Shown: piece after piece, positions 1 through 64,000 of the stretch
Numbering within the stretch: position 1 is the stretch's first letter
Layout of the letters: each line of letters opens with the position of its first letter
Source of the DNA: Verrucomicrobia bacterium Tous-C9LFEB
GTDB taxonomy: Bacteria; Acidobacteriota; Terriglobia; Terriglobales; Acidobacteriaceae
Direction: 5' to 3'
Assembly: GCA_903970445.1 (NCBI GenBank)
Contig: CAJCIP010000011.1
Span: 62,001 to 126,000 of the forward strand
Length of the DNA stretch: 64,000 nucleotides
Notes under the pieces: model-generated
What the model was told of the DNA's origin: nothing
The model's database searches: none
What the model saw: only the letters and a program-made list of their open reading frames with translations
Made by a program: the position numbers and the translations under genes

Positions 1-579
1 ACTCCAGGTGACTCGCAGAACTACATTCTCGGTGGCGAATTACCTTATCTGCAGCTGAACGAACGAGCCTTCGAGTTGACAAAGCTCAAAGAGAGCGAAG
101 CCGAAGATCTCGTCGCGCAAATGCTTTCGACAGCCTTGGACAAGACTCAGGTCGAGATTCTGCAGCGTGAAGTTGTACGCGGCGCGCAGACGCCTGCTTC
201 TGTGAGGCATGTGTACACCAAAATGCAGATTGAAGCCGGTCACGTCCCGGACACGCAGCAGGGACAGTTGATTCTGCATAGTTTCACGACCAACGGCGGA
301 TGGTGGGTGATGATGACTCCGGGGATGTACCAGATGACCGGGCATGAGGAGGAAGGAACAACGCACTTCACGCCCTATTCTTATGATCGCCATGTACCGC
401 TGGCCTTCTTTGGGAGCGCCTTCGTCCCCGGAACATACCTCGAGCGCACGGCGCCTGTAGACATTGCTGCTACGTTTGCAGCACTGTTGCGTGTGAATCA
501 GCCATCCGCATCGGTCGGCAGAGTGGTTGTTGAGGCATTGAGACCAGGAGCAAACGCGAACAGCCCTGAACGAAAGTAA
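1..579 (+). CDS. Alkaline phosphatase superfamily protein, C-terminal fragment (5' end outside window)
   Basis: The frame is open from base 1 to the TAA at 577-579, so this is the last ~192 residues of a gene that starts upstream. The internal TTG at 76 is not a convincing start. The stretch THFTPYSYDRHVPLAFFG followed by APVDIAATFAALL matches the C-terminal core of metal-dependent type I phosphodiesterase/alkaline phosphatase (PafA/nucleotide pyrophosphatase-like) enzymes, where a His before the SYDRHVPL segment binds metal. These enzymes hydrolyse phosphate mono- or diesters, usually in the periplasm. The catalytic Thr/Ser half lies outside the window, so activity and export cannot be judged. 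Family call is fairly firm; substrate unknown. Confidence 0.75.
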   Translation, partial: TPGDSQNYILGGELPYLQLNERAFELTKLKESEAEDLVAQMLSTALDKTQVEILQREVVRGAQTPASVRHVYTKMQIEAGHVPDTQQGQLILHSFTTNGGWWVMMTPGMYQMTGHEEEGTTHFTPYSYDRHVPLAFFGSAFVPGTYLERTAPVDIAATFAALLRVNQPSASVGRVVVEALRPGANANSPERK

Positions 580-621
580 ATTGGGCAAAGTATCGCGTCT
601 CTCCGGCTAGACTTGACTTGT

Positions 622-2196
622 ATGAGTGAGAACAAGGCGGTTCGCCGCGCGCTGCTGTCGGTTACAGAAAAATCTGGTCTTGTAGAGTTCGCCCGGGTGC
701 TGGCGCATTTTGGCGTGGAACTGGTTTCTACCGGAGGAACAGCAAAAGCGCTGCGTGACGCCGGTCTTGCTGTTCGCGACATTGCGGACTTGACCGGCTT
801 TCCAGAAATGCTGGATGGGCGCGTGAAAACGCTCCACCCTGTGGTGCACGGCGGCCTTCTATATCGCAGGAACGATCCGACCCATGTGGAAGCGGTTCAG
901 AAGCACGGCATTGGCGCCATCGACATGGTCGTCGTCAATTTGTATGCCTTTGAGAAGACAGCGGCGAGGCCTGATGTTGCGTTCGGAGATCTGATCGAGA
1001 ACATCGATATTGGCGGTCCTTCCATGTTGCGTTCTGCTGCGAAGAACTTCGAAGACGTCGCCGTTGTGACGGACGCGGACGACTATTACGCCATCGCAGA
1101 TGAGTTGGCAGCGAATGCGGGACAGCTCAGCCGCGAGACGCGTTGGAAGCTTGCAAAGAAGGCATTCGCTTTGACGGCAGCTTACGACGGCGCGATCGCC
1201 TCTGCGTTGGAAAGCATAGAAGAGCCCGGTGGCGATTTGAACGCGGCGGACCTGCCGAAAACGTTGCGTGTCTCCGCCACACAAAGTGCGAGTCTCCGGT
1301 ACGGTGAAAATCCACATCAGCGCGCCGCGGTTTATAGCGACCAATCCGGCCTCGGAATCGCCAATGCAGAACAGCTGCAGGGCAAGGAACTCAGCTTCAA
1401 CAACCTCGTTGACCTGGACGCTTGTTGGGCGTTAGTTAGCGAGTTCGACGATTGTGCCGTTGCCATCATCAAGCACACCAATCCCTGCGGTGTTGGCCAA
1501 GGAGCTACAGTTCTCGAGGCTTACGAGCGCGCGCTCGCCGCTGATACCGTTTCCGCTTTCGGAGGCGTTCTCGGCATTAATCGACCGGTCGATCGGGAAG
1601 CTGCTGCTGCGATCGCGCGGCTCTTCGTGGAAGGCATTGTGGCGCCTGACTACACTCCCGAAGCACTTACCATTCTCGGCGCTAAGAAGAATCTTCGCCT
1701 ACTACGGATACGACCGGCAGAGCCGAAAACAGTGTTGAAGCAGATTTCTGGCGGCTACCTCTTGCAGGACGAGGACTTGTTGAAGATCAACGCGGACGAT
1801 TTGAAAATCGTCACAGCCCGTCGTCCGAGCGATGACGAAGTACGGACATTGCTGTTCGCCTGGCGCGTGTGCAAGTACGTAAAGTCGAACGCTATCGTAT
1901 ATGCGCGCTCCGATAGCGGCTTCGGGCAGACAGTCGGCGTGGGTGCGGGACAAATGAGCCGCGTAGACGCAGCGAAATTCGGTGCGATGAAGGCAGCACT
2001 TCCGTTGGAAGGCACCGTCGCTGCGTCGGACGCTTTTTTCCCATTCGCTGATGGGTTAGAAGCAATCGCAACGGCAGGGGCAACAGCAATCATCCAGCCT
2101 GGCGGTTCGATGCGCGATCAGGAAGTAATCGCAGCTGCGGACAAGCTCGGAATGGCCATGGTGTTTACTGGAATTCGGCATTTTCGGCATGGCTGA
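622..2196 (+). CDS. purH: Bifunctional AICAR formyltransferase / IMP cyclohydrolase
   Basis: Catalyses the last two steps of de novo IMP synthesis: formylation of AICAR with 10-formyl-THF, then ring closure. The 524-residue product has an N-terminal MGS-like cyclohydrolase domain (about 1-150, including VSTGGTAKALRDAG) and a C-terminal transformylase domain with the KHTNPCG motif near residue 284, which supplies the catalytic Lys-His pair. The end carries the family's IIQPGGSMRDQE signature. I start it at ATG 622 (MSENKAVRRALLSV), where family alignments usually begin; a TTG nine bases upstream is less likely. It may be cotranscribed with the TPR gene 67 bases downstream. Length is normal and nothing is broken. 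Confidence 0.97.
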   Translation: MSENKAVRRALLSVTEKSGLVEFARVLAHFGVELVSTGGTAKALRDAGLAVRDIADLTGFPEMLDGRVKTLHPVVHGGLLYRRNDPTHVEAVQKHGIGAIDMVVVNLYAFEKTAARPDVAFGDLIENIDIGGPSMLRSAAKNFEDVAVVTDADDYYAIADELAANAGQLSRETRWKLAKKAFALTAAYDGAIASALESIEEPGGDLNAADLPKTLRVSATQSASLRYGENPHQRAAVYSDQSGLGIANAEQLQGKELSFNNLVDLDACWALVSEFDDCAVAIIKHTNPCGVGQGATVLEAYERALAADTVSAFGGVLGINRPVDREAAAAIARLFVEGIVAPDYTPEALTILGAKKNLRLLRIRPAEPKTVLKQISGGYLLQDEDLLKINADDLKIVTARRPSDDEVRTLLFAWRVCKYVKSNAIVYARSDSGFGQTVGVGAGQMSRVDAAKFGAMKAALPLEGTVAASDAFFPFADGLEAIATAGATAIIQPGGSMRDQEVIAAADKLGMAMVFTGIRHFRHG

Positions 2197-2263
2197 GCCG
2201 GGTCTTCCACCTGTAACCGCCGCACACCGCATCTAAAACTCAGAAAATCCGTCTAACATTTCG

Positions 2264-4345
2264 ATGATGTTTTCAGGACCCTGCATGAGCCCAAGTCGCC
2301 GCGCTATCTTTCTCCTCAGCCCACTCGCTGTCTGCATCTTTCTTGCCTGTGCAACCTGTACTGGGCAGGCGCAGAGTACAACACCGCCACCAGTGATCGA
2401 CCATTCCGGGTCGTACTACCACTACGGTCTGGCGAAGTTGTACGAGAGCGAAGCCGCGAATAGCGGACGCCAGGACCTGGCCACACAGGCGATTGAGCAA
2501 TACAAGCTTGCCCTCGACGCTGATCCGGGCTCGCGCATGCTTCAAGATGGGCTGGCAAATCTGTATTTCAAACTTGGGCGCGTTCGCGAAGCCGTTACGG
2601 CTGCACAGAGCCAAGTCACGAAGCACCCTGAAGATGCCGACGCGCACCTGCTTCTAGGGCGCGTGTATCTCCGCTCTCTGGGAGACGGGCAGGGGCCACA
2701 ATCGACAGAGATGTTGCAGCTAGCCATCGCGGAGTACGAGAAGATCGCCGTGCTGAAGCCGGACGACATCGAAACGCATCTTCTGCTTGGCCAGTTATAC
2801 GGATTGAATCATGACTCAGCGAAAGCGGAAGCCCAGTTCAAGGCGGCGCAAGGACTCGACGGTGGGTCTGAGGAAGTCGTGCTGAGCATGGCACGTCTTT
2901 ATTCCGAACAGGGTGATCTTAGGCGCGCAGCGAAGATAATTGCCGACGTACCGGAAGAAGATCGCACGGCACGCATGAGTTTTGCTCTCGCCGGCATCTA
3001 CGATCAGCTCAATCAGCCGAAGGACGCGGTTGCAGCGTACCGCGCCGCTCTGTCGGAAGATCCAGATAACACCGACGCGAAGCGTGGTCTCGCTAACGCT
3101 CTGTTGAAGGATGGCCAGACGGAAGAGGCCGCGAAGATCTTTGCGGACATCGTAGGGACAGATCCGCAGGACGCTGAGTCTCTCATCCGGGAGGCAGACA
3201 TTCAGCGTACGCAGGGCAAGTACGAGCAGGCTTTGGCGACGCTGAAGAAAGCCGCAGTGCTCGCTCCGGACAATCTTGAGTTGAAATACAACGAGGCGCT
3301 GCTCTTCGACGCACTTGGCCGCTTCGATGATTCCGTCAATGTACTGAAGGCTGTTCTTGTCGCGACCACTCCGGCAAACGGCAAGTACTCCGATCAGGAT
3401 AAAAGCAATCGCGCTCTCTTCTTGGATCGCCTCGGGATCGTATACCGGGAGCAACATAAAACTGCGGAGTCTGCGGAGGCTTTCAAGCAGATGATGGCGC
3501 TAGGTGGCGACGCGCAGGTACGCGGAGCAGATGGGCTTATCGACACCTATCGTGATGCCCACAACTGGACGGCGGCGCGAGATGCTGCTGCTGAAGCCGC
3601 CAAAGCACTGCCGAAAAATCACGAGATTCAGCTTGCGTATGCTCGTCAACTTGCTGATACCGGCAAACTTGACGAAGGACTAAAGGTCGCACAGGCACAG
3701 CTGACAGGCACTCCGGAAGATCGTGAAATCTGGTTCACAATCGCCGACATGAATCATCGCGCTAGGCGCTGGAACGAAACCGCAGAAGCCTTGAGTAAGG
3801 TTGAAGCTCTTTCCGTCAAGAAGGACGACAAAGTCTTTCTGTACTACTACCGGGGCAGCATTGCCGAGCAGCGCAAAATGTATGACCAAGCCGAGGCGGA
3901 TTTCAAGCAGGGCCTCGCGCTTGATCCTGACAACGGCTCCATCCAGAACGACTATGGATACATGCTCGCAGAACGGGGCATCCGCTTGGACGAGTCGGTG
4001 GCGATGCTGAAGAAAGCTGTAGCCTATGATCCGCAGAACGGCGCTTTCCTCGATTCGCTCGCTTGGGCGTATTACAAGCAGGGTCAGTATGTTCTCGCTG
4101 AAGACTACGAGCGCAAGGCGGTCCTACGCAGTGGAACGGACCCTTCTGTGCTGGATCACATGGGCGAGATCTATTTACGAACGGGCAAGTTGCAGATGGC
4201 AGTCGTGGAGTGGCAAAAGTCCTTGGATGAATATTCCACTTCACTCCCGCCCGAAGCCGATCCTGCGGATGTAGCGAAAGTGCAGCGGAAGCTGGAAGGC
4301 GCACGTATCCGTCTCGCTCATGCATCCTCTCCCACGACGAAGTAG
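2264..4345 (+). CDS. Secreted tetratricopeptide-repeat protein
   Basis: A 693-residue protein with an N-terminal hydrophobic export signal (about residues 9-33, likely cut after GQAQ) followed by TPR repeats over almost its full length. Typical repeat cores such as AIEQYKLALDADPGSR, AVAAYRAALSEDPDN and AEADFKQGLALDPDNGS recur every ~34 residues. TPR arrays bind proteins or peptides, so a periplasmic or membrane-associated scaffolding role is likely, but no specific partner is visible. It lies between purH (67 bases before) and dgt (40 bases after) on the same strand. Start could also be ATG 2267 or 2285; all keep the signal segment. Function beyond TPR scaffold is unknown. Confidence 0.85.
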   Translation: MMFSGPCMSPSRRAIFLLSPLAVCIFLACATCTGQAQSTTPPPVIDHSGSYYHYGLAKLYESEAANSGRQDLATQAIEQYKLALDADPGSRMLQDGLANLYFKLGRVREAVTAAQSQVTKHPEDADAHLLLGRVYLRSLGDGQGPQSTEMLQLAIAEYEKIAVLKPDDIETHLLLGQLYGLNHDSAKAEAQFKAAQGLDGGSEEVVLSMARLYSEQGDLRRAAKIIADVPEEDRTARMSFALAGIYDQLNQPKDAVAAYRAALSEDPDNTDAKRGLANALLKDGQTEEAAKIFADIVGTDPQDAESLIREADIQRTQGKYEQALATLKKAAVLAPDNLELKYNEALLFDALGRFDDSVNVLKAVLVATTPANGKYSDQDKSNRALFLDRLGIVYREQHKTAESAEAFKQMMALGGDAQVRGADGLIDTYRDAHNWTAARDAAAEAAKALPKNHEIQLAYARQLADTGKLDEGLKVAQAQLTGTPEDREIWFTIADMNHRARRWNETAEALSKVEALSVKKDDKVFLYYYRGSIAEQRKMYDQAEADFKQGLALDPDNGSIQNDYGYMLAERGIRLDESVAMLKKAVAYDPQNGAFLDSLAWAYYKQGQYVLAEDYERKAVLRSGTDPSVLDHMGEIYLRTGKLQMAVVEWQKSLDEYSTSLPPEADPADVAKVQRKLEGARIRLAHASSPTTK

Positions 4346-4385
4346 GGTTCCGGACTGCCCCCAGAAGCAAAGCTAGACTTAGGAC

Positions 4386-5555
4386 ATGGTACGCACTCTC
4401 CAGCCCTACGCTGTATCCGGCACAAGCGAGCAGGAGTTATCGGTGCGCGAACATCCCGCGCCTACTAGCGATGATCGTGGCGCATTCGAACGTGACCGCG
4501 ACCGTGTTGTTCAATCGCGCGCCTTCCGCCGGCTCGCCGGCAAGACGCAGGTGTTCACCAGCCGGTCTTCGGATCACTTCCGCAGCAGGCTTACGCACAC
4601 TATTGAAGTGGCGCAAGTCGCGCGGCACATAGCAAGTGCGTTGGGTTTGAACGCAGATCTTGCCGAGACGCTTGCTCTGGTACATGACATCGGACACCCG
4701 CCGTTTGGCCATGCAGGAGAGCGCGCATTAGACCAATGCCTGCAGCACCATGGCCAGCGGTTCGATCACAACATCCACGCATTGCGCATTGTGGAACGTT
4801 TTGAGCAGCGTTACGCCGGGCACCGCGGCTTGAACCTGACGCTTGGTGTGCGCGAAGGCATCATCAAGCATTCGCGGGATTACAGCGGACACTCGCATCC
4901 GGAGTTGTCCCAGTACTTCCTTGATGAGCGGCCACCGCTGGAAGCTCAGATCATTGATCTCGCAGATGAGATTGCCTATCTCACGGCGGATCTTGATGAC
5001 GGAGTTGAATCGGGTCTGCTGGACATACGCCACATACGCGACAACGTCAGCATCCTGCATCGAAGCTACGAAACCGTTTTGCGTGCCCATCCTACTGCGG
5101 ACGAGAAGTACGTCTTCCATGACGCTCTGCAGCACATGCAGAAGACTTTGGTGGTGGATCTGATCGAAACCTCCAAAGCGAACATTTCAGATGTCGAGGC
5201 AAAAACGTTGCAAGATATCCGCCAATGCGGGCACCGCCTGGCCGTGTTCTCTCCGCAAGCCGAGTCCGAACGTTTGCAGGAGAAGCGATATCTCTACGAC
5301 ACGCTTTATACATGCGAAGAACTCACGCTGGAGCACTCGAAAGCGGCAGAGGTTGTTACCGAGCTGTTCGAGTTCTGGGTCGACTCGCCGGAGGAACTTC
5401 CGGACGCATATTTCGCCGAAGTCGAAAGTGAAGGTTTGACACGCGTTGTTGCTGACTACATCGCCGGCATGACCGACAGTTTCATTTTGTTGCGATACGC
5501 AGACGTGCGGCGTAAAGTGCGTTCGGGCAAAGTACGATTGGCCTCGACACCGTAA
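4386..5555 (+). CDS. dgt: Deoxyguanosinetriphosphate triphosphohydrolase-like protein
   Basis: A 389-residue HD-domain protein. dGTPases cleave dNTPs (classically dGTP) to the nucleoside and tripolyphosphate and help control the dNTP pool. The HD signature is clear: His71 in THTIEVAQVARHIA, and His100-Asp101 in LVHDIGHPPFGHAGE, followed by a further metal/substrate segment IIDLADEIAYLTADLDDG. The N-terminal SRAFRRLAGKTQVF is also typical of the type 2 dGTPase-like branch, whose members may need dNTP effectors; substrate preference is therefore uncertain. It starts at ATG 4386, 40 bases after the TPR gene, and ends 84 bases before tRNA-Glu. Confidence 0.92.
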   Translation: MVRTLQPYAVSGTSEQELSVREHPAPTSDDRGAFERDRDRVVQSRAFRRLAGKTQVFTSRSSDHFRSRLTHTIEVAQVARHIASALGLNADLAETLALVHDIGHPPFGHAGERALDQCLQHHGQRFDHNIHALRIVERFEQRYAGHRGLNLTLGVREGIIKHSRDYSGHSHPELSQYFLDERPPLEAQIIDLADEIAYLTADLDDGVESGLLDIRHIRDNVSILHRSYETVLRAHPTADEKYVFHDALQHMQKTLVVDLIETSKANISDVEAKTLQDIRQCGHRLAVFSPQAESERLQEKRYLYDTLYTCEELTLEHSKAAEVVTELFEFWVDSPEELPDAYFAEVESEGLTRVVADYIAGMTDSFILLRYADVRRKVRSGKVRLASTP

Positions 5556-5639
5556 GGGCGCGCATACCGAGCCAAACTTGCCATCACAGGGATGAATTGG
5601 TAGCGTAGGAACAGCGTTGCCGTTCGGCAATATGCGTGC

Positions 5640-5714
5640 GTCCTCGTCGTCCAGTGGTTAGGACATCGCCCTTTCACGGCGGTAACACGGGTTCGAATCC
5701 CGTCGAGGACGCCA
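5640..5714 (+). tRNA. tRNA-Glu (anticodon TTC)
   Basis: A full cloverleaf can be drawn. The acceptor stem GTCCTCG (5640-5646) pairs with CGAGGAC (5704-5710), discriminator G, then an encoded CCA at 5712-5714. The anticodon stem TCGCC/GGCGG closes the loop CTTTCAC with anticodon TTC at 5673-5675, and the T arm contains GGTTCGAATCC. It decodes GAA/GAG. No integrase or duplicated 3' end was seen beside it. Confidence 0.97.
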
Positions 5715-6183
5715 AGGCTTTTTAAGCACTTGTAAGATCCAGCGTTTAAAGGTTTGGTTCAAGAAGGTCTAAGAAGAAATTCGGGTTCCGGAAGTCCTTC
5801 TAATCCTTGTCCCCGCTCAATCTTGCAGCGTTCCATCCGCTGCTTGACCACATCGCGGATTGAGATGTTTCGGACCAGGGTTCTCGGCGCGTGCTTGCAC
5901 AGGACCAAGCGGCGCGGCAGTTGAGCAGCTGGTTGTCCGAGAAGCGAAGTCACAAGTGACGAGAAGCGCTTTGATCCAAGCCTGATGCTGACAAGCGAAA
6001 CCCCGTCAGGATCACCTTAGAGCTTCGACCGATTCATATATTGATAGGCTGAAGTACCTCTGCTTTAGGGGCTTCGCGTGCTTCTCAGCAGCCAGACTGG
6101 CCCTTCGCGGATTGCTCGTCTTATATGTTCGAGCGCCGGGGTCGCTCTTCAGCGCTCCCTGAGCTTTGCTATGGGCATGAAGC
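5715..6183. other. Gene-free stretch after tRNA-Glu
   Basis: About 470 bases between tRNA-Glu and the 3' end of the first GH127 gene. Short open frames exist on both strands (for example minus strand 5759-5953, 64 residues) but none resembles a family I know or has a convincing ribosome site. A short direct repeat GAGAAGCG occurs at 5939-5946 and 5961-5968 around a small palindrome. It may be decayed sequence; I see no integrase or transposase remnant. Confidence 0.4.
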
Positions 6184-9054
6184 TTAAACAGAGGAGCGCA
6201 TCCAGACTTTCGACTCAATGGGCCGTTCGCGGTGGCGACGCGGCGATGGCAGCGCCGTCGCTTTTTTGCTGAGGTTATTAGTTGCGCCTGGAGCGTAATT
6301 TACAGAGGTATCCCCGCCCACCGCGATCCTGGGTTCCGACACACGGTTCATGCGAGCGTAGTTCGGAATGGCGAGCATAGGAGAGCCGTCTTGCCACTTG
6401 CCGTTGATGACCATGACACCGCCGAGGAGGTCGGGACGCCACTCGGCGTGCAGCGGTTCGTTGCTGAGCGGCTGGCCTAAATCAGGCTGGTCGGCAGTCT
6501 CAACGTTATAGATGAGCGGGCCATACTGCAGCGCAACCAAATTTTTGTCAGCCTGGATGCGCGGATCGGCTATGAGCCGCTGGACTACCATCGGAAGCTC
6601 GAGCTCGATGGTGTCACCCGGTTCCCAACGGCGCGTGATGACAGCGTAGCCTTTCACGATGTGCGGCGTGATGGCTTTGCCGTTGACAGCGAGGCGAGTG
6701 AGGCCGCTGACCTTGGGCGTTGTGGTGTAAAGTCTGGAGGTTGTTCTGTCGGGGACGCGGACGTGGAGAGTGAAGGTCGCTGCCTTCTCCGGGTTGAGCG
6801 TGATGGCAACGGTGCCTTTCCACGGGTAGTCGGTCTTCTGCACAACCTCGACGTTGGTGCCGGCAATCTGCCCGACATGCACGCGACCGCCGATGAATAG
6901 GTTGACGTGCAAGGCATCAGGGGCCTTGGTGTAGCTCCAAGTGGGAACCATCAAGAGCGTGCGAGGAATGTTGCCGACGCAGCAAGGGCACACGTGCCAC
7001 GGCGTTCGTTGCGTGTTGATCAGAGGATTGGTGTAGCAGAAGTTCTTACCCTGGGCATCGACGGCTCCAAAGAGGGCGTTATACATGGTCTGCTCGTAAA
7101 GATCAGCGTACTTCGCGTCGCGATAAGCGAGGTTCATCTTGTACTGAAAGAAGATGAGCCCGCAGCTGGAGCAGGATTCGCAGTAGGCGTCATTACGCAA
7201 GGAGTAGTTGGGGCCGAAGCCCTCGGAGGTATCGCCGCTTCCGATGCCGCCGGTCACGTAATACTTTTTGTTGACCATGTTGTCCCAGAGCGAGAGAACG
7301 GCGCTCTGGTAGTCCTGGTCTCCGGTTTCGGCAGCGATGTCGGCCATCCCGGAGTAGAAGTAGGTGGCGCGGACAGCGTGGCCGACGGCCTCGTACTGGC
7401 GGATGGGAGGCAGGTGGCTTTGGTCGTACTCCTGACCACCGCGGCGTGAGTCGAGGAGAAATTTGGCGAGGACGATGTAGTTGTTGCCGCGACCATTGCC
7501 TTCCGTGTCGTTGACGAAGCGGCCGAATCGAACGAGGGCCTGCTCCATTTCCTGATGGCCATCGAACCATTCTTTCTTGCCGACCCCGATGTTGGCGACC
7601 CAGCAGTCAGCGAGCTTCTTGGCGGCGTTGTAGAGGCGGAGGTCCTGGCCGTCGGTGAGCGTGTAGTGATTGATGCCGGATTCGATGAAATAGCCGGCGG
7701 TGTAGCCTTCGTGATTGCCGCGATGCTCGGGCGACCAGCGCTCCGGCCACTCTCGGCGGTCGGCAAGGGTAAAGGCAGTTTGCAGGTAGCCGTCGGGTTC
7801 CTGCGCGGCGAGAATGATGGGAATCCAGCGTTCGAGCGTCACCTTCATGGCTTGCTGTGCGGCGAGGATGTCGGGGTCACCCTGGGCGTCGACCATCAGC
7901 GCGATGCACATGGATTCGACGGTCTGGTGGACCCAGGCATTGGAGAAGACGTAGCCCTTATGGCGGCCGTGGGGCTCGCCGCGCAGAGCTTTACCGGCTT
8001 CGATAAAGTTGTCGAGGCCGCCCTGGCCCTGCGTAAGGTCGGTGCGCTCGCACTGCTCGACGCAATGGGGAATCCAATCGACGATGAGCGTCTTGGCGCG
8101 CTGGTTCCACATGGGATTGTTGATCGCATAGCGCGTGGTGTAGATCACGTTCAGGCGCTCTTTCGGCGGGGCATGCTCGGCGTGAACGGTGATGGTGGAG
8201 CGGGCGTTTTCCTCTTCCCCGAAGGCTGTAAGTTGGAGCACGTACTCGCCGGGTGAGGAGAAGGTGGCGGTGGTGTCAGGTGCGGTGGCGTTGGCAAAAA
8301 CGACCTGGCCGGGGCCGGAGAGCTTGGTCCAGCGGGAGCGCCGGACGGTAGCGGGATTTAGCCATGCGGCCGAGCCGGAGAGATAGGTCTTGCCGCCGAG
8401 AACCACGGCGCGATCCACGCCGGCGTCTACGGTCGGCGGGAAGAGTGGTACGGGGCCGCTGCTGAAGACTTTCCACTCGAGGAGGCCAGTGGAGTGCTTG
8501 CCGTCGGAGGTAAGTTCGACGCGCAGCTTGTCGGTTTTGATCTCGTCGAAGGTGGTGGTGTTGAAGCTGTTTGCTGAGACGCCGAGGCCTTTGGCTTCGG
8601 TGACAGGAACGAAGGCCGAGCCGTTCCAATAAGTGACGGTGTAGGAAGAGGGAAGCCCTACGCCTTGGCCATCCGCCCAGAAATAGAGGTCGATTCGGTT
8701 CGTTGTGATCGGGCGTGACCAGTCGTACTGTATCCATTGTGGGTCGGTGTGGGGCCAGTTGCCGTAACTGCCGTGTTCCTGATCGCTGGAGCTGGTGGGG
8801 TCGAAGCCGTCCTTGAGCGCGGCGAGACGAGTGTCTCCGGAGACGTAAGAGGCGGATGGCGTAGCGACCCTTGCGAGGTTAACAGTGATGCCGGGTATCA
8901 CGGCGGCGAAAGCTTTTGAATGTTCAACCGCGGAGAGGAGAGCTGCGCCGGTGGCGCCGGCGAGGAATTGCCTGCGGTTGACAGAGGCGCCCTGCGATAC
9001 ATTTTCCGCAGTCGTCCAAGCAGTTTCGGAAGAAGAGGAGCTATCGGACTTCAT
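6184..9054 (-). CDS. GH127-family beta-L-arabinofuranosidase-like protein with N-terminal carbohydrate-binding-like domain, Tat-exported
   Basis: A 956-residue product. The start at ATG 9054 is chosen because GAGAGGG sits six to seven bases upstream. A twin-arginine signal (NRRQFLAGATGAALL) indicates export of a folded enzyme. Next comes an F5/8C-like (discoidin) binding region (~50-200), a PKD/Ig-like region (~205-295), then the GH127 (DUF1680) barrel. The family's zinc-thiolate site is intact: Glu and Cys in YCESCSSCG (~625) and paired Cys in CPCCVGN (~690), matching the Glu/Cys/Cys/Cys set of bifidobacterial HypBA1, which releases beta-L-arabinofuranose from hydroxyproline-linked arabinosides. 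The C-terminal ~30 residues are basic and unlike the rest. Divergent from a second GH127 gene. Exact substrate is inferred. Confidence 0.88.
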   Translation of the reverse strand: MKSDSSSSSETAWTTAENVSQGASVNRRQFLAGATGAALLSAVEHSKAFAAVIPGITVNLARVATPSASYVSGDTRLAALKDGFDPTSSSDQEHGSYGNWPHTDPQWIQYDWSRPITTNRIDLYFWADGQGVGLPSSYTVTYWNGSAFVPVTEAKGLGVSANSFNTTTFDEIKTDKLRVELTSDGKHSTGLLEWKVFSSGPVPLFPPTVDAGVDRAVVLGGKTYLSGSAAWLNPATVRRSRWTKLSGPGQVVFANATAPDTTATFSSPGEYVLQLTAFGEEENARSTITVHAEHAPPKERLNVIYTTRYAINNPMWNQRAKTLIVDWIPHCVEQCERTDLTQGQGGLDNFIEAGKALRGEPHGRHKGYVFSNAWVHQTVESMCIALMVDAQGDPDILAAQQAMKVTLERWIPIILAAQEPDGYLQTAFTLADRREWPERWSPEHRGNHEGYTAGYFIESGINHYTLTDGQDLRLYNAAKKLADCWVANIGVGKKEWFDGHQEMEQALVRFGRFVNDTEGNGRGNNYIVLAKFLLDSRRGGQEYDQSHLPPIRQYEAVGHAVRATYFYSGMADIAAETGDQDYQSAVLSLWDNMVNKKYYVTGGIGSGDTSEGFGPNYSLRNDAYCESCSSCGLIFFQYKMNLAYRDAKYADLYEQTMYNALFGAVDAQGKNFCYTNPLINTQRTPWHVCPCCVGNIPRTLLMVPTWSYTKAPDALHVNLFIGGRVHVGQIAGTNVEVVQKTDYPWKGTVAITLNPEKAATFTLHVRVPDRTTSRLYTTTPKVSGLTRLAVNGKAITPHIVKGYAVITRRWEPGDTIELELPMVVQRLIADPRIQADKNLVALQYGPLIYNVETADQPDLGQPLSNEPLHAEWRPDLLGGVMVINGKWQDGSPMLAIPNYARMNRVSEPRIAVGGDTSVNYAPGATNNLSKKATALPSPRRHRERPIESKVWMRSSV

Positions 9055-9438
9055 TTCGTTCCCTCTCACGCGCGTCGACAGGTGGGCGACTGCGCTACGC
9101 GTCACAAACCTAATAGGTAGACGGCGAATCGAACGCTTCGTCAGGGCAAATGGAAGGTTCCGCAATCATTATGTATACATAAATGTACACACTCTGGCGC
9201 AGATGGTCCATGAGAGAAAAAGCTGTGGAATGCTGGAAGGTGCTCTCAGTAAAGGAATTTGAAGGGAAGCGTAACAAGGTGGCTGCCGTCGGTGCGGACA
9301 GGGTCCGGCGCTTCTTTTTGTAGCAATCCCAACCTCTAAGCAGAAGTGCATACGGTATTGAACACAACGGTATCGTGCCATCAACCCAGAGCATGAAGGT
9401 GTTGCGCGTTGAATGGATATCCAAAGCAGCGGGGTTCA
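9055..9438. promoter_or_regulatory. Shared divergent promoter region of the two GH127 genes
   Basis: A 384-base gap between two genes that face away from each other, so both promoters should lie here. It contains a perfect ATGTATACAT palindrome at 9171-9180 followed by ATGTACAC, described separately. A ribosome site GAGAGGG precedes the leftward gene and GCGGGG precedes the rightward one. Small open frames in the gap look spurious. Confidence 0.6.
9171..9190. promoter_or_regulatory. Candidate operator, GTATAC palindrome
   Basis: ATGTATACAT (9171-9180) is a perfect 10-base palindrome and is followed two bases later by ATGTACAC. Palindromes of the form TTGTATACAA are typical of GntR/FadR-subfamily regulators, and a GntR/FCD gene lies at 20660-21394. 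Similar sites occur upstream of the receptor gene and between the two peptidase genes. Confidence 0.5.
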
Positions 9439-11832
9439 ATGATGAGGCCGAATCGGCGCGGGTTTGTCTTAGGAGCGGCTGCCACGATGGCAGCCGCAGG
9501 CACGGTGGCTAAAGCCGCGCAGGCAGCAATCGGTCCTCGACTTCCAAGTTTGGCCAAGGCGCTGCCGCTGGAAGCGGTGCGGCTGTTGCCATCGGACTAT
9601 GCTGTTGCGGTCGAGGTGAACCGGACGTTTCTGCTAAGTCTGAGCGCAGACCGGCTACTGCACAATTTTCTTGTATATGCCGGACTGCCAGCGAAAGCTC
9701 CAATTTATGGCGGATGGGAGAGCGACACGATCGCCGGCCATACGCTGGGGCACTACCTGACGGCGCTGGTGCGAACGTATGAGCAAACGGGCGATGAGGT
9801 GTGCAGGGAACGGGCAGACTATATTGTTGCGGAGCTGGCGCGCGCGCAGGCAGCGCGTGGCAACGGCTACGTGGGCGCGCTGGGGCGAAAGAAGAAGGAC
9901 GGAACAATCGTCGATGGGCAGGAGATATTTCCAGAGGTGATGCGGGGAGAAATTCATTCGGGTGGGTTCGATCTGAATGGGTCTTGGTCGCCGCTCTACA
10001 CCGTGCATAAGCTGATGGCGGGGCTGCTCGATGTGCACGCGGCGTGGGGCAATCCGACGGCGTTGAAGGTGGAGGTTGGCCTCGCGGACTACTTCGCGCG
10101 CGTATTTGCTGCGTTGAACGATGCGCAGATGCAGCAGGTGCTGAATACGGAATATGGCGGTCTGAACGAAAGCTTTGCCGAGCTCTACGCGCAAACCGGC
10201 GACAAGCGCTGGCTGGAGGTGGCGCAACGGATTTATGACCATAAAGTTCTTGATCCGCTGGAGGCTGGGCAGGACAAGTTGGCGAACTTCCATGCCAACA
10301 CGCAGGTGCCGAAAGTGATCGGACTGGCCCGCATTCACGAGCTGAGCCGGAGGCCCGAGCTGCGGGATGCCGCTAACTTTTTCTGGACAACGGTGACCGA
10401 GCACCATAGCTACGTGATTGGCGGCAATGCGGACCGCGAATATTTCTCCGCACCCGATACGATCGCCGAACATATTACCGAGCAGACGTGCGAGCACTGC
10501 AACACGTACAACATGCTCAAGCTGACGCGCCAGCTATATAGCTGGAAGCCGGACGGCAGATATTTCGATTACTACGAGCGCGCTCACTTGAATCACGTGA
10601 TGGCGGCACAGAATCCGAAGACGGGCGGGTTTACGTACATGACGCCGCTGATGTCCGGCGCTCAACGCGGCTATTCCGAACCCAAGGAGGACGCTTTCTG
10701 GTGTTGTGTAGGGACAGGGATGGAGAGCCACTCGAAGCATGGCGACTCGATTTTCTGGGAGGGTGAAGGAACGCTGTTGGTCAACCTGTACATCCCGGCA
10801 GAGGCAACATGGGCGACACGTCAAGCCAAGGTGATGCTGGAGACGAAGTACCCGATGCAGCAGAAAGCAGCGCTGACGCTAAGCAGCCTGGGGCGTCCGG
10901 GCAGGTTCGCGATCGCGCTGAGGGTGCCAGCATGGGCCAAAGGCGAGGCCGACGTCGCGGTGAACGGCAAGCCATTTTCGCCAGCATACATTTGCGGATA
11001 CGCGTTGGTAGATCGTCATTGGAAGGCAGCGGATGTGCTGACGATCGAGCTGCCGATGCAGCTGCGGATTGAAGCCACTCCGGGCGACGCGAACACCATA
11101 GCGGTAATGCACGGGCCGATTGTGATGGCAGCCGATCTTGGCGACGCGAAAGAGAAGTGGGACCGTCCCGATCCGGCGATGGTGGGGGCAAGTCTTCTCC
11201 GGGGGTTCAAAGCGAAGACAAACGTAGAACGTGTGGCATATGAGACGCAGGGCATCGTTCGCCCGGCGAATCTGAACTTTGTACCGTTCTACAGCCAGTA
11301 CGAACGTCGCAGCGCCGTGTACTTCAAACGATTTACGGATGCGCAGTGGAAGGTGGAGGAGGCTGCGTTCCTGAGCGAGCAGGCCAGGTTGCGGGACATT
11401 ACCGCGCGTTCCGTGGATGTGATGCACCTAGGCGAGATGCAGCCGGAGCGCGATCACAACCTGACATCCGAAATGTCATACCCGGTGCAATACCGGGGCC
11501 GACAGGGTCGCGATGCGCGATCGGGCGGTTACTTCGAATTCTCGATGAAGACAAAGCCGGAGCCGTTGATCTTAATGGCGACGTACTGGGGCGATGAGCG
11601 GGGCCAGGATTTCGACATCCTGGTGGACAATGTTCTGCTAGCCTCGCAACACCTGAAGAGCGACGAGCCGGGCAAGTTCTTCGATGTGGAATATCCGGTG
11701 CCCGATCCACTCACCAGGGGCAAGGCGAGCGTTCGAGTGCGGTTTGTACCGCACAACCGGTCGACTGCGGGGCCCGTTTTCGGCGTGACGCTATTTACGC
11801 AGAAGCCCACCTCGCCTCCATCTTCACTCTAA
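9439..11832 (+). CDS. Second GH127-family (DUF1680) beta-L-arabinofuranosidase-like protein, Tat-exported
   Basis: A 797-residue product. I use ATG 9439 (MMRPNRRGFVLGAAA), preceded by GCGGGG, rather than the ATG 30 bases upstream, because the twin-arginine signal then starts the protein. The catalytic region runs from about residue 45 to 540. The zinc-thiolate residues are present: TCEHCNTYN near 350 (Glu-x-Cys) and FWCCVGTGME near 421 (Cys-Cys). A C-terminal beta region with HNLTSEMSYPV and GRDARSGGYFEF matches the extra module seen in many DUF1680 proteins. It lacks the front binding modules of its divergent neighbour and its motif spacing differs, so the two probably act on different linkages or chain positions rather than being a recent duplication. 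Confidence 0.87.
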   Translation: MMRPNRRGFVLGAAATMAAAGTVAKAAQAAIGPRLPSLAKALPLEAVRLLPSDYAVAVEVNRTFLLSLSADRLLHNFLVYAGLPAKAPIYGGWESDTIAGHTLGHYLTALVRTYEQTGDEVCRERADYIVAELARAQAARGNGYVGALGRKKKDGTIVDGQEIFPEVMRGEIHSGGFDLNGSWSPLYTVHKLMAGLLDVHAAWGNPTALKVEVGLADYFARVFAALNDAQMQQVLNTEYGGLNESFAELYAQTGDKRWLEVAQRIYDHKVLDPLEAGQDKLANFHANTQVPKVIGLARIHELSRRPELRDAANFFWTTVTEHHSYVIGGNADREYFSAPDTIAEHITEQTCEHCNTYNMLKLTRQLYSWKPDGRYFDYYERAHLNHVMAAQNPKTGGFTYMTPLMSGAQRGYSEPKEDAFWCCVGTGMESHSKHGDSIFWEGEGTLLVNLYIPAEATWATRQAKVMLETKYPMQQKAALTLSSLGRPGRFAIALRVPAWAKGEADVAVNGKPFSPAYICGYALVDRHWKAADVLTIELPMQLRIEATPGDANTIAVMHGPIVMAADLGDAKEKWDRPDPAMVGASLLRGFKAKTNVERVAYETQGIVRPANLNFVPFYSQYERRSAVYFKRFTDAQWKVEEAAFLSEQARLRDITARSVDVMHLGEMQPERDHNLTSEMSYPVQYRGRQGRDARSGGYFEFSMKTKPEPLILMATYWGDERGQDFDILVDNVLLASQHLKSDEPGKFFDVEYPVPDPLTRGKASVRVRFVPHNRSTAGPVFGVTLFTQKPTSPPSSL

Positions 11833-11910
11833 GTTCGGACATAGTGCCGCCGGCGCAGTATGGGCGAGACCAGATGGCGGGGGTTCCAGCCTGTCAGCCA
11901 TGAACCTTCT

Positions 11911-11983
11911 CGTGTATACCCATTCGCCCGACGAATAATCAGCCAATTTGTATTGACATTGACTGCAATAATGAATACAAATT
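11911..11983. promoter_or_regulatory. Receptor-gene regulatory region: GTATAC site plus a 10-base inverted repeat
   Basis: TGTATAC occurs at 11913-11919. About 26 bases on, AATTTGTATT (11945-11954) and AATACAAATT (11974-11983) form a perfect inverted repeat with a 19-base spacer. The spacer side holds TTGACA at 11953-11958 with a poor -10 (TACAAA) 17 bases later, so a promoter overlapped by the inverted repeat is plausible. The region is AT-rich compared with its surroundings and lies about 95 bases before the receptor start. Confidence 0.45.
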
Positions 11984-12077
11984 CACATACATTGAGCGCA
12001 ATCGTTGTAGTGCGGCCCGGCTCGTTGGCCGAGGTGTAGCCCAAAACAATCCATGGGAAGGCTGGAGGGCAAGGCAT

Positions 12078-15000
12078 ATGCAAAAGAGAAATCGGTTGTT
12101 GTTGAGGTTCAATTATTTACGAAGCAGCTTTTCGCGAGGTCTAGCCGTGATGCTCGTATTCGGTTGCCTGCTTGCGACGTCCGCCCGCAGCGATGCTCAG
12201 GACCTCTCTACCGGCTCGCTGAACGTTACGGTTCAGGACACACAAGGTGCGTTGATACCGGGGGCGACTTTGACGCTGAAGGATCTCGGCACGGGCGACG
12301 TTCACAAAGCAACCAGCCGGGCGACGGGCATCTCGGTGATTCCGTTTCTTAATCCCGCGGACTATAGCTTGACCATCAGCAAGGCTGGGTTCAGCTCAAG
12401 CCGGTACGACAAGATCACCATTCAGACGAACCAGGTAACGAACCTTGAGGTAAAGCTTAAGGTAGGTGCCGCGGCGGACACCGTGACGGTGACCGGCGAT
12501 ACGACTCCAATTTTTGATACGACCGGGAATACGTTATCCACAACGCTGGACATGAAGCAGGTACAGGATCTCCCGACCGCAGCTCGTGACGTTTTCTCGT
12601 TGGCGTTCCTGGTGCCGGGCGCGGTGGACGACAACTTCAACAACTTGCCTGGCGGCGCGGTGGACACTGGAACCAATGGTTTCTCGACCATGGCGAACCG
12701 GAACAAGAGCGGCGGATTCGACACGGATGGACCGAGTACGACGCAGCGACTTGAGAGCACGCAGGAGATGACGGTCGAGACCGCCGAACTGGACGCTTCC
12801 AAGGGCGGCACGGCAGTGATGGACATCGGGTTCCTGACCCAGCGCGGAACGAACAAGTTTCACGGCCAACTGTTCGAGGATTATCGCAGCGAGGCGATGA
12901 ACGCCAATGGTTGGAATAACAACAATGCTGGACTGCCGCGAAATCTGCTCATAATCAATGATTTTGGCGGCAACGTAGCGGGGCCGATCTTGAAGGACAA
13001 GCTGTTCTTTTTTGCCAGTATCGGTAATTATCGGCAGCCACAGCAGTCGCTGGTGCAGACCGTAATTCCGACAGCGCTTGCCTTGTCGGGTGTATACACC
13101 TACGCGAATGCGACAACGAATGCGCTGGAGACAGTGAACGTCTTGCAAACGGGCGCGAGCGCCGGCTGCTCGACGTGCAGTGGCACAATCAATTCAGTCA
13201 TCGCAGGCGATCTGGCAAATATTGTGTCGTCGGAGAGTTTGCCGGGGACGAGCATCTCACCGCTCGATCTCAACCATAACCTTCTTAACTTTAAGAACAA
13301 GTCATCGATCACCCAGCGGTTTCCGACGATTCGTATCGACTACAACCTGTCGCAAAAGTTTCGTTTGACTGGTGCGGTGAATGAATCCAACTTCTACAAC
13401 ATCAATGTTGGGTCGCCTCCATATCCGGGTCCGCTGTTCGCCAATCAGGCGTACAGCAACAAGCAACGGAACTACCAGGTCGTCACTGGATTCGACTGGA
13501 CGATCAAGCCCACGCTGGTGAGTGCGTTTCGAGTGGGCTACCTCTACACGAACTTCCTCTATAACTCGCAGGGTGTCGGCTCGCCAAACGCAAACATGAT
13601 GCAGCAGGGAGATTTGGCGTTCGGGTTTGGACTGAACAGCGGCGTCAACGGTTTCAACGCACTGAAGGGTGGCAGCCTGTACCCGGTAACGAGCATCAAG
13701 GACGACAACACGTGGTCAAAGGGCCGGCATAACATCACGTTCGGCGCGTCGGGCGCGACGGAGACGGACCACTACTACAACAACCAATTCGTTCCGTACG
13801 TCGGCGTAAATGGGATTGCGCAGGGTGACCCGGTGCAGACGGCGCTGGACAACGCAGTTGCGAACGGACCGACGAATGCGGCGTCGGATGTAGAAGGTTT
13901 GTATGCGACGCTGGATGGCCGCATGACCTACTACAGCCTGGGCGAGTTCGTGAACATCCACACCCAACAGTTCCAGCCGGGCGTGACGTTTAATCTCCAT
14001 GAGAAGCTCACACAGGCTGCTGTTTTCCTCCAGGATTCGTGGCGCGCTACGCCTACGCTGACGTTGAATTACGGATTGCGTTGGGACTTTACAGGCGCTT
14101 CAGAAGATGAAACGGGCTACTACACGCATCCGGACGTTGCTAATCTCTGGGGACCTTCAGGGGTCGGGAACATCTTCAAGCCGGGCACGCTGACAGGTGT
14201 GCAGGACCCGATCGAGGGGCCGCATGCGAAAGGATATGCACCGACGTACGTGCATCCAGAGCCGACGGTAGGTTTCGCATGGAATCCGCGCGACACAGAT
14301 ACAGCGCTGGGACGCCTGTTGGGAAACGGCAAGACGGTGATTCGCGGCAGTTTCACGCTCAAGAACTACACGGAAGGCGCTCAGAACTTCTGGAGCATCG
14401 GATCGAACAGCGGCGCAAATTTCAACACGTACTACTATGCGGATCCGGTGGCCCCGCAGCCCAATGTCACACCTTCGGCTGGATTTTATAATGCCGGCTC
14501 GGTGATCTTAGGGGGCGCGCTTCCTTCGCTCCAGTCCACTTCGCCATCACCGTTCACGCCGATCATTCACGAGTCCTACCAGACATTTAGCGGGACGGGC
14601 TACACGACGTTCGATCCGCATATCAAGCAGCCGTACGTGGAGTCATGGTCCCTAGGCATTCAGCGGAAGCTGGCTGCCGACGAAGTGTTGGAAGTGCGGT
14701 ATGTTGGCAACGTAGCCAAGGACCAATGGCTCGTGGAGAACTATAACGAAGTCAATATTTTCGAAAACGGGTTTTTGAAGGAATTTGAAGGAGCGCAGGC
14801 AAACCTTGCTGCGTCAAATGGCACGACCTTCCAGGGAGCGAATCCTACGCCAATTATGGATCAGGCGTTTGCGACCTCCGGTCTGGCAGCCAACTACACA
14901 AACGGCACATTTATCAATTACGTGAAGCAAGGGCAAGCCGGCGCTCTCGCCACGCAGTTGGCCAGTAATCCCACCTATTTATGTTCGCTGGTTGGGGCGA

Positions 15001-15917
15001 ATTTTGGTCCGTGCGCGGCGCAGGGCATTCCAGGAGTTGGAAACTACCCGAGCAACTTCTTCCAGGAGAATCCTTATGCGGCGGGAGCAGCGAACTCGGA
15101 ACTGAAGAATTCGGGCTTCTCCAACTACAACGCCCTGCAGGTGGACTTCCGGCAGAGTTCTTGGAAAGGTCTGCAGATGGATGCAAACTACACGTATTCA
15201 AAGTCATTGGGTACCAGCGTGCAGGGGAGCACGGCGCCAGGCTATTACAACGGACGCAGCAACAGTGCTCCCGGTTTCTACACGCTGCGCAATAAGGAGC
15301 TGAACTATTTTCCAAGTGCGTTTGATGTGCGGCACGTGTTCCATGCGAGCGGCACGTATGACTTTCCGTTCGGCAAGAACAAGGCGTTTCTGAACAGCAG
15401 CAAGATCGCGAATTCGATTGCCGGCGGATGGACACTGGGAGCGATTGTGACGTGGGAGAGCGGCGAACCGCATCTTTTTACAGGCGGAACGCAGACGTTC
15501 AATGGCAACGACTCCGGCATCACGCTCACGGGTGTCACGGCGAAACAGTTGCAGGCGCAGCTACATCCGCGAACGGTTCCGGGCAAGCCGTACGTACAGT
15601 TGTTCGATCAGAAATACGTCAACCAGGCGAACGGGCAGTCGAACAATGCGTATATCGCTCCGGCCTCGACGCCGGGGCAGTTTGGACAGTTGCTGTGGCT
15701 GCATGATCCAAGCAACTTCAACACGGACTTGTCATTGACGAAGCGTATCCCGATCAAGGGACCGGTCAATCTGAAGCTGCAAGGTGTGTTTCTTAATGCG
15801 TTCAATCATGTGGCGTGGTACGGAATGGACACAGGTGTGCAGGATGGAACGTTCGGCACAACGTCCACCACATCGGGACCAAGGCAGATTGAACTGCGGG
15901 GAAACATCCAGTTCTAA
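12078..15917 (+). CDS. TonB-dependent receptor, Oar-like, with N-terminal carboxypeptidase-like regulatory domain
   Basis: A 1279-residue outer membrane protein. After an export signal (cut near SARSDAQ) there is a carboxypeptidase-regulatory-like beta domain (about 46-125, GSLNVTVQDTQGALIPGATL), a plug region (~125-330, including GGAVDTGTNGF and LTQRGTNKFHG), then a large barrel rich in aromatic and Asn residues ending in the short C-terminal strand RQIELRGNIQF, with a final Phe as usual for barrels. This is the acidobacterial Oar/CarbopepD type of receptor, generally linked to uptake of glycans or oligopeptides. GGAGG precedes ATG 12078. Set between GH127 glycosidases and peptidases, it probably imports released glycopeptides; the ligand is inferred. 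Confidence 0.9.
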   Translation: MQKRNRLLLRFNYLRSSFSRGLAVMLVFGCLLATSARSDAQDLSTGSLNVTVQDTQGALIPGATLTLKDLGTGDVHKATSRATGISVIPFLNPADYSLTISKAGFSSSRYDKITIQTNQVTNLEVKLKVGAAADTVTVTGDTTPIFDTTGNTLSTTLDMKQVQDLPTAARDVFSLAFLVPGAVDDNFNNLPGGAVDTGTNGFSTMANRNKSGGFDTDGPSTTQRLESTQEMTVETAELDASKGGTAVMDIGFLTQRGTNKFHGQLFEDYRSEAMNANGWNNNNAGLPRNLLIINDFGGNVAGPILKDKLFFFASIGNYRQPQQSLVQTVIPTALALSGVYTYANATTNALETVNVLQTGASAGCSTCSGTINSVIAGDLANIVSSESLPGTSISPLDLNHNLLNFKNKSSITQRFPTIRIDYNLSQKFRLTGAVNESNFYNINVGSPPYPGPLFANQAYSNKQRNYQVVTGFDWTIKPTLVSAFRVGYLYTNFLYNSQGVGSPNANMMQQGDLAFGFGLNSGVNGFNALKGGSLYPVTSIKDDNTWSKGRHNITFGASGATETDHYYNNQFVPYVGVNGIAQGDPVQTALDNAVANGPTNAASDVEGLYATLDGRMTYYSLGEFVNIHTQQFQPGVTFNLHEKLTQAAVFLQDSWRATPTLTLNYGLRWDFTGASEDETGYYTHPDVANLWGPSGVGNIFKPGTLTGVQDPIEGPHAKGYAPTYVHPEPTVGFAWNPRDTDTALGRLLGNGKTVIRGSFTLKNYTEGAQNFWSIGSNSGANFNTYYYADPVAPQPNVTPSAGFYNAGSVILGGALPSLQSTSPSPFTPIIHESYQTFSGTGYTTFDPHIKQPYVESWSLGIQRKLAADEVLEVRYVGNVAKDQWLVENYNEVNIFENGFLKEFEGAQANLAASNGTTFQGANPTPIMDQAFATSGLAANYTNGTFINYVKQGQAGALATQLASNPTYLCSLVGANFGPCAAQGIPGVGNYPSNFFQENPYAAGAANSELKNSGFSNYNALQVDFRQSSWKGLQMDANYTYSKSLGTSVQGSTAPGYYNGRSNSAPGFYTLRNKELNYFPSAFDVRHVFHASGTYDFPFGKNKAFLNSSKIANSIAGGWTLGAIVTWESGEPHLFTGGTQTFNGNDSGITLTGVTAKQLQAQLHPRTVPGKPYVQLFDQKYVNQANGQSNNAYIAPASTPGQFGQLLWLHDPSNFNTDLSLTKRIPIKGPVNLKLQGVFLNAFNHVAWYGMDTGVQDGTFGTTSTTSGPRQIELRGNIQF

Positions 15918-15978
15918 CCGCAAAGCTGCTTAACGAAAGCAAGTCGCCTGCTGCAACGGCGGCTAGCTTCGTTGCGGG

Positions 15979-17886
15979 CTAGTTACGCCAAGGTCGCGAT
16001 GACGAAGAAGGAGCGGTTGCTGCTGGCGGCACCATGAGCGCGTCGTGTTGCGGGCCTTCGAAGTTCACACGGACCCCGCCATTGACGTCGGTGGTCTGAA
16101 GTCGAGACGATCCATGCTGAGAGGCCTCGGTGGCGCTAGGGTGGATCGGGTGATCGCCGTAGAACTTCCATGAGGATTGGAAGTCAGGAGTGAGCTTCAT
16201 GTGTTCCATGTCGGCACGAAGAAGCTCGATGGGCATGGGACCTTCGTGGAGGATGGTGTCGTGAAATTGTCGGTCGGTCATCTTGTGCGACTCGACTAAC
16301 TCACGGTGAAGCTCGCGGAACTGCAGAGCGCCCATGAGGTAGGCGCATTGGTAGAGTGGACCGACAGAACCATCGAATGAGCGGCGGACTTCGGCGAGAT
16401 CATTTTCGGAGTCGAATCCTACGTTGTCGATGAGGTACTGAACGGCCTGCTGCGGCGTCCACTTACCGAGGTGGAAGTTCATGGTGAAGATGACGCGGGC
16501 GGAGCGATGCATTCGCCAGACGAGGGCGCCGACACGCTCTTCTGGAGTGGCGTCGAAGCCCTTGGTGTAATACAGCATCTCCCACCAGAAGGCATTGCCC
16601 TCCCCCCAGAAAGGTGTGTCAAACCGCCGCCGGTAAGGGCGATAACGGGCGTTCATATAGAACTGCAGAAAGTGTCCGGGGATCATTTCGTGAAACGCGG
16701 TATCGCGGGCGAAAGGAATGTTGTTGCCGCGCATGCTCATCTCACGCTGGTCGTAGGTCATGCTGTCAGTCGGATACGAGACGCTGATCTCGTCGCCGCC
16801 GGTAAAGAAGGGGTTCACGAGCTGGCGTTCGGGAGTCATCATCATCATGGTCCAGGACTCGTCAGCGAGCGGTGGAACGGTGACGAGGTCATTCTTCTCG
16901 GCGAAATCTGCGCCTTCGAGGACGAGCTTGCGAATCAGTTCGGGCTGCTCGCCGGGAGCAACATGCATGCTCTTCACTTTTTCGACGGCAGCGTGCCAAT
17001 CGTCGCCGTAGCCCATCTCGCGCGAGACCTTGAGCATTTCCTTCATGGACCAGTCGTACTCGGTCTGGGCGATGGCGACAAGCTCTTCCGGTGTGTAGGG
17101 AATCAGATTATCGGAGAGCTCGTCGAGCAGGGCCTGGCGGCCGACGGGATCGCCGATAATAGTGGTCTTGTCGTCGGCCTTGATGCCGATGAGTTTCTCG
17201 TTGAGGAAGTCGCTGTAGTCGTCCAGCGCCTTGCTGGCGTTCTTGTATGGGAGCGCGTCCCACCAGGTGAAGCTGGGATCGTAGCCGTTGTACTGGCCGA
17301 ACCACTCGTGTAGAGCCCGATTAAGCTGATGAGTGGCTTGAACTGCGCGGTTGGCGACGACGGGATCGATCCTGGGATGAGCGGGATTCGCGGGGTCCAA
17401 CAGTTTGCGTGTAGCGTCGAGCTGCTTCACAAGCGCGTTGAGGAGTTCGGCATCGTGCTCGGCGTCTGGGCGCTGCATGAGGCGCTGCTTGTCGAGGATG
17501 TCTTCAAGGTTGGCGGCGAAAGGAATGAGCGGCTTCATCTCTTCGCGGCGACGCTGTTCGATGGCGGCCTGGTGCAGGTTGGAGTGGAGCTGAGTCTTGA
17601 GGAGGAGATAGTCGATCTTGTCTTCCTGCGAGAGGGAGTTGAAGTCGAGGGAGGCAAGGGTTGCGAGCTCGTCGTGGTAGAAGCGATCGAAGCGCGTGTT
17701 GTGGGACGCGGACAGGCGAACGGGATATGCGCGCTCGAGAGATTGTTCGTCGGCGCTGAAGATCTCGATAAGCGAAGACAGGGTTTGGGGATTCGGTGCG
17801 GCATCTTTTGCGGCGGCATGGCAGAGGAGGCTGGGGCCGACGGTTAGGAACAACAATAGGTGGCCGGCACGACCCGACTTCCGCAT
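15979..17886 (-). CDS. DUF885-family secreted metallopeptidase-like protein
   Basis: A 635-residue protein with a Sec signal (ending around CHAAAK) and a DUF885 fold. The family motif HEMIPGHFLQF near residue 400 resembles a gluzincin zinc site of the form HExxPGH, and downstream EGNAFWWEMLYYTKGF is also typical. AAGGAGG lies six bases before ATG 17886, which fixes the start. DUF885 proteins are presumed peptidases; few have been tested and specificity cannot be read from the sequence. It is divergent from the S9 peptidase gene, with a GTATAC palindrome in the shared gap, which suggests joint control and a shared role in peptide breakdown. Confidence 0.82.
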   Translation of the reverse strand: MRKSGRAGHLLLFLTVGPSLLCHAAAKDAAPNPQTLSSLIEIFSADEQSLERAYPVRLSASHNTRFDRFYHDELATLASLDFNSLSQEDKIDYLLLKTQLHSNLHQAAIEQRRREEMKPLIPFAANLEDILDKQRLMQRPDAEHDAELLNALVKQLDATRKLLDPANPAHPRIDPVVANRAVQATHQLNRALHEWFGQYNGYDPSFTWWDALPYKNASKALDDYSDFLNEKLIGIKADDKTTIIGDPVGRQALLDELSDNLIPYTPEELVAIAQTEYDWSMKEMLKVSREMGYGDDWHAAVEKVKSMHVAPGEQPELIRKLVLEGADFAEKNDLVTVPPLADESWTMMMMTPERQLVNPFFTGGDEISVSYPTDSMTYDQREMSMRGNNIPFARDTAFHEMIPGHFLQFYMNARYRPYRRRFDTPFWGEGNAFWWEMLYYTKGFDATPEERVGALVWRMHRSARVIFTMNFHLGKWTPQQAVQYLIDNVGFDSENDLAEVRRSFDGSVGPLYQCAYLMGALQFRELHRELVESHKMTDRQFHDTILHEGPMPIELLRADMEHMKLTPDFQSSWKFYGDHPIHPSATEASQHGSSRLQTTDVNGGVRVNFEGPQHDALMVPPAATAPSSSSRPWRN

Positions 17887-17985
17887 AGTGGCCTCCTTAC
17901 ATATTCGTAGACGGTGGAGCGAGGCCGGGGAACAAGGGCTATCGCAACAGATACGGACGTAATGCTATATCGTACGAATAAGCAA

Positions 17986-17995
17986 TTGTATACAA
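17986..17995. promoter_or_regulatory. Candidate operator TTGTATACAA between the two peptidase genes
   Basis: A perfect 10-base palindrome TTGTATACAA in the 160-base gap between the divergent DUF885 and S9 peptidase genes. It is the best match in the window to the GntR/FadR-type consensus and shares its TGTATACA core with the site at 9171. Confidence 0.55.
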
Positions 17996-18046
17996 ACTCG
18001 TATGTCTGCCTCCATCAACGGCTCTCACGCCTGGAGTTCTTGCACT

Positions 18047-20629
18047 ATGAAGATGCTTTTCGTTGGTCTGCTTGTAGATGGCTTGGTGTTAATGCTTTCG
18101 TGTTCGTCGATGGATGCGCAAGGGACCTTCGCGGACTATCAGCGTGCACATGATTTGGGCGCGAAATCGTTTGAGCTGGTGACAAATATGCCCGGTCCGG
18201 CGCACTGGATCGGCGACGAGCATCGGTTTTGGTATGCGCGGTCGGTAAAGGGCGGCAACGAGTTTGTGCTGGTCGATGCTGACGCGAGGACGAAGAAGCC
18301 GGCGTTCGACCAGGTGAAGCTGGCAGCGGCAGTCTCTGCGGTAACGGGCCGTCCCTATACAGCACTCACGCTGCCGTTTGCGCCAGTGAGATCGCGTGCC
18401 GGAGGACGACCTCAGGTAGAAGCGCGCGGGAAGAGTTCGCCGCTGAAGTTCAAGGATAACGAGCAGACGATCGAGTTCGGGTTGCAGGGTTCGCTGTTTA
18501 CATGCAAACTCGCGGATTCCAGCTGCGCGAAGGGTGGGCCAATCCCAAAAGGCGATCATTGGGATCGCGAGTATGAGCCGGAGGACAAGGAGCTAAGCCC
18601 CGAGGCTGCGACCGAGACGGGTGGGGATCCTGTAAATGGGCTTGCGTACCGGCGGCTGTCCCCGGAAGCAGAGAGCGAGGACGCGGGAGAAGAAGGTCGA
18701 CGGCAGCGGCCTTGCGCGAAGACGCCGGAGATGCCGAATGATGGCGTTGAAGAGCATTCGGACGATCATCCCGGCGTGGGGTCGAAAATCCTAGGGCAGG
18801 TGCCGCAGGGGAGGCATGAGACGTGCGCAAGTTTCGATGGACAGAATGAAGCGTTCATTCAGAACTTCAACGTGTTTGTGAAGCCGAAGGGGGACGCAAA
18901 GGCATATCCGATCAGCTTTGATGGTACAGAGAATGACGGGTACACGTTCGAGACGCTTGCGTGGTCACCGGACTCGAAGAAACTGGTGGCCTATCACGTG
19001 CGACCAGGATTCGATCGCTTGGTGACGTATATCGAGTCGTCTCCAGCAGATCAAATTCAACCCAAGACGACGACCGTGCATTATGCAAAGCCGGGCGATC
19101 CGGTGGATGTGGCGTCGCCGGTGCTGTTCGACGTGGCAACGAAGAAGGCGGTGCTGATCGATAACGCTCTGTTTGCGAATCCGTTTGATTTGACGAAGCC
19201 GGTTTGGTGGAGGGATAGTCGCGGGTTTACGTTCGAGTACAACCAGCGCGGTCATCAGGCGTACACGGTGGTCGAGGTCAATGCGCAGACGGGCGCTGCG
19301 CGACCGTTGATCGCGGAGACAACAAAAACATTTTTCTATTACAGCGACTTGGGGCCGGGGTTCTCGGCAGGGCGCAAGTATCGGCATGATGTTGATGACG
19401 GGAAAGAAATCGTGTGGGCGTCCGAGCGGGATGGATGGGAGCATTTGTATCTGTACGACGGAGCGACGGGGCAGATGAAGAACCAGATCACCAAGGGTGC
19501 CTGGCTGGTTCGCGCCGTCGATTACGTCGATGACAAGAAGCGGCAGATCTGGTTCGAGGCGGGTGGAAGTATTGAGGCGCAGGATCCGTACTTTACGCAG
19601 TATTACCGCATCAATTTTGATGGATCGGGATTAACCAGGCTGACCGATGCCGATGGAACGCACACGGCAAGTTTCTCGAAGGACCGCACGTTCTACGTCG
19701 ATACATGGCAGAGAGTTGATCTTGCGCCCGTGGCGGTTTTGAAGGAGACGGCAGATCAGAAGGTAGTGCTGGAACTGGAGAGAACTGACACGACCAGGCT
19801 GCGGGCGGCAGGGTATCGTGCGCCCGAAGTATTTGTAGCGAAAGGACGCGATGGGAAGACGGACATCTGGGGAACGATCACGCGGCCGATGCATTTGGAT
19901 CCGAAGAAGAAATATCCAGTGATTGAGAACATCTACGCGGGGCCGCAAGGATCGTTTGTGCCGAAGACGTTCAGCGCGGTGGCGCCGGATCAGGCTCTGG
20001 CGGAGTTGGGCTTCATCGTGGTTCACATTGATGGAATGGGGACGAGCAACCGGTCGAAGGCCTTCCACGATGTGGCGTTCAAGGACCTGGCGGATGCCGG
20101 GTTTCCCGACCGGATATTGTGGCACAAGGCAGTAGCGGCAAAGTATCCCTACTATGACATCTCGCGGATGGGGATTTTTGGAACCTCAGCGGGCGGCCAG
20201 AGTGCTATGGGAGCAATGCTGTTCCATCCGGAGTTCTACAAAGTCGCCGTGACGAACAGCGGATGCCATGACAACCGGATGGACAAGATGTGGTGGAACG
20301 AGCAGTGGATGAGCTGGCCAATCGGACCGCAGTATGCCGCTTCGTCGAACGTCGACAATGCGTACAAGCTGCAGGGCAAGGTGCTGCTGGTAGTCGGCGA
20401 GATGGATACGAACGTCGATCCGGCATCGTCCCTGCAGGTTGTGAACGCGCTGGTAAAAGCCCACAAGCATTTCGACATGCTTTATATCCCGGGACAGAAC
20501 CATGGCGTCGGAAGCCTGGCGGACCAGCACTACCGAGATGATTATTTTGTACGAAACCTGTCGAGCACCGAGCCGCCGGATTGGAACAGGGTGTCGTTGA
20601 AGCCGGACGAGGAGACCAAGAAAAACTAA
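18047..20629 (+). CDS. S9-family dipeptidyl peptidase IV-like serine peptidase, secreted
   Basis: An 860-residue protein with an export signal, a DPP4-type beta-propeller (about 30-610) and a C-terminal alpha/beta hydrolase domain. The triad is visible: Ser in [11 protein letters not shown] (~714), Asp in GEMDTNVDP (~787), His in GQNHGVGS (~819). DPP IV-type enzymes remove X-Pro or X-Hyp/Ala dipeptides from peptide N-termini. ATG 18047 is preferred over ATG 18002 because GGAG lies upstream and the hydrophobic signal then begins directly; the upstream ATG nearly touches the operator. A highly charged segment of about 90 residues (170-263) interrupts the propeller and looks like an insertion. 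The gene lies beside hydroxyproline catabolism genes, which fits a Pro/Hyp-peptide role. Confidence 0.87.
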
Positions 20630-20659
20630 ACGCCGTCGCGTTGTTGAAGCTCGCGAACG

Positions 20660-21394
20660 TTACCAGCTGCCGCGTTCGCCAAAGATCTGGATGACATGGG
20701 AGAGGCGTTCGGCACCCTTTTCCCAATTTCTCTGGAGGCCCAATTCGACGCGGTCGGGATCACCCGCAAGGATCGCGCGGATGACTTCGTCGTGTTCGGC
20801 GACAGAGATGTGGAGGTCCTTGATGATGGAGCTGGCGTACAGGCGCCAGTAGCGTTCCGTCTGGGGCTCGATGGCTTTGTGCAGGGTTGTCATGCGGGCA
20901 CCGGCGCCGTACTTGATGATGAGGCGATGGAAGGAGCGGTCGTTCTCGAATATTTCGCCAGGATTGCCGTCGCGATCCTTCGAGATAATCTCGAGGCGCT
21001 CATTCAAGGTTTGAAGCTGCGCGGCGATGTCTTTGCGCTCCGAGGTCGGCAGGGCCGCGATGCCGCGACCGGCCATGCCCTCAAGCCGGCCGATGATGAG
21101 ATACAGTTCATTGGAGTCTTCCTGGGTCAGTGGAGCGACGATCATGCGCGACTTCTTGGCGTTGCGATGCTCGAGGATGTACCCTTCGCGCTGGAGCCAA
21201 TGGATGGCGCCCCGGACCGGGGTGCGGCTCATGTTCAGGCGCTCGGCGAGCTCGGCCTCCAGGATCCAGGTGCCGGGGGAAAGTTTGCCGTGGACGATAA
21301 GTTCGCGGATTTCGCGGAATGCCGTTAGAAGGCTGGTGCCATGTTCAGCTTTTGCTTTCGGAGTAGCAGCGGCCGCTGCGGCACGCTTCTTCAT
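20660..21394 (-). CDS. GntR-family transcriptional regulator, FCD (FadR-like) subfamily
   Basis: A 244-residue regulator. An Ala/Lys-rich N-terminal tail (MKKRAAAAAATPKAKAE) precedes the winged helix (about 25-90) with AELAERLNMSRTPVRGAI, and a helical FCD effector domain follows. The FCD metal-binding residues appear present (ENDRSFHRLI, then SVAEHDEVIRAIL). I chose ATG 21394; an upstream in-frame extension has no support. It is divergent from the hydroxyproline 2-epimerase gene with a 128-base gap, the usual place for a pathway regulator. FCD proteins bind small acids, so hydroxyproline, a pyrroline carboxylate or a sugar acid could be the effector; this is not shown by the sequence. Confidence 0.88.
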   Translation of the reverse strand: MKKRAAAAAATPKAKAEHGTSLLTAFREIRELIVHGKLSPGTWILEAELAERLNMSRTPVRGAIHWLQREGYILEHRNAKKSRMIVAPLTQEDSNELYLIIGRLEGMAGRGIAALPTSERKDIAAQLQTLNERLEIISKDRDGNPGEIFENDRSFHRLIIKYGAGARMTTLHKAIEPQTERYWRLYASSIIKDLHISVAEHDEVIRAILAGDPDRVELGLQRNWEKGAERLSHVIQIFGERGSW

Positions 21395-21437
21395 GGTGGT
21401 TTCAGACGTAACTTGCAAGATGATTTGCTCCAACCTT

Positions 21438-21491
21438 AATGTATCGCTTTTGAACAAAACATCTTCGTTTCTGATCGCTCTGGAATGTATC
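21438..21491. promoter_or_regulatory. Two AATGTATC half-sites between the regulator and epimerase genes
   Basis: AATGTATC occurs at 21438-21445 and 21484-21491, 46 bases apart as a direct repeat. Each resembles half of the GTATAC palindromes found elsewhere in the locus. They may serve autoregulation and control of the hydroxyproline operon, but the match is weak. Confidence 0.3.
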
Positions 21492-21522
21492 CAAAATCGT
21501 CGACAACGCGGTATTATCACTC

Positions 21523-22467
21523 ATGCCTTTGCCTGTTTTAGTGATTGACTCGCACACACAGGGCGAGCCGACGCGAATAGTTGTGTCGGGCGGGCCGGAT
21601 CTGGGCAACGGATCGATAGAAGAGCGGCTGCAACGCTTCAGCGCGGAGTACGATCACTTCCGGTCGGCGGTCGTGTGTGAGCCAAGAGGTTCGGAGGTTG
21701 TGGTCGGAGCGCTGCTGCTTGAGCCGGTACAGCCTGCTTCGTCGGCGGCAGTGATCTTTTTCAACGATGTTGGGTATCTCGGCATGTGCGGGCACGGGAC
21801 GATCGGTGTCCTGACGACGTTGGCTTACCTGGGCAAAGTGAAGACCGGGCCGCACACGATCGAAACCCCAGTGGGCAATGTGCAGGCGACACTGCACGAA
21901 GATAAGACTGTGACGGTGGAAAATGTGGCGAGCTACCGGTATCGGTCGGCAGTCACTGTCGAGGTTGCGAGATATGGAAGCTATACCGGGGATATCGCCT
22001 GGGGTGGCAACTGGTTTTTCCTGATTGCAAATCCGCCGTGCCCGCTAACGTTGGACAATCGGCTGGAATTGATCGCGACCGCGACGGCGATTCGCACGGC
22101 GTTGCAAGAAAAGGAGATCACAGGCGCGGACGGAGCGCTGATCGATCATATTGAATTCTTTTCTGCGCCGCATGACGCAAGGAATTCCTCGCGGAACTTT
22201 GTCTTGTGCCCGGGAGCTTCATTTGACCGTTCCCCATGCGGGACAGGAACGAGCGCGAAGATGGCGTGTCTCTATCACGAGGGCACGCTGTCGCCGGGCA
22301 CCGTCTGGCGACAAGAAGGCATCCTCGGGACAGTCTTTGAGGGATCGATTAGGGAAGGTCAGGATGGCGAAGTGAACCCGAGCATTCGCGGCCGCGCGTG
22401 GGTGACAGGTGAGAGCAAGCTGCTGTTCGCCGAGGACGATCCATTTGCAGCGGGGATAAAGTTCTGA
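21523..22467 (+). CDS. 4-hydroxyproline 2-epimerase (proline racemase family)
   Basis: A 314-residue enzyme expected to convert trans-4-hydroxy-L-proline to cis-4-hydroxy-D-proline, the first step of the bacterial D-route. Both catalytic cysteines of the racemase/epimerase group are present: Cys89 in GMCGHGTIG and Cys239 in DRSPCGTGTSA. The double Cys argues against the trans-3-hydroxyproline dehydratase branch, which carries Thr at the second site. The following genes encode the D-hydroxyproline dehydrogenase parts, which favours epimerase over proline racemase. It is the first gene of a tight plus-strand operon; the next start is one base after its stop. Confidence 0.9.
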   Translation: MPLPVLVIDSHTQGEPTRIVVSGGPDLGNGSIEERLQRFSAEYDHFRSAVVCEPRGSEVVVGALLLEPVQPASSAAVIFFNDVGYLGMCGHGTIGVLTTLAYLGKVKTGPHTIETPVGNVQATLHEDKTVTVENVASYRYRSAVTVEVARYGSYTGDIAWGGNWFFLIANPPCPLTLDNRLELIATATAIRTALQEKEITGADGALIDHIEFFSAPHDARNSSRNFVLCPGASFDRSPCGTGTSAKMACLYHEGTLSPGTVWRQEGILGTVFEGSIREGQDGEVNPSIRGRAWVTGESKLLFAEDDPFAAGIKF

Positions 22468-22468
22468 G

Positions 22469-23602
22469 GTGAAGTTGTTTGACGTTCTTGTCGTAGGTGG
22501 AGGCATCGTCGGCAGCGCCGTGGCGCGCGAGTGCGCGCTAGAGGGCTGGCGTGTTGGCGTGGTGGGCGGCGGCAATCTCAGCGGTAGCGCTACCGCCGCG
22601 GGGATGGGACACCTGGTTGTGATGGATGATTCGCCCGCACAGTTGGCGCTCACGGCATACTCCCGATCGTTGTGGCGAGGGATGGCGCAACGGCTGCCGA
22701 AGACCGCGGAGTATGACGGGTGCGGAACGATATGGGTAGCAGCGGACGAGGAAGAGCTGATCGAGGCTCGGGCAAAGTGCGCGGTGTATGAGGGGATGGG
22801 CATTGAGGCGCGCATGTTGTCGAGTGCAGAGCTGTCCGAGGCTGAGCCACATTTGCGCAAGAGGCTGGCAGGCGGGTTGATCGTGCCGGAGGATGGGGTT
22901 ATTTATCCGCCAGCGGCCGCGCAGTATTTTCTGGGTGAGGCGAAGCGGCTCGGGGCAGAGGTCGTGGGACTGCGGGCAGTGAGCGCGGCGCACGGGGAAG
23001 TTCGGCTGGCGGATGGTAGTGTGCTTACGGCAGAACGCATTGTGCTGGCTGTGGGAACAGATTGCACGCTGCTGCCCTCACTTCCCATCCAAGGGCGCAA
23101 AGGGCATCTCGTGATTACGGACCGGTATCCGGGAGTAGTGCGGCACCAACTGGTGGAGCTTGGATATCTGAAGAGCGCGCATAAGCTCACGGAAGACTCG
23201 GTAGCATTCAATGTGCAGCCTCGGCCGACGGGGCAGCTGATGATTGGGTCTTCGCGGCAATACGGTGGAACCTCAGCGGAGATAGAGCCGGCGATGCTGC
23301 GCAGGATGCTGGACCGGACGATGGAGTATATGCCGGGACTGGGACAGCTTTCAGGACTGAGAGCGTGGACGGGATTTCGCGCCGCCACTCCGGATAAGTT
23401 GCCGCTTATAGGGCAGGCGGCGGGGTTGTCGGAGGATGAAAGCCTTTGGTTGGCGGTGGGATTTGAGGGGCTGGGCATAACGAATGCACCGGGTGCGGCG
23501 CGTCTGCTCGTAGACGGGATGAAGGGGCGAACGGGTGCGATTGATGCAACGCCATATCTTGCTGCGCGGATGTGCCGGCAGGTCGGGGTGGTGTATGCCT
23601 GA
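22469..23602 (+). CDS. D-hydroxyproline dehydrogenase, FAD-dependent DAO-type subunit
   Basis: A 377-residue FAD oxidoreductase. The N-terminal dinucleotide fold DVLVVGGGIVGSAVAREC is clear and the DAO-family C-terminus (GFRAATPDKLPLIGQ, VGFEGLGITNAPGAARL) is intact. It should oxidise cis-4-hydroxy-D-proline to 1-pyrroline-4-hydroxy-2-carboxylate. It starts at GTG 22469. Its end overlaps the next gene by eight bases and it is followed by a small [2Fe-2S] protein and a BFD-type flavoprotein. This trio matches the heteromeric HcnABC-like D-hydroxyproline dehydrogenase of pseudomonads (Lhp type), so electrons probably pass to the respiratory chain rather than to oxygen directly. Confidence 0.87.
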   Translation: MKLFDVLVVGGGIVGSAVARECALEGWRVGVVGGGNLSGSATAAGMGHLVVMDDSPAQLALTAYSRSLWRGMAQRLPKTAEYDGCGTIWVAADEEELIEARAKCAVYEGMGIEARMLSSAELSEAEPHLRKRLAGGLIVPEDGVIYPPAAAQYFLGEAKRLGAEVVGLRAVSAAHGEVRLADGSVLTAERIVLAVGTDCTLLPSLPIQGRKGHLVITDRYPGVVRHQLVELGYLKSAHKLTEDSVAFNVQPRPTGQLMIGSSRQYGGTSAEIEPAMLRRMLDRTMEYMPGLGQLSGLRAWTGFRAATPDKLPLIGQAAGLSEDESLWLAVGFEGLGITNAPGAARLLVDGMKGRTGAIDATPYLAARMCRQVGVVYA

Positions 23603-23840
23603 ACGGGTGTCAGTGGAGATCAACGGCAGAACAATTGAGGTTGCGGGTGGGACATCGGTCGCGGCGGCGATGCTGATGGCGGGGGAAGCGTCACGACTTT
23701 CTGTGAGCGGCGAGCCGCGGGCAGCACTGTGTGGAATGAGCATTTGCTTTGAATGCCGCGCCGTCGTGAATGGGAGACCGCATCAGCGGACGTGCCAGCT
23801 GCCGTGCGAAGACGGCATGACGGTGGAGACGGATCGATGA
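23595..23840 (+). CDS. Small [2Fe-2S] ferredoxin-like subunit of D-hydroxyproline dehydrogenase
   Basis: An 81-residue protein with a HcnA/SoxA-like [2Fe-2S] fold. Cluster cysteines are visible in LCGMSICFEC with a further Cys in RTCQLPC. Start ATG 23595 lies within the last codons of the dehydrogenase gene, and its stop overlaps the next start as ATGA, so the three subunits are likely translated together. Alone it would have no catalytic role; it should carry electrons or brace the flavin subunits. Confidence 0.85.
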   Translation: MPERVSVEINGRTIEVAGGTSVAAAMLMAGEASRLSVSGEPRAALCGMSICFECRAVVNGRPHQRTCQLPCEDGMTVETDR

Positions 23841-25135
23841 GCGCTGCGATCAGAACCGAGGTGCTGGTGGTGGGTGCCGGGCCTGCTGGGATTGCAGCGG
23901 CGACGGCTGCCGCGGAGGGTGATTGCAAGGTGATCGTGCTCGACGATAATCGCAAGGCGGGCGGGCAGATCTGGCGGGAGGGGTCGGTTGCAGTCCAGGA
24001 GCAGGAGAAAGATTCGAAGAAGAGGCGAGCGCTTGAGAGACTGCAGCGGTCGGGTGCGGAACTAAGGACCCGACGGACCGTATTCGCTGCGACTGCGGGG
24101 TTCGTGGACGCGCTACAGGAGACCGTGGCGGGGAGTGTCACAGAGCGCATCGAGTTTGAGCAACTCATCCTGGCGACAGGGGCGCGCGAGCGGTGGCTCC
24201 CGTTTCCGGGGTGGACGTTGCCGGGAGTCTTCGGTGCGGGCGGCCTGCAAGCCCTGGTGCGCTCGGGATTTCCGGTGAAGGGCAAGCGCGTGGTGGTCGC
24301 GGGGACGGGACCCCTCTTGTTGGCGGTGGCTGCACATCTCGCAAGTGATGGCGCGTTTGTGAGCGCCATCGTGGAGCAGGCACCGCTAGGCAAGCTCATG
24401 AAATTTGCGGTCTCGCTATGGCGGCAGCCCGGCAAGTGGATCCAAGGGGCTCGATATCGCGCGAGCGTGGGAAAGACGGCGTACCGGACGGGATGTTGGG
24501 TGGTGGAGGCGATTGCCGCAGACCATGGCCAGGAACTGCGTGCGGTGCGGCTGACCGATGGGAAGCGGACGTGGACGGAGGCTTGCGATCTGCTGGCATG
24601 CGGTTACCACCTGGTGCCGAACACGGAGATCGCTGAGCTGCTGGGGTGCACCTTCGAGGGCGATGCGGTGCGAGTGGATGCGGACCAGAGAACGTCGATA
24701 GCCCATGTCTTTTGCGTGGGCGAGCCGACTGGAATTGCGGGCATAGATGCGGCGTTGGCGGAGGGAGAAGTCGCAGGCCTGGCGTGCGCGGGAAAGAGTA
24801 GGGATTCGCTGAGCGCACGTGTCATCACGGAGCGCGCATTTGGTAACCGGTTGCAGCGGACGTTTGCGTTGCGCGGAGAGCTGCGGTCGCTGGCGAAGGC
24901 AGACACGATTGTGTGTCGCTGCGAGGACGTAAGGTTTGCCGATGTGCGGGGGCATGCTGGTTGGTCGGACATCAAGCTACAGACGCGGTGCGGGATGGGG
25001 CCGTGCCAGGGGCGCGTGTGTGGTCCGGCAATCGATTTTGTTCTGGGATGTAAGCCCGCGTCGGTACGGCAGCCGTTGTATCCGGTACCGCTGCAGGCGC
25101 TATGCTCATCGCTTACCGAGATGAACGAGATTTAG
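23837..25135 (+). CDS. NAD(P)/FAD oxidoreductase subunit of D-hydroxyproline dehydrogenase with C-terminal BFD-like [2Fe-2S] domain
   Basis: A 432-residue HcnB-like flavoprotein. It has an FAD fold at the start (VLVVGAGPAGIAAATAAAEG), a second nucleotide fold (KRVVVAGTGPLLLAVAAHLA) and a C-terminal bacterioferritin-associated-ferredoxin-like domain with cysteines in IVCRCEDV and RCGMGPCQGRVCG. Together with the two genes before it this gives the three-part D-hydroxyproline dehydrogenase. Start ATG 23837 overlaps the previous stop (ATGA). Similar proteins also serve sarcosine oxidase or opine dehydrogenase; the epimerase and deaminase neighbours favour hydroxyproline. Confidence 0.86.
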   Translation: MSAAIRTEVLVVGAGPAGIAAATAAAEGDCKVIVLDDNRKAGGQIWREGSVAVQEQEKDSKKRRALERLQRSGAELRTRRTVFAATAGFVDALQETVAGSVTERIEFEQLILATGARERWLPFPGWTLPGVFGAGGLQALVRSGFPVKGKRVVVAGTGPLLLAVAAHLASDGAFVSAIVEQAPLGKLMKFAVSLWRQPGKWIQGARYRASVGKTAYRTGCWVVEAIAADHGQELRAVRLTDGKRTWTEACDLLACGYHLVPNTEIAELLGCTFEGDAVRVDADQRTSIAHVFCVGEPTGIAGIDAALAEGEVAGLACAGKSRDSLSARVITERAFGNRLQRTFALRGELRSLAKADTIVCRCEDVRFADVRGHAGWSDIKLQTRCGMGPCQGRVCGPAIDFVLGCKPASVRQPLYPVPLQALCSSLTEMNEI

Positions 25136-25152
25136 AACAGCAAGGAGAACGA

Positions 25153-26076
25153 ATGAACTGGACCGGCGTAATGCCTGCAATGACGACACCCTTCACCCCG
25201 GACATGAAGGTCGACCTCGAGTTCTTAGCCCAGCATGCGGCATGGCAACTGGGAAATGGTTGTGTAGGGCTGATCATGCTGGGATCGCTGGGTGAAGGCG
25301 CGACGCTCGAACACGATGAAAAGATTGCGATCCTGAAGACGGCCGTGCGCGTGGCAGGAAAGCTGCCGGTCGTAGCATCGATCTCTGCGCTTTCGACTGC
25401 AGCAGCGGTGAAGCTCGCTAAGGAGGCGGAAGATCTGGGATGTTCTGGCTTGATGGTGCTGCCGCCTTATGTGTACACATCGGACTGGCACGAGATGAAG
25501 GCGCATGTGGAGGCGATCTTTGGTGCGACGAAGCTCGAGTGCATGCTGTACAACAACCCGGTGGCGTACAAGACGGACTTCCTGCCGCAGCACATTGCGG
25601 AGCTTGCGGAGGTGCATACGAATCTGAAGGCAGTGAAGGAATCGAGCACGGATGTTCGGCGCGTTGCCGCGATACGAGCGCTTCTCGGCGAGAAGCTAAG
25701 TATCTTCGTCGGCGTTGATGATGTGATCGTCGAGGCGCTGGGCGTCGGCGCGGTGGGATGGGTTGCTGGATTGGTGAACGCGTACCCTGCGGAATCGGTG
25801 GAGCTATTTGAGTTGGCGAAGGCCGGCAGGCAGGAAGAAGCGTTCGAGCTCTATCGCTGGTTCCTTCCGCTGCTGCGACTGGATACGGTGCCGAAGTTTG
25901 TGCAGCTGATCAAGTGGGTGCAGGAGCAAGCGGGCGTTGGTTCTGCTCGTGTGAGGGCACCACGGTTGGAGTTGCAGGGCAAGGATCTTGCCGAAGCGAA
26001 AGCTGTGTTCGAGAAGGCGAAGGCTACGCGCGCAAACAGCGGCGAGCGGCCGATCTCGGAATTCGTTGGCGCTTAG
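25153..26076 (+). CDS. Dihydrodipicolinate synthase-family protein, probable 1-pyrroline-4-hydroxy-2-carboxylate deaminase
   Basis: A 307-residue Schiff-base barrel enzyme. AAGGAG sits six bases before ATG 25153. The family lysine is in LKAVKESS and the tyrosine in MLYNNPV. Of the possible family activities, pyrroline-4-hydroxy-2-carboxylate deaminase (giving 2-oxoglutarate semialdehyde and ammonia) fits best because the gene follows the epimerase and D-hydroxyproline dehydrogenase and precedes a 2-oxoglutarate-semialdehyde dehydrogenase. True DapA is normally found with lysine genes. Assignment is by context plus family. Confidence 0.83.
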   Translation: MNWTGVMPAMTTPFTPDMKVDLEFLAQHAAWQLGNGCVGLIMLGSLGEGATLEHDEKIAILKTAVRVAGKLPVVASISALSTAAAVKLAKEAEDLGCSGLMVLPPYVYTSDWHEMKAHVEAIFGATKLECMLYNNPVAYKTDFLPQHIAELAEVHTNLKAVKESSTDVRRVAAIRALLGEKLSIFVGVDDVIVEALGVGAVGWVAGLVNAYPAESVELFELAKAGRQEEAFELYRWFLPLLRLDTVPKFVQLIKWVQEQAGVGSARVRAPRLELQGKDLAEAKAVFEKAKATRANSGERPISEFVGA

Positions 26077-26188
26077 AGAAAGAAAAGAAGGCCCGCGCGA
26101 TCGATTGCGGCCTCTGAAGTTTGTTGTGGAGAACAACGTCAAGCTCGGCATCAGCCGTTACGGGGTGCGCTGGGTATCATGCTTGAGC

Positions 26189-26216
26189 GCGGTCCACTCT
26201 GTGACGGGTGGACCGC
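26189..26216 (+). other. Strong hairpin between deaminase and dehydrogenase genes
   Basis: GCGGTCCAC (26189-26197) pairs perfectly with GTGGACCGC (26208-26216) around a 10-base loop. No run of T follows, so it is not a classical terminator; it could end transcription with Rho, stabilise the upstream mRNA, or modulate expression of the next gene. Confidence 0.35.
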
Positions 26217-26362
26217 TTCGCGCAAACGCCACTGAATGGGTATGGGGGCTTGAAGTTGCGAAATCCAACGTTTCTGGAATTGCAGCAGAATGGCGACGCC
26301 TTGACTCCTAATCTATTCAGCGCGCCTGCATGCAGCGTCACTACGAAGGCAGGAGATTCACT

Positions 26363-27955
26363 ATGTGCATTACCGGCAAGCAGTACATTGGCGCAACACA
26401 ACATTTCGGCTTAGGGGGCCAAACGTACGCTGTGAATCCGGCGACCGGTGAAGCCATGGAGCCAGCGTTTGGTGGTGGCACGGCGGCCGACGTCGATGCC
26501 GCCTGCTCTCTTGCGGCCGCTGCGTTCAATTCCTACCGTGCGACCTCCCTGGAACAGCGCGCACTTTTCCTCGAAGAGATCGCCGAAGGCGTGCTCGCGC
26601 TCGGCGACACCCTGATTGAGCGGGTCATGGCAGAGTCGGGTCTGCTTCGCGGACGCGTGGAAAGCGAACGCGGTCGCACTGTGGGGCAGCTGCGTCTGTT
26701 CGCATCGCTGCTGCGTGCCGGCAGGTTTCTCGGGGCAACCTTCGATACACCGCTGCCCGACCGCCTACCCTTGTCGCGACCGGACCTGCGCACACAAAAG
26801 ATTGGGTTGGGGCCTGTTGCGGTCTTCGGTGCCAGCAACTTTCCGCTTGCCTTCTCTGTTGCAGGCGGTGACACAGCGGCAGCGCTAGCGGCCGCATGCC
26901 CCGTTGTTGCGAAGGCGCACCCTTCTCATCTCGGCACATCTGAGTTGGTCGCCGGCGTGATTCAAAGAGCAATCGCGAGCGCCGGCCTGCCTGAAGGCGT
27001 CTTCTCGTTGCTGATCGACGACGCTGCAAACAGCGTCAGCACCGCGCTCGTACAGCATCCCGCCATTCAAGCGGTCGCGTTCACCGGCTCGCGGCGCATT
27101 GGTCTTCTGCTGGTGAGTTTAGCCAGCCAACGTACCGTGCCCATCCCGGTATTCGCGGAAATGAGCGGTATCAATCCAGTGTTCGTGTTGCCGGCAGCGC
27201 TGGAAGCAAGCTGTCAGAGAATCGCGCAGGGCCTTATCGACTCAGCCACAGTTGGCGCGGGCCAACTGTGCACCAAGCCAGGAATTGCTGTGGGCATCGC
27301 GGGCAAGTCCTTCGAGAATTTCCGCGCCGCGGCCAAGGCTGCACTCGAGGTCAAGGAGTCTGCGACCATGCTGTCGTCTGATATCCAACGCGCGTATGCT
27401 CAAGGCATCGATCATTGGAAGTGTGACTCTGGCGTCGACCAAATTGCGATGGCGGGCACGGAACCGAGCTCCAGCTGTGCAGGCCGGCCAGCTCTCTTTG
27501 CGACGACCGCAGCGCATTTCTTGGTAACGCCGCATCTACTGGAAGAGGTCTTCGGTCCGACGACGTTGCTGATTGAGTGCAGCGATGAGAAGGAACTCAT
27601 CGGTATCGCAAACCACCTTGATGGCCAGCTCACCGCAACGCTCCAGATGGAGACGGCCGATATAGGCCTCGCACGCACCCTTCTCCCCATTCTTGAGCAG
27701 AAGGCGGGGCGCATTCTAGTCAACGGCTTTCCAACCGGAGTCGAGGTCGGCTACGCCATGGTGCATGGTGGACCTTTTCCGGCCACCTCGGACAGCCGTG
27801 TGACGTCGGTTGGCGCCATGGCGATCGACCGTTTCCTCCGCCCTGTCTGTTACCAGAACTTCCCCTCTGAGCTCCTGCCGATGGCCTTGCAAGACGGCAA
27901 TCCCTTGCGTATTCCTCGGGTTGTCGATGGCGAAATCAAGCTTCCTGAGATCTAG
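26363..27955 (+). CDS. 2-oxoglutarate semialdehyde (2,5-dioxopentanoate) dehydrogenase
   Basis: A 530-residue aldehyde dehydrogenase of the KGSADH type. The catalytic Cys is in VGAGQLCTKPG and the general base Glu in FAEMSGINP; the cofactor segment GASNFPLAFSVAGGDTAAAL is typical of this branch, which tends to use NADP. It oxidises 2-oxoglutarate semialdehyde to 2-oxoglutarate, the end of the hydroxyproline route and of the non-phosphorylated arabinose route. ATG 26363 is chosen for the GGAG upstream. It lies 286 bases after the deaminase gene, behind a hairpin, so it may have its own promoter. Being shared by Hyp and L-arabinose breakdown, it fits both products expected from arabinosylated Hyp. 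Confidence 0.9.
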   Translation: MCITGKQYIGATQHFGLGGQTYAVNPATGEAMEPAFGGGTAADVDAACSLAAAAFNSYRATSLEQRALFLEEIAEGVLALGDTLIERVMAESGLLRGRVESERGRTVGQLRLFASLLRAGRFLGATFDTPLPDRLPLSRPDLRTQKIGLGPVAVFGASNFPLAFSVAGGDTAAALAAACPVVAKAHPSHLGTSELVAGVIQRAIASAGLPEGVFSLLIDDAANSVSTALVQHPAIQAVAFTGSRRIGLLLVSLASQRTVPIPVFAEMSGINPVFVLPAALEASCQRIAQGLIDSATVGAGQLCTKPGIAVGIAGKSFENFRAAAKAALEVKESATMLSSDIQRAYAQGIDHWKCDSGVDQIAMAGTEPSSSCAGRPALFATTAAHFLVTPHLLEEVFGPTTLLIECSDEKELIGIANHLDGQLTATLQMETADIGLARTLLPILEQKAGRILVNGFPTGVEVGYAMVHGGPFPATSDSRVTSVGAMAIDRFLRPVCYQNFPSELLPMALQDGNPLRIPRVVDGEIKLPEI

Positions 27956-28325
27956 CTCTAAGATTCGATAACGGCTTTCCTGCGGGAGCGTGTCTGTGGT
28001 CCATGCGAAAGTACCCGAGCTGATACATCGCTAGAGTGTCACTGGGGTCGCCGGTACGTACTGTCTTGGGCCGTGCCGACGCTGACCTGGGCAACAATCA
28101 AAACGCAGTGAAGGAATCGTGAAAGGCTCTTCCAACTTTAGTTCCCAAACTGCGCAGTTTTGTACATGTTGCAGGCGCTGCTCCAATACAGAGCTTTCCA
28201 GCATGGCTTCCCATAGCTTTGGAGAAAGTGTGCGGTCGCGGATCGCTTGTTCTGATTTGCGACTCCTTCGACATCGCCTGTTCTTTCGCATCGAACGATA
28301 CAAAGATGTAGAAGGGGTCACGCCA
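27956..28325. other. Gene-free stretch before the broken Lys-rich gene
   Basis: About 370 bases with no convincing gene. The frame of the downstream Lys-rich gene is open back to 28119, but the upstream part reads like noncoding sequence and the ATG at 28326 has AAGGGG before it. No terminator with a T-run was seen after the dehydrogenase gene. Confidence 0.4.
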
Positions 28326-28898
28326 ATGCCACCACCTAAGAAGGCTGCTAAGAAAACCGCAAAGAAGGCTGCAAAGAAAACTGCGGGTCATCATCACGAC
28401 AAGCATCAAGAAGCGAACGATATGCGTCGGGCTTACGAACATCTGGGTTGACTGGAGATCCTTCAGAAATCCCTCAAGTCGTCGGGGGCGAAAACGGTGG
28501 TCGAGCTAACCAAGTTGGCGCAAGGCGCGATCAGTGGTGGTCACAACAAAGAGGCGGCGGATTTGTTGCGCGCTTCAGAGCATCTTGGCTTCGCGCTGCT
28601 TGGAGGCAACGATCGGTTTGGCGGCAATGTTTCCCCTCAGCTGGAACGGTCCATCGCGGAGCATTTTGATGAGCTGATGCATAGGGCGGAGAAGCATTGG
28701 AAGGAGGGAAAGCGATCCAGCATTCTGCGCGAGATTTATGCAAGCTCTTGTGAGAGTGCTTCCAGAGCATTCAGGGCACGTGCATATCACCAGGCGCTTG
28801 AGTTCGCCCGCGCTTCAGAAGCTCTAGCTCACGTGAAGCTGCACGGGCCTCTCGAGCTTGGAAGCGGGCATAAAACCCTGCGGCTCGAAAGCGAGTAG
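28326..28898 (+). pseudogene. Lys/Ala-tailed helical protein gene interrupted by one in-frame TGA
   Basis: ATG 28326 with AAGGGG upstream begins MPPPKKAAKKTAKKAAKK, a histone-H1-like basic tail, then MRRAYEHLG and a TGA at 28449-28451 (codon 42). The same frame stays open without a further stop to 28898 and continues naturally (LEILQKSLKSSGAKTVVEL). The rest is helical, with repeat-like units LLRASEHLGFALL and EFARASEALAHV. A single CGA-to-TGA or TGG-to-TGA change would explain the break. The downstream half could still be made from GTG 28497. Function unknown; the tail suggests nucleic-acid binding. It ends six bases before the MFS gene and may lead that operon. Sequencing error is possible. 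Confidence 0.6.
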
Positions 28899-28904
28899 GC
28901 CACG

Positions 28905-30188
28905 ATGGCCGACACGATAAGACTCGCTACTGAAAACAAGCCGAGTATCCATGCGTTAGAGGCGACAAACTTTTTCCTGGCAGATGTGCAGACTGGCCTT
29001 GGACCTTTTCTTGCGGCATATCTGGCAGGATCCGGATGGGAGCCTGGGCGGGTCGGAATAGCACTGACTATTGGCGGCGTCATTACGGTCGCCTTACAGG
29101 CTCCTGCCGGCGCTATCGTCGATCAAGTCAGGTCGAAGAAGTTGATTCTCATCTTTGCGTCAGCGGTGCTGGCGTTAGGTGCAGTCTTGCTCAGCGTCAC
29201 GGCTGCACCCTGGGCTGTATACACATCTCAGCTGCTTATTGGTGGAGCGGGACCGTTCTTGGGACCCACACTCGCGGCGGTGACAATGGGGATTGTCGGC
29301 GTAACGTTTTTCGACCGCCAGTTCGGGAAGAACCAGTCCTTCAATTCAGCCGGCAATGTAGCTTGCGCGCTTCTGATCGCAGGCCTCAGTCATCTGTTCG
29401 GGAACCGCGCTATTTTTATCACTGCGGCAATCCTCACAATCCCAACAGTGCTGGCGATTCGTGCGATCAGGAGCAAAGACATTGACTATGACCTTGCGCG
29501 CGGCGGCGCGAAGCAGGTGCACGGCAAAGAGGTCTCTGCAAGGGCCTCGGTGATGAAGACCCTCTTTCGAGATCCGGTCCTCCTTATTTTTCTCGGTTGC
29601 GCTTTTTTGTTTCACTTTGCGAATGCGGCCATGCTGCCGCAACTCGGCGAGATGCTGTCGCATGGCGTGCGGGCGAGTGCTGCTCCGTTCATGTCCGCCT
29701 GCATCATCGTGACGCAGGTAGTCATCATGTGCTTTGCTCCGGCTATTGGACGGTTTGCCAATTTGCATGGACGAAAGCCATTATTGATGATCGGCTTTGG
29801 CGTTCTTCCCATCCGTGCGCTCCTCTACACGCTGACGGACAACAGAGAAAGTCTGATCGCGATTCAACTTTTGGATGGCGTTGCAAACGCAATTTTTGGT
29901 GTCGTTTCGATCCTTGTCGTTGCAGACCGAACCCGGGCGACTGGCCGCTTCAACCTGGTTCAAGGCAGTCTTGCAACTGCGGTCGGACTTGGCGCCGCTC
30001 TCAGCACAACCTTTGGCGGCAAGCTAATCCAACATTTCAGCTATCGCATTTCCTTCCTCTCCTTGGGAGCCATCGCAGCGCTAGCTTTTCTACTCTTATG
30101 GAGCGCGATTCCCGAAACGCTCTCGCGGCGCAGGGATGACGATACCGACACTCCATTCCAAGAGACCCCGCAGGAGCTTCCAGCATGA
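28905..30188 (+). CDS. Major facilitator superfamily transporter
   Basis: A 427-residue membrane protein with about twelve hydrophobic segments, an MFS loop-2 region (GAIVDQVRSKKLILI) and a basic central loop near residues 195-215. It resembles drug/metabolite efflux or sugar-type MFS proteins, but the substrate cannot be read. It ends in an ATGA overlap with the metallophosphoesterase gene, so the two are translationally coupled. The operon context (ArsB-like and YdcZ-like membrane proteins) suggests a group of small-molecule or ion transporters. Confidence 0.85.
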   Translation: MADTIRLATENKPSIHALEATNFFLADVQTGLGPFLAAYLAGSGWEPGRVGIALTIGGVITVALQAPAGAIVDQVRSKKLILIFASAVLALGAVLLSVTAAPWAVYTSQLLIGGAGPFLGPTLAAVTMGIVGVTFFDRQFGKNQSFNSAGNVACALLIAGLSHLFGNRAIFITAAILTIPTVLAIRAIRSKDIDYDLARGGAKQVHGKEVSARASVMKTLFRDPVLLIFLGCAFLFHFANAAMLPQLGEMLSHGVRASAAPFMSACIIVTQVVIMCFAPAIGRFANLHGRKPLLMIGFGVLPIRALLYTLTDNRESLIAIQLLDGVANAIFGVVSILVVADRTRATGRFNLVQGSLATAVGLGAALSTTFGGKLIQHFSYRISFLSLGAIAALAFLLLWSAIPETLSRRRDDDTDTPFQETPQELPA

Positions 30189-31327
30189 ACACTCTCGTAC
30201 CAAAACGTCCTTTCCGACCTCATGCACCCGATGCTGCAGGTGTCCTCAGTTGGGTGCACCTCGGCGATTTACACATGACCAGGGCCGGCGAACAGAATCA
30301 TCGCGACCTGGCGGAAATTATCGATGAACTCAATCGTTCGTTTGCTGGTTCCGTGAGCTTTGCCTACCTGCCTGGAGATGTAGCCGACGACGGCAGCCTC
30401 TCTGCGTACACTGTTGTCCGTTCAGAGCTGGACCGCCTCAACGTACCGTGGTGTGCCATCATCGGCGACCATGATGTTCATGAGCAAAGCTTCGCAAACT
30501 TCCTCCAAGGGATGTCGGAAGACACGCGCTATGCCTTCACGATAGGCGATGTGCGCTTCATCGCCATGAATGCGTTCGATGTGCCGCATCCAGCATCATT
30601 CACAATCAGCTCAGATCAGTTGGAGTGGGTCAGGCGCGAGTTGCGGGCAGCAACCGATGCGGGACAGACAAAGGTGCTTCTGCTGCACTGCTATCCCAGC
30701 GATCTTAAAGTTGGCGGCACGGAGCTTATAAAGATCCTGCGAGAAGGCAATGTGCGCCTCGTTGACATGGGACACACCCACTATAACGAGATCGCAAATG
30801 ATGGTCGGACCCTTTATTCCGCCACACGGTCCACAGGACAGATCGAAGAGGGACCGGTCGGCTACTCCGTGACGAACATCGATGGAGGTGTTGTCAGTTG
30901 GCGCTTCGTGGAACTGGGGAAGCTTCCCGTCGTGGTGATCACCTCACCGAGTGATGAGCGTTTGCTAGCCGCATCGAGCGAGATCGCTCACGGGACGTTG
31001 AACGTTCGTGCGAAGTTCTGGGGCCAGGTGGAGGCAGTTGAAGCGACTGCCCATCTGAACGAAGAGTCGTTTTCCATGCAGCGCGTGAATGACAGTGCAG
31101 TGTGGGAGGCGAGTATCACGGCACCTGCTGAGGGCATCCATCCCCTGCGAGTGTCCTTCAAAGATCGTAGCGGAAAGGTTGCGACAGACGAGATCCGTAT
31201 TGTGGTCGGAACACGTGTGAACCGGGATCTGATGGAACGTGATCAAGACAATGCGCTGGAGGCATGGCCCGAACACGGTCTGCTCGGAACGCAGCTCGGC
31301 CCAAACAAGTATGGGAAGAAGTGGTGA
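30185..31327 (+). CDS. Calcineurin-like metallophosphoesterase
   Basis: A 380-residue cytoplasmic protein with the full two-metal phosphoesterase motif set: Asp-x-His in HLGDLHMT, GDVADD, GDHD (variant of GNHD), LLLHCYPSD and GHTHYNE. This is the class that includes CpdA-like cyclic nucleotide phosphodiesterases and phosphatases. A beta-rich tail of about 130 residues (ITSPSDERLL to the end) follows and looks like an Ig/FN3-type module, which is uncommon in the short CpdA type. It overlaps the MFS gene before (ATGA) and the ArsB-like gene after (TGATG), so all three are probably one transcript. Substrate unknown. Confidence 0.85.
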   Translation: MNTLVPKRPFRPHAPDAAGVLSWVHLGDLHMTRAGEQNHRDLAEIIDELNRSFAGSVSFAYLPGDVADDGSLSAYTVVRSELDRLNVPWCAIIGDHDVHEQSFANFLQGMSEDTRYAFTIGDVRFIAMNAFDVPHPASFTISSDQLEWVRRELRAATDAGQTKVLLLHCYPSDLKVGGTELIKILREGNVRLVDMGHTHYNEIANDGRTLYSATRSTGQIEEGPVGYSVTNIDGGVVSWRFVELGKLPVVVITSPSDERLLAASSEIAHGTLNVRAKFWGQVEAVEATAHLNEESFSMQRVNDSAVWEASITAPAEGIHPLRVSFKDRSGKVATDEIRIVVGTRVNRDLMERDQDNALEAWPEHGLLGTQLGPNKYGKKW

Positions 31328-32631
31328 TGATCTCGGCCGAAATTGCGCGCATCGTCCTGCCACTTATTGTTGCTGTCAGCATCGCGCTCATGCTCGCCCG
31401 GCCCCGTGGCATCCCTGAAGTCTGGTGGATATCCGGCGGAGCACTCCTGCTTATTCTTTTGCGACTCGTGCCGATCAAGCTGGCGGCAAAAGCCGTCGCG
31501 AAAGGGAGTGATGTCTACCTCTTTCTCATTGGCATGATGCTCCTCAGCGAGCTGGCGCGGGAGCAAGGTGTCTTTGATTGGGTAGCTTCAGTAGCGGTGA
31601 AGGGAGCCCACGGCAGTTGCTCACGTCTGTTCCTGCTGGTCTACAGCGTGGGAACGCTGGTGACCGTATTTATGTCGAATGATGCCACCGCCGTTGTGTT
31701 GACACCCGCGATTCTGACGGCTGTGCGTAAAGCAAAGGTTTCGCCGCTTCCGTATCTCTTCGTCTGCGCGCTGATTGCTAACGCCGCGAGCTTCGTCTTA
31801 CCTATCTCGAATCCGGCAAATCTGGTGGTGTTCCATACAGGAATGCCCCCGCTGGGAGCATGGCTGGCGGACTTCGATGTCCCTTCCATTCTTTCAATTC
31901 TTACGACGTTTTGTGTCATGCGGTTCCTTTTTCGCGACGATCTTCGCGGCGACATTGACTGTAAAGTCGAGGATGCGGAACTGAGCACAAATGGCAAACT
32001 CGTGCTTGCAGGGCTCGCGCTGATGATCGCCGTGCTTATGACGGCTTCCGCGTTGAAGAAAGATCTGGGGCTGCCGACCTGCCTCGCTGCGATTGTCATC
32101 ACCGCCGTTGTCTCAATCAAGGCGAGGAGCAACCCGACAAACCTTGCCCGGGAGATCAGTTGGGCAACACTGCTGCTGGTCGCGGGCTTGTTTGTTATGG
32201 TCGATGCGGTGGAAAGTCAGGGAGCTTTGAACCTCACAAAGCAGTGGCTCGCTTGGGCATCAAGTCTCGGTCAAAATGTAGGCGCACTGATTGTAGGCTT
32301 CGTTGTTGGTGTAGCGAACAACCTTGTGAACAACCTGCCCCTTGGTCTGATAGCGGGTGGCACCATCGAGACCGCTCACACAAAAGGGTTGATAGCCAAT
32401 GCGATTTTGATCGGCGTAGATCTTGGACCGAATCTCTCTGTGACCGGATCGCTGGCAACGATTCTTTGGCTGCTCGCCCTTCGCAAAGATTCCGGTGGTG
32501 ACTCGAACAGCCAGAAAGTCGACGTTAGTTTTTGGAAGTTCCTAAGAGTTGGCGCGGTCGCAATGCCGACCGCGCTTGTGGCTGCGCTCGGCGGCGCGAT
32601 ATTAATGAATGCGCTGCTAGGGCGCCCTTAG
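31327..32631 (+). CDS. ArsB/NhaD-type (ion transporter superfamily) membrane protein
   Basis: A 434-residue protein with about eleven membrane segments. FLIGMMLLSELAREQGVFDW and FMSNDATAVVLTPAILT are hallmark segments of ArsB-like arsenite/antimonite exporters and related anion or Na/H carriers, and the second half repeats the pattern (VGVANNLVNNLPLGL, GVDLGPNLSVTGSLAT). ATG 31327 overlaps the stop of the metallophosphoesterase gene (TGATG). No arsR, arsC or arsM was found nearby, so arsenite specificity is only a family guess. It precedes a YdcZ-like gene by 15 bases. Confidence 0.82.
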   Translation: MISAEIARIVLPLIVAVSIALMLARPRGIPEVWWISGGALLLILLRLVPIKLAAKAVAKGSDVYLFLIGMMLLSELAREQGVFDWVASVAVKGAHGSCSRLFLLVYSVGTLVTVFMSNDATAVVLTPAILTAVRKAKVSPLPYLFVCALIANAASFVLPISNPANLVVFHTGMPPLGAWLADFDVPSILSILTTFCVMRFLFRDDLRGDIDCKVEDAELSTNGKLVLAGLALMIAVLMTASALKKDLGLPTCLAAIVITAVVSIKARSNPTNLAREISWATLLLVAGLFVMVDAVESQGALNLTKQWLAWASSLGQNVGALIVGFVVGVANNLVNNLPLGLIAGGTIETAHTKGLIANAILIGVDLGPNLSVTGSLATILWLLALRKDSGGDSNSQKVDVSFWKFLRVGAVAMPTALVAALGGAILMNALLGRP

Positions 32632-32646
32632 ACACAGGAGAAACGT

Positions 32647-33099
32647 ATGAACGCGAATGCAGGATGGATTTTCCCTTTTATCGTTCTTGGCGGAGTGCTT
32701 CAAAGTTGCGGAGCGGCTATGAATGGCCAGCTAAACAAGCATGTCGTCAATCCCTGGCTGGCCTCAGCCGTCTCTTTTGCTCTTACCACCTTCTTCTTCG
32801 CCGGGGCATCGCTTATTCATCCGCACCCCCTTCCCACGCAGAAAGACTTAGCGGAATTGCCCTGGTGGGCCGTGGTCGGCGGCTTGGTAGGAGCGGTGCA
32901 GGTTTACGCCGGCCTTACGCTGGTGAATAAGGTGGGAGCCGGCCCATTTGTGGGCTTCACCGTTACGGCAGCCCTCATCACTTCACTGCTAATCGACCAC
33001 TTTGGGTGGTTCAAAATGCAGCCTCATCCGCTGAATTCTGGCCGGATCATCGGAGGTGTTCTGTTGATTGGGGGTATCAGCCTGATTTCGAAGTTCTGA
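32647..33099 (+). CDS. YdcZ/DUF606-family (DMT superfamily) membrane protein
   Basis: A 150-residue protein with five hydrophobic segments, including GVLQSCGAAMNGQLNKH at the start and a C-terminal GRIIGGVLLIGGISLISKF, matching half-size drug/metabolite transporter proteins of the YdcZ type. Such proteins usually work as dimers. GGAG lies upstream of ATG 32647 and the gap to the ArsB-like gene is 15 bases, so it closes the operon. Substrate not known. Confidence 0.85.
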   Translation: MNANAGWIFPFIVLGGVLQSCGAAMNGQLNKHVVNPWLASAVSFALTTFFFAGASLIHPHPLPTQKDLAELPWWAVVGGLVGAVQVYAGLTLVNKVGAGPFVGFTVTAALITSLLIDHFGWFKMQPHPLNSGRIIGGVLLIGGISLISKF

Positions 33100-33399
33100 G
33101 AACACCCGTGTTCAGCGGCGCGCCATAAAGACTTTCGTCTGTGCTGTGTGGTTCCCGGTTGTCTAAGGCGTCAGGTTCACCGCGTGAATGGCCGGTATCA
33201 TGCTGTCCTAACTAGTCCGGTGCTTAGCCCAGCAGGTTCAATAGCGCATTGTTCTAGGAGTTCGGATTCCTAGCAACAAGGAGTTCTCCCATCACGTTCA
33301 ATGACGACTCTTCGTGCACATGACGACCGGGCGCTTTGCATCATGAATGCTCGGCATTGGTTTCACGGCTGCGAAAAGCGATAGCAGGTATGACTGAGC
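33100..33399. other. Intergenic region with two small hairpins
   Basis: About 300 bases between the YdcZ-like gene and the convergent VIT gene. GAACAC and GTGTTC (33101-33114) form a short hairpin just after the YdcZ stop, and CTAGGA/TCCTAG forms another near 33255-33275. Neither has a clear T-run. No gene was recognised. Confidence 0.35.
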
Positions 33400-34116
33400 T
33401 CACACGCGCGCACCGAAAAGCGTTCCGGCGAGAGTTGTCACTCCCATTGCTAAGAATCCCCATGATGTCATGCGAACCACGACACGCAATCGTTGTGCAC
33501 CGCTCACTCTAGCCGTGATGACCGCGAAAGCAAGCAGTACGACGAACGAAGACGCCCAAATTGCGATCACTTTATGATCACGGGGTGAAATTAGAGCCGC
33601 TACTAGCGGCAGTACACCGCCGCACATAAAGCTCAACGCTGAGGACAGAGCGGCTTGAACAGGCTTAGCGTTCGTCATCTCGCTCATCCCTAGCTCATCC
33701 CGGATATGCGCACCCAAGGCGTCGTGCTCCATAAGTCCAGCAGCAACCTGCTTCGCCAGTTGTCGCTCCAGCCCGCGAGCTACATAGATGTCTGTCAGCT
33801 CGTCCAACTCACCTGACGGGTCTGTTATCAGTTCGGCTGACTCCCTGGCGACGTCGGCTTTTTCCGCGTCAGCTTGCGAAGAAACAGAGACATACTCGCC
33901 TGCTGCCATAGACATGGAACCTGCGATGAGGCCGGCCACCCCGGCGACAAGGATGCTGCGTGTGTTTCCCTGGGCCGCAGCTACGCCGAGAACGAGGCTG
34001 GCTGTTGAGAGAAGGCCGTCGTTTGCGCCTAAAACAGCTGCTCGCAGCCAGCCGCTATTGCCGATCCGGTGCTGTTCTCTATGCCTCTGCAACGATGACA
34101 TCCTTTCGTTCACCAT
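33400..34116 (-). CDS. VIT1/CCC1-family iron/manganese transporter
   Basis: A 238-residue membrane protein of the vacuolar iron transporter family. The family signature AAVLGANDGLLSTASLVLGVA and MAAGEYVSVSSQ are clear; a central cytoplasmic helical domain (DELTDIYVARGL, KQVAAGLMEHDALGAHIRDE) is the metal-binding region, and three further membrane segments follow. Bacterial members export Fe2+ or Mn2+ from the cytoplasm. Start may be ATG 34116 or ATG 34101; neither has a strong ribosome site. It is convergent with the YdcZ operon. Confidence 0.9.
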   Translation of the reverse strand: MVNERMSSLQRHREQHRIGNSGWLRAAVLGANDGLLSTASLVLGVAAAQGNTRSILVAGVAGLIAGSMSMAAGEYVSVSSQADAEKADVARESAELITDPSGELDELTDIYVARGLERQLAKQVAAGLMEHDALGAHIRDELGMSEMTNAKPVQAALSSALSFMCGGVLPLVAALISPRDHKVIAIWASSFVVLLAFAVITARVSGAQRLRVVVRMTSWGFLAMGVTTLAGTLFGARV

Positions 34117-34291
34117 ACAGTTGCCAAACTAGGACATCGTTCCAGCAAGCAACAAGACGATGAGGCAAGCACCTGAGGACAGGCAAAGAACAGGGCCGCC
34201 GGGCCGACTCGGCAAGCTGGACTCGCCATGCTTCCGAAGCTGCATTTGTGATCGGCGACTCTTCCCACGTTCACGCGTATGTCCGTGGGTT

Positions 34292-35170
34292 TCACGCAGC
34301 GCTCCAGGGAGCGAGCAACCACTCAATAATCAAGCTGGCACACTCGTCCGGTGCCTCCTCCGCGAGCAAATGGCCGACTCCCGCCAAGTTCACGCGCTCG
34401 CAACACACTAGATACTTTTGCAATTCCGCTGCGCTTGCGATCGGAACGACAGGGTCTTCGTCTCCCCAAATCAGAAGAGTCGGAATGGCAACTGCTTCTC
34501 TCACCATGGCTTCACGCAGCTCGTTCATGTCCCCATCCCATGTCTTAAGCATTTCAAGCACCCGACGCAGCTTGTTGCGGTTGCGCAGCACCGCCAGATG
34601 CGGACGCAAATGCCGCATCTGGATGCGGGTCTTCGAACCCGCAGCCTGGTTGTACGCGCGAAGGATCATCCAGCTTGGGGCCAGTGGAATGCTCAATGCC
34701 AGCATGCGGCCGGGCTGCCGAAGGTAGAAGTTCACGACGTGACTCCGGTACCCACCAAAGGGATGCGCAGGAGACATAAGTACTAGCCCCTTCAGAGCTG
34801 TTCTGTCCGTTGCCGCTAGACGTAAAGCTAGTGCTGCGCCGTGGGAATGCCCGATGACAACCGGTTGCACCAGGCCGACGCTTTTCATGAAGTCTTGGAT
34901 CAGCGCCGCCAGGCTTGCCTGATGAACATCCAACCTGCTTGCGGTACCGGTCGGCTGCGCCGAAAGTAGGTCGATTGCCAGAATTCTCCGATTCGTGGGC
35001 AGTCCTGCAATCAGTTCGGCCAGCGTGTCCGCTGTAGCTAATAACGAATGAAGCAGCAGGATCGGGGGGAGGATATTCAGCGTGTCTTGTTTTCTGACCG
35101 CTTCCCGCTCCATGTACGTGAGGCGAATGCCGTTGACGATCACGTGCCGGCGATCCAAGCTTGTCCGCAT
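34292..35170 (-). CDS. Alpha/beta hydrolase
   Basis: A 292-residue alpha/beta-fold hydrolase. The nucleophile elbow is VVIGHSHGAAL with Ser109; the acid is in LIWGDEDPVVP and the base in GVGHLLAEE, as in lipase/esterase and haloalkane-type families. There is no clear export signal, so it is probably cytoplasmic. It lies 162 bases after the solute-binding protein gene on the same strand and could be the end of that operon or separate. Substrate unknown. Confidence 0.85.
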   Translation of the reverse strand: MRTSLDRRHVIVNGIRLTYMEREAVRKQDTLNILPPILLLHSLLATADTLAELIAGLPTNRRILAIDLLSAQPTGTASRLDVHQASLAALIQDFMKSVGLVQPVVIGHSHGAALALRLAATDRTALKGLVLMSPAHPFGGYRSHVVNFYLRQPGRMLALSIPLAPSWMILRAYNQAAGSKTRIQMRHLRPHLAVLRNRNKLRRVLEMLKTWDGDMNELREAMVREAVAIPTLLIWGDEDPVVPIASAAELQKYLVCCERVNLAGVGHLLAEEAPDECASLIIEWLLAPWSAA

Positions 35171-35332
35171 GCCTTGTGCGATGCCGCTGGAGGCACCGAA
35201 GATGGTCTTAAGACTTCCTGCTGCGCGAGCTCGGGTGGGCTTACGCGAAGTGCTGCAAACTTTAAAGGACGATGACTATAAGTCGTCAGCCAGGAAGCAC
35301 CCCAAGGAAGCTTTGGCTCAGCTCGCCGTTCT

Positions 35333-36880
35333 TTAGCGCTGAAGTAGCGCAACCCGCAGCCAGTCGAAGCTGCCGCCCGGATCAAGCTTGACGTTTTCGA
35401 GCCTTGCGCTGTGAACGACCTGATTGTTCGGGTAATAAAGCATGATGCCGGGCAGATCTTCCGCAAGGATTTGCTGTACCTGAACATAGTCGCGTTTGCG
35501 CTGCTGCTGATCGGTTGATGCGCTTGCACCTGCAATGAGGGAATCCACTGTTGGGTTGGAATAGCGTCCGCGATTTCCGCCTTTCGGTGGAAAGCTCGCG
35601 GTCGCGTACGCGTAGCGGAAGATGTCAGGGTCCTCGTTGGAGCCGATCCAGCGAAGCATGTACATCTGGAATGCGCCTTTGGTGATATCCGAGTAGAAGG
35701 TGCCGAATTCCGCGGAGCGAATGCTCATTTCAATGCCGGCGGCACGTAACTGCTGTTGCATCGCTTGGGCGGTCAAGCGCGTCGTTTCATCCGTGGAGGT
35801 CTTCAACGTGAACCGCAGCCGAACGCCGTCTTTGTCGGGTTTGAAGCCCGCTGTATCCAGAAGCTGAATCGCACGCGAGACATCATGCGGGTACTGCGCG
35901 AGGTTTGAGCTATCGGCGCGTGCCCAGTGTCCTGGTGGCAGCAGAGAGTCTGCAACGCGCGCCTGGCCGCGCCACAGCGCGGCGATGATGGCGGGTCGAT
36001 CCATTGCGCACGCGATCGCCTGTCGCACTCGCTTGTCGCGCAAGGCGCGATCGTTGACGTTCATGTTTGCGTAAATGACCAGCGAGCCGGCATTGGACTC
36101 TGTTCGCAGGTTTGGTAGACCCTGGAGTGCGTGCACCATGTCGAGCGTGATCTCGTTGCTCTCCGCGTCGCCTGAGCCCTTCTTCATTTCAAGCGCAATC
36201 GTGATGGCATCGGGCACCACTTCAAAGCGAACACGCGGGATCGTGGGCGCGCCGTTCCAGTAGTCAGAATTGCGTTCCATCACGACATCACGGTCTTGCA
36301 ATTGACTGATGAAACGGAACGGCCCAGTGCCGATGGGATGTAGACCTTCATCGCGCCCCGCACCTTTTTCTACGACGCCGAAGAGCCCATCGCTGAGATT
36401 GAAGAGGAGGCCGGCATACGGCTTGCTGGTGTGGACAGTCAGCGTGAGTGCGTCATTCACGGTCACGGCATCAACGTCGGCGAACGCACCGCCCTTTGCG
36501 GTGACCAGAGTTCCGTCGTGCATGGATCGAATGGACCAGGCCACATCTTCTGCGCTGAGGGCTTTGCCATCGTGAAATTGAACGCCGGGCCTGATATGGA
36601 ACACCCAGGTGAGCGGATCAGGCCGCTCCCAGCTGGTGGCAAGCCAGGGCTGAAGGTTGAAGTGCTCATCCTTGTGCACCAGCGCGTCGTAGATCAGCGC
36701 GCCGACGCGCTCCGACTGCGCGTCGGTTCCTTGGCGTAGATCAAGGTTGTTCGGAGAGCTGGCTATCAGGAAGCGAACCGTATTCGGATCAGCAGGCTTG
36801 CAACTCGTAAGCAGCAGCAGCACGCAGCAAGCTGCACCAGGCAGGAGAACACGACGTAGAGCGTTGGCAGACCACTTCAT
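35333..36880 (-). CDS. Peptide/nickel-type ABC transporter solute-binding lipoprotein
   Basis: A 515-residue SBP_bac_5-family protein. A lipobox LLLTSC places the lipidated Cys at residue 27, and SPNNLDLRQGTDAQS and TWVFHIRPGVQFHDGKALSAEDV are family marks. It should hold peptides or similar ligands in the periplasm, but no permease or ATPase genes are in the window, so its partners must be elsewhere. Its start overlaps the previous stop (ATGA), making it the last of a coupled mutS-anmK run. A link to AnmK is attractive: SBP_bac_5 members include murein-peptide binders, and AnmK recycles anhydro-muramic acid. Confidence 0.87.
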   Translation of the reverse strand: MKWSANALRRVLLPGAACCVLLLLTSCKPADPNTVRFLIASSPNNLDLRQGTDAQSERVGALIYDALVHKDEHFNLQPWLATSWERPDPLTWVFHIRPGVQFHDGKALSAEDVAWSIRSMHDGTLVTAKGGAFADVDAVTVNDALTLTVHTSKPYAGLLFNLSDGLFGVVEKGAGRDEGLHPIGTGPFRFISQLQDRDVVMERNSDYWNGAPTIPRVRFEVVPDAITIALEMKKGSGDAESNEITLDMVHALQGLPNLRTESNAGSLVIYANMNVNDRALRDKRVRQAIACAMDRPAIIAALWRGQARVADSLLPPGHWARADSSNLAQYPHDVSRAIQLLDTAGFKPDKDGVRLRFTLKTSTDETTRLTAQAMQQQLRAAGIEMSIRSAEFGTFYSDITKGAFQMYMLRWIGSNEDPDIFRYAYATASFPPKGGNRGRYSNPTVDSLIAGASASTDQQQRKRDYVQVQQILAEDLPGIMLYYPNNQVVHSARLENVKLDPGGSFDWLRVALLQR

Positions 36881-37425
36881 TGGTTGCGGACGAATCCAGG
36901 CATCTGTTGCGCAACTGCGTCGAGTGCAGGGATCTCGCTGTCGGTACCAATGAGGGTCAGCTTCCAGCGTCCGTTGCTCGCGATGCAGACAAGCTGTAGC
37001 GGCTTCTTGGCATCAGGCCAATGGATGGACACGCAACGCATCCCGCCTTGATCAACCGCAGTGTCGTGAAATTCATCTAGGCTGGCTGGGCGGAATCCTG
37101 GATTGCCTTTGGCGTTCATCCATCCGCTTACGAAGTGCTGCACGTCTTCCGGATGGCGGCGCTCGTCTTCCAGGGTAAGTGTGGGTCCCATGCGACCGGC
37201 ACCGGCTTTCTTCATGGTCAGCGTGGAACCCCGGCTACCGGGAAGATATTGATGCCACGGTTCAGTAAGCTGGAGGCTTTGACCTTCGAAGGTTGCGGTC
37301 TGTCCCGGTGCAAGACCGGTGATGGCAGCGTCGTCGGAGTGTGGCAGCAGGCCGGAGAGCGCGATGCCGAAAACCACGAGGACGGCGATGGCAAGCACGA
37401 TCACGACCCCCCAGCCCTTTGTCAT
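36877..37425 (-). CDS. Membrane-anchored protein of unknown function
   Basis: A 182-residue protein with one N-terminal membrane segment (GWGVVIVLAIAVLVVFGIAL, residues ~5-25) and an exposed soluble part. I do not recognise the family. ATG 37425 overlaps the anmK stop and its own stop overlaps the solute-binding protein start, both as ATGA, so it is surely translated with them. A longer in-frame start at 37503 would lie inside anmK and is less likely. Context suggests a cell-envelope role. Confidence 0.7.
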   Translation of the reverse strand: MTKGWGVVIVLAIAVLVVFGIALSGLLPHSDDAAITGLAPGQTATFEGQSLQLTEPWHQYLPGSRGSTLTMKKAGAGRMGPTLTLEDERRHPEDVQHFVSGWMNAKGNPGFRPASLDEFHDTAVDQGGMRCVSIHWPDAKKPLQLVCIASNGRWKLTLIGTDSEIPALDAVAQQMPGFVRNQ

Positions 37426-38630
37426 ACCAGTGTCACCTTTCCGAGGACGACTGCGCGGCTTGCGCCTGTCGCGGACGGCACATTGCCCGGCAGACCGTGC
37501 CATGTGAGCCAGCCGAGGAGCGCAAACGCGGCTGCCTCTTTTGCTTCCACCGCCAGACCGGCATCTGCAGTCGTCGAGACCTTTACGCCGAGCGCTTCGA
37601 AGCCTTCTTTAAGCGCTTTCATCAGTGTCGCATTGCGGGCGCCACCACCCGCGACGAAGAGTTCTGTGGCGCGTGCCAGCGGCGCCTTTTGTCCGAGATG
37701 GGGCCAGTAGTGATGGCGGTAGGCTTCGAGAATGGTGGAAGTTGTGAATGTCATGGCTGTGGCGATAACGTCCTGCTTGCGCGCATGGTGATCCTCGCAG
37801 GCGGCGATGAACGCTGATGTAAAGGCCTCTCCAAATTCTTCTCGCCCACATGACTTGGGCGGAAGCTGTGAGAAGTAGGTTTGTGCTGAAAACGTGCTCA
37901 CGACTTCGTGCAGCGACTTGCCGCGAGCTGCGATGCGCCCGCCGTTGTCGAAGCGCTTGTTGTAGAGCCGTGACATGCATGCGTCGATGACCATGTTCGC
38001 TGGACCGGTGTCGAACGCGAGCACGTCGTCGATGGAGCCTCCCGCGGGAATTGCGGAGCAATTGGCGATGCCGCCGAGATTCAGCAAAAGACGGTTTTTC
38101 GTTGGATGGCGGAACCTGCAGAAATCCAGCATCGGAACGAGCGGAGCCCCTTGCCCGCCCGCCGCCATATCAGCGGGACGGAAGTCACTGACGACTGGGA
38201 CACTCAAGCGCTCGGCGATGAGAGAAGCTTCGCCGAGTTGCCATGTGCAGCGCAGGGGCTTTCCCAGGTAGGGCGAGGCTGTTGCTTGATGAAACACCGT
38301 CTGCCCGTGACACGCTACCAGCTGCGGCTTCACCTCTGCGTCCCTTGATGTTTTTTCGACGGATTCTGCGTAGAACTCGCCGAGCCTCCACGAGAGCCGA
38401 GCGAGCTCCGCCGTCGTTGTGTCTTTCGCATCCAAGCTCGCCAGCACGGCGGCTTGCAGCTTTGCAGGGTAGGGAAACGCGTGGTGGGCCAGCACCTTGA
38501 TTTGTGGCGTGCCATTTATCTTTGCGGCGGGTGACACCCGGCAGATGGCGATGTCCGCACCATCCGCTGAGGTGCCGCTCATTACTCCCGCGACGATCAT
38601 GGTCTTTGGCTTACCGGACATGAGTCTCAT
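37422..38630 (-). CDS. anmK: Anhydro-N-acetylmuramic acid kinase
   Basis: A 402-residue sugar kinase that opens and phosphorylates 1,6-anhydro-MurNAc from peptidoglycan turnover to MurNAc-6-phosphate. The signature VAGVMSGTSADGADIA near residue 15 is present, as are NRLLLNLGGIAN, LAFDTGPANMVID and the ATP-binding ELFVAGGGARN. Start ATG 38630 overlaps the mutS stop by ATGA; ATG 38621 is an alternative. Length is slightly above the usual ~370-390. Confidence 0.95.
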   Translation of the reverse strand: MRLMSGKPKTMIVAGVMSGTSADGADIAICRVSPAAKINGTPQIKVLAHHAFPYPAKLQAAVLASLDAKDTTTAELARLSWRLGEFYAESVEKTSRDAEVKPQLVACHGQTVFHQATASPYLGKPLRCTWQLGEASLIAERLSVPVVSDFRPADMAAGGQGAPLVPMLDFCRFRHPTKNRLLLNLGGIANCSAIPAGGSIDDVLAFDTGPANMVIDACMSRLYNKRFDNGGRIAARGKSLHEVVSTFSAQTYFSQLPPKSCGREEFGEAFTSAFIAACEDHHARKQDVIATAMTFTTSTILEAYRHHYWPHLGQKAPLARATELFVAGGGARNATLMKALKEGFEALGVKVSTTADAGLAVEAKEAAAFALLGWLTWHGLPGNVPSATGASRAVVLGKVTLV

Positions 38631-41350
38631 GCAACACCCGCTTTCAACTCACGCTGTAACTCTGCAATCAGCGCAAGCGCCTCGCGCGGTGTGAGGCCAT
38701 CAACGTCCGTTGTTTCTATGCGGTCGACGATGCGCTGCGAGAGTGGTGTGAACATCGTCATCTGCAGCGCTGGCGCCTGCTGTGAAGAAGCTGGAACAGC
38801 CTCGCGCACCTGCTGCGTCTCAGCGCGTTCATGCACTCGCAGAACCTCGCGTGCACGCTCAATGACATGCGTCGGCAGGCCCGCGAGGCGAGCGACCTCA
38901 ATGCCATAGCTCTTATTGGCAGCGCCTGATTCCACAGTGTGCAGAAAGACGATGCTTCCTCCGCTTTCGCGCACGGTGACGCGCACGTTCTTCATGCGGG
39001 TGAGTTTCTCAGATAGCAGCGTGAGTTCGTGATAATGCGTCGCGAAAAGCGTTCGAGCGCCGATGTTGCTATGCAGGTGTTCGACGGTAGCCCACGCGAG
39101 CGAAAGGCCATCGTAGGTGGCTGTTCCTCTGCCCATTTCATCCAGCAGCACAAGCGATTGCGCTGTAGCCGTGTTCAGGATGGCCGCTGTTTCCGTCATC
39201 TCCACCATGAATGTGGATCGCCCACGCGCCACGTTGTCGCTCGCGCCGATGCGGGTGTAGATGCGATCGACGAGTCCGACCTTCATGCGTTCCGCGGAGA
39301 CGAAACAGCCACAGTGCGCCATGATGGTGAGCAGTGCAGCCTGGCGGAGATACGTGCTCTTGCCGCCCATGTTCGGCCCGGTGATCAGCAGCAGGGAAGG
39401 GCCCGCGCCGTCTTCTTTCGCGGCGCAGAGATGAAGTGAGTTTGGAACGAAGCGGCCTGCTCCTGTTTCTTCTAGACGGCGCTCCACGACTGGATGCCTC
39501 GCGGCGATCATCTCCAAAATGCCGCTTTCGTCGACTTCAGGACGCGTCCATCCGCGCATGGCGGCGAGATGAGCAAAGCAGGCAAGCAGATCGATTTCGG
39601 CGACGCGGCGAGCAGCCTCGCGTACACGTCCGGCGTTGGACAGAAGCTCGCGTCGAAGTTCCGCAAAAATGCGGCGCTCGATTTCTCCAGAGCGCTCCTG
39701 TGCTGTAAGGATCTTCGCTTCGAGTTCTTTCAGCTCGGGCGTCGTAAAGCGTTCTGCATTCACCAGCGTCTGCTTGCGTTCATAATCAGCGGGAACAGCC
39801 TTGGCGTTGGCCTTTGTTACCTCCAGGTAGTAGCCAAAAACACTGTTAAAGCGGACTTTCAGCGAGTTGATGCCGGTGCGCGCTCGCTCACGCTCTTCAA
39901 TCGCGGCAATGTGCTGCCGGCCATTGCTGGAAAGCTCGCGAAGCTCATCCAGTTCGCGGTTCACGCCTTCGCGCACAGCTCCGCCATCAGTCATCGAGAG
40001 GGGTGGTGTGTCTACGAGCGTGTGTCCAATGGCGCTAGCCAGATCCTCAAGGCAGTCGAGTGTCTCTGTGAGTTGTGACCATCGACCATAGGGCGCGGCC
40101 GCCGCGAATTCCTTCACGGCTGTGCGAAGTTTCGGCAGGCAGTCCAGGGTTGCGCCGAGGGCGACGACCTCACGCGGTCCTGCAGAGTCCAGCGCGACGC
40201 GTCCAAGCAGACGTTCGAGGTCGAGAATGCCATCCATCGCGTTGCGCACACCTTCACGACGCCGGATGTCTGCGGCTGCTTCTCCTACTGCATCAAGTCG
40301 CGCGTTAATTTCGCTCAGCGACTGCATTGGCCGCAGCATTTGCGCGCGCAGGAGACGCTTACCCATCGGCGTGCAGCATGCATCGAGTGTGTAGAAGAGC
40401 GTGGTCTGCGGACCTTCGCCTGAAAAGAGCGGATCGACGAGTTCGAGGTTCCGCACGCTGACTGCATCCAGTTCAAGACAGTCACGCTTTTCGTAGTAGC
40501 GAAGCGTATCGAGGTGCTCCAGCGCGCCCTGCTTGGTTGCCTGAAGGTAGTGAACGATGGCTCCGGCCGCAATCGCCGCAGCGGCATGACCAGCCAGGCC
40601 CATGCCATCAAGCGAATGCACACGAAGCTGCTGACGCAGAAGCGGCACGGCGTAATCTTCGGCGAATACCCAGTCTTCCAATTCACTGCGCAAACCGGGG
40701 ATGCCGGCGCCGTGTCCTTCTTCTTTGTCGGTCGATGTGCCTGCTTCACGCAGCGTGCCCTGTCGTGCGCCGAACCCTTCGGCACCCTTCGGGAAGAGCA
40801 ACTCCGATGGCCGCGCTCGTGCCAGTTCATCCAAAGCAAGCGTCCATGCGCCGGGTCCACTGAACTCCGTTGCGCGGAACTCGCCGGTAGAAAGATCCAA
40901 AGCCGCCACGCCAACGCAGGCAGCGGCGCCGCTGCCCGCAGATGCGACACTGGCAAGCCACTGGCTTTCACTTGCTGCGAGCGACGGGTCGAGAGCAGTT
41001 CCCGGGGTCAGGACCCGCGTGACTTCGCGGCGAACGACTGTCTTCGCGAGCTTGGGATCTTCCATCTGCTCGCAGATAGCAACGCGAAAGCCTCGCCTCA
41101 AAAGCCGCTGCAGATAGTTGCCGGCAGCATGGTAAGGAACACCGCACATCGGCACCGAGCGCGCTTTGTCTCGCGCGGTCAGCGTAAGTTGCAGCTCGCG
41201 TGAAGCGACGATCGCGTCTTCGTAGAACAATTCATAGAAGTCGCCCATGCGAAAAAAGAGCAGGGCATCCGGATGGGCATCCTTTGCCGCGCGATATTGG
41301 CGCATGGCGGGAGAAAGGCCGGACTCCTGAATGGATGGAAGGGCTTGCAT
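38627..41350 (-). CDS. mutS: DNA mismatch repair protein MutS
   Basis: A 907-residue mismatch recognition ATPase. The mismatch-binding Phe-x-Glu is in FFRMGDFYELF, the Walker A in TGPNMGGKSTYLRQ, Walker B in LVLLDEMGRGT, and the signature STFMVEMTE region is intact. ATG 41350 is preferred over a TTG at 41389. The gene heads the minus-strand operon ahead of anmK, with an ATGA overlap. It is divergent from the small gene at 41419. Confidence 0.97.
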   Translation of the reverse strand: MQALPSIQESGLSPAMRQYRAAKDAHPDALLFFRMGDFYELFYEDAIVASRELQLTLTARDKARSVPMCGVPYHAAGNYLQRLLRRGFRVAICEQMEDPKLAKTVVRREVTRVLTPGTALDPSLAASESQWLASVASAGSGAAACVGVAALDLSTGEFRATEFSGPGAWTLALDELARARPSELLFPKGAEGFGARQGTLREAGTSTDKEEGHGAGIPGLRSELEDWVFAEDYAVPLLRQQLRVHSLDGMGLAGHAAAAIAAGAIVHYLQATKQGALEHLDTLRYYEKRDCLELDAVSVRNLELVDPLFSGEGPQTTLFYTLDACCTPMGKRLLRAQMLRPMQSLSEINARLDAVGEAAADIRRREGVRNAMDGILDLERLLGRVALDSAGPREVVALGATLDCLPKLRTAVKEFAAAAPYGRWSQLTETLDCLEDLASAIGHTLVDTPPLSMTDGGAVREGVNRELDELRELSSNGRQHIAAIEERERARTGINSLKVRFNSVFGYYLEVTKANAKAVPADYERKQTLVNAERFTTPELKELEAKILTAQERSGEIERRIFAELRRELLSNAGRVREAARRVAEIDLLACFAHLAAMRGWTRPEVDESGILEMIAARHPVVERRLEETGAGRFVPNSLHLCAAKEDGAGPSLLLITGPNMGGKSTYLRQAALLTIMAHCGCFVSAERMKVGLVDRIYTRIGASDNVARGRSTFMVEMTETAAILNTATAQSLVLLDEMGRGTATYDGLSLAWATVEHLHSNIGARTLFATHYHELTLLSEKLTRMKNVRVTVRESGGSIVFLHTVESGAANKSYGIEVARLAGLPTHVIERAREVLRVHERAETQQVREAVPASSQQAPALQMTMFTPLSQRIVDRIETTDVDGLTPREALALIAELQRELKAGVA

Positions 41351-41418
41351 CAGCGGAAGAAGCCCAGAATATCGCACCGGGCCGCGCAAAATGGAACCGG
41401 TGGCATTACACTGGCGTC

Positions 41419-41673
41419 ATGATTCAGGTGCCGATGTCTGACTCGCAGTTCGCCACGGCGACCGTCCGGCTTCGCAGTAGCGGGATTGAACTCGCGGGAC
41501 CATCCGGCACGCTGACGAAGAACGGGATCACGGCGAAGTATCAGCACGTTGACGGCAAGCTTTCGGTGGAGATCATCGACCGGCCTTCACTGCTTCCGCT
41601 CAGCCTGATCGAAGGGCGCCTGCAAGCCTATCTGGAACAGAGTATTGCTGCGGGCGATAGCCGCAACATCTAG
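41419..41673 (+). CDS. Small protein of unknown function
   Basis: An 84-residue protein beginning at ATG 41419 (MIQVPMSDSQFATATV). It contains a beta-rich region (FATATVRLRSSGIELAGPSG) and ends in a helix (EGRLQAYLEQSIAAG). It has no recognised domain. It is divergent from mutS and lies 53 bases before the ccsA-like gene, so it may lead the heme operon. Confidence 0.55.
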   Translation: MIQVPMSDSQFATATVRLRSSGIELAGPSGTLTKNGITAKYQHVDGKLSVEIIDRPSLLPLSLIEGRLQAYLEQSIAAGDSRNI

Positions 41674-41726
41674 GAAATCTGCTCGATATACTGAGATTGG
41701 CGGCAAATCTGCTGCCCACTGTTCGC

Positions 41727-42542
41727 ATGTCCCTGATCTGGCTCCGAGTTGCGGTTCTTTTGTATGGCGTTGCCGCGCTCGCGGTGTTGCCTGCGGCCCT
41801 GTATAACCGGCCACAATGGCGACGTCTGGCTATGCCTAGCGCGCTTGGTGGCGTCTTCTTCCACTTTGTCGCACTGGTAGAGATGCTGGTCGCCACACAC
41901 CGCGCCCTGCCTGTCGATACGCATGAAACGCTTTCAGTACTTGGTTTGCTCTTGGTGGTGGGTTTTCTGGTGCTTGCCGCGAAGTATCGAACGGCTTCCT
42001 TCGGCATCTTTCTGCTTCCAGTCGCCGTTCTGCTCACCCTCGTTCCGGCGTTCCGCCCCGGGCAGGAGCTTATCGTCTATCCGTTCATTCGGACGGGTTG
42101 GCTTCTGCTTCACGTCGTTCTGCTGCTGGCTGCGTATGCAGCGCTCTTTCTTTCATTAGTCGCTAGTCTGCTCTACCTGATTCAGGAACGCAGGCTCAAA
42201 CAGAAGCGCGGTGCGCCTGTACGGATGTGGCTTCCTCCTCTGGAGACGACAGACCAGATCGCGCAGAAGGCACTCGTCTTTGGGCTGCCCTGCATGACGG
42301 CGGGGCTGCTCATCGGTTCGGTTGCGGCGCTCCAAACAGTCGGCGGAGCCTTCTTTGCTGACCCGAAGGTGCTGCTTTCTCTTGCGATGTGGGTGGCTTA
42401 TGTGGCGATGATTTTCATCCGGCGTCACTCGGGTCTGCGCGGCCGCCGTGCTGTTTATCTTTCCAGCTTTGTTTTCCTGGTTGTGCTCGCGGTGTGGGCG
42501 GCGAACCAGCTTTCCCTTGTGCACAGGTTCCAGACGCCATGA
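41727..42542 (+). CDS. CcsA/HemX-like cytochrome c assembly-type membrane protein
   Basis: A 271-residue protein with about eight hydrophobic segments. The stretch HVVLLLAAYAALFLSLVASL matches the CcsA/HemX core. In many bacteria this gene directly precedes hemA, as here, and the product is thought to affect GluTR level or heme handling. ATG 41727 is used; a TTG 30 bases earlier is possible. Its stop overlaps the hemA start (ATGA). Confidence 0.82.
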   Translation: MSLIWLRVAVLLYGVAALAVLPAALYNRPQWRRLAMPSALGGVFFHFVALVEMLVATHRALPVDTHETLSVLGLLLVVGFLVLAAKYRTASFGIFLLPVAVLLTLVPAFRPGQELIVYPFIRTGWLLLHVVLLLAAYAALFLSLVASLLYLIQERRLKQKRGAPVRMWLPPLETTDQIAQKALVFGLPCMTAGLLIGSVAALQTVGGAFFADPKVLLSLAMWVAYVAMIFIRRHSGLRGRRAVYLSSFVFLVVLAVWAANQLSLVHRFQTP

Positions 42543-43816
42543 GCGAGACGAGAAAAGCCGGATCGCTTCTGCTGCTTGGCGTGAATCACACGACGGCACC
42601 TTTAGATGTTCGCGAGCGGTTTGCAATTCCGTTGTCGCGGCTTGCTGACGCAACACGAACTCTGGCGCATCAGCCGGGCGTGCGCGAAGCAATGATTCTT
42701 TCCACATGCAATCGTGTCGAGTTCCTCGTGAATCACGATGGCACAGGAAACGTTCCTCTTTTGGAGACCCCCGGCATTCCGCGTTTTCTGCACGAGTACT
42801 TTGCGGTACCAACAGGGGTGTTGCAGCCGCACCTTTATGAATTTCGCGAGCGGGAAGCTGTGCGGCACTTGTTCCGCGTCGCGAGCTCACTGGACTCCAT
42901 GGTGGTAGGAGAACCGCAGATTCTGGGTCAGGTGAAGCAGTCCTGGACCATTGCGCGCGAAGTTGGCGCTGTGAAGACGATGCTTGATCCGCTGCTGCAA
43001 CGAGCATTCTCCGTGGCAAAGCGCGTGCGGACGGAGACGCGCATCGGCAGCTCTACGGTCTCGATTGCGTCCGTGGCCGCCGAGCTTGCGCGCAAGATAT
43101 TCGGCTCTCTGTCCGGAAAAACGATTCTCCTGGTGGGCGCAGGCAAGATGAGCGATCTAGCTGCGCGGCATCTGTTGCAGCAGGGAGCGACAACGCTGCT
43201 GGTTTCTAACCGCACGGAAGCTCGCGCGGAGGCGATTGCCGACTCGCTGCGAACACCGTCGATGACGACAGGTGTGATTCCGTTTGAGCAACTGCATGAG
43301 CAAACGCATCGCGCCGACGTCATTATCACAAGCACAGGCGCTGGCCAGATCTTTACGCGCGAGCATGGCCGGCTGCTATTGCATCGCCGCCGAAACCGTC
43401 CCGTGTTTTTTATTGACATCGCCGTACCGCGTGATGTGGAGCCTGATCTGAACAAGGTCGAAGGCTGCTTTGTGTATGACATCGACGATCTGCAAGGCAT
43501 TGCTATGGCGAATCATCAGAGCCGCCGTGATGAGTCCGAAGCAGCCGAACGCATTGTTACCGCGGAAGTGGAGCGGTATGATGATCGGCTTTCTCAAGCA
43601 CCTGCGACGGCTGCCATCAAAGAGCTGCAGCTTTCCGCAGAGGCGCTGCGACAGCAGGAACTCGCGCGCACGGCGCAGCGGCTAAGCGCGACTCCGCTGA
43701 GTGACGAGCAGCAGGCCGCCGTGGATGCGTTGACGAAGTCGCTGGTGGCCAAGCTCCTTCATCCGCAGCTGAGTGAACTACGGCAGGCGGAGACACCGAA
43801 GCTACGGGAAGAGTAG
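42539..43816 (+). CDS. hemA: Glutamyl-tRNA reductase
   Basis: A 425-residue enzyme reducing glutamyl-tRNA(Glu) to glutamate-1-semialdehyde with NADPH, the first step of tetrapyrrole synthesis. The N-terminal LLLLGVNHTTAPLDVRERF and the catalytic Cys in ILSTCNRVEF are clear, then MVVGEPQILGQVKQSW, a NADPH fold (TILLVGAGKMSDLAARHL) and a C-terminal dimerisation helix. Start ATG 42539 overlaps the ccsA stop. It is followed by hemC after 31 bases. Confidence 0.97.
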   Translation: MSETRKAGSLLLLGVNHTTAPLDVRERFAIPLSRLADATRTLAHQPGVREAMILSTCNRVEFLVNHDGTGNVPLLETPGIPRFLHEYFAVPTGVLQPHLYEFREREAVRHLFRVASSLDSMVVGEPQILGQVKQSWTIAREVGAVKTMLDPLLQRAFSVAKRVRTETRIGSSTVSIASVAAELARKIFGSLSGKTILLVGAGKMSDLAARHLLQQGATTLLVSNRTEARAEAIADSLRTPSMTTGVIPFEQLHEQTHRADVIITSTGAGQIFTREHGRLLLHRRRNRPVFFIDIAVPRDVEPDLNKVEGCFVYDIDDLQGIAMANHQSRRDESEAAERIVTAEVERYDDRLSQAPATAAIKELQLSAEALRQQELARTAQRLSATPLSDEQQAAVDALTKSLVAKLLHPQLSELRQAETPKLREE

Positions 43817-43847
43817 CCCTCTGTGGCCGTCGTATCCTAGAACTGTC

Positions 43848-44849
43848 ATGAGCACACAGGCTATTCGGATTGGAACGCGCGGCTCGGAGCTGGCGCTGTG
43901 GCAGGCAAACCATGTTGCGCGCCTGTTACGCGAGCGCGGCCATGAAGCCGTTGTTGAAGTAATTCGCACTACCGGCGACCGTATGCAGGACCCGGCTTTT
44001 GTTGCTCCAGCGACATTTTCCGACGGCTCACCACTAGATAGCAAAGGCATTTTTATCAAGGAAATCGAAGATGCTTTGGCCGTGGGGCGGATCGATGCAG
44101 CGGTGCATTCTTTGAAGGACCTGCCGACGACTCTGGATGCAAGGTTTGCGCTGGCTGCCATCCCAAAACGTGCTGATGCGCGCGACGCCTTTGTGTGCGA
44201 AGAGCACTGGGGTCTGCACATGCTGCCGGCGAACTCACGCGTTGGAACGACGAGCCCGCGACGAAAAGCCATGCTGCTGGCGCTACGCCCTGACATTCAA
44301 TTTGTAGAAATGCGCGGCAACATCGATACACGTTTGCGCAAGTGGAGTGAAGGTCAAGCCGACGCGCTGATTTTGGCAGCAGCCGGTCTTGAACGCCTTG
44401 GAAGAACAGAAAACGTGCATCAGCGCTTTTCCGTGGACGAGGTGTGTCCTGCGCCAGGGCAGGGAGCTCTCGCTCTTGAGGTGCGCAGCGAACATTCCGT
44501 GGCGAGCGATAGAGATGTGAGCCATGAGGCCGCAGTGCGCGCGGCAATCCGCGAACTGAATGATCCGGAAGCGGAATTCGCGACGCAGGCGGAGCGCCAT
44601 GTTCTCGCCGCAATGGGTGGTGGCTGCATGCTGCCGCTTGGCGCGTATTGTCATCTCGTAGATGATCACTGGCACCTGCATGCGATGGTGGTGTCGCCCG
44701 ACGGCGAGCAGGTCGCACATCTGGTTCATCGCGCGGCTTCGAGCGAGCCGGCTGAGGAAATCGGAAGACGGGTAGCGGAAAAGCTCATCTCGCGCGGCGC
44801 GCTGGAACTTCTGCGCGGCGAAGTTCTAGCCATCGATGAGCCGGCCTAA
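43848..44849 (+). CDS. hemC: Porphobilinogen deaminase (hydroxymethylbilane synthase)
   Basis: A 333-residue enzyme joining four porphobilinogen units into hydroxymethylbilane. IRIGTRGSELALWQANHV begins the protein at ATG 43848, and the dipyrromethane cofactor Cys is in MGGGCMLPLGA. The segment EVCPAPGQGALALEVR is also typical. hemD, which often follows, is not next but at 57426. Confidence 0.96.
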   Translation: MSTQAIRIGTRGSELALWQANHVARLLRERGHEAVVEVIRTTGDRMQDPAFVAPATFSDGSPLDSKGIFIKEIEDALAVGRIDAAVHSLKDLPTTLDARFALAAIPKRADARDAFVCEEHWGLHMLPANSRVGTTSPRRKAMLLALRPDIQFVEMRGNIDTRLRKWSEGQADALILAAAGLERLGRTENVHQRFSVDEVCPAPGQGALALEVRSEHSVASDRDVSHEAAVRAAIRELNDPEAEFATQAERHVLAAMGGGCMLPLGAYCHLVDDHWHLHAMVVSPDGEQVAHLVHRAASSEPAEEIGRRVAEKLISRGALELLRGEVLAIDEPA

Positions 44850-44862
44850 TCGCCTCGCACGC

Positions 44863-47484
44863 CTAAACTGGAAGCGAAGTTTCCACAATCTTCTTGGACA
44901 ATAGTTTGGAGTAGCTGGCGCCCATGCGCTTGAACGCGGCGGAAGACTCCCAGTTTTCGACGGCTCTGATCAGGTCATCCATCGGCATCGGCTTGCCGAA
45001 GTAATAGCCCTGAGCTTCATCGCAGCGCCTGCGCAAGAGGAACGCCAACTCCTCCTCGTTCTCCACGCCTTCAGCGACAACTTTCATGTTCAGACCGTGC
45101 GCCATGGAAATGACGCTACGCACGACGGAGGCCGCCGTTGGATCATCAGGGCATTTGGAGATGAAGCTGCGATCGATCTTGAGGCGGTCCGCCTTGTAGT
45201 CGAGGATGTACTTGAAGTTTGAGAAGCCTGTTCCGAAGTCATCGATGGCGATGCGCACGCCGAGTTTACGAATGCGGCTCAGGCCATCCAGCGTGTCGCT
45301 GGAGCTGACCATCAGAGTGGACTCGGTGATCTCCAACTCAAGATCTTCCGGCGAGAGTTCAGACTCTTCCAGTGCCATCTCAACGATAGCCGAGAGGTCT
45401 CTCTGCTGGAACTGACGTGGCGACAAATTTGCCGCAAGCGTTAATTTGCGTCCAGTAAGTTGCTGCATGCGCCGTGTTTCGCGGCAAGACACTTGCAGCG
45501 CCCACTGACCGATGGGCAGAATCAGACCGCTCTCCTCGGCGATGGGAATGAACTCCACGGGAGGGATGTTTCCACGCGTGGGGTGGTTCCAGCGCAGCAG
45601 GGCTTCGAGACCGACGATGTCACCGGTCTTGCAGTCGACCTGCGGTTGATACGCCATGTACATCTGGTTGTTTTCGACCGCGTGACGCAGGTCCGCTTCA
45701 AGTTGAAGCTTGTCGGTATTGGCTTCCAGCATGGCTCCCGAGAAAGCCTGGAAATCATTGCGGCCGCGGCTCTTCGCCGAATACATCGCAGCATCTGCAT
45801 TGCGCAACATGGAGACGGGATCACCGCCCCAATCGGGATACACGCACATACCGACGCTTGCCGTGACATTGACCTCGCGCCCAGCGATTGTGACGGTGGG
45901 TTGCAACTTGGCAATGATGCGCGAAGCACACGCATAGGCATCGTCAATGGTGCCGGAGTTCGGCATCAGGACAATAAATTCATCGCCACCAACCCGTGCC
46001 ACTGTATCGGTTTTACGGACGGCGGAAAGCAGTCTTTCCGCAACTTCCATCAGCAGCTGGTCGCCCGCCCAATGGCCGAGCGAATCGTTGATGCGCTTGA
46101 AATGGTCGAGGTCCACAACGAAGAGCGCCACCTGCTGGTCCATGGTCTTCGCGCGTGCAATGGCTTCTCGGATGCGCTCATTCAGAAGGATGCGATTCGG
46201 CAGCTTGGTAAGTGTGTCGTGGTGAGCCAGGAAGCTGATGGAGTCGTTCAGCTTCTTGCGCTCTGAAATATCGAACGCAACGTTCAGGTATCCAGTGATT
46301 TCACCTTCCGGCCCGCGGAGCACGGTCGTCGCAAGGTGCACAGCGACCTTGTTGCCGTCGTTGCGCACGTAATTCCATTCGGCCTCGGTGTTCTTGCGGC
46401 GCTTGAGCGAGGCAATGAGAGTGTCAAAGCCGGCGACGACAGTCTCGCCAAGCGATTCTGTGAGTTGCATGGAGCGCGCGCTTAGTTCGGCTGGGTCATG
46501 CACAATCACAACAGAATGTTTGCCGATAAGTTCATGGCGCCGATATCCGGTTAGCTGCTCGGACGCACTGTTCATCGCGGTGATGGTGCCGTGCGGATTT
46601 GTTGCGATAATGCTGAACGGCGCGTCCTGAATGATGGACTGAGCGAAGCGGTTCAGCTCTTCCAGGTGCTTTTGGCGAGAACGTTCTTCACGCAGATCGA
46701 CGAACGTGATCGCCAGACCGCCGGGCATGGGTACAACGCGCATCGTGAAGCAAAGGTCTACCCCTTCTGGAGTCTTATCTTTTACTTCACCCTGGAAGGG
46801 GCACTGCTTCTGAATCACTTCACGGAGGCGCTCAAGCGCGCCATTCTCAGACATATGCGGCAGAAGGTCGGTCATCAACCTTCCGTTCAATTGCTCGTTG
46901 CTTAGGTGAAATAGTGCGAGGGCCTGGCTATTTGCGTACGTGAAACGGAAATCGGCAACGCTGCCCAGCTTGGTGCGAACTGTTTCCAACATGCAGAAGG
47001 ACTGCGCGTTGCTTTCCGCTGCCGTGATAAATCGCTCTTCAGCTCCTTCGGAGGACTGCTTGAAGTCTGTGATCTTGCGGAGTATCGGAAGCAGGGAAAC
47101 GACGCCGATCGCCACAATCAAGGAAGCCACTGCGGTGAGCGCTGCGAGCTTGGTTTCAGCAATACTCGGTTGCGATTGCATCAGTTCGAGGCCGCGCTTG
47201 ATGCCGAACGTGAACACGACGAGCGCGAGACCCGCGACGGTGAGCCGATAGGGTATCTGCTGCTTTAGCTTGAATGCGAGCCGCGCGATCATGTAGCAGA
47301 CGATGACGCATGCCGACCAGGAACACACCTCGGACGCGATGCGGACCCAGACCAGTGTGCTGAGGTGCAGGAAGAATGCACCGTAGATCATGAATAGCAA
47401 GCTGCCGGCGCCGAGGACGGAGCCCAACACTACTTTTCTGCTTCTTAGCTGTGACAAACCCACTGAGCTACTCCTCGGACGCAC
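44863..47484 (-). CDS. Membrane PAS-GGDEF-EAL protein (cyclic-di-GMP turnover)
   Basis: An 873-residue sensor. About four membrane segments (18-140) precede two PAS-like domains (~155-265 and ~280-405), a GGDEF domain and an EAL domain. GGDEF at 499-503 is intact, and RKTD five residues before it is a feedback inhibition (I-) site. EALLRW at ~627, [10 protein letters not shown] and [11 protein letters not shown] in the EAL domain are intact. It could therefore make or break c-di-GMP. GTG 47484 is the start. It is convergent with hemC. Confidence 0.92.
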
Positions 47485-47624
47485 CTGTGAGTGACAGGAA
47501 CAAGCTTCTTATCGGCATCGAAGTATGAACGTAACAACTCCGGTACCTCTGAAACTAGGCAAAAGCTGCCGCCTTTGTTGTGGTCAGCGCTGCCGCTTTC
47601 GTTGTAGTGGAACGATTAGGCAGT

Positions 47625-47651
47625 AAAAAGCCCGTCCAGCAGGACGGGCTT
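47625..47651 (-). terminator. Rho-independent terminator after the ALDH16 gene
   Basis: On the minus strand AAGCCCGTCC pairs with GGACGGGCTT (10 bp, 47628-47651) around a four-base loop and is followed by TTTTT. It lies 22 bases beyond the stop of the aldehyde dehydrogenase gene, in the right orientation. Confidence 0.88.
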
Positions 47652-47672
47652 GGTCGATCTTCGCGCGTACTG

Positions 47673-50114
47673 TTACTCGCCGTAGGGTACCCAGATATTC
47701 TTCACCTGTGTTGCATGACGAAGAAACCACCTGCCCTCTGCCTGTGCTGGATCGAACCAATCGATTGGACGGCCTTCGTTGGTCCACACCTGCTTCAGGT
47801 TTCCGATAGAGCTGAGTTTTGCTTGCGTAGAACTGGCCTCGTCGCGGAAGCTCCATATCGCGTCGATGTCATCGTGCTCTGCAAGTGTTTTGCCCAGTTC
47901 GCTGGGCTTCCCCGCGACAAGGTTTACGACACCGCCGGGTAGGTCGCTTGTATCGAACACCTGATAGAGATCGCCCATCAGCAGTGCCGCGCGTTCGCTT
48001 GGAACAGCGACAACGGTGTTGCCCATCGCAATCGCCGGCAAAATCAGCGACATGAGGCTCAGCAGCGGAGCTTCGTCCGGCGGGAGAATTGCCACAGTTC
48101 CAATCGCTTCCTTCATTGCTAGCGTCACCATGCGGAAGGGTGGGTTGTGAACGGAACCTTCGTACTTGTCGCACCACGCGGCGTAGCTGAAGATGCGCTG
48201 GACCGCCTGGTCGAACTCCACGATCGCCTGAGTTGTCTTCACCGAGTCTGCTAGCTTGCCGATGATTTCGTTTGAGCGCTGCTCCAGGTTTTCAGCAAGG
48301 AAATACAGCACCTGTGCGCGCCCGTGCGCGGTCGTTCGTGCCCATTTGCCTGCCGCTGTTCGCGCAGCTTCGACGGCGTTGCGGATGTCCTTCCTGTTTC
48401 CTAATGGAGCGTGACCCACGATCTTCCCTTGCCGGTTGCTAATGGGGAAGCTATAGCCTGAGTCGGGGCGAGACTGCTTACCGCCGATGTACTGCTTCAC
48501 CGTGCGATCCAGAGGACGCTCGAAGTTGGCGAGGTAGTCTGACTCTTCGTTGACGGCGTTATCACCGGGGTCTTCACTGGCACCGAATTCTGAACCTGGA
48601 AGAGGTTCGGGAAGCGGATGTGGCGCGAGTTCACCTTCGGCCTTTGTCCACGAAGGCACGAGGTATTCGTACATGCCTTCCTTGCCACCTTCGCGTCCGT
48701 AGCCGGACTCGCGATATCCGCCGAAACCGCACGCAGCGTCGAATAGGTTCGTTGCGTTCACCCATACAACACCGGCCTTCACCTGAGCGGCAACATCGAG
48801 CGCGACGTTGATGTTCTCGCTCCAGATGCATGCGGCCAAGCCGTATGTTGTGTTGTTGGCAAGCTCGACGGCCTCGGCAGGTGTGCGGAAGGTCATCGAT
48901 GCGAGCACAGGGCCGAAGATTTCCTCCTGCGCGACGGTCGAGCTTGGGTGAACGTCCGTGAGCAGTGTCGGCTTGAGGAACAGGCCTTTCTCAGGAACAG
49001 TGATGTCCGGTTGCCAGCACGTTGCGCCTTCCGCAATCCCCATCGCGATGAGCTTTTGTATGCGGTCGTACTGCACCTGATCGACGATGGCGCCGATGTC
49101 GATGGCTTTGTCCAGCGGCGAGCCGAGGCGCAGCGTTTCCATGCGTGCGCGAATCTTGTCGTAGAGCCGCTCGGCGACGCGTTCCTGCACCAGCAGCCGC
49201 GATCCTGCGCAGCACACCTGACCCTGGTTGAACCAGATGCCGTCGACGAGTCCTTCTACAGCAGAGTCGAGGTCGGCGTCATCGAAGACGATGAAGGGCG
49301 ACTTGCCACCAAGTTCCAGCGATAGCTTTTTGGTTGTGTTTGCGGTGGCTTTGCGGATAAGGCGGCCCACCTCGGTCGAGCCTGTGAAGGCGATCTTGTC
49401 GATGCCGGGATGCGCGACGATTGCCGCGCCTGTTTCTCCCGCACCGTTGACCAGATTGAGGACGCCCTTCGGCAGACCGATTTCATCAGCGATTTCAACG
49501 AGTGCGATTGCTGACAGCGGTGTGAACTCGGCCGGCTTGATAACGACAGTGTTTCCTGCCGCGAGCGCGGGCGCGACCTTCCACGCGAACATCAACAGCG
49601 GAAAGTTCCACGGGATGATCTGCCCAACGACGCCGACGGCAGCGAAGCCGGGAAACTCCGCTTCGAGCAACTGCGCCCAGCCTGCGTGGTGATGAAAGTG
49701 GCGCGCAACAAGCGGCACATCGATGTCTCGCGATTCGCGTATGGATTTTCCGTTATCGAGCGTTTCCAGCACGGCCAACTTGCGCGAGTGCTTCTGCACT
49801 TGCCGCGCAAGCGCATAGAGGTAGCGAGCGCGCTGATGTCCAGTCAATGCCTGCCATCCTGGGAGCGCGGCGCGTGCGGCTTTCACAGCGTGGGCAACAT
49901 CGCCCGCGTCGGCATTCGCGATGGTCGCCAGCGTTTCACCGGTGGCCGGGTTCTTCGTGACGAAAGAGTCCTTGCCGACCAGTGTCCATTCGCCGTTGAT
50001 GTAATGCCCGAAGCTGCGCTGGTGCGCGTCGAGCCAGTTCACGACTTCGCTTGCGTCCTCCGGCGCTGGGCCGTACTCCATCGAATGAAACTTTTCCACT
50101 ACGCTGCTTGCCAT
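47673..50114 (-). CDS. ALDH16-type double-domain aldehyde dehydrogenase
   Basis: An 813-residue protein made of two aldehyde dehydrogenase units, like ALDH16. The first (about 30-500) is complete: LSLELGGKSPFIVFDDAD with the base Glu, NQGQVCCAGSRLLVQ with the catalytic Cys, and EEIFGPV. The second (about 530-813) is a shorter unit without an obvious catalytic Cys, as in the ALDH16 family, where it contributes to dimer structure. It oxidises an aldehyde with NAD(P). ALDH16-like genes are often near deoC in this group of bacteria, which would make acetaldehyde from deoxyribose-5-phosphate the likely substrate. Start ATG 50114 overlaps the end of the RibD-like gene by 16 bases; a T-run terminator follows. 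Confidence 0.86.
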   Translation of the reverse strand: MASSVVEKFHSMEYGPAPEDASEVVNWLDAHQRSFGHYINGEWTLVGKDSFVTKNPATGETLATIANADAGDVAHAVKAARAALPGWQALTGHQRARYLYALARQVQKHSRKLAVLETLDNGKSIRESRDIDVPLVARHFHHHAGWAQLLEAEFPGFAAVGVVGQIIPWNFPLLMFAWKVAPALAAGNTVVIKPAEFTPLSAIALVEIADEIGLPKGVLNLVNGAGETGAAIVAHPGIDKIAFTGSTEVGRLIRKATANTTKKLSLELGGKSPFIVFDDADLDSAVEGLVDGIWFNQGQVCCAGSRLLVQERVAERLYDKIRARMETLRLGSPLDKAIDIGAIVDQVQYDRIQKLIAMGIAEGATCWQPDITVPEKGLFLKPTLLTDVHPSSTVAQEEIFGPVLASMTFRTPAEAVELANNTTYGLAACIWSENINVALDVAAQVKAGVVWVNATNLFDAACGFGGYRESGYGREGGKEGMYEYLVPSWTKAEGELAPHPLPEPLPGSEFGASEDPGDNAVNEESDYLANFERPLDRTVKQYIGGKQSRPDSGYSFPISNRQGKIVGHAPLGNRKDIRNAVEAARTAAGKWARTTAHGRAQVLYFLAENLEQRSNEIIGKLADSVKTTQAIVEFDQAVQRIFSYAAWCDKYEGSVHNPPFRMVTLAMKEAIGTVAILPPDEAPLLSLMSLILPAIAMGNTVVAVPSERAALLMGDLYQVFDTSDLPGGVVNLVAGKPSELGKTLAEHDDIDAIWSFRDEASSTQAKLSSIGNLKQVWTNEGRPIDWFDPAQAEGRWFLRHATQVKNIWVPYGE

Positions 50115-50776
50115 CCTTCTGCTCCCTCGGAATTCTTTGTAAGAACGAAATGTGTCGCCTTCTCCCCGGCCGTCACGGTTGGTTTGCCGAAGCCGAGATT
50201 CCGCAGGTTGATGCCATGCAGTAACAGTTCACCTTGGCCAAGCAGAACCGGCGAGAGCGCCAGATGAAGCTCATCAATCAAACCGCGTTGCAGGAGCTGT
50301 CGAATGGTGCTCACACCGCCGCCAAGTCGGACGTCCTTACCGTTCGCCGCAGCTTTCGCTTCTTCCAATGCGTGTTCTATGCCACCGGTGACGAAATGAA
50401 AATCAGTGCCGCCGTTCATGCGCAGTGTTTCGCGAGGGTGATGCGTCAGCACAAACGCTGGCACATGGTACGACGGCGTATCGCCCCACCAGCCCTTCCA
50501 CGAATCGTCGGGCCAAGGACCTCGCACCGGACCGAACATATTGCGACCGATTATCCACGCTCCAACATTTTCAAAGGACCTCGCTGCAAAGCCCGCATCG
50601 ATGGGGTTTACTTCACTCGCCTCACCACCGTGCATCCGCTGAAACGTTGGCGTTGCGAAGAACCACGCGAACATTTCCGGTCCTCGCACCCCAAGTGGAT
50701 TCTCGACGCTTTGATTCGCCCCTGCGCCGAAGCCGTCCAGCGACAGTGAAAATGCGGCCACTCGAACTTTACTCAT
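50099..50776 (-). CDS. RibD C-terminal domain / dihydrofolate reductase-like protein
   Basis: A 225-residue reductase-fold protein. KVRVAAFSLSLDGFGAG begins the fold and GKDVRLGGGVSTIRQLLQRG with LIDELHLALSPVLLGQGE ends it, as in stand-alone RibD_C/YyaP-like proteins. The substrate is unknown; most such proteins are annotated only by fold. ATG 50776; its 3' end overlaps the ALDH16 start by 16 bases, so the two may be cotranscribed. Confidence 0.85.
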   Translation of the reverse strand: MSKVRVAAFSLSLDGFGAGANQSVENPLGVRGPEMFAWFFATPTFQRMHGGEASEVNPIDAGFAARSFENVGAWIIGRNMFGPVRGPWPDDSWKGWWGDTPSYHVPAFVLTHHPRETLRMNGGTDFHFVTGGIEHALEEAKAAANGKDVRLGGGVSTIRQLLQRGLIDELHLALSPVLLGQGELLLHGINLRNLGFGKPTVTAGEKATHFVLTKNSEGAEGWQAA

Positions 50777-50895
50777 CTCTTTTCATCCGCGAGAAGTGAC
50801 TCGTTGCGCACCGACCTTATGGTACTCGTTCGGATTCCGTAACCATATGCGACGCTCTCGCGCACCGCGCATCAGACTGCACAGAGGGCGAAGGC

Positions 50896-51753
50896 ATGTT
50901 TCTGATCACAGGCACCACCGGTCACGTAGGAGGCGCAGCGGCGCAGGAGCTGTTGGCCAAGGGCAAGAAGGTTCGCGCGCTCGTTCGCAGCCTGGAGAAG
51001 GCAGCGGCGTGGCGGGGCCAGGGCGTCGAGCTGGTGCAAGGCGACTGGACCGATGTTGCGGTGCTTAGCAAGGCACTCGAAGGCGTCGAGGGAGCGTACC
51101 TGATGATGCCGCCCACACAGACACCATCGCCGGGATTCCCTGAAGCGAAGGCTGTCGTCGCGGGTTATGTTCAGGCGCTCGGCAAGACGCCTGTGCCGAA
51201 GGTCGTTGCGCTGTCCTCCATCGGCTCAGAGCAGACCCGTGGTCTCGGTTTGATTACGAGTACGCATCTGCTTGAAGAAGCGCTGAAGAACCTCCTGTTT
51301 CCTGTTGCGTTCATACGGGCAGGCGGCTTTTACGAGAACTTTCTCTACGGCTTGCAGAGCGGCCAGGACGGCCTTCTCCCGGTGATGTATGCGCCTGCGG
51401 ACCGTGCGGTGCCGATGATCGCAACCAAAGACATCGGAGCCGAAGTCGCGAAGCTGCTTACGAGCGAATGGGAGGGCAAGCGAATTATCGAGCTCGGTAC
51501 GCCGATCACGCCGGACGCCTTGGCCGCAGAGCTCGGTGAGGTGCTTGGCCGCGAAGTGAAGGCGCAGATCGTGCCGCGTGAGGCATGGGCGCCGACGCTC
51601 GAACACATGGGTCTGCCGAAGGGTTCAACGTGGGCTTACGAGGAAATGATCGACAGCTTCAACTCAGGTTGGATTCACTTTGGAGTGGAGGGGACGGAGA
51701 AGGTTGCAGGCGCAACGGGCGCAAAAGAAGTATTTGCGAAGGCGAAAGTTTAG
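50896..51753 (+). CDS. NmrA-like NAD(P)H-binding oxidoreductase (atypical SDR)
   Basis: A 285-residue Rossmann protein. The nucleotide motif MFLITGTTGHVGGAAAQEL is at the start, with VRALVRSLEKA selecting the NADP phosphate and QGDWTDVAVLSKALEGV following. It resembles quinone oxidoreductase 2/NmrA proteins without the YxxxK pair of classical SDRs, so it may sense or reduce small quinone-type molecules. AGAGGGCGAAGG precedes ATG 50896. Divergent from the RibD-like gene. Confidence 0.85.
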   Translation: MFLITGTTGHVGGAAAQELLAKGKKVRALVRSLEKAAAWRGQGVELVQGDWTDVAVLSKALEGVEGAYLMMPPTQTPSPGFPEAKAVVAGYVQALGKTPVPKVVALSSIGSEQTRGLGLITSTHLLEEALKNLLFPVAFIRAGGFYENFLYGLQSGQDGLLPVMYAPADRAVPMIATKDIGAEVAKLLTSEWEGKRIIELGTPITPDALAAELGEVLGREVKAQIVPREAWAPTLEHMGLPKGSTWAYEEMIDSFNSGWIHFGVEGTEKVAGATGAKEVFAKAKV

Positions 51754-52055
51754 AGCACAGCCTTCCCACTGGGCTCAAAGCTGATGCGCAGACGAGTTCG
51801 CGTGGCATGAGCAAAGCGCTCCAGGGTCCGAGTAGAAGGGCGGACCTTTCCGCTCTCCAGGCGTGCAACGACTGCTTGTGTGGTTCCCATGGCTTTTGCC
51901 ACCTGTTCTTGCGTCATGTCTGCGTCCCCGCGCGCCTTGATCAGAGAGGACGCAAGCGAAAACTCCTTTTCCAATGCGTCAAAAGCCGCGACATACTTAG
52001 GGTCTTTACGCCATGCGGCAAAAGCCTGCGATGCTGGAATAAATTCTCGTGCCAT
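51750..52055 (-). CDS. XRE-family helix-turn-helix protein, antitoxin-like, without an adjacent toxin
   Basis: A 101-residue protein with an N-terminal helical segment and a C-terminal HTH (MTQEQVAKAMGTTQAVVARL then GKVRPSTRTLERFAHA). It resembles HigA-type antitoxins. AAGGAGG lies five bases before ATG 52055. No HigB/RelE-like toxin frame is present on either side, so it is an orphan or works otherwise. Upstream, GGTACA (52077-52082) and TGTACC (52101-52106) make an inverted repeat that could be its operator. Confidence 0.8.
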   Translation of the reverse strand: MAREFIPASQAFAAWRKDPKYVAAFDALEKEFSLASSLIKARGDADMTQEQVAKAMGTTQAVVARLESGKVRPSTRTLERFAHATRTRLRISFEPSGKAVL

Positions 52056-52119
52056 TCAACCTCCTTGCTACAACTCGGTACATATTGCATGATGGGTGGC
52101 TGTACCCGAAACTTGGCAC

Positions 52120-52719
52120 TCAAAGGTCCTGCTCGTGCAACGGGCTATAAATCCATTCCACATTAGCAAGAAGATCACGTGCCTCGTCGTCGAAGATTGG
52201 GTGATAGTGATGCACATGTGGATCAGGTAGAAGGTTCTCGTCTGCTTGGCATTCTTGCCAACCTAATCCTTCGAGTTCCTTGGCCCAAGCATCCACAGGT
52301 CCGTAGCAGTGAATGAAATTATGTTCATCGAGAACCAGTAGTGCAGGGCTATCAACTGACTTGATCCAAAAGTTGTGCCTAGAGTCGGATTCTAAAAAAC
52401 CTTTGTAGCGGTCGAGCAAAGTACGTACGTCAGTACGAAGGAGGCTGTTTGCGCTCTGATAGCGGCCAGTACTACCTTCGCCCCGAGAAACACGAAGAAC
52501 ATACAGTAGCCAGAATGGGTCGGGCATCCTGTACATCAGCTTCTTGAGCAATTCGATCTGGCTTCCATCAGTAACAATTGTTAGAAGCGGTGTACCTTTT
52601 CGATCCTCTTTGGCGAAAACCCTTGGGTACTTGATTTCGCCCGCGCTCGGATCGGCATGCCCACCTTGTAGACGGTGTCGTGCAGCGAAGGTTGGGTTTT
52701 CGTTTGAAGCCTCACGCAA
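52120..52719 (-). CDS. Protein of unknown function
   Basis: A 199-residue protein from TTG 52719, overlapping the end of deoC by eight bases. It contains PDPFWLLYVLRVSRGEGSTG and FNFIHCY-like aromatic segments (NFIHCYGPVDAWAKELEG) and a His-rich part (DPHVHHYHP). No signal or membrane segment. I do not recognise the family. It lies 64 bases before the XRE gene and may be cotranscribed with it. Confidence 0.6.
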   Translation of the reverse strand: MREASNENPTFAARHRLQGGHADPSAGEIKYPRVFAKEDRKGTPLLTIVTDGSQIELLKKLMYRMPDPFWLLYVLRVSRGEGSTGRYQSANSLLRTDVRTLLDRYKGFLESDSRHNFWIKSVDSPALLVLDEHNFIHCYGPVDAWAKELEGLGWQECQADENLLPDPHVHHYHPIFDDEARDLLANVEWIYSPLHEQDL

Positions 52720-53770
52720 TGGGGTGCCGATGCACCGCCGAGTATCTTCCCGTCACATGGTGCTCCAACTGCCGCTCAATGTCTGCGAGCATTGAACTCG
52801 CGCCAAAGCGAAACAGCGTCGGCTCCAGCCACGGACGCCCTAATTCATCCTTCATCAAGGCAAGCCAATCGAGCGACTGCTTCGCTGTCTTGATCCCGCC
52901 GGCGGGCTTGTAGCCGACGCTCATGCCGGTGCGCTCGGCGTAGTCGCGGATAGCGCGCACCATCACCAGCGAAACGGGCAGCGTGGCGTTCACGGCTTCT
53001 TTGCCGGTTGAAGTCTTGATGAAGTCCGAGCCGGCCATCATCGCTACCCAGCTCGCACGGGCCACGTTGCGCAGCGTCAGCAGATCGCCGGTACCGAGAA
53101 TAGCCTTCATGTGCGCCGGACCGCAGGCTTCCTTGAAGGCAGCGACTTCGTCGTAGAGCGCGTTCCATTCGCCGTTGAAAACATGTGCGCGTGTGATGAC
53201 GATGTCGATCTCGCTCGCTCCAGCCTCGACGGAGCGGCGAATCTCGTTCACGCGAGTTTCCAGCGGAGACAGACCGGCAGGGAAGCCGGTCGACACAGCA
53301 GCCACAGGAATGCCACTGCCCTCAAGGGCCTTCACTGCTGTTTCAACAAACGCGTGATACACGCAGACCGCGCCAACTGTGAGGTGCAGGTCTTCCACGC
53401 CGAGCGCCTTGATCAAATGATCCTGCAGTGGGCGCTTGGCTTTGGCGCAAAGCCGCTTCACGCGTTCGGCGGAATCATCGCCGCTGAGTGTCGTGAGGTC
53501 CATGCACGAGATGGCGCGCAGCAGCCACGCGGCCTGCCAATCCTTCTTCACACTGCGGCGCGTGCCGATGGTTGCTGCGCGGCGCTCGATGGCGCTGGTG
53601 TTTGCGCGCTGCTCTTCCACCCATTCCCGGTTCAGCGGGATTTGCCGGTTCGGCTCCAGCGTGCGCCCGTGCAACGTTACTGCACTTGCTTTGCGGATGC
53701 CATGGATACTGATGCTTTCACCAGCACTAGCCTCCGCGGTCTTCAGGCTTTGTCCCGACGAAGTAGCCAT
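52712..53770 (-). CDS. deoC: Deoxyribose-phosphate aldolase
   Basis: A 352-residue Schiff-base aldolase splitting 2-deoxyribose-5-phosphate into acetaldehyde and glyceraldehyde-3-phosphate. The barrel motifs are clear: MDLTTLSGDD, SEIDIVITRAHV and the lysine in GSDFIKTSTGKEAVNATLP. It is longer than the E. coli enzyme (~259) because of an N-terminal extension of about 80 residues, which is common in the longer DeoC branch. ATG 53770 is used; an upstream in-frame start adds 24 residues without support. The likely acetaldehyde-using ALDH16 gene is on the same strand but 2.6 kb away. Confidence 0.93.
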   Translation of the reverse strand: MATSSGQSLKTAEASAGESISIHGIRKASAVTLHGRTLEPNRQIPLNREWVEEQRANTSAIERRAATIGTRRSVKKDWQAAWLLRAISCMDLTTLSGDDSAERVKRLCAKAKRPLQDHLIKALGVEDLHLTVGAVCVYHAFVETAVKALEGSGIPVAAVSTGFPAGLSPLETRVNEIRRSVEAGASEIDIVITRAHVFNGEWNALYDEVAAFKEACGPAHMKAILGTGDLLTLRNVARASWVAMMAGSDFIKTSTGKEAVNATLPVSLVMVRAIRDYAERTGMSVGYKPAGGIKTAKQSLDWLALMKDELGRPWLEPTLFRFGASSMLADIERQLEHHVTGRYSAVHRHPIA

Positions 53771-53890
53771 GTCTGAACTCCTTGCGGACGCGCCGGATGC
53801 TTGCGGAAGAGCGCGCCACAGCGGCGAATCACGAGAAATCAAGTGTATCGCGCTTACTCCGTAGCCATCTAGCCTCCGCTCTTATCTAAG

Positions 53891-53918
53891 CTCTACTCTC
53901 TACCCGTCTACTCTCTGC
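53891..53918. repeat. Short GTAGAG-type repeat, copy 1 (minus orientation)
   Basis: A 28-base run of degenerate hexamers (CTCTAC, CTCTAC, GTCTAC, CTCTGC on the plus strand) between deoC and the GH38 gene. It is the reverse complement of the array at 60007-60033, matching at about 23 of 28 positions. Confidence 0.5.
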
Positions 53919-53937
53919 ATTTGTTACCCTTGCGCCC

Positions 53938-56900
53938 ATGCGCATCCGCACGAGCTTCGTCGTTGCCGCCCTTCTTTCCTCATCTGTTCTTTCCTTCAGC
54001 CTGCCGGCGTTCTCGCAATCGTTCACGCCTGTGCGCGAGTTGAAGAACCTGTCGCCGACGGCGGTGGAAAAGTTGCAGATGCTCGAGACGCTCAATGCTT
54101 TGCCGGGCGGAGAGTGGCGATATCACGTTGGCGATCTGCCGCACGGCGAGGCGGTAAACCTGGATGACTCGTCATGGATGAAGGGCGAGCCAAAGCCGCG
54201 GCAGTCCGTGAAGGTGGCGAAGGACGCTGTGTGGTTTCGGCGCGAGATAACGATTCCACTGGCATACAACGGCTATGACCTGACGGGTTCGCGGATCTGG
54301 TTTCAGTTCGAGGCTGACGCGAATGGTCCGATGCCGGAGATCATCTACTTCAACGGACGGCGCGTCGCGCTCGGCGATGACCTTGAGCCGATTGTGCTGT
54401 TCGATCACGCGCGGCCCGGCGACAAGGTGTTGGTCGCTGTAAAGCTGCTGCATACCGTGGACGACAAGAGCTGGCGCAGCGTGAGCATGCGCATCGAGCC
54501 CGATCCCGCGATCGGCAGGCCGAATCCGAACGACATACGCACACAGGCCATCACGGCAGCTAATATTCTGCCTGCGCTGCCGCAGCCTCGCATGGACTCG
54601 CTGCCGAAGGTGGAGCAGGCAATAGCCGATGTCGATCTGAAAGACCTCGATGCAGCAAACAAGGCGTTGTTTTTAGAGCGCGGTGATTCCTTCGAGGCAG
54701 GTGAAAAGAAGTTCGGCCCGATGCTGAAGGAGACGCAGGCGAAGTTCGACGCGTCTTTGCGCAAAGCGCAACAAACATTGAGTGAGCTTGCACCTGTGAT
54801 GGCGCAGGCGAAGGTGGACCTTGCCGGCAACTCGCACATCGATGCTGCATGGTTGTGGCCTGCAAGCGAAACCGTCGACGTTGTGAAGCGCACGTTCTCG
54901 ACGGCTATCCAGTTGATGAACGAGTATCCCGACTACACGTTCACGCAGTCAGCCGCGCAGTACTCGGAGTGGATGGCGGACAAGTACCCGGACCTGAACA
55001 AACAGATTGCCGAGCGCGTAAAAGAAGGCCGCTGGGAAATCGTTGGCGGCATGTGGGTCGAGCCCGACCTCAACCTGCCCGGCGGCGAGTCGCTGGTGCG
55101 CCAACTGCTCGTCGGGCAGCGCGAGTTCAAGAGCCTGTACGGTGTCACCGCGCGCATCGGCTGGAACCCGGACAGCTTTGGCTATAACTGGCAGTTGCCG
55201 CAGATCTATAAGCGCAGCGGGATGGACTATTTCGTCACGCAGAAGATGCATTGGAACGATACCAACCAACTGCCGTTCCGACTCTTCTGGTGGCAATCGC
55301 CTGATGGCTCAAAGGTGCTGACGTATTTCCCGACGGACTACGCATGGACGAACGTGAACCCGACGCGTCTTTCAGCCGATTTCGCAGAAAGCGCGCAACG
55401 CAATCCAGGACTCACGGAGCATCTCGATCTATTCGGTGTGGGAGATCACGGCGGCGGCCCGACGCGCGACATGCTCGACCAGGCAACGCATTGGATTGAC
55501 GCGGAGAAGACAGGCAAAGTCGCGATGCCCACGATGCGCTTCCACACAGCGCAGCAATACTTTGACGATGTGCAGCCGACGCTGAACACTGCCTCTCCCG
55601 TGTGGAACTACGACAAGCTGGCGCAGGGGTGGAAGGCGCCGCAACCTGATGCTCCGGGCAAGCTCGGCATTCCGACCTGGAACGATGAACTCTATTTCGA
55701 GTACCACCGCGGCGTCTACACGACTCAAGCCAAGCACAAAGAGAACATGCGACGCAGCGAAGACGCGACGCTGGACGCGGAGAAGATGGCTTCGTTTGCT
55801 TGGCTGTATGGGCTGCAGTATCCGGCGAAGGAGATCACGGATAGCTGGAAGAAGATCACGTTTAATCAGTTTCATGATTTAGCCGCTGGATCTGGTATTG
55901 CGGTGATTTATCGCGATGCGCAGAAAGACTACACGGAAGTGTTCCATTCGGACGCGTTGATTGATGCATCGTCCACAAAGGAACTGACCGAGTGGATAGA
56001 CACCTCAACGGCAAAAGGAAAAGTCTTCTTCGTGTCTAATCCGTTGCCATGGCCCCGAGAAGATATGATCCGCATTCGTTCACCGTTTTCGGAGCGAACA
56101 GCAGTGCCGAAGTTGATCTCGCCCGACGGAGAATCAGCTACTTCGCAGCGAACGATTGAAGGTGACGACGGCAATACGTTCTTGGCACGGGTCTCAGTTC
56201 CAGCGCTTGGCTACAAGGTTGTTGGACTGTCCAGTATGTGCGAACCCGGCAAAGCACGGAAGAGCAGAAACGTTCTTGATTGCACTGACCATACGCCCAA
56301 GTCGGTTCTGAAAAAGGCCGAAAATGCAACCTCTCTGACGTTAGAGAATAGCGTCCTGAAAGTAGTCATTGCGAAGCAGACCGGCTGCATCGAGAGCATT
56401 TTGCTTCAGGAAAAGTCACGAGGACTTGGCGTTGAAACCCTTGCCTCTGGATCCTGCGGCAATCAACTACAAGCCTTCGCCGACAACCCGAAGAACTACG
56501 ACGCATGGAACGTCGACCCCGGCACACTCGACAAAGCTCCAACCATCATCGACAAAGTCGACTCCATCAAAGTCATTGCAGACGGCCCACTGCGCAAGAC
56601 CGTTCGCATCGAGCGCACATGGCAGTCTTCCCACCTCACCCAGGACATCTCGCTCGACGAAGGCGCCGACACCGTCGCCATCGACAACACGGTCGACTGG
56701 CACGAATCGCACGTTCTGCTAAAGGCCGCTTTTCCGCTTGCTGCAACCAGCGCGAAGGCCACATTCGAAATTCCTTACGGCAGCATTCAGCGTCCGACCA
56801 CTCGCGACAACAGCTTCTCCAGAGCGCAGTTTGAAGTCCCCGCGCTGCGTTGGGCTGATCTCGGTGACGACAAACAGGGCGTCTCCATCCTGAACGATTC

Positions 56901-57429
56901 GAAGTACGGCTACGACGCACTCGGCAACACGTTGCGTATCACGCTGCTGCGTTCGCCGACGTGGCCTGATCCCGATGCGGATCGCGGCGTGCAGCACTTT
57001 CGCTACGTAATTTACCCGCATACCGGCACCTGGCAGAAAGCAGAGACAGTGCATCGCGCGTACGAGCTGAATCAGCCGCTCATTGCTACGCAGACATTTG
57101 CGCACTCCGGCACGTTGCCGCCAACGCACAGCTTTGTTTCCATTGAAGGTGCGCCGAACGTGATCCTCACCGCAGTGAAGAAGGCAGAGGATGCAGATGC
57201 GTTGATCTTCCGTATGTATGAATCCACGGGCGAGGCTGCTACCGTGAAGCTGCACGTACCTCCGGGAGGCACATCGGCAACGGAAACCAACCTGATGGAG
57301 ACGCCCGAGGGAAGCGCGCTGCCGCTCTCAGGTGACACAGTTACCCTGCAAATCAAGCCATACGAGATTCGCACGCTGGAAGTGATGTATCCGAAGCATA
57401 AAGCTGAGATGAGCCCCGGCACACCGTGA
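53938..57429 (+). CDS. Secreted GH38-family alpha-mannosidase
   Basis: A 1163-residue glycosidase with an export signal (cut near AFSQS). An N-terminal beta domain (~50-190) precedes the GH38 barrel. The metal and catalytic residues are present: His300 and Asp302 in GNSHIDAAWLWP, the nucleophile Asp412 in GWNPDSFGYNWQLP, and His504 in GVGDHGGGPTRD. C-terminal beta domains follow. GH38 enzymes cleave alpha-mannosides, here probably of extracellular glycoproteins. ATG 53938. Its stop overlaps the hemD start as GTGA, an odd pairing with a heme gene. Confidence 0.92.
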   Translation: MRIRTSFVVAALLSSSVLSFSLPAFSQSFTPVRELKNLSPTAVEKLQMLETLNALPGGEWRYHVGDLPHGEAVNLDDSSWMKGEPKPRQSVKVAKDAVWFRREITIPLAYNGYDLTGSRIWFQFEADANGPMPEIIYFNGRRVALGDDLEPIVLFDHARPGDKVLVAVKLLHTVDDKSWRSVSMRIEPDPAIGRPNPNDIRTQAITAANILPALPQPRMDSLPKVEQAIADVDLKDLDAANKALFLERGDSFEAGEKKFGPMLKETQAKFDASLRKAQQTLSELAPVMAQAKVDLAGNSHIDAAWLWPASETVDVVKRTFSTAIQLMNEYPDYTFTQSAAQYSEWMADKYPDLNKQIAERVKEGRWEIVGGMWVEPDLNLPGGESLVRQLLVGQREFKSLYGVTARIGWNPDSFGYNWQLPQIYKRSGMDYFVTQKMHWNDTNQLPFRLFWWQSPDGSKVLTYFPTDYAWTNVNPTRLSADFAESAQRNPGLTEHLDLFGVGDHGGGPTRDMLDQATHWIDAEKTGKVAMPTMRFHTAQQYFDDVQPTLNTASPVWNYDKLAQGWKAPQPDAPGKLGIPTWNDELYFEYHRGVYTTQAKHKENMRRSEDATLDAEKMASFAWLYGLQYPAKEITDSWKKITFNQFHDLAAGSGIAVIYRDAQKDYTEVFHSDALIDASSTKELTEWIDTSTAKGKVFFVSNPLPWPREDMIRIRSPFSERTAVPKLISPDGESATSQRTIEGDDGNTFLARVSVPALGYKVVGLSSMCEPGKARKSRNVLDCTDHTPKSVLKKAENATSLTLENSVLKVVIAKQTGCIESILLQEKSRGLGVETLASGSCGNQLQAFADNPKNYDAWNVDPGTLDKAPTIIDKVDSIKVIADGPLRKTVRIERTWQSSHLTQDISLDEGADTVAIDNTVDWHESHVLLKAAFPLAATSAKATFEIPYGSIQRPTTRDNSFSRAQFEVPALRWADLGDDKQGVSILNDSKYGYDALGNTLRITLLRSPTWPDPDADRGVQHFRYVIYPHTGTWQKAETVHRAYELNQPLIATQTFAHSGTLPPTHSFVSIEGAPNVILTAVKKAEDADALIFRMYESTGEAATVKLHVPPGGTSATETNLMETPEGSALPLSGDTVTLQIKPYEIRTLEVMYPKHKAEMSPGTP

Positions 57430-58235
57430 GCAGGGAGTCCAGATCATCTGCGCAGAAGCCGCGCGTGCTCGTGACGCGTGCGGCAGGCCAGGCTTCAGCG
57501 TTGGCCGACGAACTACGGCGGCTTGGCGCTGAGCCCATTAATGTGCCGGTCCTGCAGATCGTTCCCCCGGACTCATTCGAAGAGCTCGACGATGCCCTGG
57601 CAGAGCTCACGCGGTTCCACTGGCTCTTATTCACAAGCGCGAATGCGGTTGAGGCGTGGGCAGCACGCGCGAAGCATGCTGGTTTCAAACTCAACGTCGC
57701 CGGGATCAAAATCGCTGCTATCGGTTCTGCAACTGCACGCGCTCTTGCGGCGATTGATCGGAAGCCTGACCTTGTGCCTGCGATCGCAGTCGCTGAGTCT
57801 ATGGCTGAGGCTCTGCTTCCATTTGCGCGTCAGCCGGATGGCACCCCTACGCGATTCCTTTTAGTGCGTGCACAGGAAGGGCGTGAGCATCTCCCGGAGA
57901 CACTGCGCGGCGCGGGGGCGGAAGTTACAGTGGCAACGGCTTATAAGACTCAAGTGCCTGGAGAGGGAATAGCCGAGCTGCGCAAGTGTTTCGACCCTGG
58001 CGCGACACCACCGGACGGATTGACGCTCACCAGTTCATCGGCATCGCGCAATTTCTTTGCGCTCGTAGCAGCTGCAGAACTCAAGCTTCCAGAACAGACA
58101 GTGATCGCTTCGATAGGGCCCATCACTAGTGCTACCTTGCGCGAGCTTGGGTATCCACCTCACATAGAAGCGGAGCAAGCCTCGGTGCAGGCTCTAGCGA
58201 AAGTGATGATGGAGTATCTGCAGGCGCGCCCGTGA
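57426..58235 (+). CDS. hemD: Uroporphyrinogen-III synthase
   Basis: A 269-residue two-lobed enzyme that inverts ring D and closes hydroxymethylbilane to uroporphyrinogen III. PRVLVTRAAGQASALADEL, LLFTSANAVEAW, IGSATARAL and LTLTSSSASRNFF are typical of this fast-evolving family. GTG 57426 is the start and overlaps the mannosidase stop. It is separated from hemA-hemC by about 12.6 kb, although all lie on the plus strand. Confidence 0.9.
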   Translation: MSRESRSSAQKPRVLVTRAAGQASALADELRRLGAEPINVPVLQIVPPDSFEELDDALAELTRFHWLLFTSANAVEAWAARAKHAGFKLNVAGIKIAAIGSATARALAAIDRKPDLVPAIAVAESMAEALLPFARQPDGTPTRFLLVRAQEGREHLPETLRGAGAEVTVATAYKTQVPGEGIAELRKCFDPGATPPDGLTLTSSSASRNFFALVAAAELKLPEQTVIASIGPITSATLRELGYPPHIEAEQASVQALAKVMMEYLQARP

Positions 58236-58247
58236 TCGAGGCGGAGC

Positions 58248-58427
58248 TTAGAAGGGTGCGGTAAGGGCGGCGCCGACATTCGCGAAGACAACGCCGACGG
58301 AAGCAGCAAGGCTCTTCATCGAAAGCAGCGTACCCAAGGCCATGAAGGCGAGGATCAGAGCGTACTCAATGATGTCCTGACCGCTTTCATCTTGTAGAAA
58401 CTGTCCGACTTGGCTTTGTGCGCTCAT
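58248..58427 (-). CDS. Flp/Fap-type class IVb pilin
   Basis: A 59-residue prepilin. GQDIIEYALILAFMALG gives the Flp processing motif, with cleavage after Gly and Glu-Tyr at +5/+6, then one hydrophobic helix. ATG 58427 gives the usual short leader; an upstream start is possible. No tad assembly genes (cpaB, cpaF, tadB) are in the window. It is convergent with hemD, whose stop is 12 bases away. Confidence 0.87.
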   Translation of the reverse strand: MSAQSQVGQFLQDESGQDIIEYALILAFMALGTLLSMKSLAASVGVVFANVGAALTAPF

Positions 58428-58508
58428 GGGCTCGCTTACTGAAGAGAGCATAGCAGTGAAAGCGCGACGCGCAACCCGAAGAATATTACGCGTGATACCA
58501 CTTTCGCG

Positions 58509-59138
58509 TCACGATACGTTTTGCGCGCGCGTGCGGCCCTTCCAGTGCGTCCACAGGAACCAAGCGATGCCTGCGAGCAACAACACTTCGACGGCAACGT
58601 GAAAGCGGTCGAAGACTTCCTTGAACTTCGGATTGTTGCGGAAGCCGTCACCCAGCTTCATGCCGAAATAGGCAAGCGCATAGCACCATGGCCACGAACC
58701 GATGAAGGTATAGATGTGGAAGCGCACCTTGTTCATCTTCGCGATGCCCGCAGGCAAAGCGATGAACGTGCGAACGATTGGGAGCATGCGGCCGACGAGC
58801 ACCGTGATGGAACCATACTTCTCGAAAAAATGCTGCGCACGATCGAGATCACGCTTGCTGAGCAGCACATAGCTGCCGTAGCGCTCGACCATTGGCCGAC
58901 CACCCTTAGCGCCAATCCAATAAGCCGGAATGGAGCCGATGTTTGAAGCAAGGGAAGCTACCGTTGCCAGAAGGATGAGCTGCCATTGCGTTGAAGCAAG
59001 CACCGATCCGGCGAGTGGCATGATGAGTTCCGACGGTATCGGTATACATGCCGACTGCAGCGCCATGAGCACGAACACGCTGGCGTAACCGCCAGCCTTG
59101 ATGATGCTGAGGAGAACCAAAAAGAGTTTTGCTGACAT
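58509..59138 (-). CDS. DedA-family membrane protein
   Basis: A 209-residue inner membrane protein with several hydrophobic segments. The family region GRMLPIVRTFIALPAGIAKM with its Arg pair, and the N-terminal ESACIPIPSE-like LQSACIPIPSELIMPLAGS, are clear. DedA proteins affect membrane homeostasis, and some are undecaprenyl-phosphate or lipid flippases. ATG 59138. Confidence 0.9.
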   Translation of the reverse strand: MSAKLFLVLLSIIKAGGYASVFVLMALQSACIPIPSELIMPLAGSVLASTQWQLILLATVASLASNIGSIPAYWIGAKGGRPMVERYGSYVLLSKRDLDRAQHFFEKYGSITVLVGRMLPIVRTFIALPAGIAKMNKVRFHIYTFIGSWPWCYALAYFGMKLGDGFRNNPKFKEVFDRFHVAVEVLLLAGIAWFLWTHWKGRTRAQNVS

Positions 59139-59191
59139 TCATCTTTAGTATATCGGGCGGCTGAAACCGCTGATTTTGCTAGGATTGAAGC

Positions 59192-59998
59192 ATGTCTGAA
59201 GCTTCTTCCGCTGCCGTTGCAAAGCCTCCTGCCACAACCGAAACATCAGCTCCGGCGAGGCCGCAGACCGGCGTTTACGGGCAACCCGCAGCGCACGGTG
59301 CGACGCCCGTGAAGCGTCAGATTGTGTGCTTCAGCTTCTACAAGGTGATGCCTGAGTGGCGGCGTCTACCGGCGGCAGAAAAGGCAGCTCACAAGGCGGC
59401 GTTCGCTGCGGTGCTGCACCGCTGGAACAAGCCCGGTGAGTTCCTCTCGCTTACCTACTCCACCATCGGCACGCGCGGCGACGTGGATATGTGCGTGTGG
59501 TCGATCGGCTACTCGGTGGACGAGCTGAACGCGATGCGCAGCGAGTTGATGTCCACCCCGCTCGGCGGCTACCTTTCCACACCGCATAACTTTCTTGCGA
59601 TGACCAAGCGTTCGGCGTACCAGATCGGCCGCGAAGACGAGAGTGAAGGCGAAGGACGCGGCGCGATTCGACCCGGCGGACAAAAGTACATCTTTATTTA
59701 TCCATTTTGGAAGACGCGCCCGTGGTATTTGCTGTCGCTCGCTGAGCGTAAGCGCTTGATGGACGAGCACATTCGTATCGGTCTGCAGTTTCCGCGCGTG
59801 AAGCTCAATACGACCTATTCCTTCGGCCTGGATGATCAGGAGTTTGTCGTCGCGTTCGAAACGAACTTCCCTGAGGACTTCCTCGATCTCGTGCAGCAGC
59901 TTCGTGAGACGGAAATTTCCGTGTACACGCTGAAGGATTTTCCGATCTTCTCGTGCGTGCGGCTCACGCCGGAAGCGATGCTGGACCGCCTTGGTTGA
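59192..59998 (+). CDS. HemQ-like coproheme decarboxylase (chlorite dismutase family)
   Basis: A 268-residue protein with a low-complexity start (~40 residues) and a Cld-family fold. YIFIYPFWKTRPWYLL has the Tyr (170) and Lys (174) of the YPM-K motif of Tyr-type HemQ, and LMDEHIRIG carries the likely heme ligand His193. The chlorite dismutase Arg is not seen 13 residues on, so chlorite activity is unlikely. HemQ decarboxylates coproheme to heme b in the coproporphyrin route, which fits hemA, hemC and hemD elsewhere in the window. Direct proof is lacking. Confidence 0.83.
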   Translation: MSEASSAAVAKPPATTETSAPARPQTGVYGQPAAHGATPVKRQIVCFSFYKVMPEWRRLPAAEKAAHKAAFAAVLHRWNKPGEFLSLTYSTIGTRGDVDMCVWSIGYSVDELNAMRSELMSTPLGGYLSTPHNFLAMTKRSAYQIGREDESEGEGRGAIRPGGQKYIFIYPFWKTRPWYLLSLAERKRLMDEHIRIGLQFPRVKLNTTYSFGLDDQEFVVAFETNFPEDFLDLVQQLRETEISVYTLKDFPIFSCVRLTPEAMLDRLG

Positions 59999-60006
59999 AG
60001 AAGACC

Positions 60007-60033
60007 GTAGAGCGTAGACAGTAGAGTGTAGAG
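60007..60033. repeat. Short GTAGAG-type repeat, copy 2
   Basis: A 27-base run of hexamers GTAGAG, CGTAGAC, AGTAGAG, TGTAGAG between the HemQ-like gene and nth. It is related, in the opposite orientation, to the array at 53891-53918. Confidence 0.5.
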
Positions 60034-60061
60034 GACAGCGAAGCTGACGCCTCTAACGACT

Positions 60062-60874
60062 ATGCTGACTAAGAAAACAAGTGCGAAGAAGGGCCTGACG
60101 CCACCACAGAAGCTTGCTCCTAAAGAGCGGGACGCCGCAATCAAGGGCGTCAGCGCGGATCGTGCTCGGGCCATCGCAGCGAAAGAGCCAGTTGCGCCGA
60201 AGAAGAAGCTGGGCAAGACGAAAAAGCCGCTCGCGCCGGAACGTGTTGCCGCGATCCTCGATGCTCTACGCAAGACGTATCCAAATGTGGTCTGCGCGCT
60301 AACGCATAACAACGCGTTTGAACTGACAATCGCCACGATTCTCTCGGCTCAAACAACGGACGTAGGCGTCAACAAGGCGACACCTGAGTTGTTCCGGCTG
60401 TTTCCGACGCCGAAAAAGCTGGCCGGGGCTCCGACGGACGAAGTCGAGCGGCTGATCAAAACGACGGGTTTTTACCGCTCGAAGGCGAAGAATATCCAGG
60501 GCGCCGCGAGGGTGCTTGTCGAGCGTTTCCGCAGTGAAGTGCCGCAGACAATCGAGGAGATGACGGAGCTGCCCGGAGTGGCGCGCAAGACGGCGAATGT
60601 TGTCCTCGGCTCCTGGTACGGCATTCCTTCCGGCGTTGTGGTGGACACGCATGTGCTGCGGCTATCGCGACGTCTCGAACTCACGAAGGAAGAAGATCCC
60701 GTCAAGGTAGAGCAGGACCTGCAAGAGGTCATCCCGCAGGACCGCTGGATTCGCTTCAGTCATGAGCTGATTCACCACGGCCGCCAGGTCTGCATCGCGC
60801 GCAAACCGCGTTGCGTGGACTGCTCACTGGAGCATCTCTGTAATTCGGGAGACAAGACTTGGAGCTCACACTGA
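60062..60874 (+). CDS. nth: Endonuclease III
   Basis: A 270-residue DNA glycosylase/AP lyase for oxidised pyrimidines. The helix-hairpin-helix ELPGVARKTANVVLG holds the catalytic Lys, and VVVDTHVLRLSRRL the catalytic Asp. The [4Fe-4S] cysteines at the end follow the C-x6-C-x2-C-x5-C spacing (CIARKPRCVDCSLEHLC). A Lys/Ala-rich tail of ~55 residues comes first and is longer than in E. coli Nth. ATG 60062. Confidence 0.95.
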   Translation: MLTKKTSAKKGLTPPQKLAPKERDAAIKGVSADRARAIAAKEPVAPKKKLGKTKKPLAPERVAAILDALRKTYPNVVCALTHNNAFELTIATILSAQTTDVGVNKATPELFRLFPTPKKLAGAPTDEVERLIKTTGFYRSKAKNIQGAARVLVERFRSEVPQTIEEMTELPGVARKTANVVLGSWYGIPSGVVVDTHVLRLSRRLELTKEEDPVKVEQDLQEVIPQDRWIRFSHELIHHGRQVCIARKPRCVDCSLEHLCNSGDKTWSSH

Positions 60875-60911
60875 GCCTATGCGCAGTATCGCTGATTGCG
60901 CTGACTAGATG

Positions 60912-61394
60912 TTAGTGACCGGCCAATCGAGCAATTTGTCGTTGGTCCGCGACCGTGACGCCAGTCCATGCTCTTGATTGACCACAGTTGTAGTTCACTT
61001 CTGTGGCGCTGCGAGCAGCAACGGGAACACTCAAAGATTTACTAATTGGATCAAGGAACAGGAGATAGTCTCTTTCAAGATCAGCGTCCATTCCACGATC
61101 CAGATAGAAGCCACCACTATCACGATAAGTGAAGAGCTTGAGACGCGAAGGGGGTGCGCCCTTGAATGTGGATCGAACTCGCAAGTTATAAATAGTCCAC
61201 GACTCGCCTTCGTCGGACCGGTAATTCTGAGCAGCAGTGACCTTTGCGCGGACTACCCATTTTGAGTCGGAGAACTCTTGTGGAAGAGTCGTCTTTGCAT
61301 TCATCCGCCCCTTGTAGATGCACAGGGCGTCCATCGGCCCCGTCGGAAGGAGCGCAAGTGCTAAAGCGGCAACTGCGGCGTAGGGCCGACGCAT
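60912..61394 (-). CDS. Secreted protein of unknown function, possibly NTR/TIMP-like
   Basis: A 160-residue protein with an export signal (RRPYAAVAALALALL). SKWVVRAKVTAAQNY, YNLRVRSTFKGAPPSRLKLFT and LERDYLLFLDP recall the netrin/TIMP-like OB fold of some bacterial secreted proteins. Two Cys remain (ALCIYKG and YNCGQ). The fold guess is weak. It starts at ATG 61394 with no strong ribosome site, and its 3' end is 37 bases from nth, in convergent orientation. Confidence 0.55.
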   Translation of the reverse strand: MRRPYAAVAALALALLPTGPMDALCIYKGRMNAKTTLPQEFSDSKWVVRAKVTAAQNYRSDEGESWTIYNLRVRSTFKGAPPSRLKLFTYRDSGGFYLDRGMDADLERDYLLFLDPISKSLSVPVAARSATEVNYNCGQSRAWTGVTVADQRQIARLAGH

Positions 61395-61557
61395 TTGCAA
61401 ATGATACTTGGACAGAAAAGAATCTGCGAGGGTCGCGTTTACGTCGAAGCTTCAACGCGGCCATTCCTTACGCTTTCTTGCACCGCCTGCCACCCTGAGC
61501 GATACTTAAGAGTCCGCATAACGGAAGAAATCGTCACAAAAGAAGGGTACGCAAGCA

Positions 61558-62898
61558 ATGTCTACACCCGGCGGCGCCGAACAGGGCGCAGCAAGCATTA
61601 CGCCTGCAAAAGGCAAACTTGGAATCATGATCCCCGGCATGGGAGCAGTTGCCACCACGCTCATCGCCGGAGTGGAAGCGGTACGTCGGGGCTTTGCGAA
61701 ACCCTTCGGCTCCATGTCGCAAATGGGCACCATTCGGCTGGGCAAGCGCACCGACTCGCGCAGCCCGCTAATCAAGGACTTTGCGCCAATCGCGCAGCTC
61801 GACGATCTGGTCTTCACCGGCTGGGACATCTTCGGCGGCGACCTGTACGACGCAGCAAAGACCGCTGCCGTGCTCGACCGCGATCAGCTGGAGTCCATGA
61901 AGCCGTTTCTGCAGTCCATCCAGCCGATGCCGGCTGCGTTTGAAGAGCGTTACGTGAAGCGTCTGACGGCGAAGGATAAAAAGGTCGGCAAGAACAAGTG
62001 CGATCTCGCCAACCAGATTCGCAACGACATCGCCGAGTTCAAGACCAAGACTGACCGCCAGGTGATGATCTGGTGCGGCTCGACCGAAATTTATCTCGAG
62101 CAGAAGCCCGTTCACCAGACGCTCGAAGCGTTTGAGAAGGGTCTCGTCGAAGACGACCCGGATATCTCGCCATCGATGCTCTATGCGTGGGCCGCGTTGA
62201 AGGAGGGAATTCCGTTCGCCAACGGTGCGCCGAACCTCACCGTCGATATTCCTGCGCTGCAGGAGTTGTCGAAGAAGATGAACGCGCCGATCTGCGGCAA
62301 GGATTTCAAGACGGGCCAGACATTCCTGAAGACCGTGCTTGCTCCGGCGTTCAAGGCGCGCCAGCTAGGCGTAAGCGGCTGGTACTCGACCAACATCCTC
62401 GGCAACCGCGACGGTGAAGTGCTGGACGATCCGGATAACTTCAAGACCAAGGAAGTTTCGAAGCTCGGCGTGCTCGAGCACATCTTCCAGCCGGAACTCA
62501 ACCCCGATCTCTACGGCAACATGTACCACAAGGTGCGGATCAACTACTATCCGCCGCGCGGCGACAACAAGGAAGGTTGGGACAACATCGATATCTTCGG
62601 TTGGCTCGGCTACCCGATGCAGATCAAGGTCGATTTCCTTTGCCGCGATTCGATTCTTGCGGCCCCGCTGGCGCTCGATCTCTGCCTGTTCATGGACCTC
62701 GCAGCGCGCACGCCAAGCCTGCGCGGTATCGGCATCCAGGAATGGCTCAGCTTCTACTTCAAGGACCCCGATTCCGCGCCAGGTGTTTATCCAGAGCACG
62801 ACCTCTTCATCCAGTCGATGAAGCTGAAGAACACGCTGCGCCACATTATGGGCGAGAGTTTGATTACGCACCTTGGACTCGACTATTACGGCGATTAG
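61558..62898 (+). CDS. ino1: Myo-inositol-1-phosphate synthase
   Basis: A 446-residue NAD-dependent enzyme converting glucose-6-phosphate to inositol-3-phosphate. The nucleotide fold GIMIPGMGAVATTLIAGVEA is near the start; GAPNLTVDIPALQELS, KDFKTGQTFLKTVLAPAFK and GWYSTNILGNRDGEVLD are family marks including the active-site lysines. AAGGG precedes ATG 61558. A strong terminator follows. Confidence 0.94.
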   Translation: MSTPGGAEQGAASITPAKGKLGIMIPGMGAVATTLIAGVEAVRRGFAKPFGSMSQMGTIRLGKRTDSRSPLIKDFAPIAQLDDLVFTGWDIFGGDLYDAAKTAAVLDRDQLESMKPFLQSIQPMPAAFEERYVKRLTAKDKKVGKNKCDLANQIRNDIAEFKTKTDRQVMIWCGSTEIYLEQKPVHQTLEAFEKGLVEDDPDISPSMLYAWAALKEGIPFANGAPNLTVDIPALQELSKKMNAPICGKDFKTGQTFLKTVLAPAFKARQLGVSGWYSTNILGNRDGEVLDDPDNFKTKEVSKLGVLEHIFQPELNPDLYGNMYHKVRINYYPPRGDNKEGWDNIDIFGWLGYPMQIKVDFLCRDSILAAPLALDLCLFMDLAARTPSLRGIGIQEWLSFYFKDPDSAPGVYPEHDLFIQSMKLKNTLRHIMGESLITHLGLDYYGD

Positions 62899-62915
62899 GC
62901 CGAATTCAAAACGCG

Positions 62916-62946
62916 AAGGCCCTGCGCGATGCAGGGCCTTTGTTTC
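62916..62946 (+). terminator. Rho-independent terminator after ino1
   Basis: AAGGCCCTGC (62916-62925) pairs perfectly with GCAGGGCCTT (62931-62940) around a five-base loop, followed by TGTTTC. It lies 17 bases after the ino1 stop. Confidence 0.85.
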
Positions 62947-62961
62947 GAACACTTCTTGGTT

Positions 62962-62992
62962 GTCATTCCGCAGCGCAGCGGAGGAATCTGCT
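62962..62992. repeat. REP-like intergenic palindrome
   Basis: GTCATTCCGCAGCG and the mirrored GCGGAGGAATC form a palindromic unit (ATTCC ... GGAAT arms). Elements of the GTCATTCC...GGAATC type are common between genes in acidobacteria and other GC-rich genomes. Only this copy was noticed in the window. Confidence 0.5.
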
Positions 62993-63036
62993 TCTTTCAC
63001 CAGGCAACTTCGTGTGGGCGTGCCCACAACAACCGT

Positions 63037-63699
63037 ATGATTAGCCCACTCCAACAACCCGAGCTCCAACAGCGCACGCTTCGCCTTTACGGCGAATTGC
63101 TTTGCCGCCGCACGCATTGGGGCGGGGAACTCGTGATGGCGGCGTTTGCAGGCGCTGCGTCTTCAGGGCTGGCAGCCGCCGCCAGTCTCGCAGGCGCCGC
63201 GTCACTCACTGTGGATGCAGACAGCGCAGCGATGAAGGCGCACTTTCGCGACGGCGCTTTCGACTTCGTGGTGAACACCCTCGATGAATCGCTGCGCGCC
63301 CTGAAAAACGAAATCCGGCGCGGTCGGCCCATCGCTATCGGGCTCATTGCGGAACCCGAAGCTGTTCTCCGGGAAGCTGCGGAACGGGGCCTGACAGCCC
63401 GGCTCGTTGTGAGCGGTTCCAGTCCCTCGACGCTCGAAAAAAGTGTCCTTGCTACAGATGGCTACATGCTCACTGCCGACTCGCCTTCCGTCTCTCTCGT
63501 CGAGTGGCTTGCCCGGAATCAATGGCACGCGGCATTTCCTGATGAGAACGTGTCCAAGGCAGAGTTCCCGGCGGAAGATCCCCGCCAGCATTGGCTTCGT
63601 AACTTACTCACGCACCAGCGATCCGCTGCCAAAGGTGCCCGCTGGTCATGGGTGCCGCAGGTAACTGAAACGGCGCAACTTATGGAGTTGGAAAAATAG
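63037..63699 (+). CDS. Protein of unknown function
   Basis: A 220-residue protein from ATG 63037. An Ala-rich region (about 33-55, AAFAGAASSGLAAAASLAGA) is followed by a region with IAIGLIAEPEAVLREAAERG and LTARLVVSGSSPSTLEK that reads like a Rossmann-type segment and faintly recalls urocanase. No firm family. It stands alone, between the ino1 terminator and engB. Confidence 0.55.
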   Translation: MISPLQQPELQQRTLRLYGELLCRRTHWGGELVMAAFAGAASSGLAAAASLAGAASLTVDADSAAMKAHFRDGAFDFVVNTLDESLRALKNEIRRGRPIAIGLIAEPEAVLREAAERGLTARLVVSGSSPSTLEKSVLATDGYMLTADSPSVSLVEWLARNQWHAAFPDENVSKAEFPAEDPRQHWLRNLLTHQRSAAKGARWSWVPQVTETAQLMELEK

Positions 63700-63845
63700 T
63701 TTCGCGGTTTTCTGCCCATAATCCGAGTGTCAAGAGGGCAAACGGCTCATCTTGCACATAACAAACCAGATAGACTTGTCACAGTATTCCGCCCCATTTC
63801 GTTAGAATGGAAATAGATCACGAAATGGCTGCGAGGGAGATCGCG

Positions 63846-64000
63846 CTAATCGGTCTCCATCACGTTTGTGATCTCGGCCCACAGCGCTTTGATTCCGCTG
63901 TCGGTCTTCGATGAGATGGGCAGCACACGGTCTTCTCCATGAGCTTTCTTCAGTGCAGTTACTGACTTTGTGAGCGCATTTCCGCTGAGCCTGTCTGCCT
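63846..64000 (-). CDS. engB: Ribosome biogenesis GTP-binding protein, C-terminal fragment (5' end outside window)
   Basis: Reading the minus strand from the right edge to the stop at 63848-63846 gives 51 codons with no break. They include ADRLSGNALTKSVTALKK and VLPISSKTDSGIKALWAEI, which match the end of the EngB/YsxC GTPase: the Lys-Ala-Asp guanine motif followed by the SS-x-x-x-G loop and a final helix. EngB is needed for large ribosomal subunit assembly. Start and G1-G3 motifs are outside the window. Confidence 0.78.
   Translation of the reverse strand, partial: ADRLSGNALTKSVTALKKAHGEDRVLPISSKTDSGIKALWAEITNVMETD

Follow-up and report, generated by a model that had tools for sequence, protein, structure and literature searches.

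A candidate locus for the use of arabinosylated hydroxyproline-rich plant glycoproteins in an acidobacterial genome

Gene content of the locus

The window, a 64-kb stretch of DNA, belongs to a member of the Acidobacteriaceae whose closest named relatives are Granulicella. ORF reading and profile searches of the window found every gene named in the initial annotation in its place and with an open frame. The features are as follows (basis in brackets):

6184–9054, minus strand: GH127-family beta-L-arabinofuranosidase (Pfam, PDB search, motif)
9439–11832, plus strand: GH146-type beta-L-arabinofuranosidase (Pfam, PDB search, alignment, tree)
12078–15917, plus strand: TonB-dependent-receptor-like outer-membrane barrel (Pfam CarboxypepD_reg and PF25183)
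15979–17886, minus strand: exported DUF885 protein (Pfam, PDB search, HEMIPGH motif)
18047–20629, plus strand: exported S9 peptidase, DPP IV/prolyl-oligopeptidase family (Pfam, PDB search)
20660–21394, minus strand: GntR-FCD regulator, HypR-like by context (Pfam; homologues near the epimerase in other loci)
21523–22467, plus strand: 4-hydroxyproline 2-epimerase (NCBIfam)
22469–23602, plus strand: D-hydroxyproline dehydrogenase, DAO-type FAD subunit (Pfam)
23595–23840, plus strand: D-hydroxyproline dehydrogenase, small 2Fe-2S subunit (cysteine pattern in an open frame)
23837–25135, plus strand: D-hydroxyproline dehydrogenase, large SoxA-like subunit (Pfam, NCBIfam)
25153–26076, plus strand: DHDPS-family protein, predicted pyrroline-4-hydroxy-2-carboxylate deaminase (Pfam)
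26363–27955, plus strand: aldehyde dehydrogenase, predicted 2-oxoglutarate semialdehyde dehydrogenase (Pfam, NCBIfam)

Translation probably begins later than the ORF start for GH127 (9054, the sole in-frame ATG near the 5' end), GH146 (9439), S9 (18047), the deaminase (25153) and the aldehyde dehydrogenase (26363), and probably also, judged by eye, for GntR (21394). There is also a tRNA gene at the edge of the locus.

Both arabinosidases had been annotated as GH127, which holds for one of them. The minus-strand protein (ORF 6184–9165) matches PF07944 (3e-65) and the GH127 middle and C-terminal domains; its N-terminal part contains F5/8-type C and PKD-like domains, a Tat-type signal (RRQFLAG) was seen by eye, and its best PDB chain is 6ex6 (325 bits), which we take to be BT3674 from an arabinogalactan-protein (AGP) locus. 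PDB-chain scores place the plus-strand protein (ORF 9409–11832) in GH146: the best chain is 5opj (474 bits, residues 53–794 of 807), and 8k7x_A scores 170 bits, whereas the top-scoring GH127 chain, 4qjy, reaches 82 bits. This protein also has a C-terminal DUF6805 domain and, by eye, a Tat-type signal. Both enzymes keep the E-x-C...CC active-site motif, and E352, C354, C422 and C423 are invariant in the GH146 alignment. The chain 5opj is presumably BT0349, so that the nearest solved relatives of the two enzymes would come from AGP and arabinan systems. No scanned window protein came near the cut-off of the NCBIfam HypBA2 model, the best score being 53.5 of 3200 bits through GH127 accessory domains only.

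The receptor was recovered as a TonB-receptor-like barrel, although with PF25183 and CarboxypepD_reg as its domains, and the proposed pair of peptidase-type proteins agrees with Pfam matches to DUF885 and S9. The HEMIPGH motif of the DUF885 protein is metallopeptidase-like. The S9 protein, whose closest PDB chain is 2d5l, has the propeller and hydrolase domains and the G-x-S-x-G-G motif of S9B DPP IV enzymes; the double-Glu motif by which DPP IV recognises a free N-terminus could not be clearly made out when the protein was aligned with 2d5l. No SusD family match was found with Pfam among the 11 larger genes scanned between 6 and 28 kb, and no hydroxyproline permease was identified within the window locus.

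The claim of a complete hydroxyproline (Hyp) route was borne out, as was that of a GntR regulator, which has matches to the GntR-FCD domains. The epimerase, the sole match in the genome, has 4-hydroxyproline epimerase as its best NCBIfam model (403 bits, under the cut-off of 450; proline racemase 197, 3-Hyp dehydratase 168) and carries both cysteine motifs, MCGHGT and SPCGTGT. The frame of the small 2Fe-2S subunit (23595–23840) overlaps both neighbours. The best NCBIfam model of the aldehyde dehydrogenase is alpha-ketoglutaric semialdehyde dehydrogenase (95 bits, far under the cut-off of 770). The steps following the epimerase are predicted from family membership and gene order, with scores below the NCBIfam equivalog cut-offs. 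Genes predicted for all four activities stand together, as in D-hydroxyproline (HypR-type) catabolic clusters.

Linkage across the Acidobacteriaceae

The initial annotation had proposed looking for conserved co-occurrence in related genomes, and this was found. Among 150 genomes of the family, with GH146 counted at E 1e-60 and one weak epimerase match excluded (G113, 30% identity; 50 epimerase genomes thus became 49), 30 have both GH146 and the Hyp epimerase, 10 GH146 only, 19 of the 49 the epimerase only and 91 neither (p = 8.8e-11, kinship uncorrected). The two genes lie at most 21.5 kb apart in 17 of the 30 genomes, including the window and two cases counted from contig-end fragments of the epimerase (G036, G135), vs 0.32 expected for 4.6-Mb genomes. 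For hutH, the histidine-lyase gene taken as control, linkage to GH146 was seen in 0/29 genomes (the pair shares a contig in 5/29) and linkage to the epimerase in 0/23. Linkage thus recurs well above chance expectation, and the two halves do not occur independently, though each is also found alone. Linkage also holds for each of the other four GH146 genes in the sample with 70% identity or more, the order of the genes varying between them.

In two of the unlinked pairs a single contig holds both genes at a great distance (207 kb in G039, 2.3 Mb in G047). In 11 of the 30 genomes the genes are on different contigs, most of these short; in one of them (G097) 55 kb separate the epimerase from the closer contig end, and the pair is therefore truly unlinked. 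Within the genus of the host, GH146 is missing from G116, which retains the Hyp genes, S9, DUF885 and GntR; in G064 and G140 both GH146 and the epimerase are missing. In the cultured Granulicella paludicola (locus L091), a single 22-kb stretch has matches to GH127, GH146, DUF885, S9, GH43, GntR, a permease and the Hyp genes.

Neighbourhoods were compared with a codon-usage gene caller, which misses the window's own GntR gene; a longest-ORF caller was dropped after genes were lost and eight loci were left without a called epimerase. The deaminase cluster is present in 41 of the 49 epimerase loci, S9 in 19, the receptor in 15 and GH146 in 14. GH127 was rejected as a constant member because it is epimerase-linked in only 2/7 genomes with a close homologue, a third linkage being that in G. 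paludicola. The joint role initially proposed is supported for the glycosidase, peptidase and Hyp genes, which share linkage, co-occurrence and a predicted operator, with GH127 as an inconstant partner.

A predicted operator shared by the gene set

An operator matrix of width 14 was learned from the epimerase upstream regions of 29 other loci with the coding part removed; 4/40 random starts gave the best motif score, with TATTGTATACAATA. A width-16 search reaching 60 bases into the gene found the conserved epimerase coding start and no operator. The sites predicted in the window are:

9171–9180 (matrix site 9169–9182): predicted operator ATGTATACAT, between GH127 and GH146
9358–9367: weaker site TTGAACACAA, closer to GH146
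11971–11980 (matrix site 11969–11982): predicted operator ATGAATACAA, ahead of the receptor gene
17986–17995: predicted operator TTGTATACAA, perfect, in the DUF885/S9 divergent promoter region
21485–21494 (matrix site 21483–21496): predicted operator ATGTATCCAA, in the promoter region from which GntR and the epimerase diverge

At 13.5 bits or more, a level picked once the window sites were known, the matrix finds four sites, all in the four promoter regions of the locus, vs a mean of 0.22 and a maximum of 2 in 100 shuffles of the window; the scoring background was set by hand (0.22/0.28) and differs from that of motif learning. At 11.5 bits there are five sites vs a shuffle mean of 1.19 and maximum of 5. 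The pattern WTGTATACAW, likewise picked afterwards, has three occurrences in the genome (3.68 Mb), of which two are at the locus and the third is within an open frame. With two mismatches allowed, TTGTATACAA is not enriched in the window (12 vs 8.1; 10/100 shuffles reach 12).

Scores above the 5% control level (746 genes) were found upstream of 8/15 GH146 genes, 10/15 receptors, 8/20 S9, 3/6 DUF885 and 5/11 permeases, in tests that are non-independent because the upstreams of the divergent pairs (GntR/epimerase, DUF885/S9) overlap and in which genome kinship is uncorrected. Such scores precede only 14/30 unlinked epimerase genes (some of these training genomes have GH146 on another contig), 1/11 DUF5695 and 2/8 GH27 genes. 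The G. paludicola locus also has matrix sites. As in HypR regulons, a GntR-FCD regulator stands beside the genes and, in silico, one operator is common to the regulator, the Hyp genes and the upstream degradative genes.

Proteobacterial loci and the DUF5695 family

An epimerase and/or deaminase match lies near GH146 in 51 of 75 proteobacterial loci, a count based on tblastn matches (about 29–44% identity) that may include related enzymes, since only locus L155 was run against curated models; 24 have none in their flanks. L155 encodes a 4-Hyp epimerase scoring above the cut-off, of a different subfamily from the acidobacterial one, adjoining an Xaa-Pro peptidase and a peptide transporter. GH146 identity across the phyla is 65–74%. 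With the distant short type as root, the acidobacterial long-type GH146 form one clade inside the proteobacterial ones; the direction of transfer depends on this root, because the unrooted tree only separates the two phyla.

DUF5695, absent from the window locus, lies within 21.5 kb of GH146 in 15/17 full-length acidobacterial cases and 59/75 proteobacterial loci. Its predicted structure (mean pLDDT 74.9, some poor stretches) resembles (TM 0.51/0.67, 13% identity) the polysaccharide lyase BACCELL_00875, presumably an AGP rhamnose-glucuronate lyase; this likeness may serve as a lead only. Taken together, these data tentatively suggest, at somewhat less than even chances, a dedicated and widespread system for plant Hyp-rich glycoproteins (HRGPs) in at least two phyla, in which GH146 moved between alphaproteobacteria and Acidobacteriaceae, settled beside differing Hyp enzymes and gained the local Hyp-gene operator in Acidobacteriaceae, with DUF5695 as an unrecognised carbohydrate-active family.

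Proposed function and alternative explanations

The locus is probably a single regulon through which the bacterium feeds on plant glycoproteins rich in hydroxyproline, best read as a HypR-like regulon extended upstream to arabinosylated HRGPs. In the proposed scheme, the barrel would import Hyp-rich glycopeptides, the exported GH127 and GH146 would take beta-L-arabinofuranose off hydroxyproline, and S9 and DUF885 would cleave the bared peptide; hydroxyproline entering the cell would then pass through the epimerase, the three-part D-Hyp dehydrogenase, the deaminase and the semialdehyde dehydrogenase to 2-oxoglutarate. The HypR-like GntR-FCD protein may bind palindromes of the TTGTATACAA type in each of the four promoter regions, with hydroxyproline or its product inducing the whole set. 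Gene content, conserved linkage and the shared motif were computed directly; from these we infer the activities, the regulator–operator pairing, the order of steps, the inducer and the substrate. The substrate is likely to be an HRGP of some kind; that it is mainly extensin-type Hyp-arabinosides is plausible, with about even chances, AGP or other Hyp-arabinosides being possible. GH146 enzymes Bll4HypBA1 and XeHypBA1 are reported to act on Araf-beta-Hyp (PMC10850190), and published HypR regulons that take in collagenases and prolyl peptidases also fit this reading (PMC5343134; PMC6608401).

Perhaps AGPs, which are also Hyp-rich, are served instead of extensin, the enzymes trimming AG chains of their beta-L-Araf caps while the AGP backbone is consumed through the Hyp genes; we consider this rather unlikely. 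The presumed origin of 6ex6 in an AGP locus and the modelled fold of the recurrent neighbour DUF5695 would suit it, but no galactanase or glucuronidase family was found in the scanned window proteins or in the representatives of clusters in at least four loci (one is a GH43 without a subfamily call), nor in 20 scanned of 34 further unlabelled proteins between the genes, around the Hyp–GH146 span in 14 linked genomes (5 of the 20 without Pfam match). The recurrent GH27 would suit extensin Ser-galactose, yet GH27 is common (93/150 genomes). In favour of AGPs, GH146 Bll3HypBA1 is reported to be active on AGP and arabinan (PMC10850190). This explanation overlaps the HRGP reading in its general form.

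Less likely still, the core may be a regulon of S9, DUF885, receptor and Hyp genes that scavenges hydroxyproline and Hyp-rich peptides of any kind, including those of collagen, with arabinosidases as occasional accessories. G116, with peptidase and Hyp genes but no GH146, and the wider spread of the S9 cluster (19/49 loci vs 14/49 for GH146) point this way, as do the collagenases of published HypR regulons (PMC5343134; PMC6608401); on the other hand, GH146 presence predicts epimerase presence (p = 9e-11), the motif precedes 8/15 GH146 genes, and no M9 collagenase was found among the scanned representatives of recurrent neighbour clusters. It is very improbable that a glycan half (for arabinan or pectin side chains) stands next to an amino-acid half by chance or at a shared hot spot, with no joint function. 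In favour of this, each half is found alone too, BT0349 acts on arabinan-derived oligosaccharides in the part of PMC10850190 cited and a tRNA gene lies at the edge, against which stand the 17/30 linked genomes vs 0.32 expected, the hutH control at 0/29, the motif common to both halves and a second phylum pairing GH146 with distant Hyp enzymes.

Comparison with known systems

The plant wall contains nitrogen in the form of structural Hyp-rich proteins, and little has been described of what microbes do with these. If the HRGP reading is true, sugar-coat removal, peptide cutting and Hyp burning under one switch would offer a genetic marker in soil and leaf bacteria, G. paludicola DSM 22464 would be a cultured test organism, and candidate enzymes including one uncharacterised family would be gained. 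Bacteroidetes polysaccharide utilisation loci likewise combine an outer-membrane receptor, exported glycosidases and a local regulator; the present locus differs in having no SusD partner found and in its added peptidases and amino-acid pathway.

The Bifidobacterium longum HypBA1/HypBA2/HypAA system, with Bll4HypBA1, also uses GH127/GH146 beta-L-arabinofuranosidases for Hyp-linked arabinose (PMC10850190; PMC7263609) but imports sugar by an ABC transporter and, in the cited parts, is described without Hyp catabolism. Xanthomonas euvesicatoria XeHypBA1/BA2/AA shares the GH146 arabinosidase (PMC10850190) and a prolyl-oligopeptidase-type gene adjoining xehypAA, although that gene is reported as a pseudogene and the passages cited describe no Hyp genes (PMC6085000). 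The hyp cluster of Sinorhizobium meliloti has Hyp utilisation genes under a GntR regulator, but takes up Hyp by an ABC transporter and appears in the cited portion without glycosidases (PMC5343134). HypR/collagenase regulons, in Streptomyces coelicolor and, by in silico reconstruction, in Alteromonadales, share with the locus the GntR regulator, the D-Hyp route and its extension upstream to secreted enzymes, and that of Alteromonadales also the prolyl peptidases and TonB receptor (PMC6608401; PMC5343134); their degradative enzymes are collagenases, described in the parts cited without a glycosidase, and the S. coelicolor HypR motif, CTNTGC(A/C)ATGTCAC, differs from TTGTATACAA of the locus.

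Gene content of the locus

The region at 6–28 kb of the window holds 11 genes with open frames and a small overlapping 2Fe-2S gene. The initial annotation placed two GH127 enzymes here; the two arabinosidases do stand side by side, but Pfam, NCBIfam and PDB-sequence comparisons identify one as GH127 and the other as GH146-type. The receptor, DUF885, S9 and GntR proteins and the complete hydroxyproline (Hyp) route that it listed were all found by the same comparisons.

Genes of the locus, identified by Pfam, NCBIfam and PDB-sequence comparisons
Minus strand, GH127 enzyme
9439-11832, plus strand, GH146-type enzyme with a DUF6805 tail
TonB-receptor-like barrel
DUF885 protein with a HEMIPGH motif
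S9 peptidase
GntR-FCD regulator
4-hydroxyproline epimerase
D-Hyp dehydrogenase, three-part
Deaminase of the DHDPS family
Aldehyde dehydrogenase

Export signals, judged by eye, are predicted in both arabinosidases (Tat-type in each), the DUF885 protein and the S9 peptidase. The genome spans 3.68 Mb in 133 contigs; its single epimerase of this kind and two of its three PF07944 genes belong to the locus. A tRNA-Glu gene (5640-5714) lies at the locus edge, and GC skew is raised at 6000-12000 (0.10–0.19) and 16000-26000 (0.13–0.25), being at most 0.07 in the remaining window.

Linkage in Acidobacteriaceae

The co-occurrence that the initial annotation proposed to check in related acidobacterial genomes was borne out for GH146 and the epimerase. 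In a sample of 150 Acidobacteriaceae genomes, 50 carry the epimerase (49 once one match of 30% identity was set aside) and 40 carry GH146 (E ≤ 1e-60); 30 genomes have both genes, 10 GH146 alone, 19 the epimerase alone and 91 neither (p = 8.8e-11). The two genes are at most 21.5 kb apart in 17 of the 30, window included, against 0.32 expected from random placement in 4.6-Mb genomes; two of these cases (genomes G036 and G135) depend on epimerase fragments at contig ends. They are far apart on one contig in two genomes and on separate contigs in 11, many contigs being short, those of G097 not. As a control, hutH, a gene of amino-acid breakdown, was within 21.5 kb of GH146 in none of 29 genomes (same contig in five) and of the epimerase in none of 23. 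Within the genus of the window, G116 has no GH146 and keeps the Hyp genes, S9, DUF885 and GntR; two further genomes have neither epimerase nor GH146. Close GH127 homologues (at least 64% identity) are present in seven genomes and linked in two.

Flanking sequence reaching at most 20 kb either way from the epimerase was compared in 49 genomes, some pieces being much shorter. Apart from the Hyp genes, S9 recurs there in 19 genomes and the receptor in 15; further recurrent neighbours are GntR (two groups, 14 and 6), GH146 (14), amino-acid permease and DUF5695 (11 each), GH27 and GH31 (8 each), DUF885 (two groups, 7 and 6) and GH43 (5). FG-GAP/ASPIC (9), LacI (8), GH3 and BNR/sortilin-type proteins (6 each) and TPR proteins (5) recur as well, with a less evident connection to the locus. 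Orientation and gene order vary among genera, so the linkage has outlasted rearrangement. Around the Hyp–GH146 span in 14 genomes, 20 of 34 further proteins were scanned. Additional S9 peptidases turned up twice, G098 has an alpha-L-arabinofuranosidase and G102 a polysaccharide deacetylase; a sulfatase, a protein of the sulfatase-modifying type and five proteins without a Pfam match were also among them. The matches include no galactanase or pectin lyase family. Proteins of 552–805 aa without a Pfam match at 1e-5 lie near GH146 or Hyp genes in G088, G017, G066 and G123 (locus pieces L034:6043-7773, L038:5796-7517, L013:5273-6931 and L058:3471-5888).

Predicted shared operator

Training on the regions upstream of the epimerase at 29 loci, from genomes without linked GH146, yielded the palindromic motif TATTGTATACAATA. 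At the 5% control level, set from 746 genes, it passes before 13 of the 15 epimerase genes from genomes with the linkage but before only 14 of 30 unlinked ones, its own source; before 8/15 GH146 genes, 10/15 receptors, 8/20 S9, 3/6 DUF885, 5/11 permease and 3/5 GH43 genes; and at low counts before DUF5695 (1/11), GH27 (2/8), GH31 (0/8) and aldehyde dehydrogenase genes (2/29).

Four sites of at least 13.5 bits occur in the 64 kb, at 9169, 11969, 17984 and 21483, in the promoter regions of GH127/GH146, receptor, DUF885/S9 and GntR/epimerase; across 100 dinucleotide shuffles the count averaged 0.22 and peaked at 2. A threshold of 11.5 bits yields five sites, the fifth inside GH127 (shuffle mean 1.19, maximum 5). 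With one mismatch, TGTATACA is found 19 times in the window against 6.2, a count reached by none of 100 shuffles; TTGTATACAA at two mismatches is not enriched there. The strict core WTGTATACAW has three places genome-wide, two in the locus and the third within an open frame. Since sites lie in all four promoter regions, the sugar, peptide and imino-acid halves are tied, by prediction, to one regulator. An operator-like site also directly precedes an Ldh_2 (malate/L-lactate dehydrogenase family) gene by the Hyp genes of G148 and G128 (L015:17253-18293 and L018:1511-2533).

The parallel in the literature is the regulon of HypR, the GntR-type regulator of Hyp catabolism, in its form extended to collagenases and prolyl peptidases (PMC6608401, PMC5343134). 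The arabinosidase parallel lies in Bifidobacterium and Xanthomonas, whose GH146 members Bll4HypBA1 and XeHypBA1 are active on Araf-beta-Hyp (PMC10850190); a broken prolyl oligopeptidase gene adjoins xehypAA (PMC6085000). For Latescibacteria, the available portion of PMC4454575 infers extensin use from GH127, lists general peptidases and describes no joint locus. Titles and abstract openings of the open-access matches listed contained no description of a combined locus. Given these parallels, the locus is classed, by prediction, as a HypR-type regulon with an upstream arm for arabinosylated plant glycoprotein.

Candidate substrate

As substrate, extensin-type Hyp-arabinosides would fit the modest set of enzymes in the window. 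A substrate on the arabinogalactan-protein (AGP) or arabinan side is a rival candidate: the nearest solved relatives of both arabinosidases come from AGP and arabinan systems, and the AlphaFold model of DUF5695 resembles the polysaccharide lyase BACCELL_00875. This exported family (e.g., L019:3850-6648 and L021:2292-5090) lies at most 21.5 kb from GH146 in 15 of 17 full-length acidobacterial cases, counted by hand, and occurs in 21 of 297 genomes sampled across the phylum; it has no match in the genome of the window, and the one open-access paper listed for it concerns fungal velvet regulators. We infer the peptidase roles, import route, inducer, regulator–operator pairing and order of steps.

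GH146 and hydroxyproline genes in Pseudomonadota

A search of GTDB genomes with a GH146 alignment, of which the best 80 of 573 relatives were kept, gave five acidobacterial loci and 75 from Pseudomonadota, mostly Sphingomonas, Caulobacter, Novosphingobium and Sphingobium. Flanks of up to 10 kb around GH146 contain an epimerase and/or deaminase match in 51 of the 75 (38 epimerase, 49 deaminase, 36 both), together with DUF885 (69), DUF5695 (59), GH43 (37), S9 (36) and GH27 (11); 24 have no Hyp gene in these flanks, four of them on pieces below 20 kb. Compared with the enzymes of the window, the epimerase matches share only about 31% identity and the deaminase matches about 43%. The sole epimerase checked, that of L155, passes the cut-off of another 4-Hyp epimerase model (541.6 against 376), and its neighbours are a DAO-type oxidoreductase, an M24 Xaa-Pro peptidase and a peptide transporter. 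With GH146 common to both phyla and the Hyp enzymes distant, one sugar enzyme is, judging from sequence, found beside two different hydroxyproline modules.

The long-type GH146, the kind carried by the window, is 65–74% identical between Acidobacteriaceae and Sphingomonas/Caulobacter copies, which suggests transfer between the phyla, its direction depending on the root. In a quick tree, the acidobacterial long-type sequences form one clade (support 100), lying inside the proteobacterial ones under a midpoint root, beside the distant short type. Without a root, the tree separates the two phyla and no more. Among the five acidobacterial loci, L090 has no Hyp genes in its GH146 flanks, L111 (G117) and L123 (G148) have them beyond 10 kb, and L091 (Granulicella paludicola) and L092 carry them within 10 kb.
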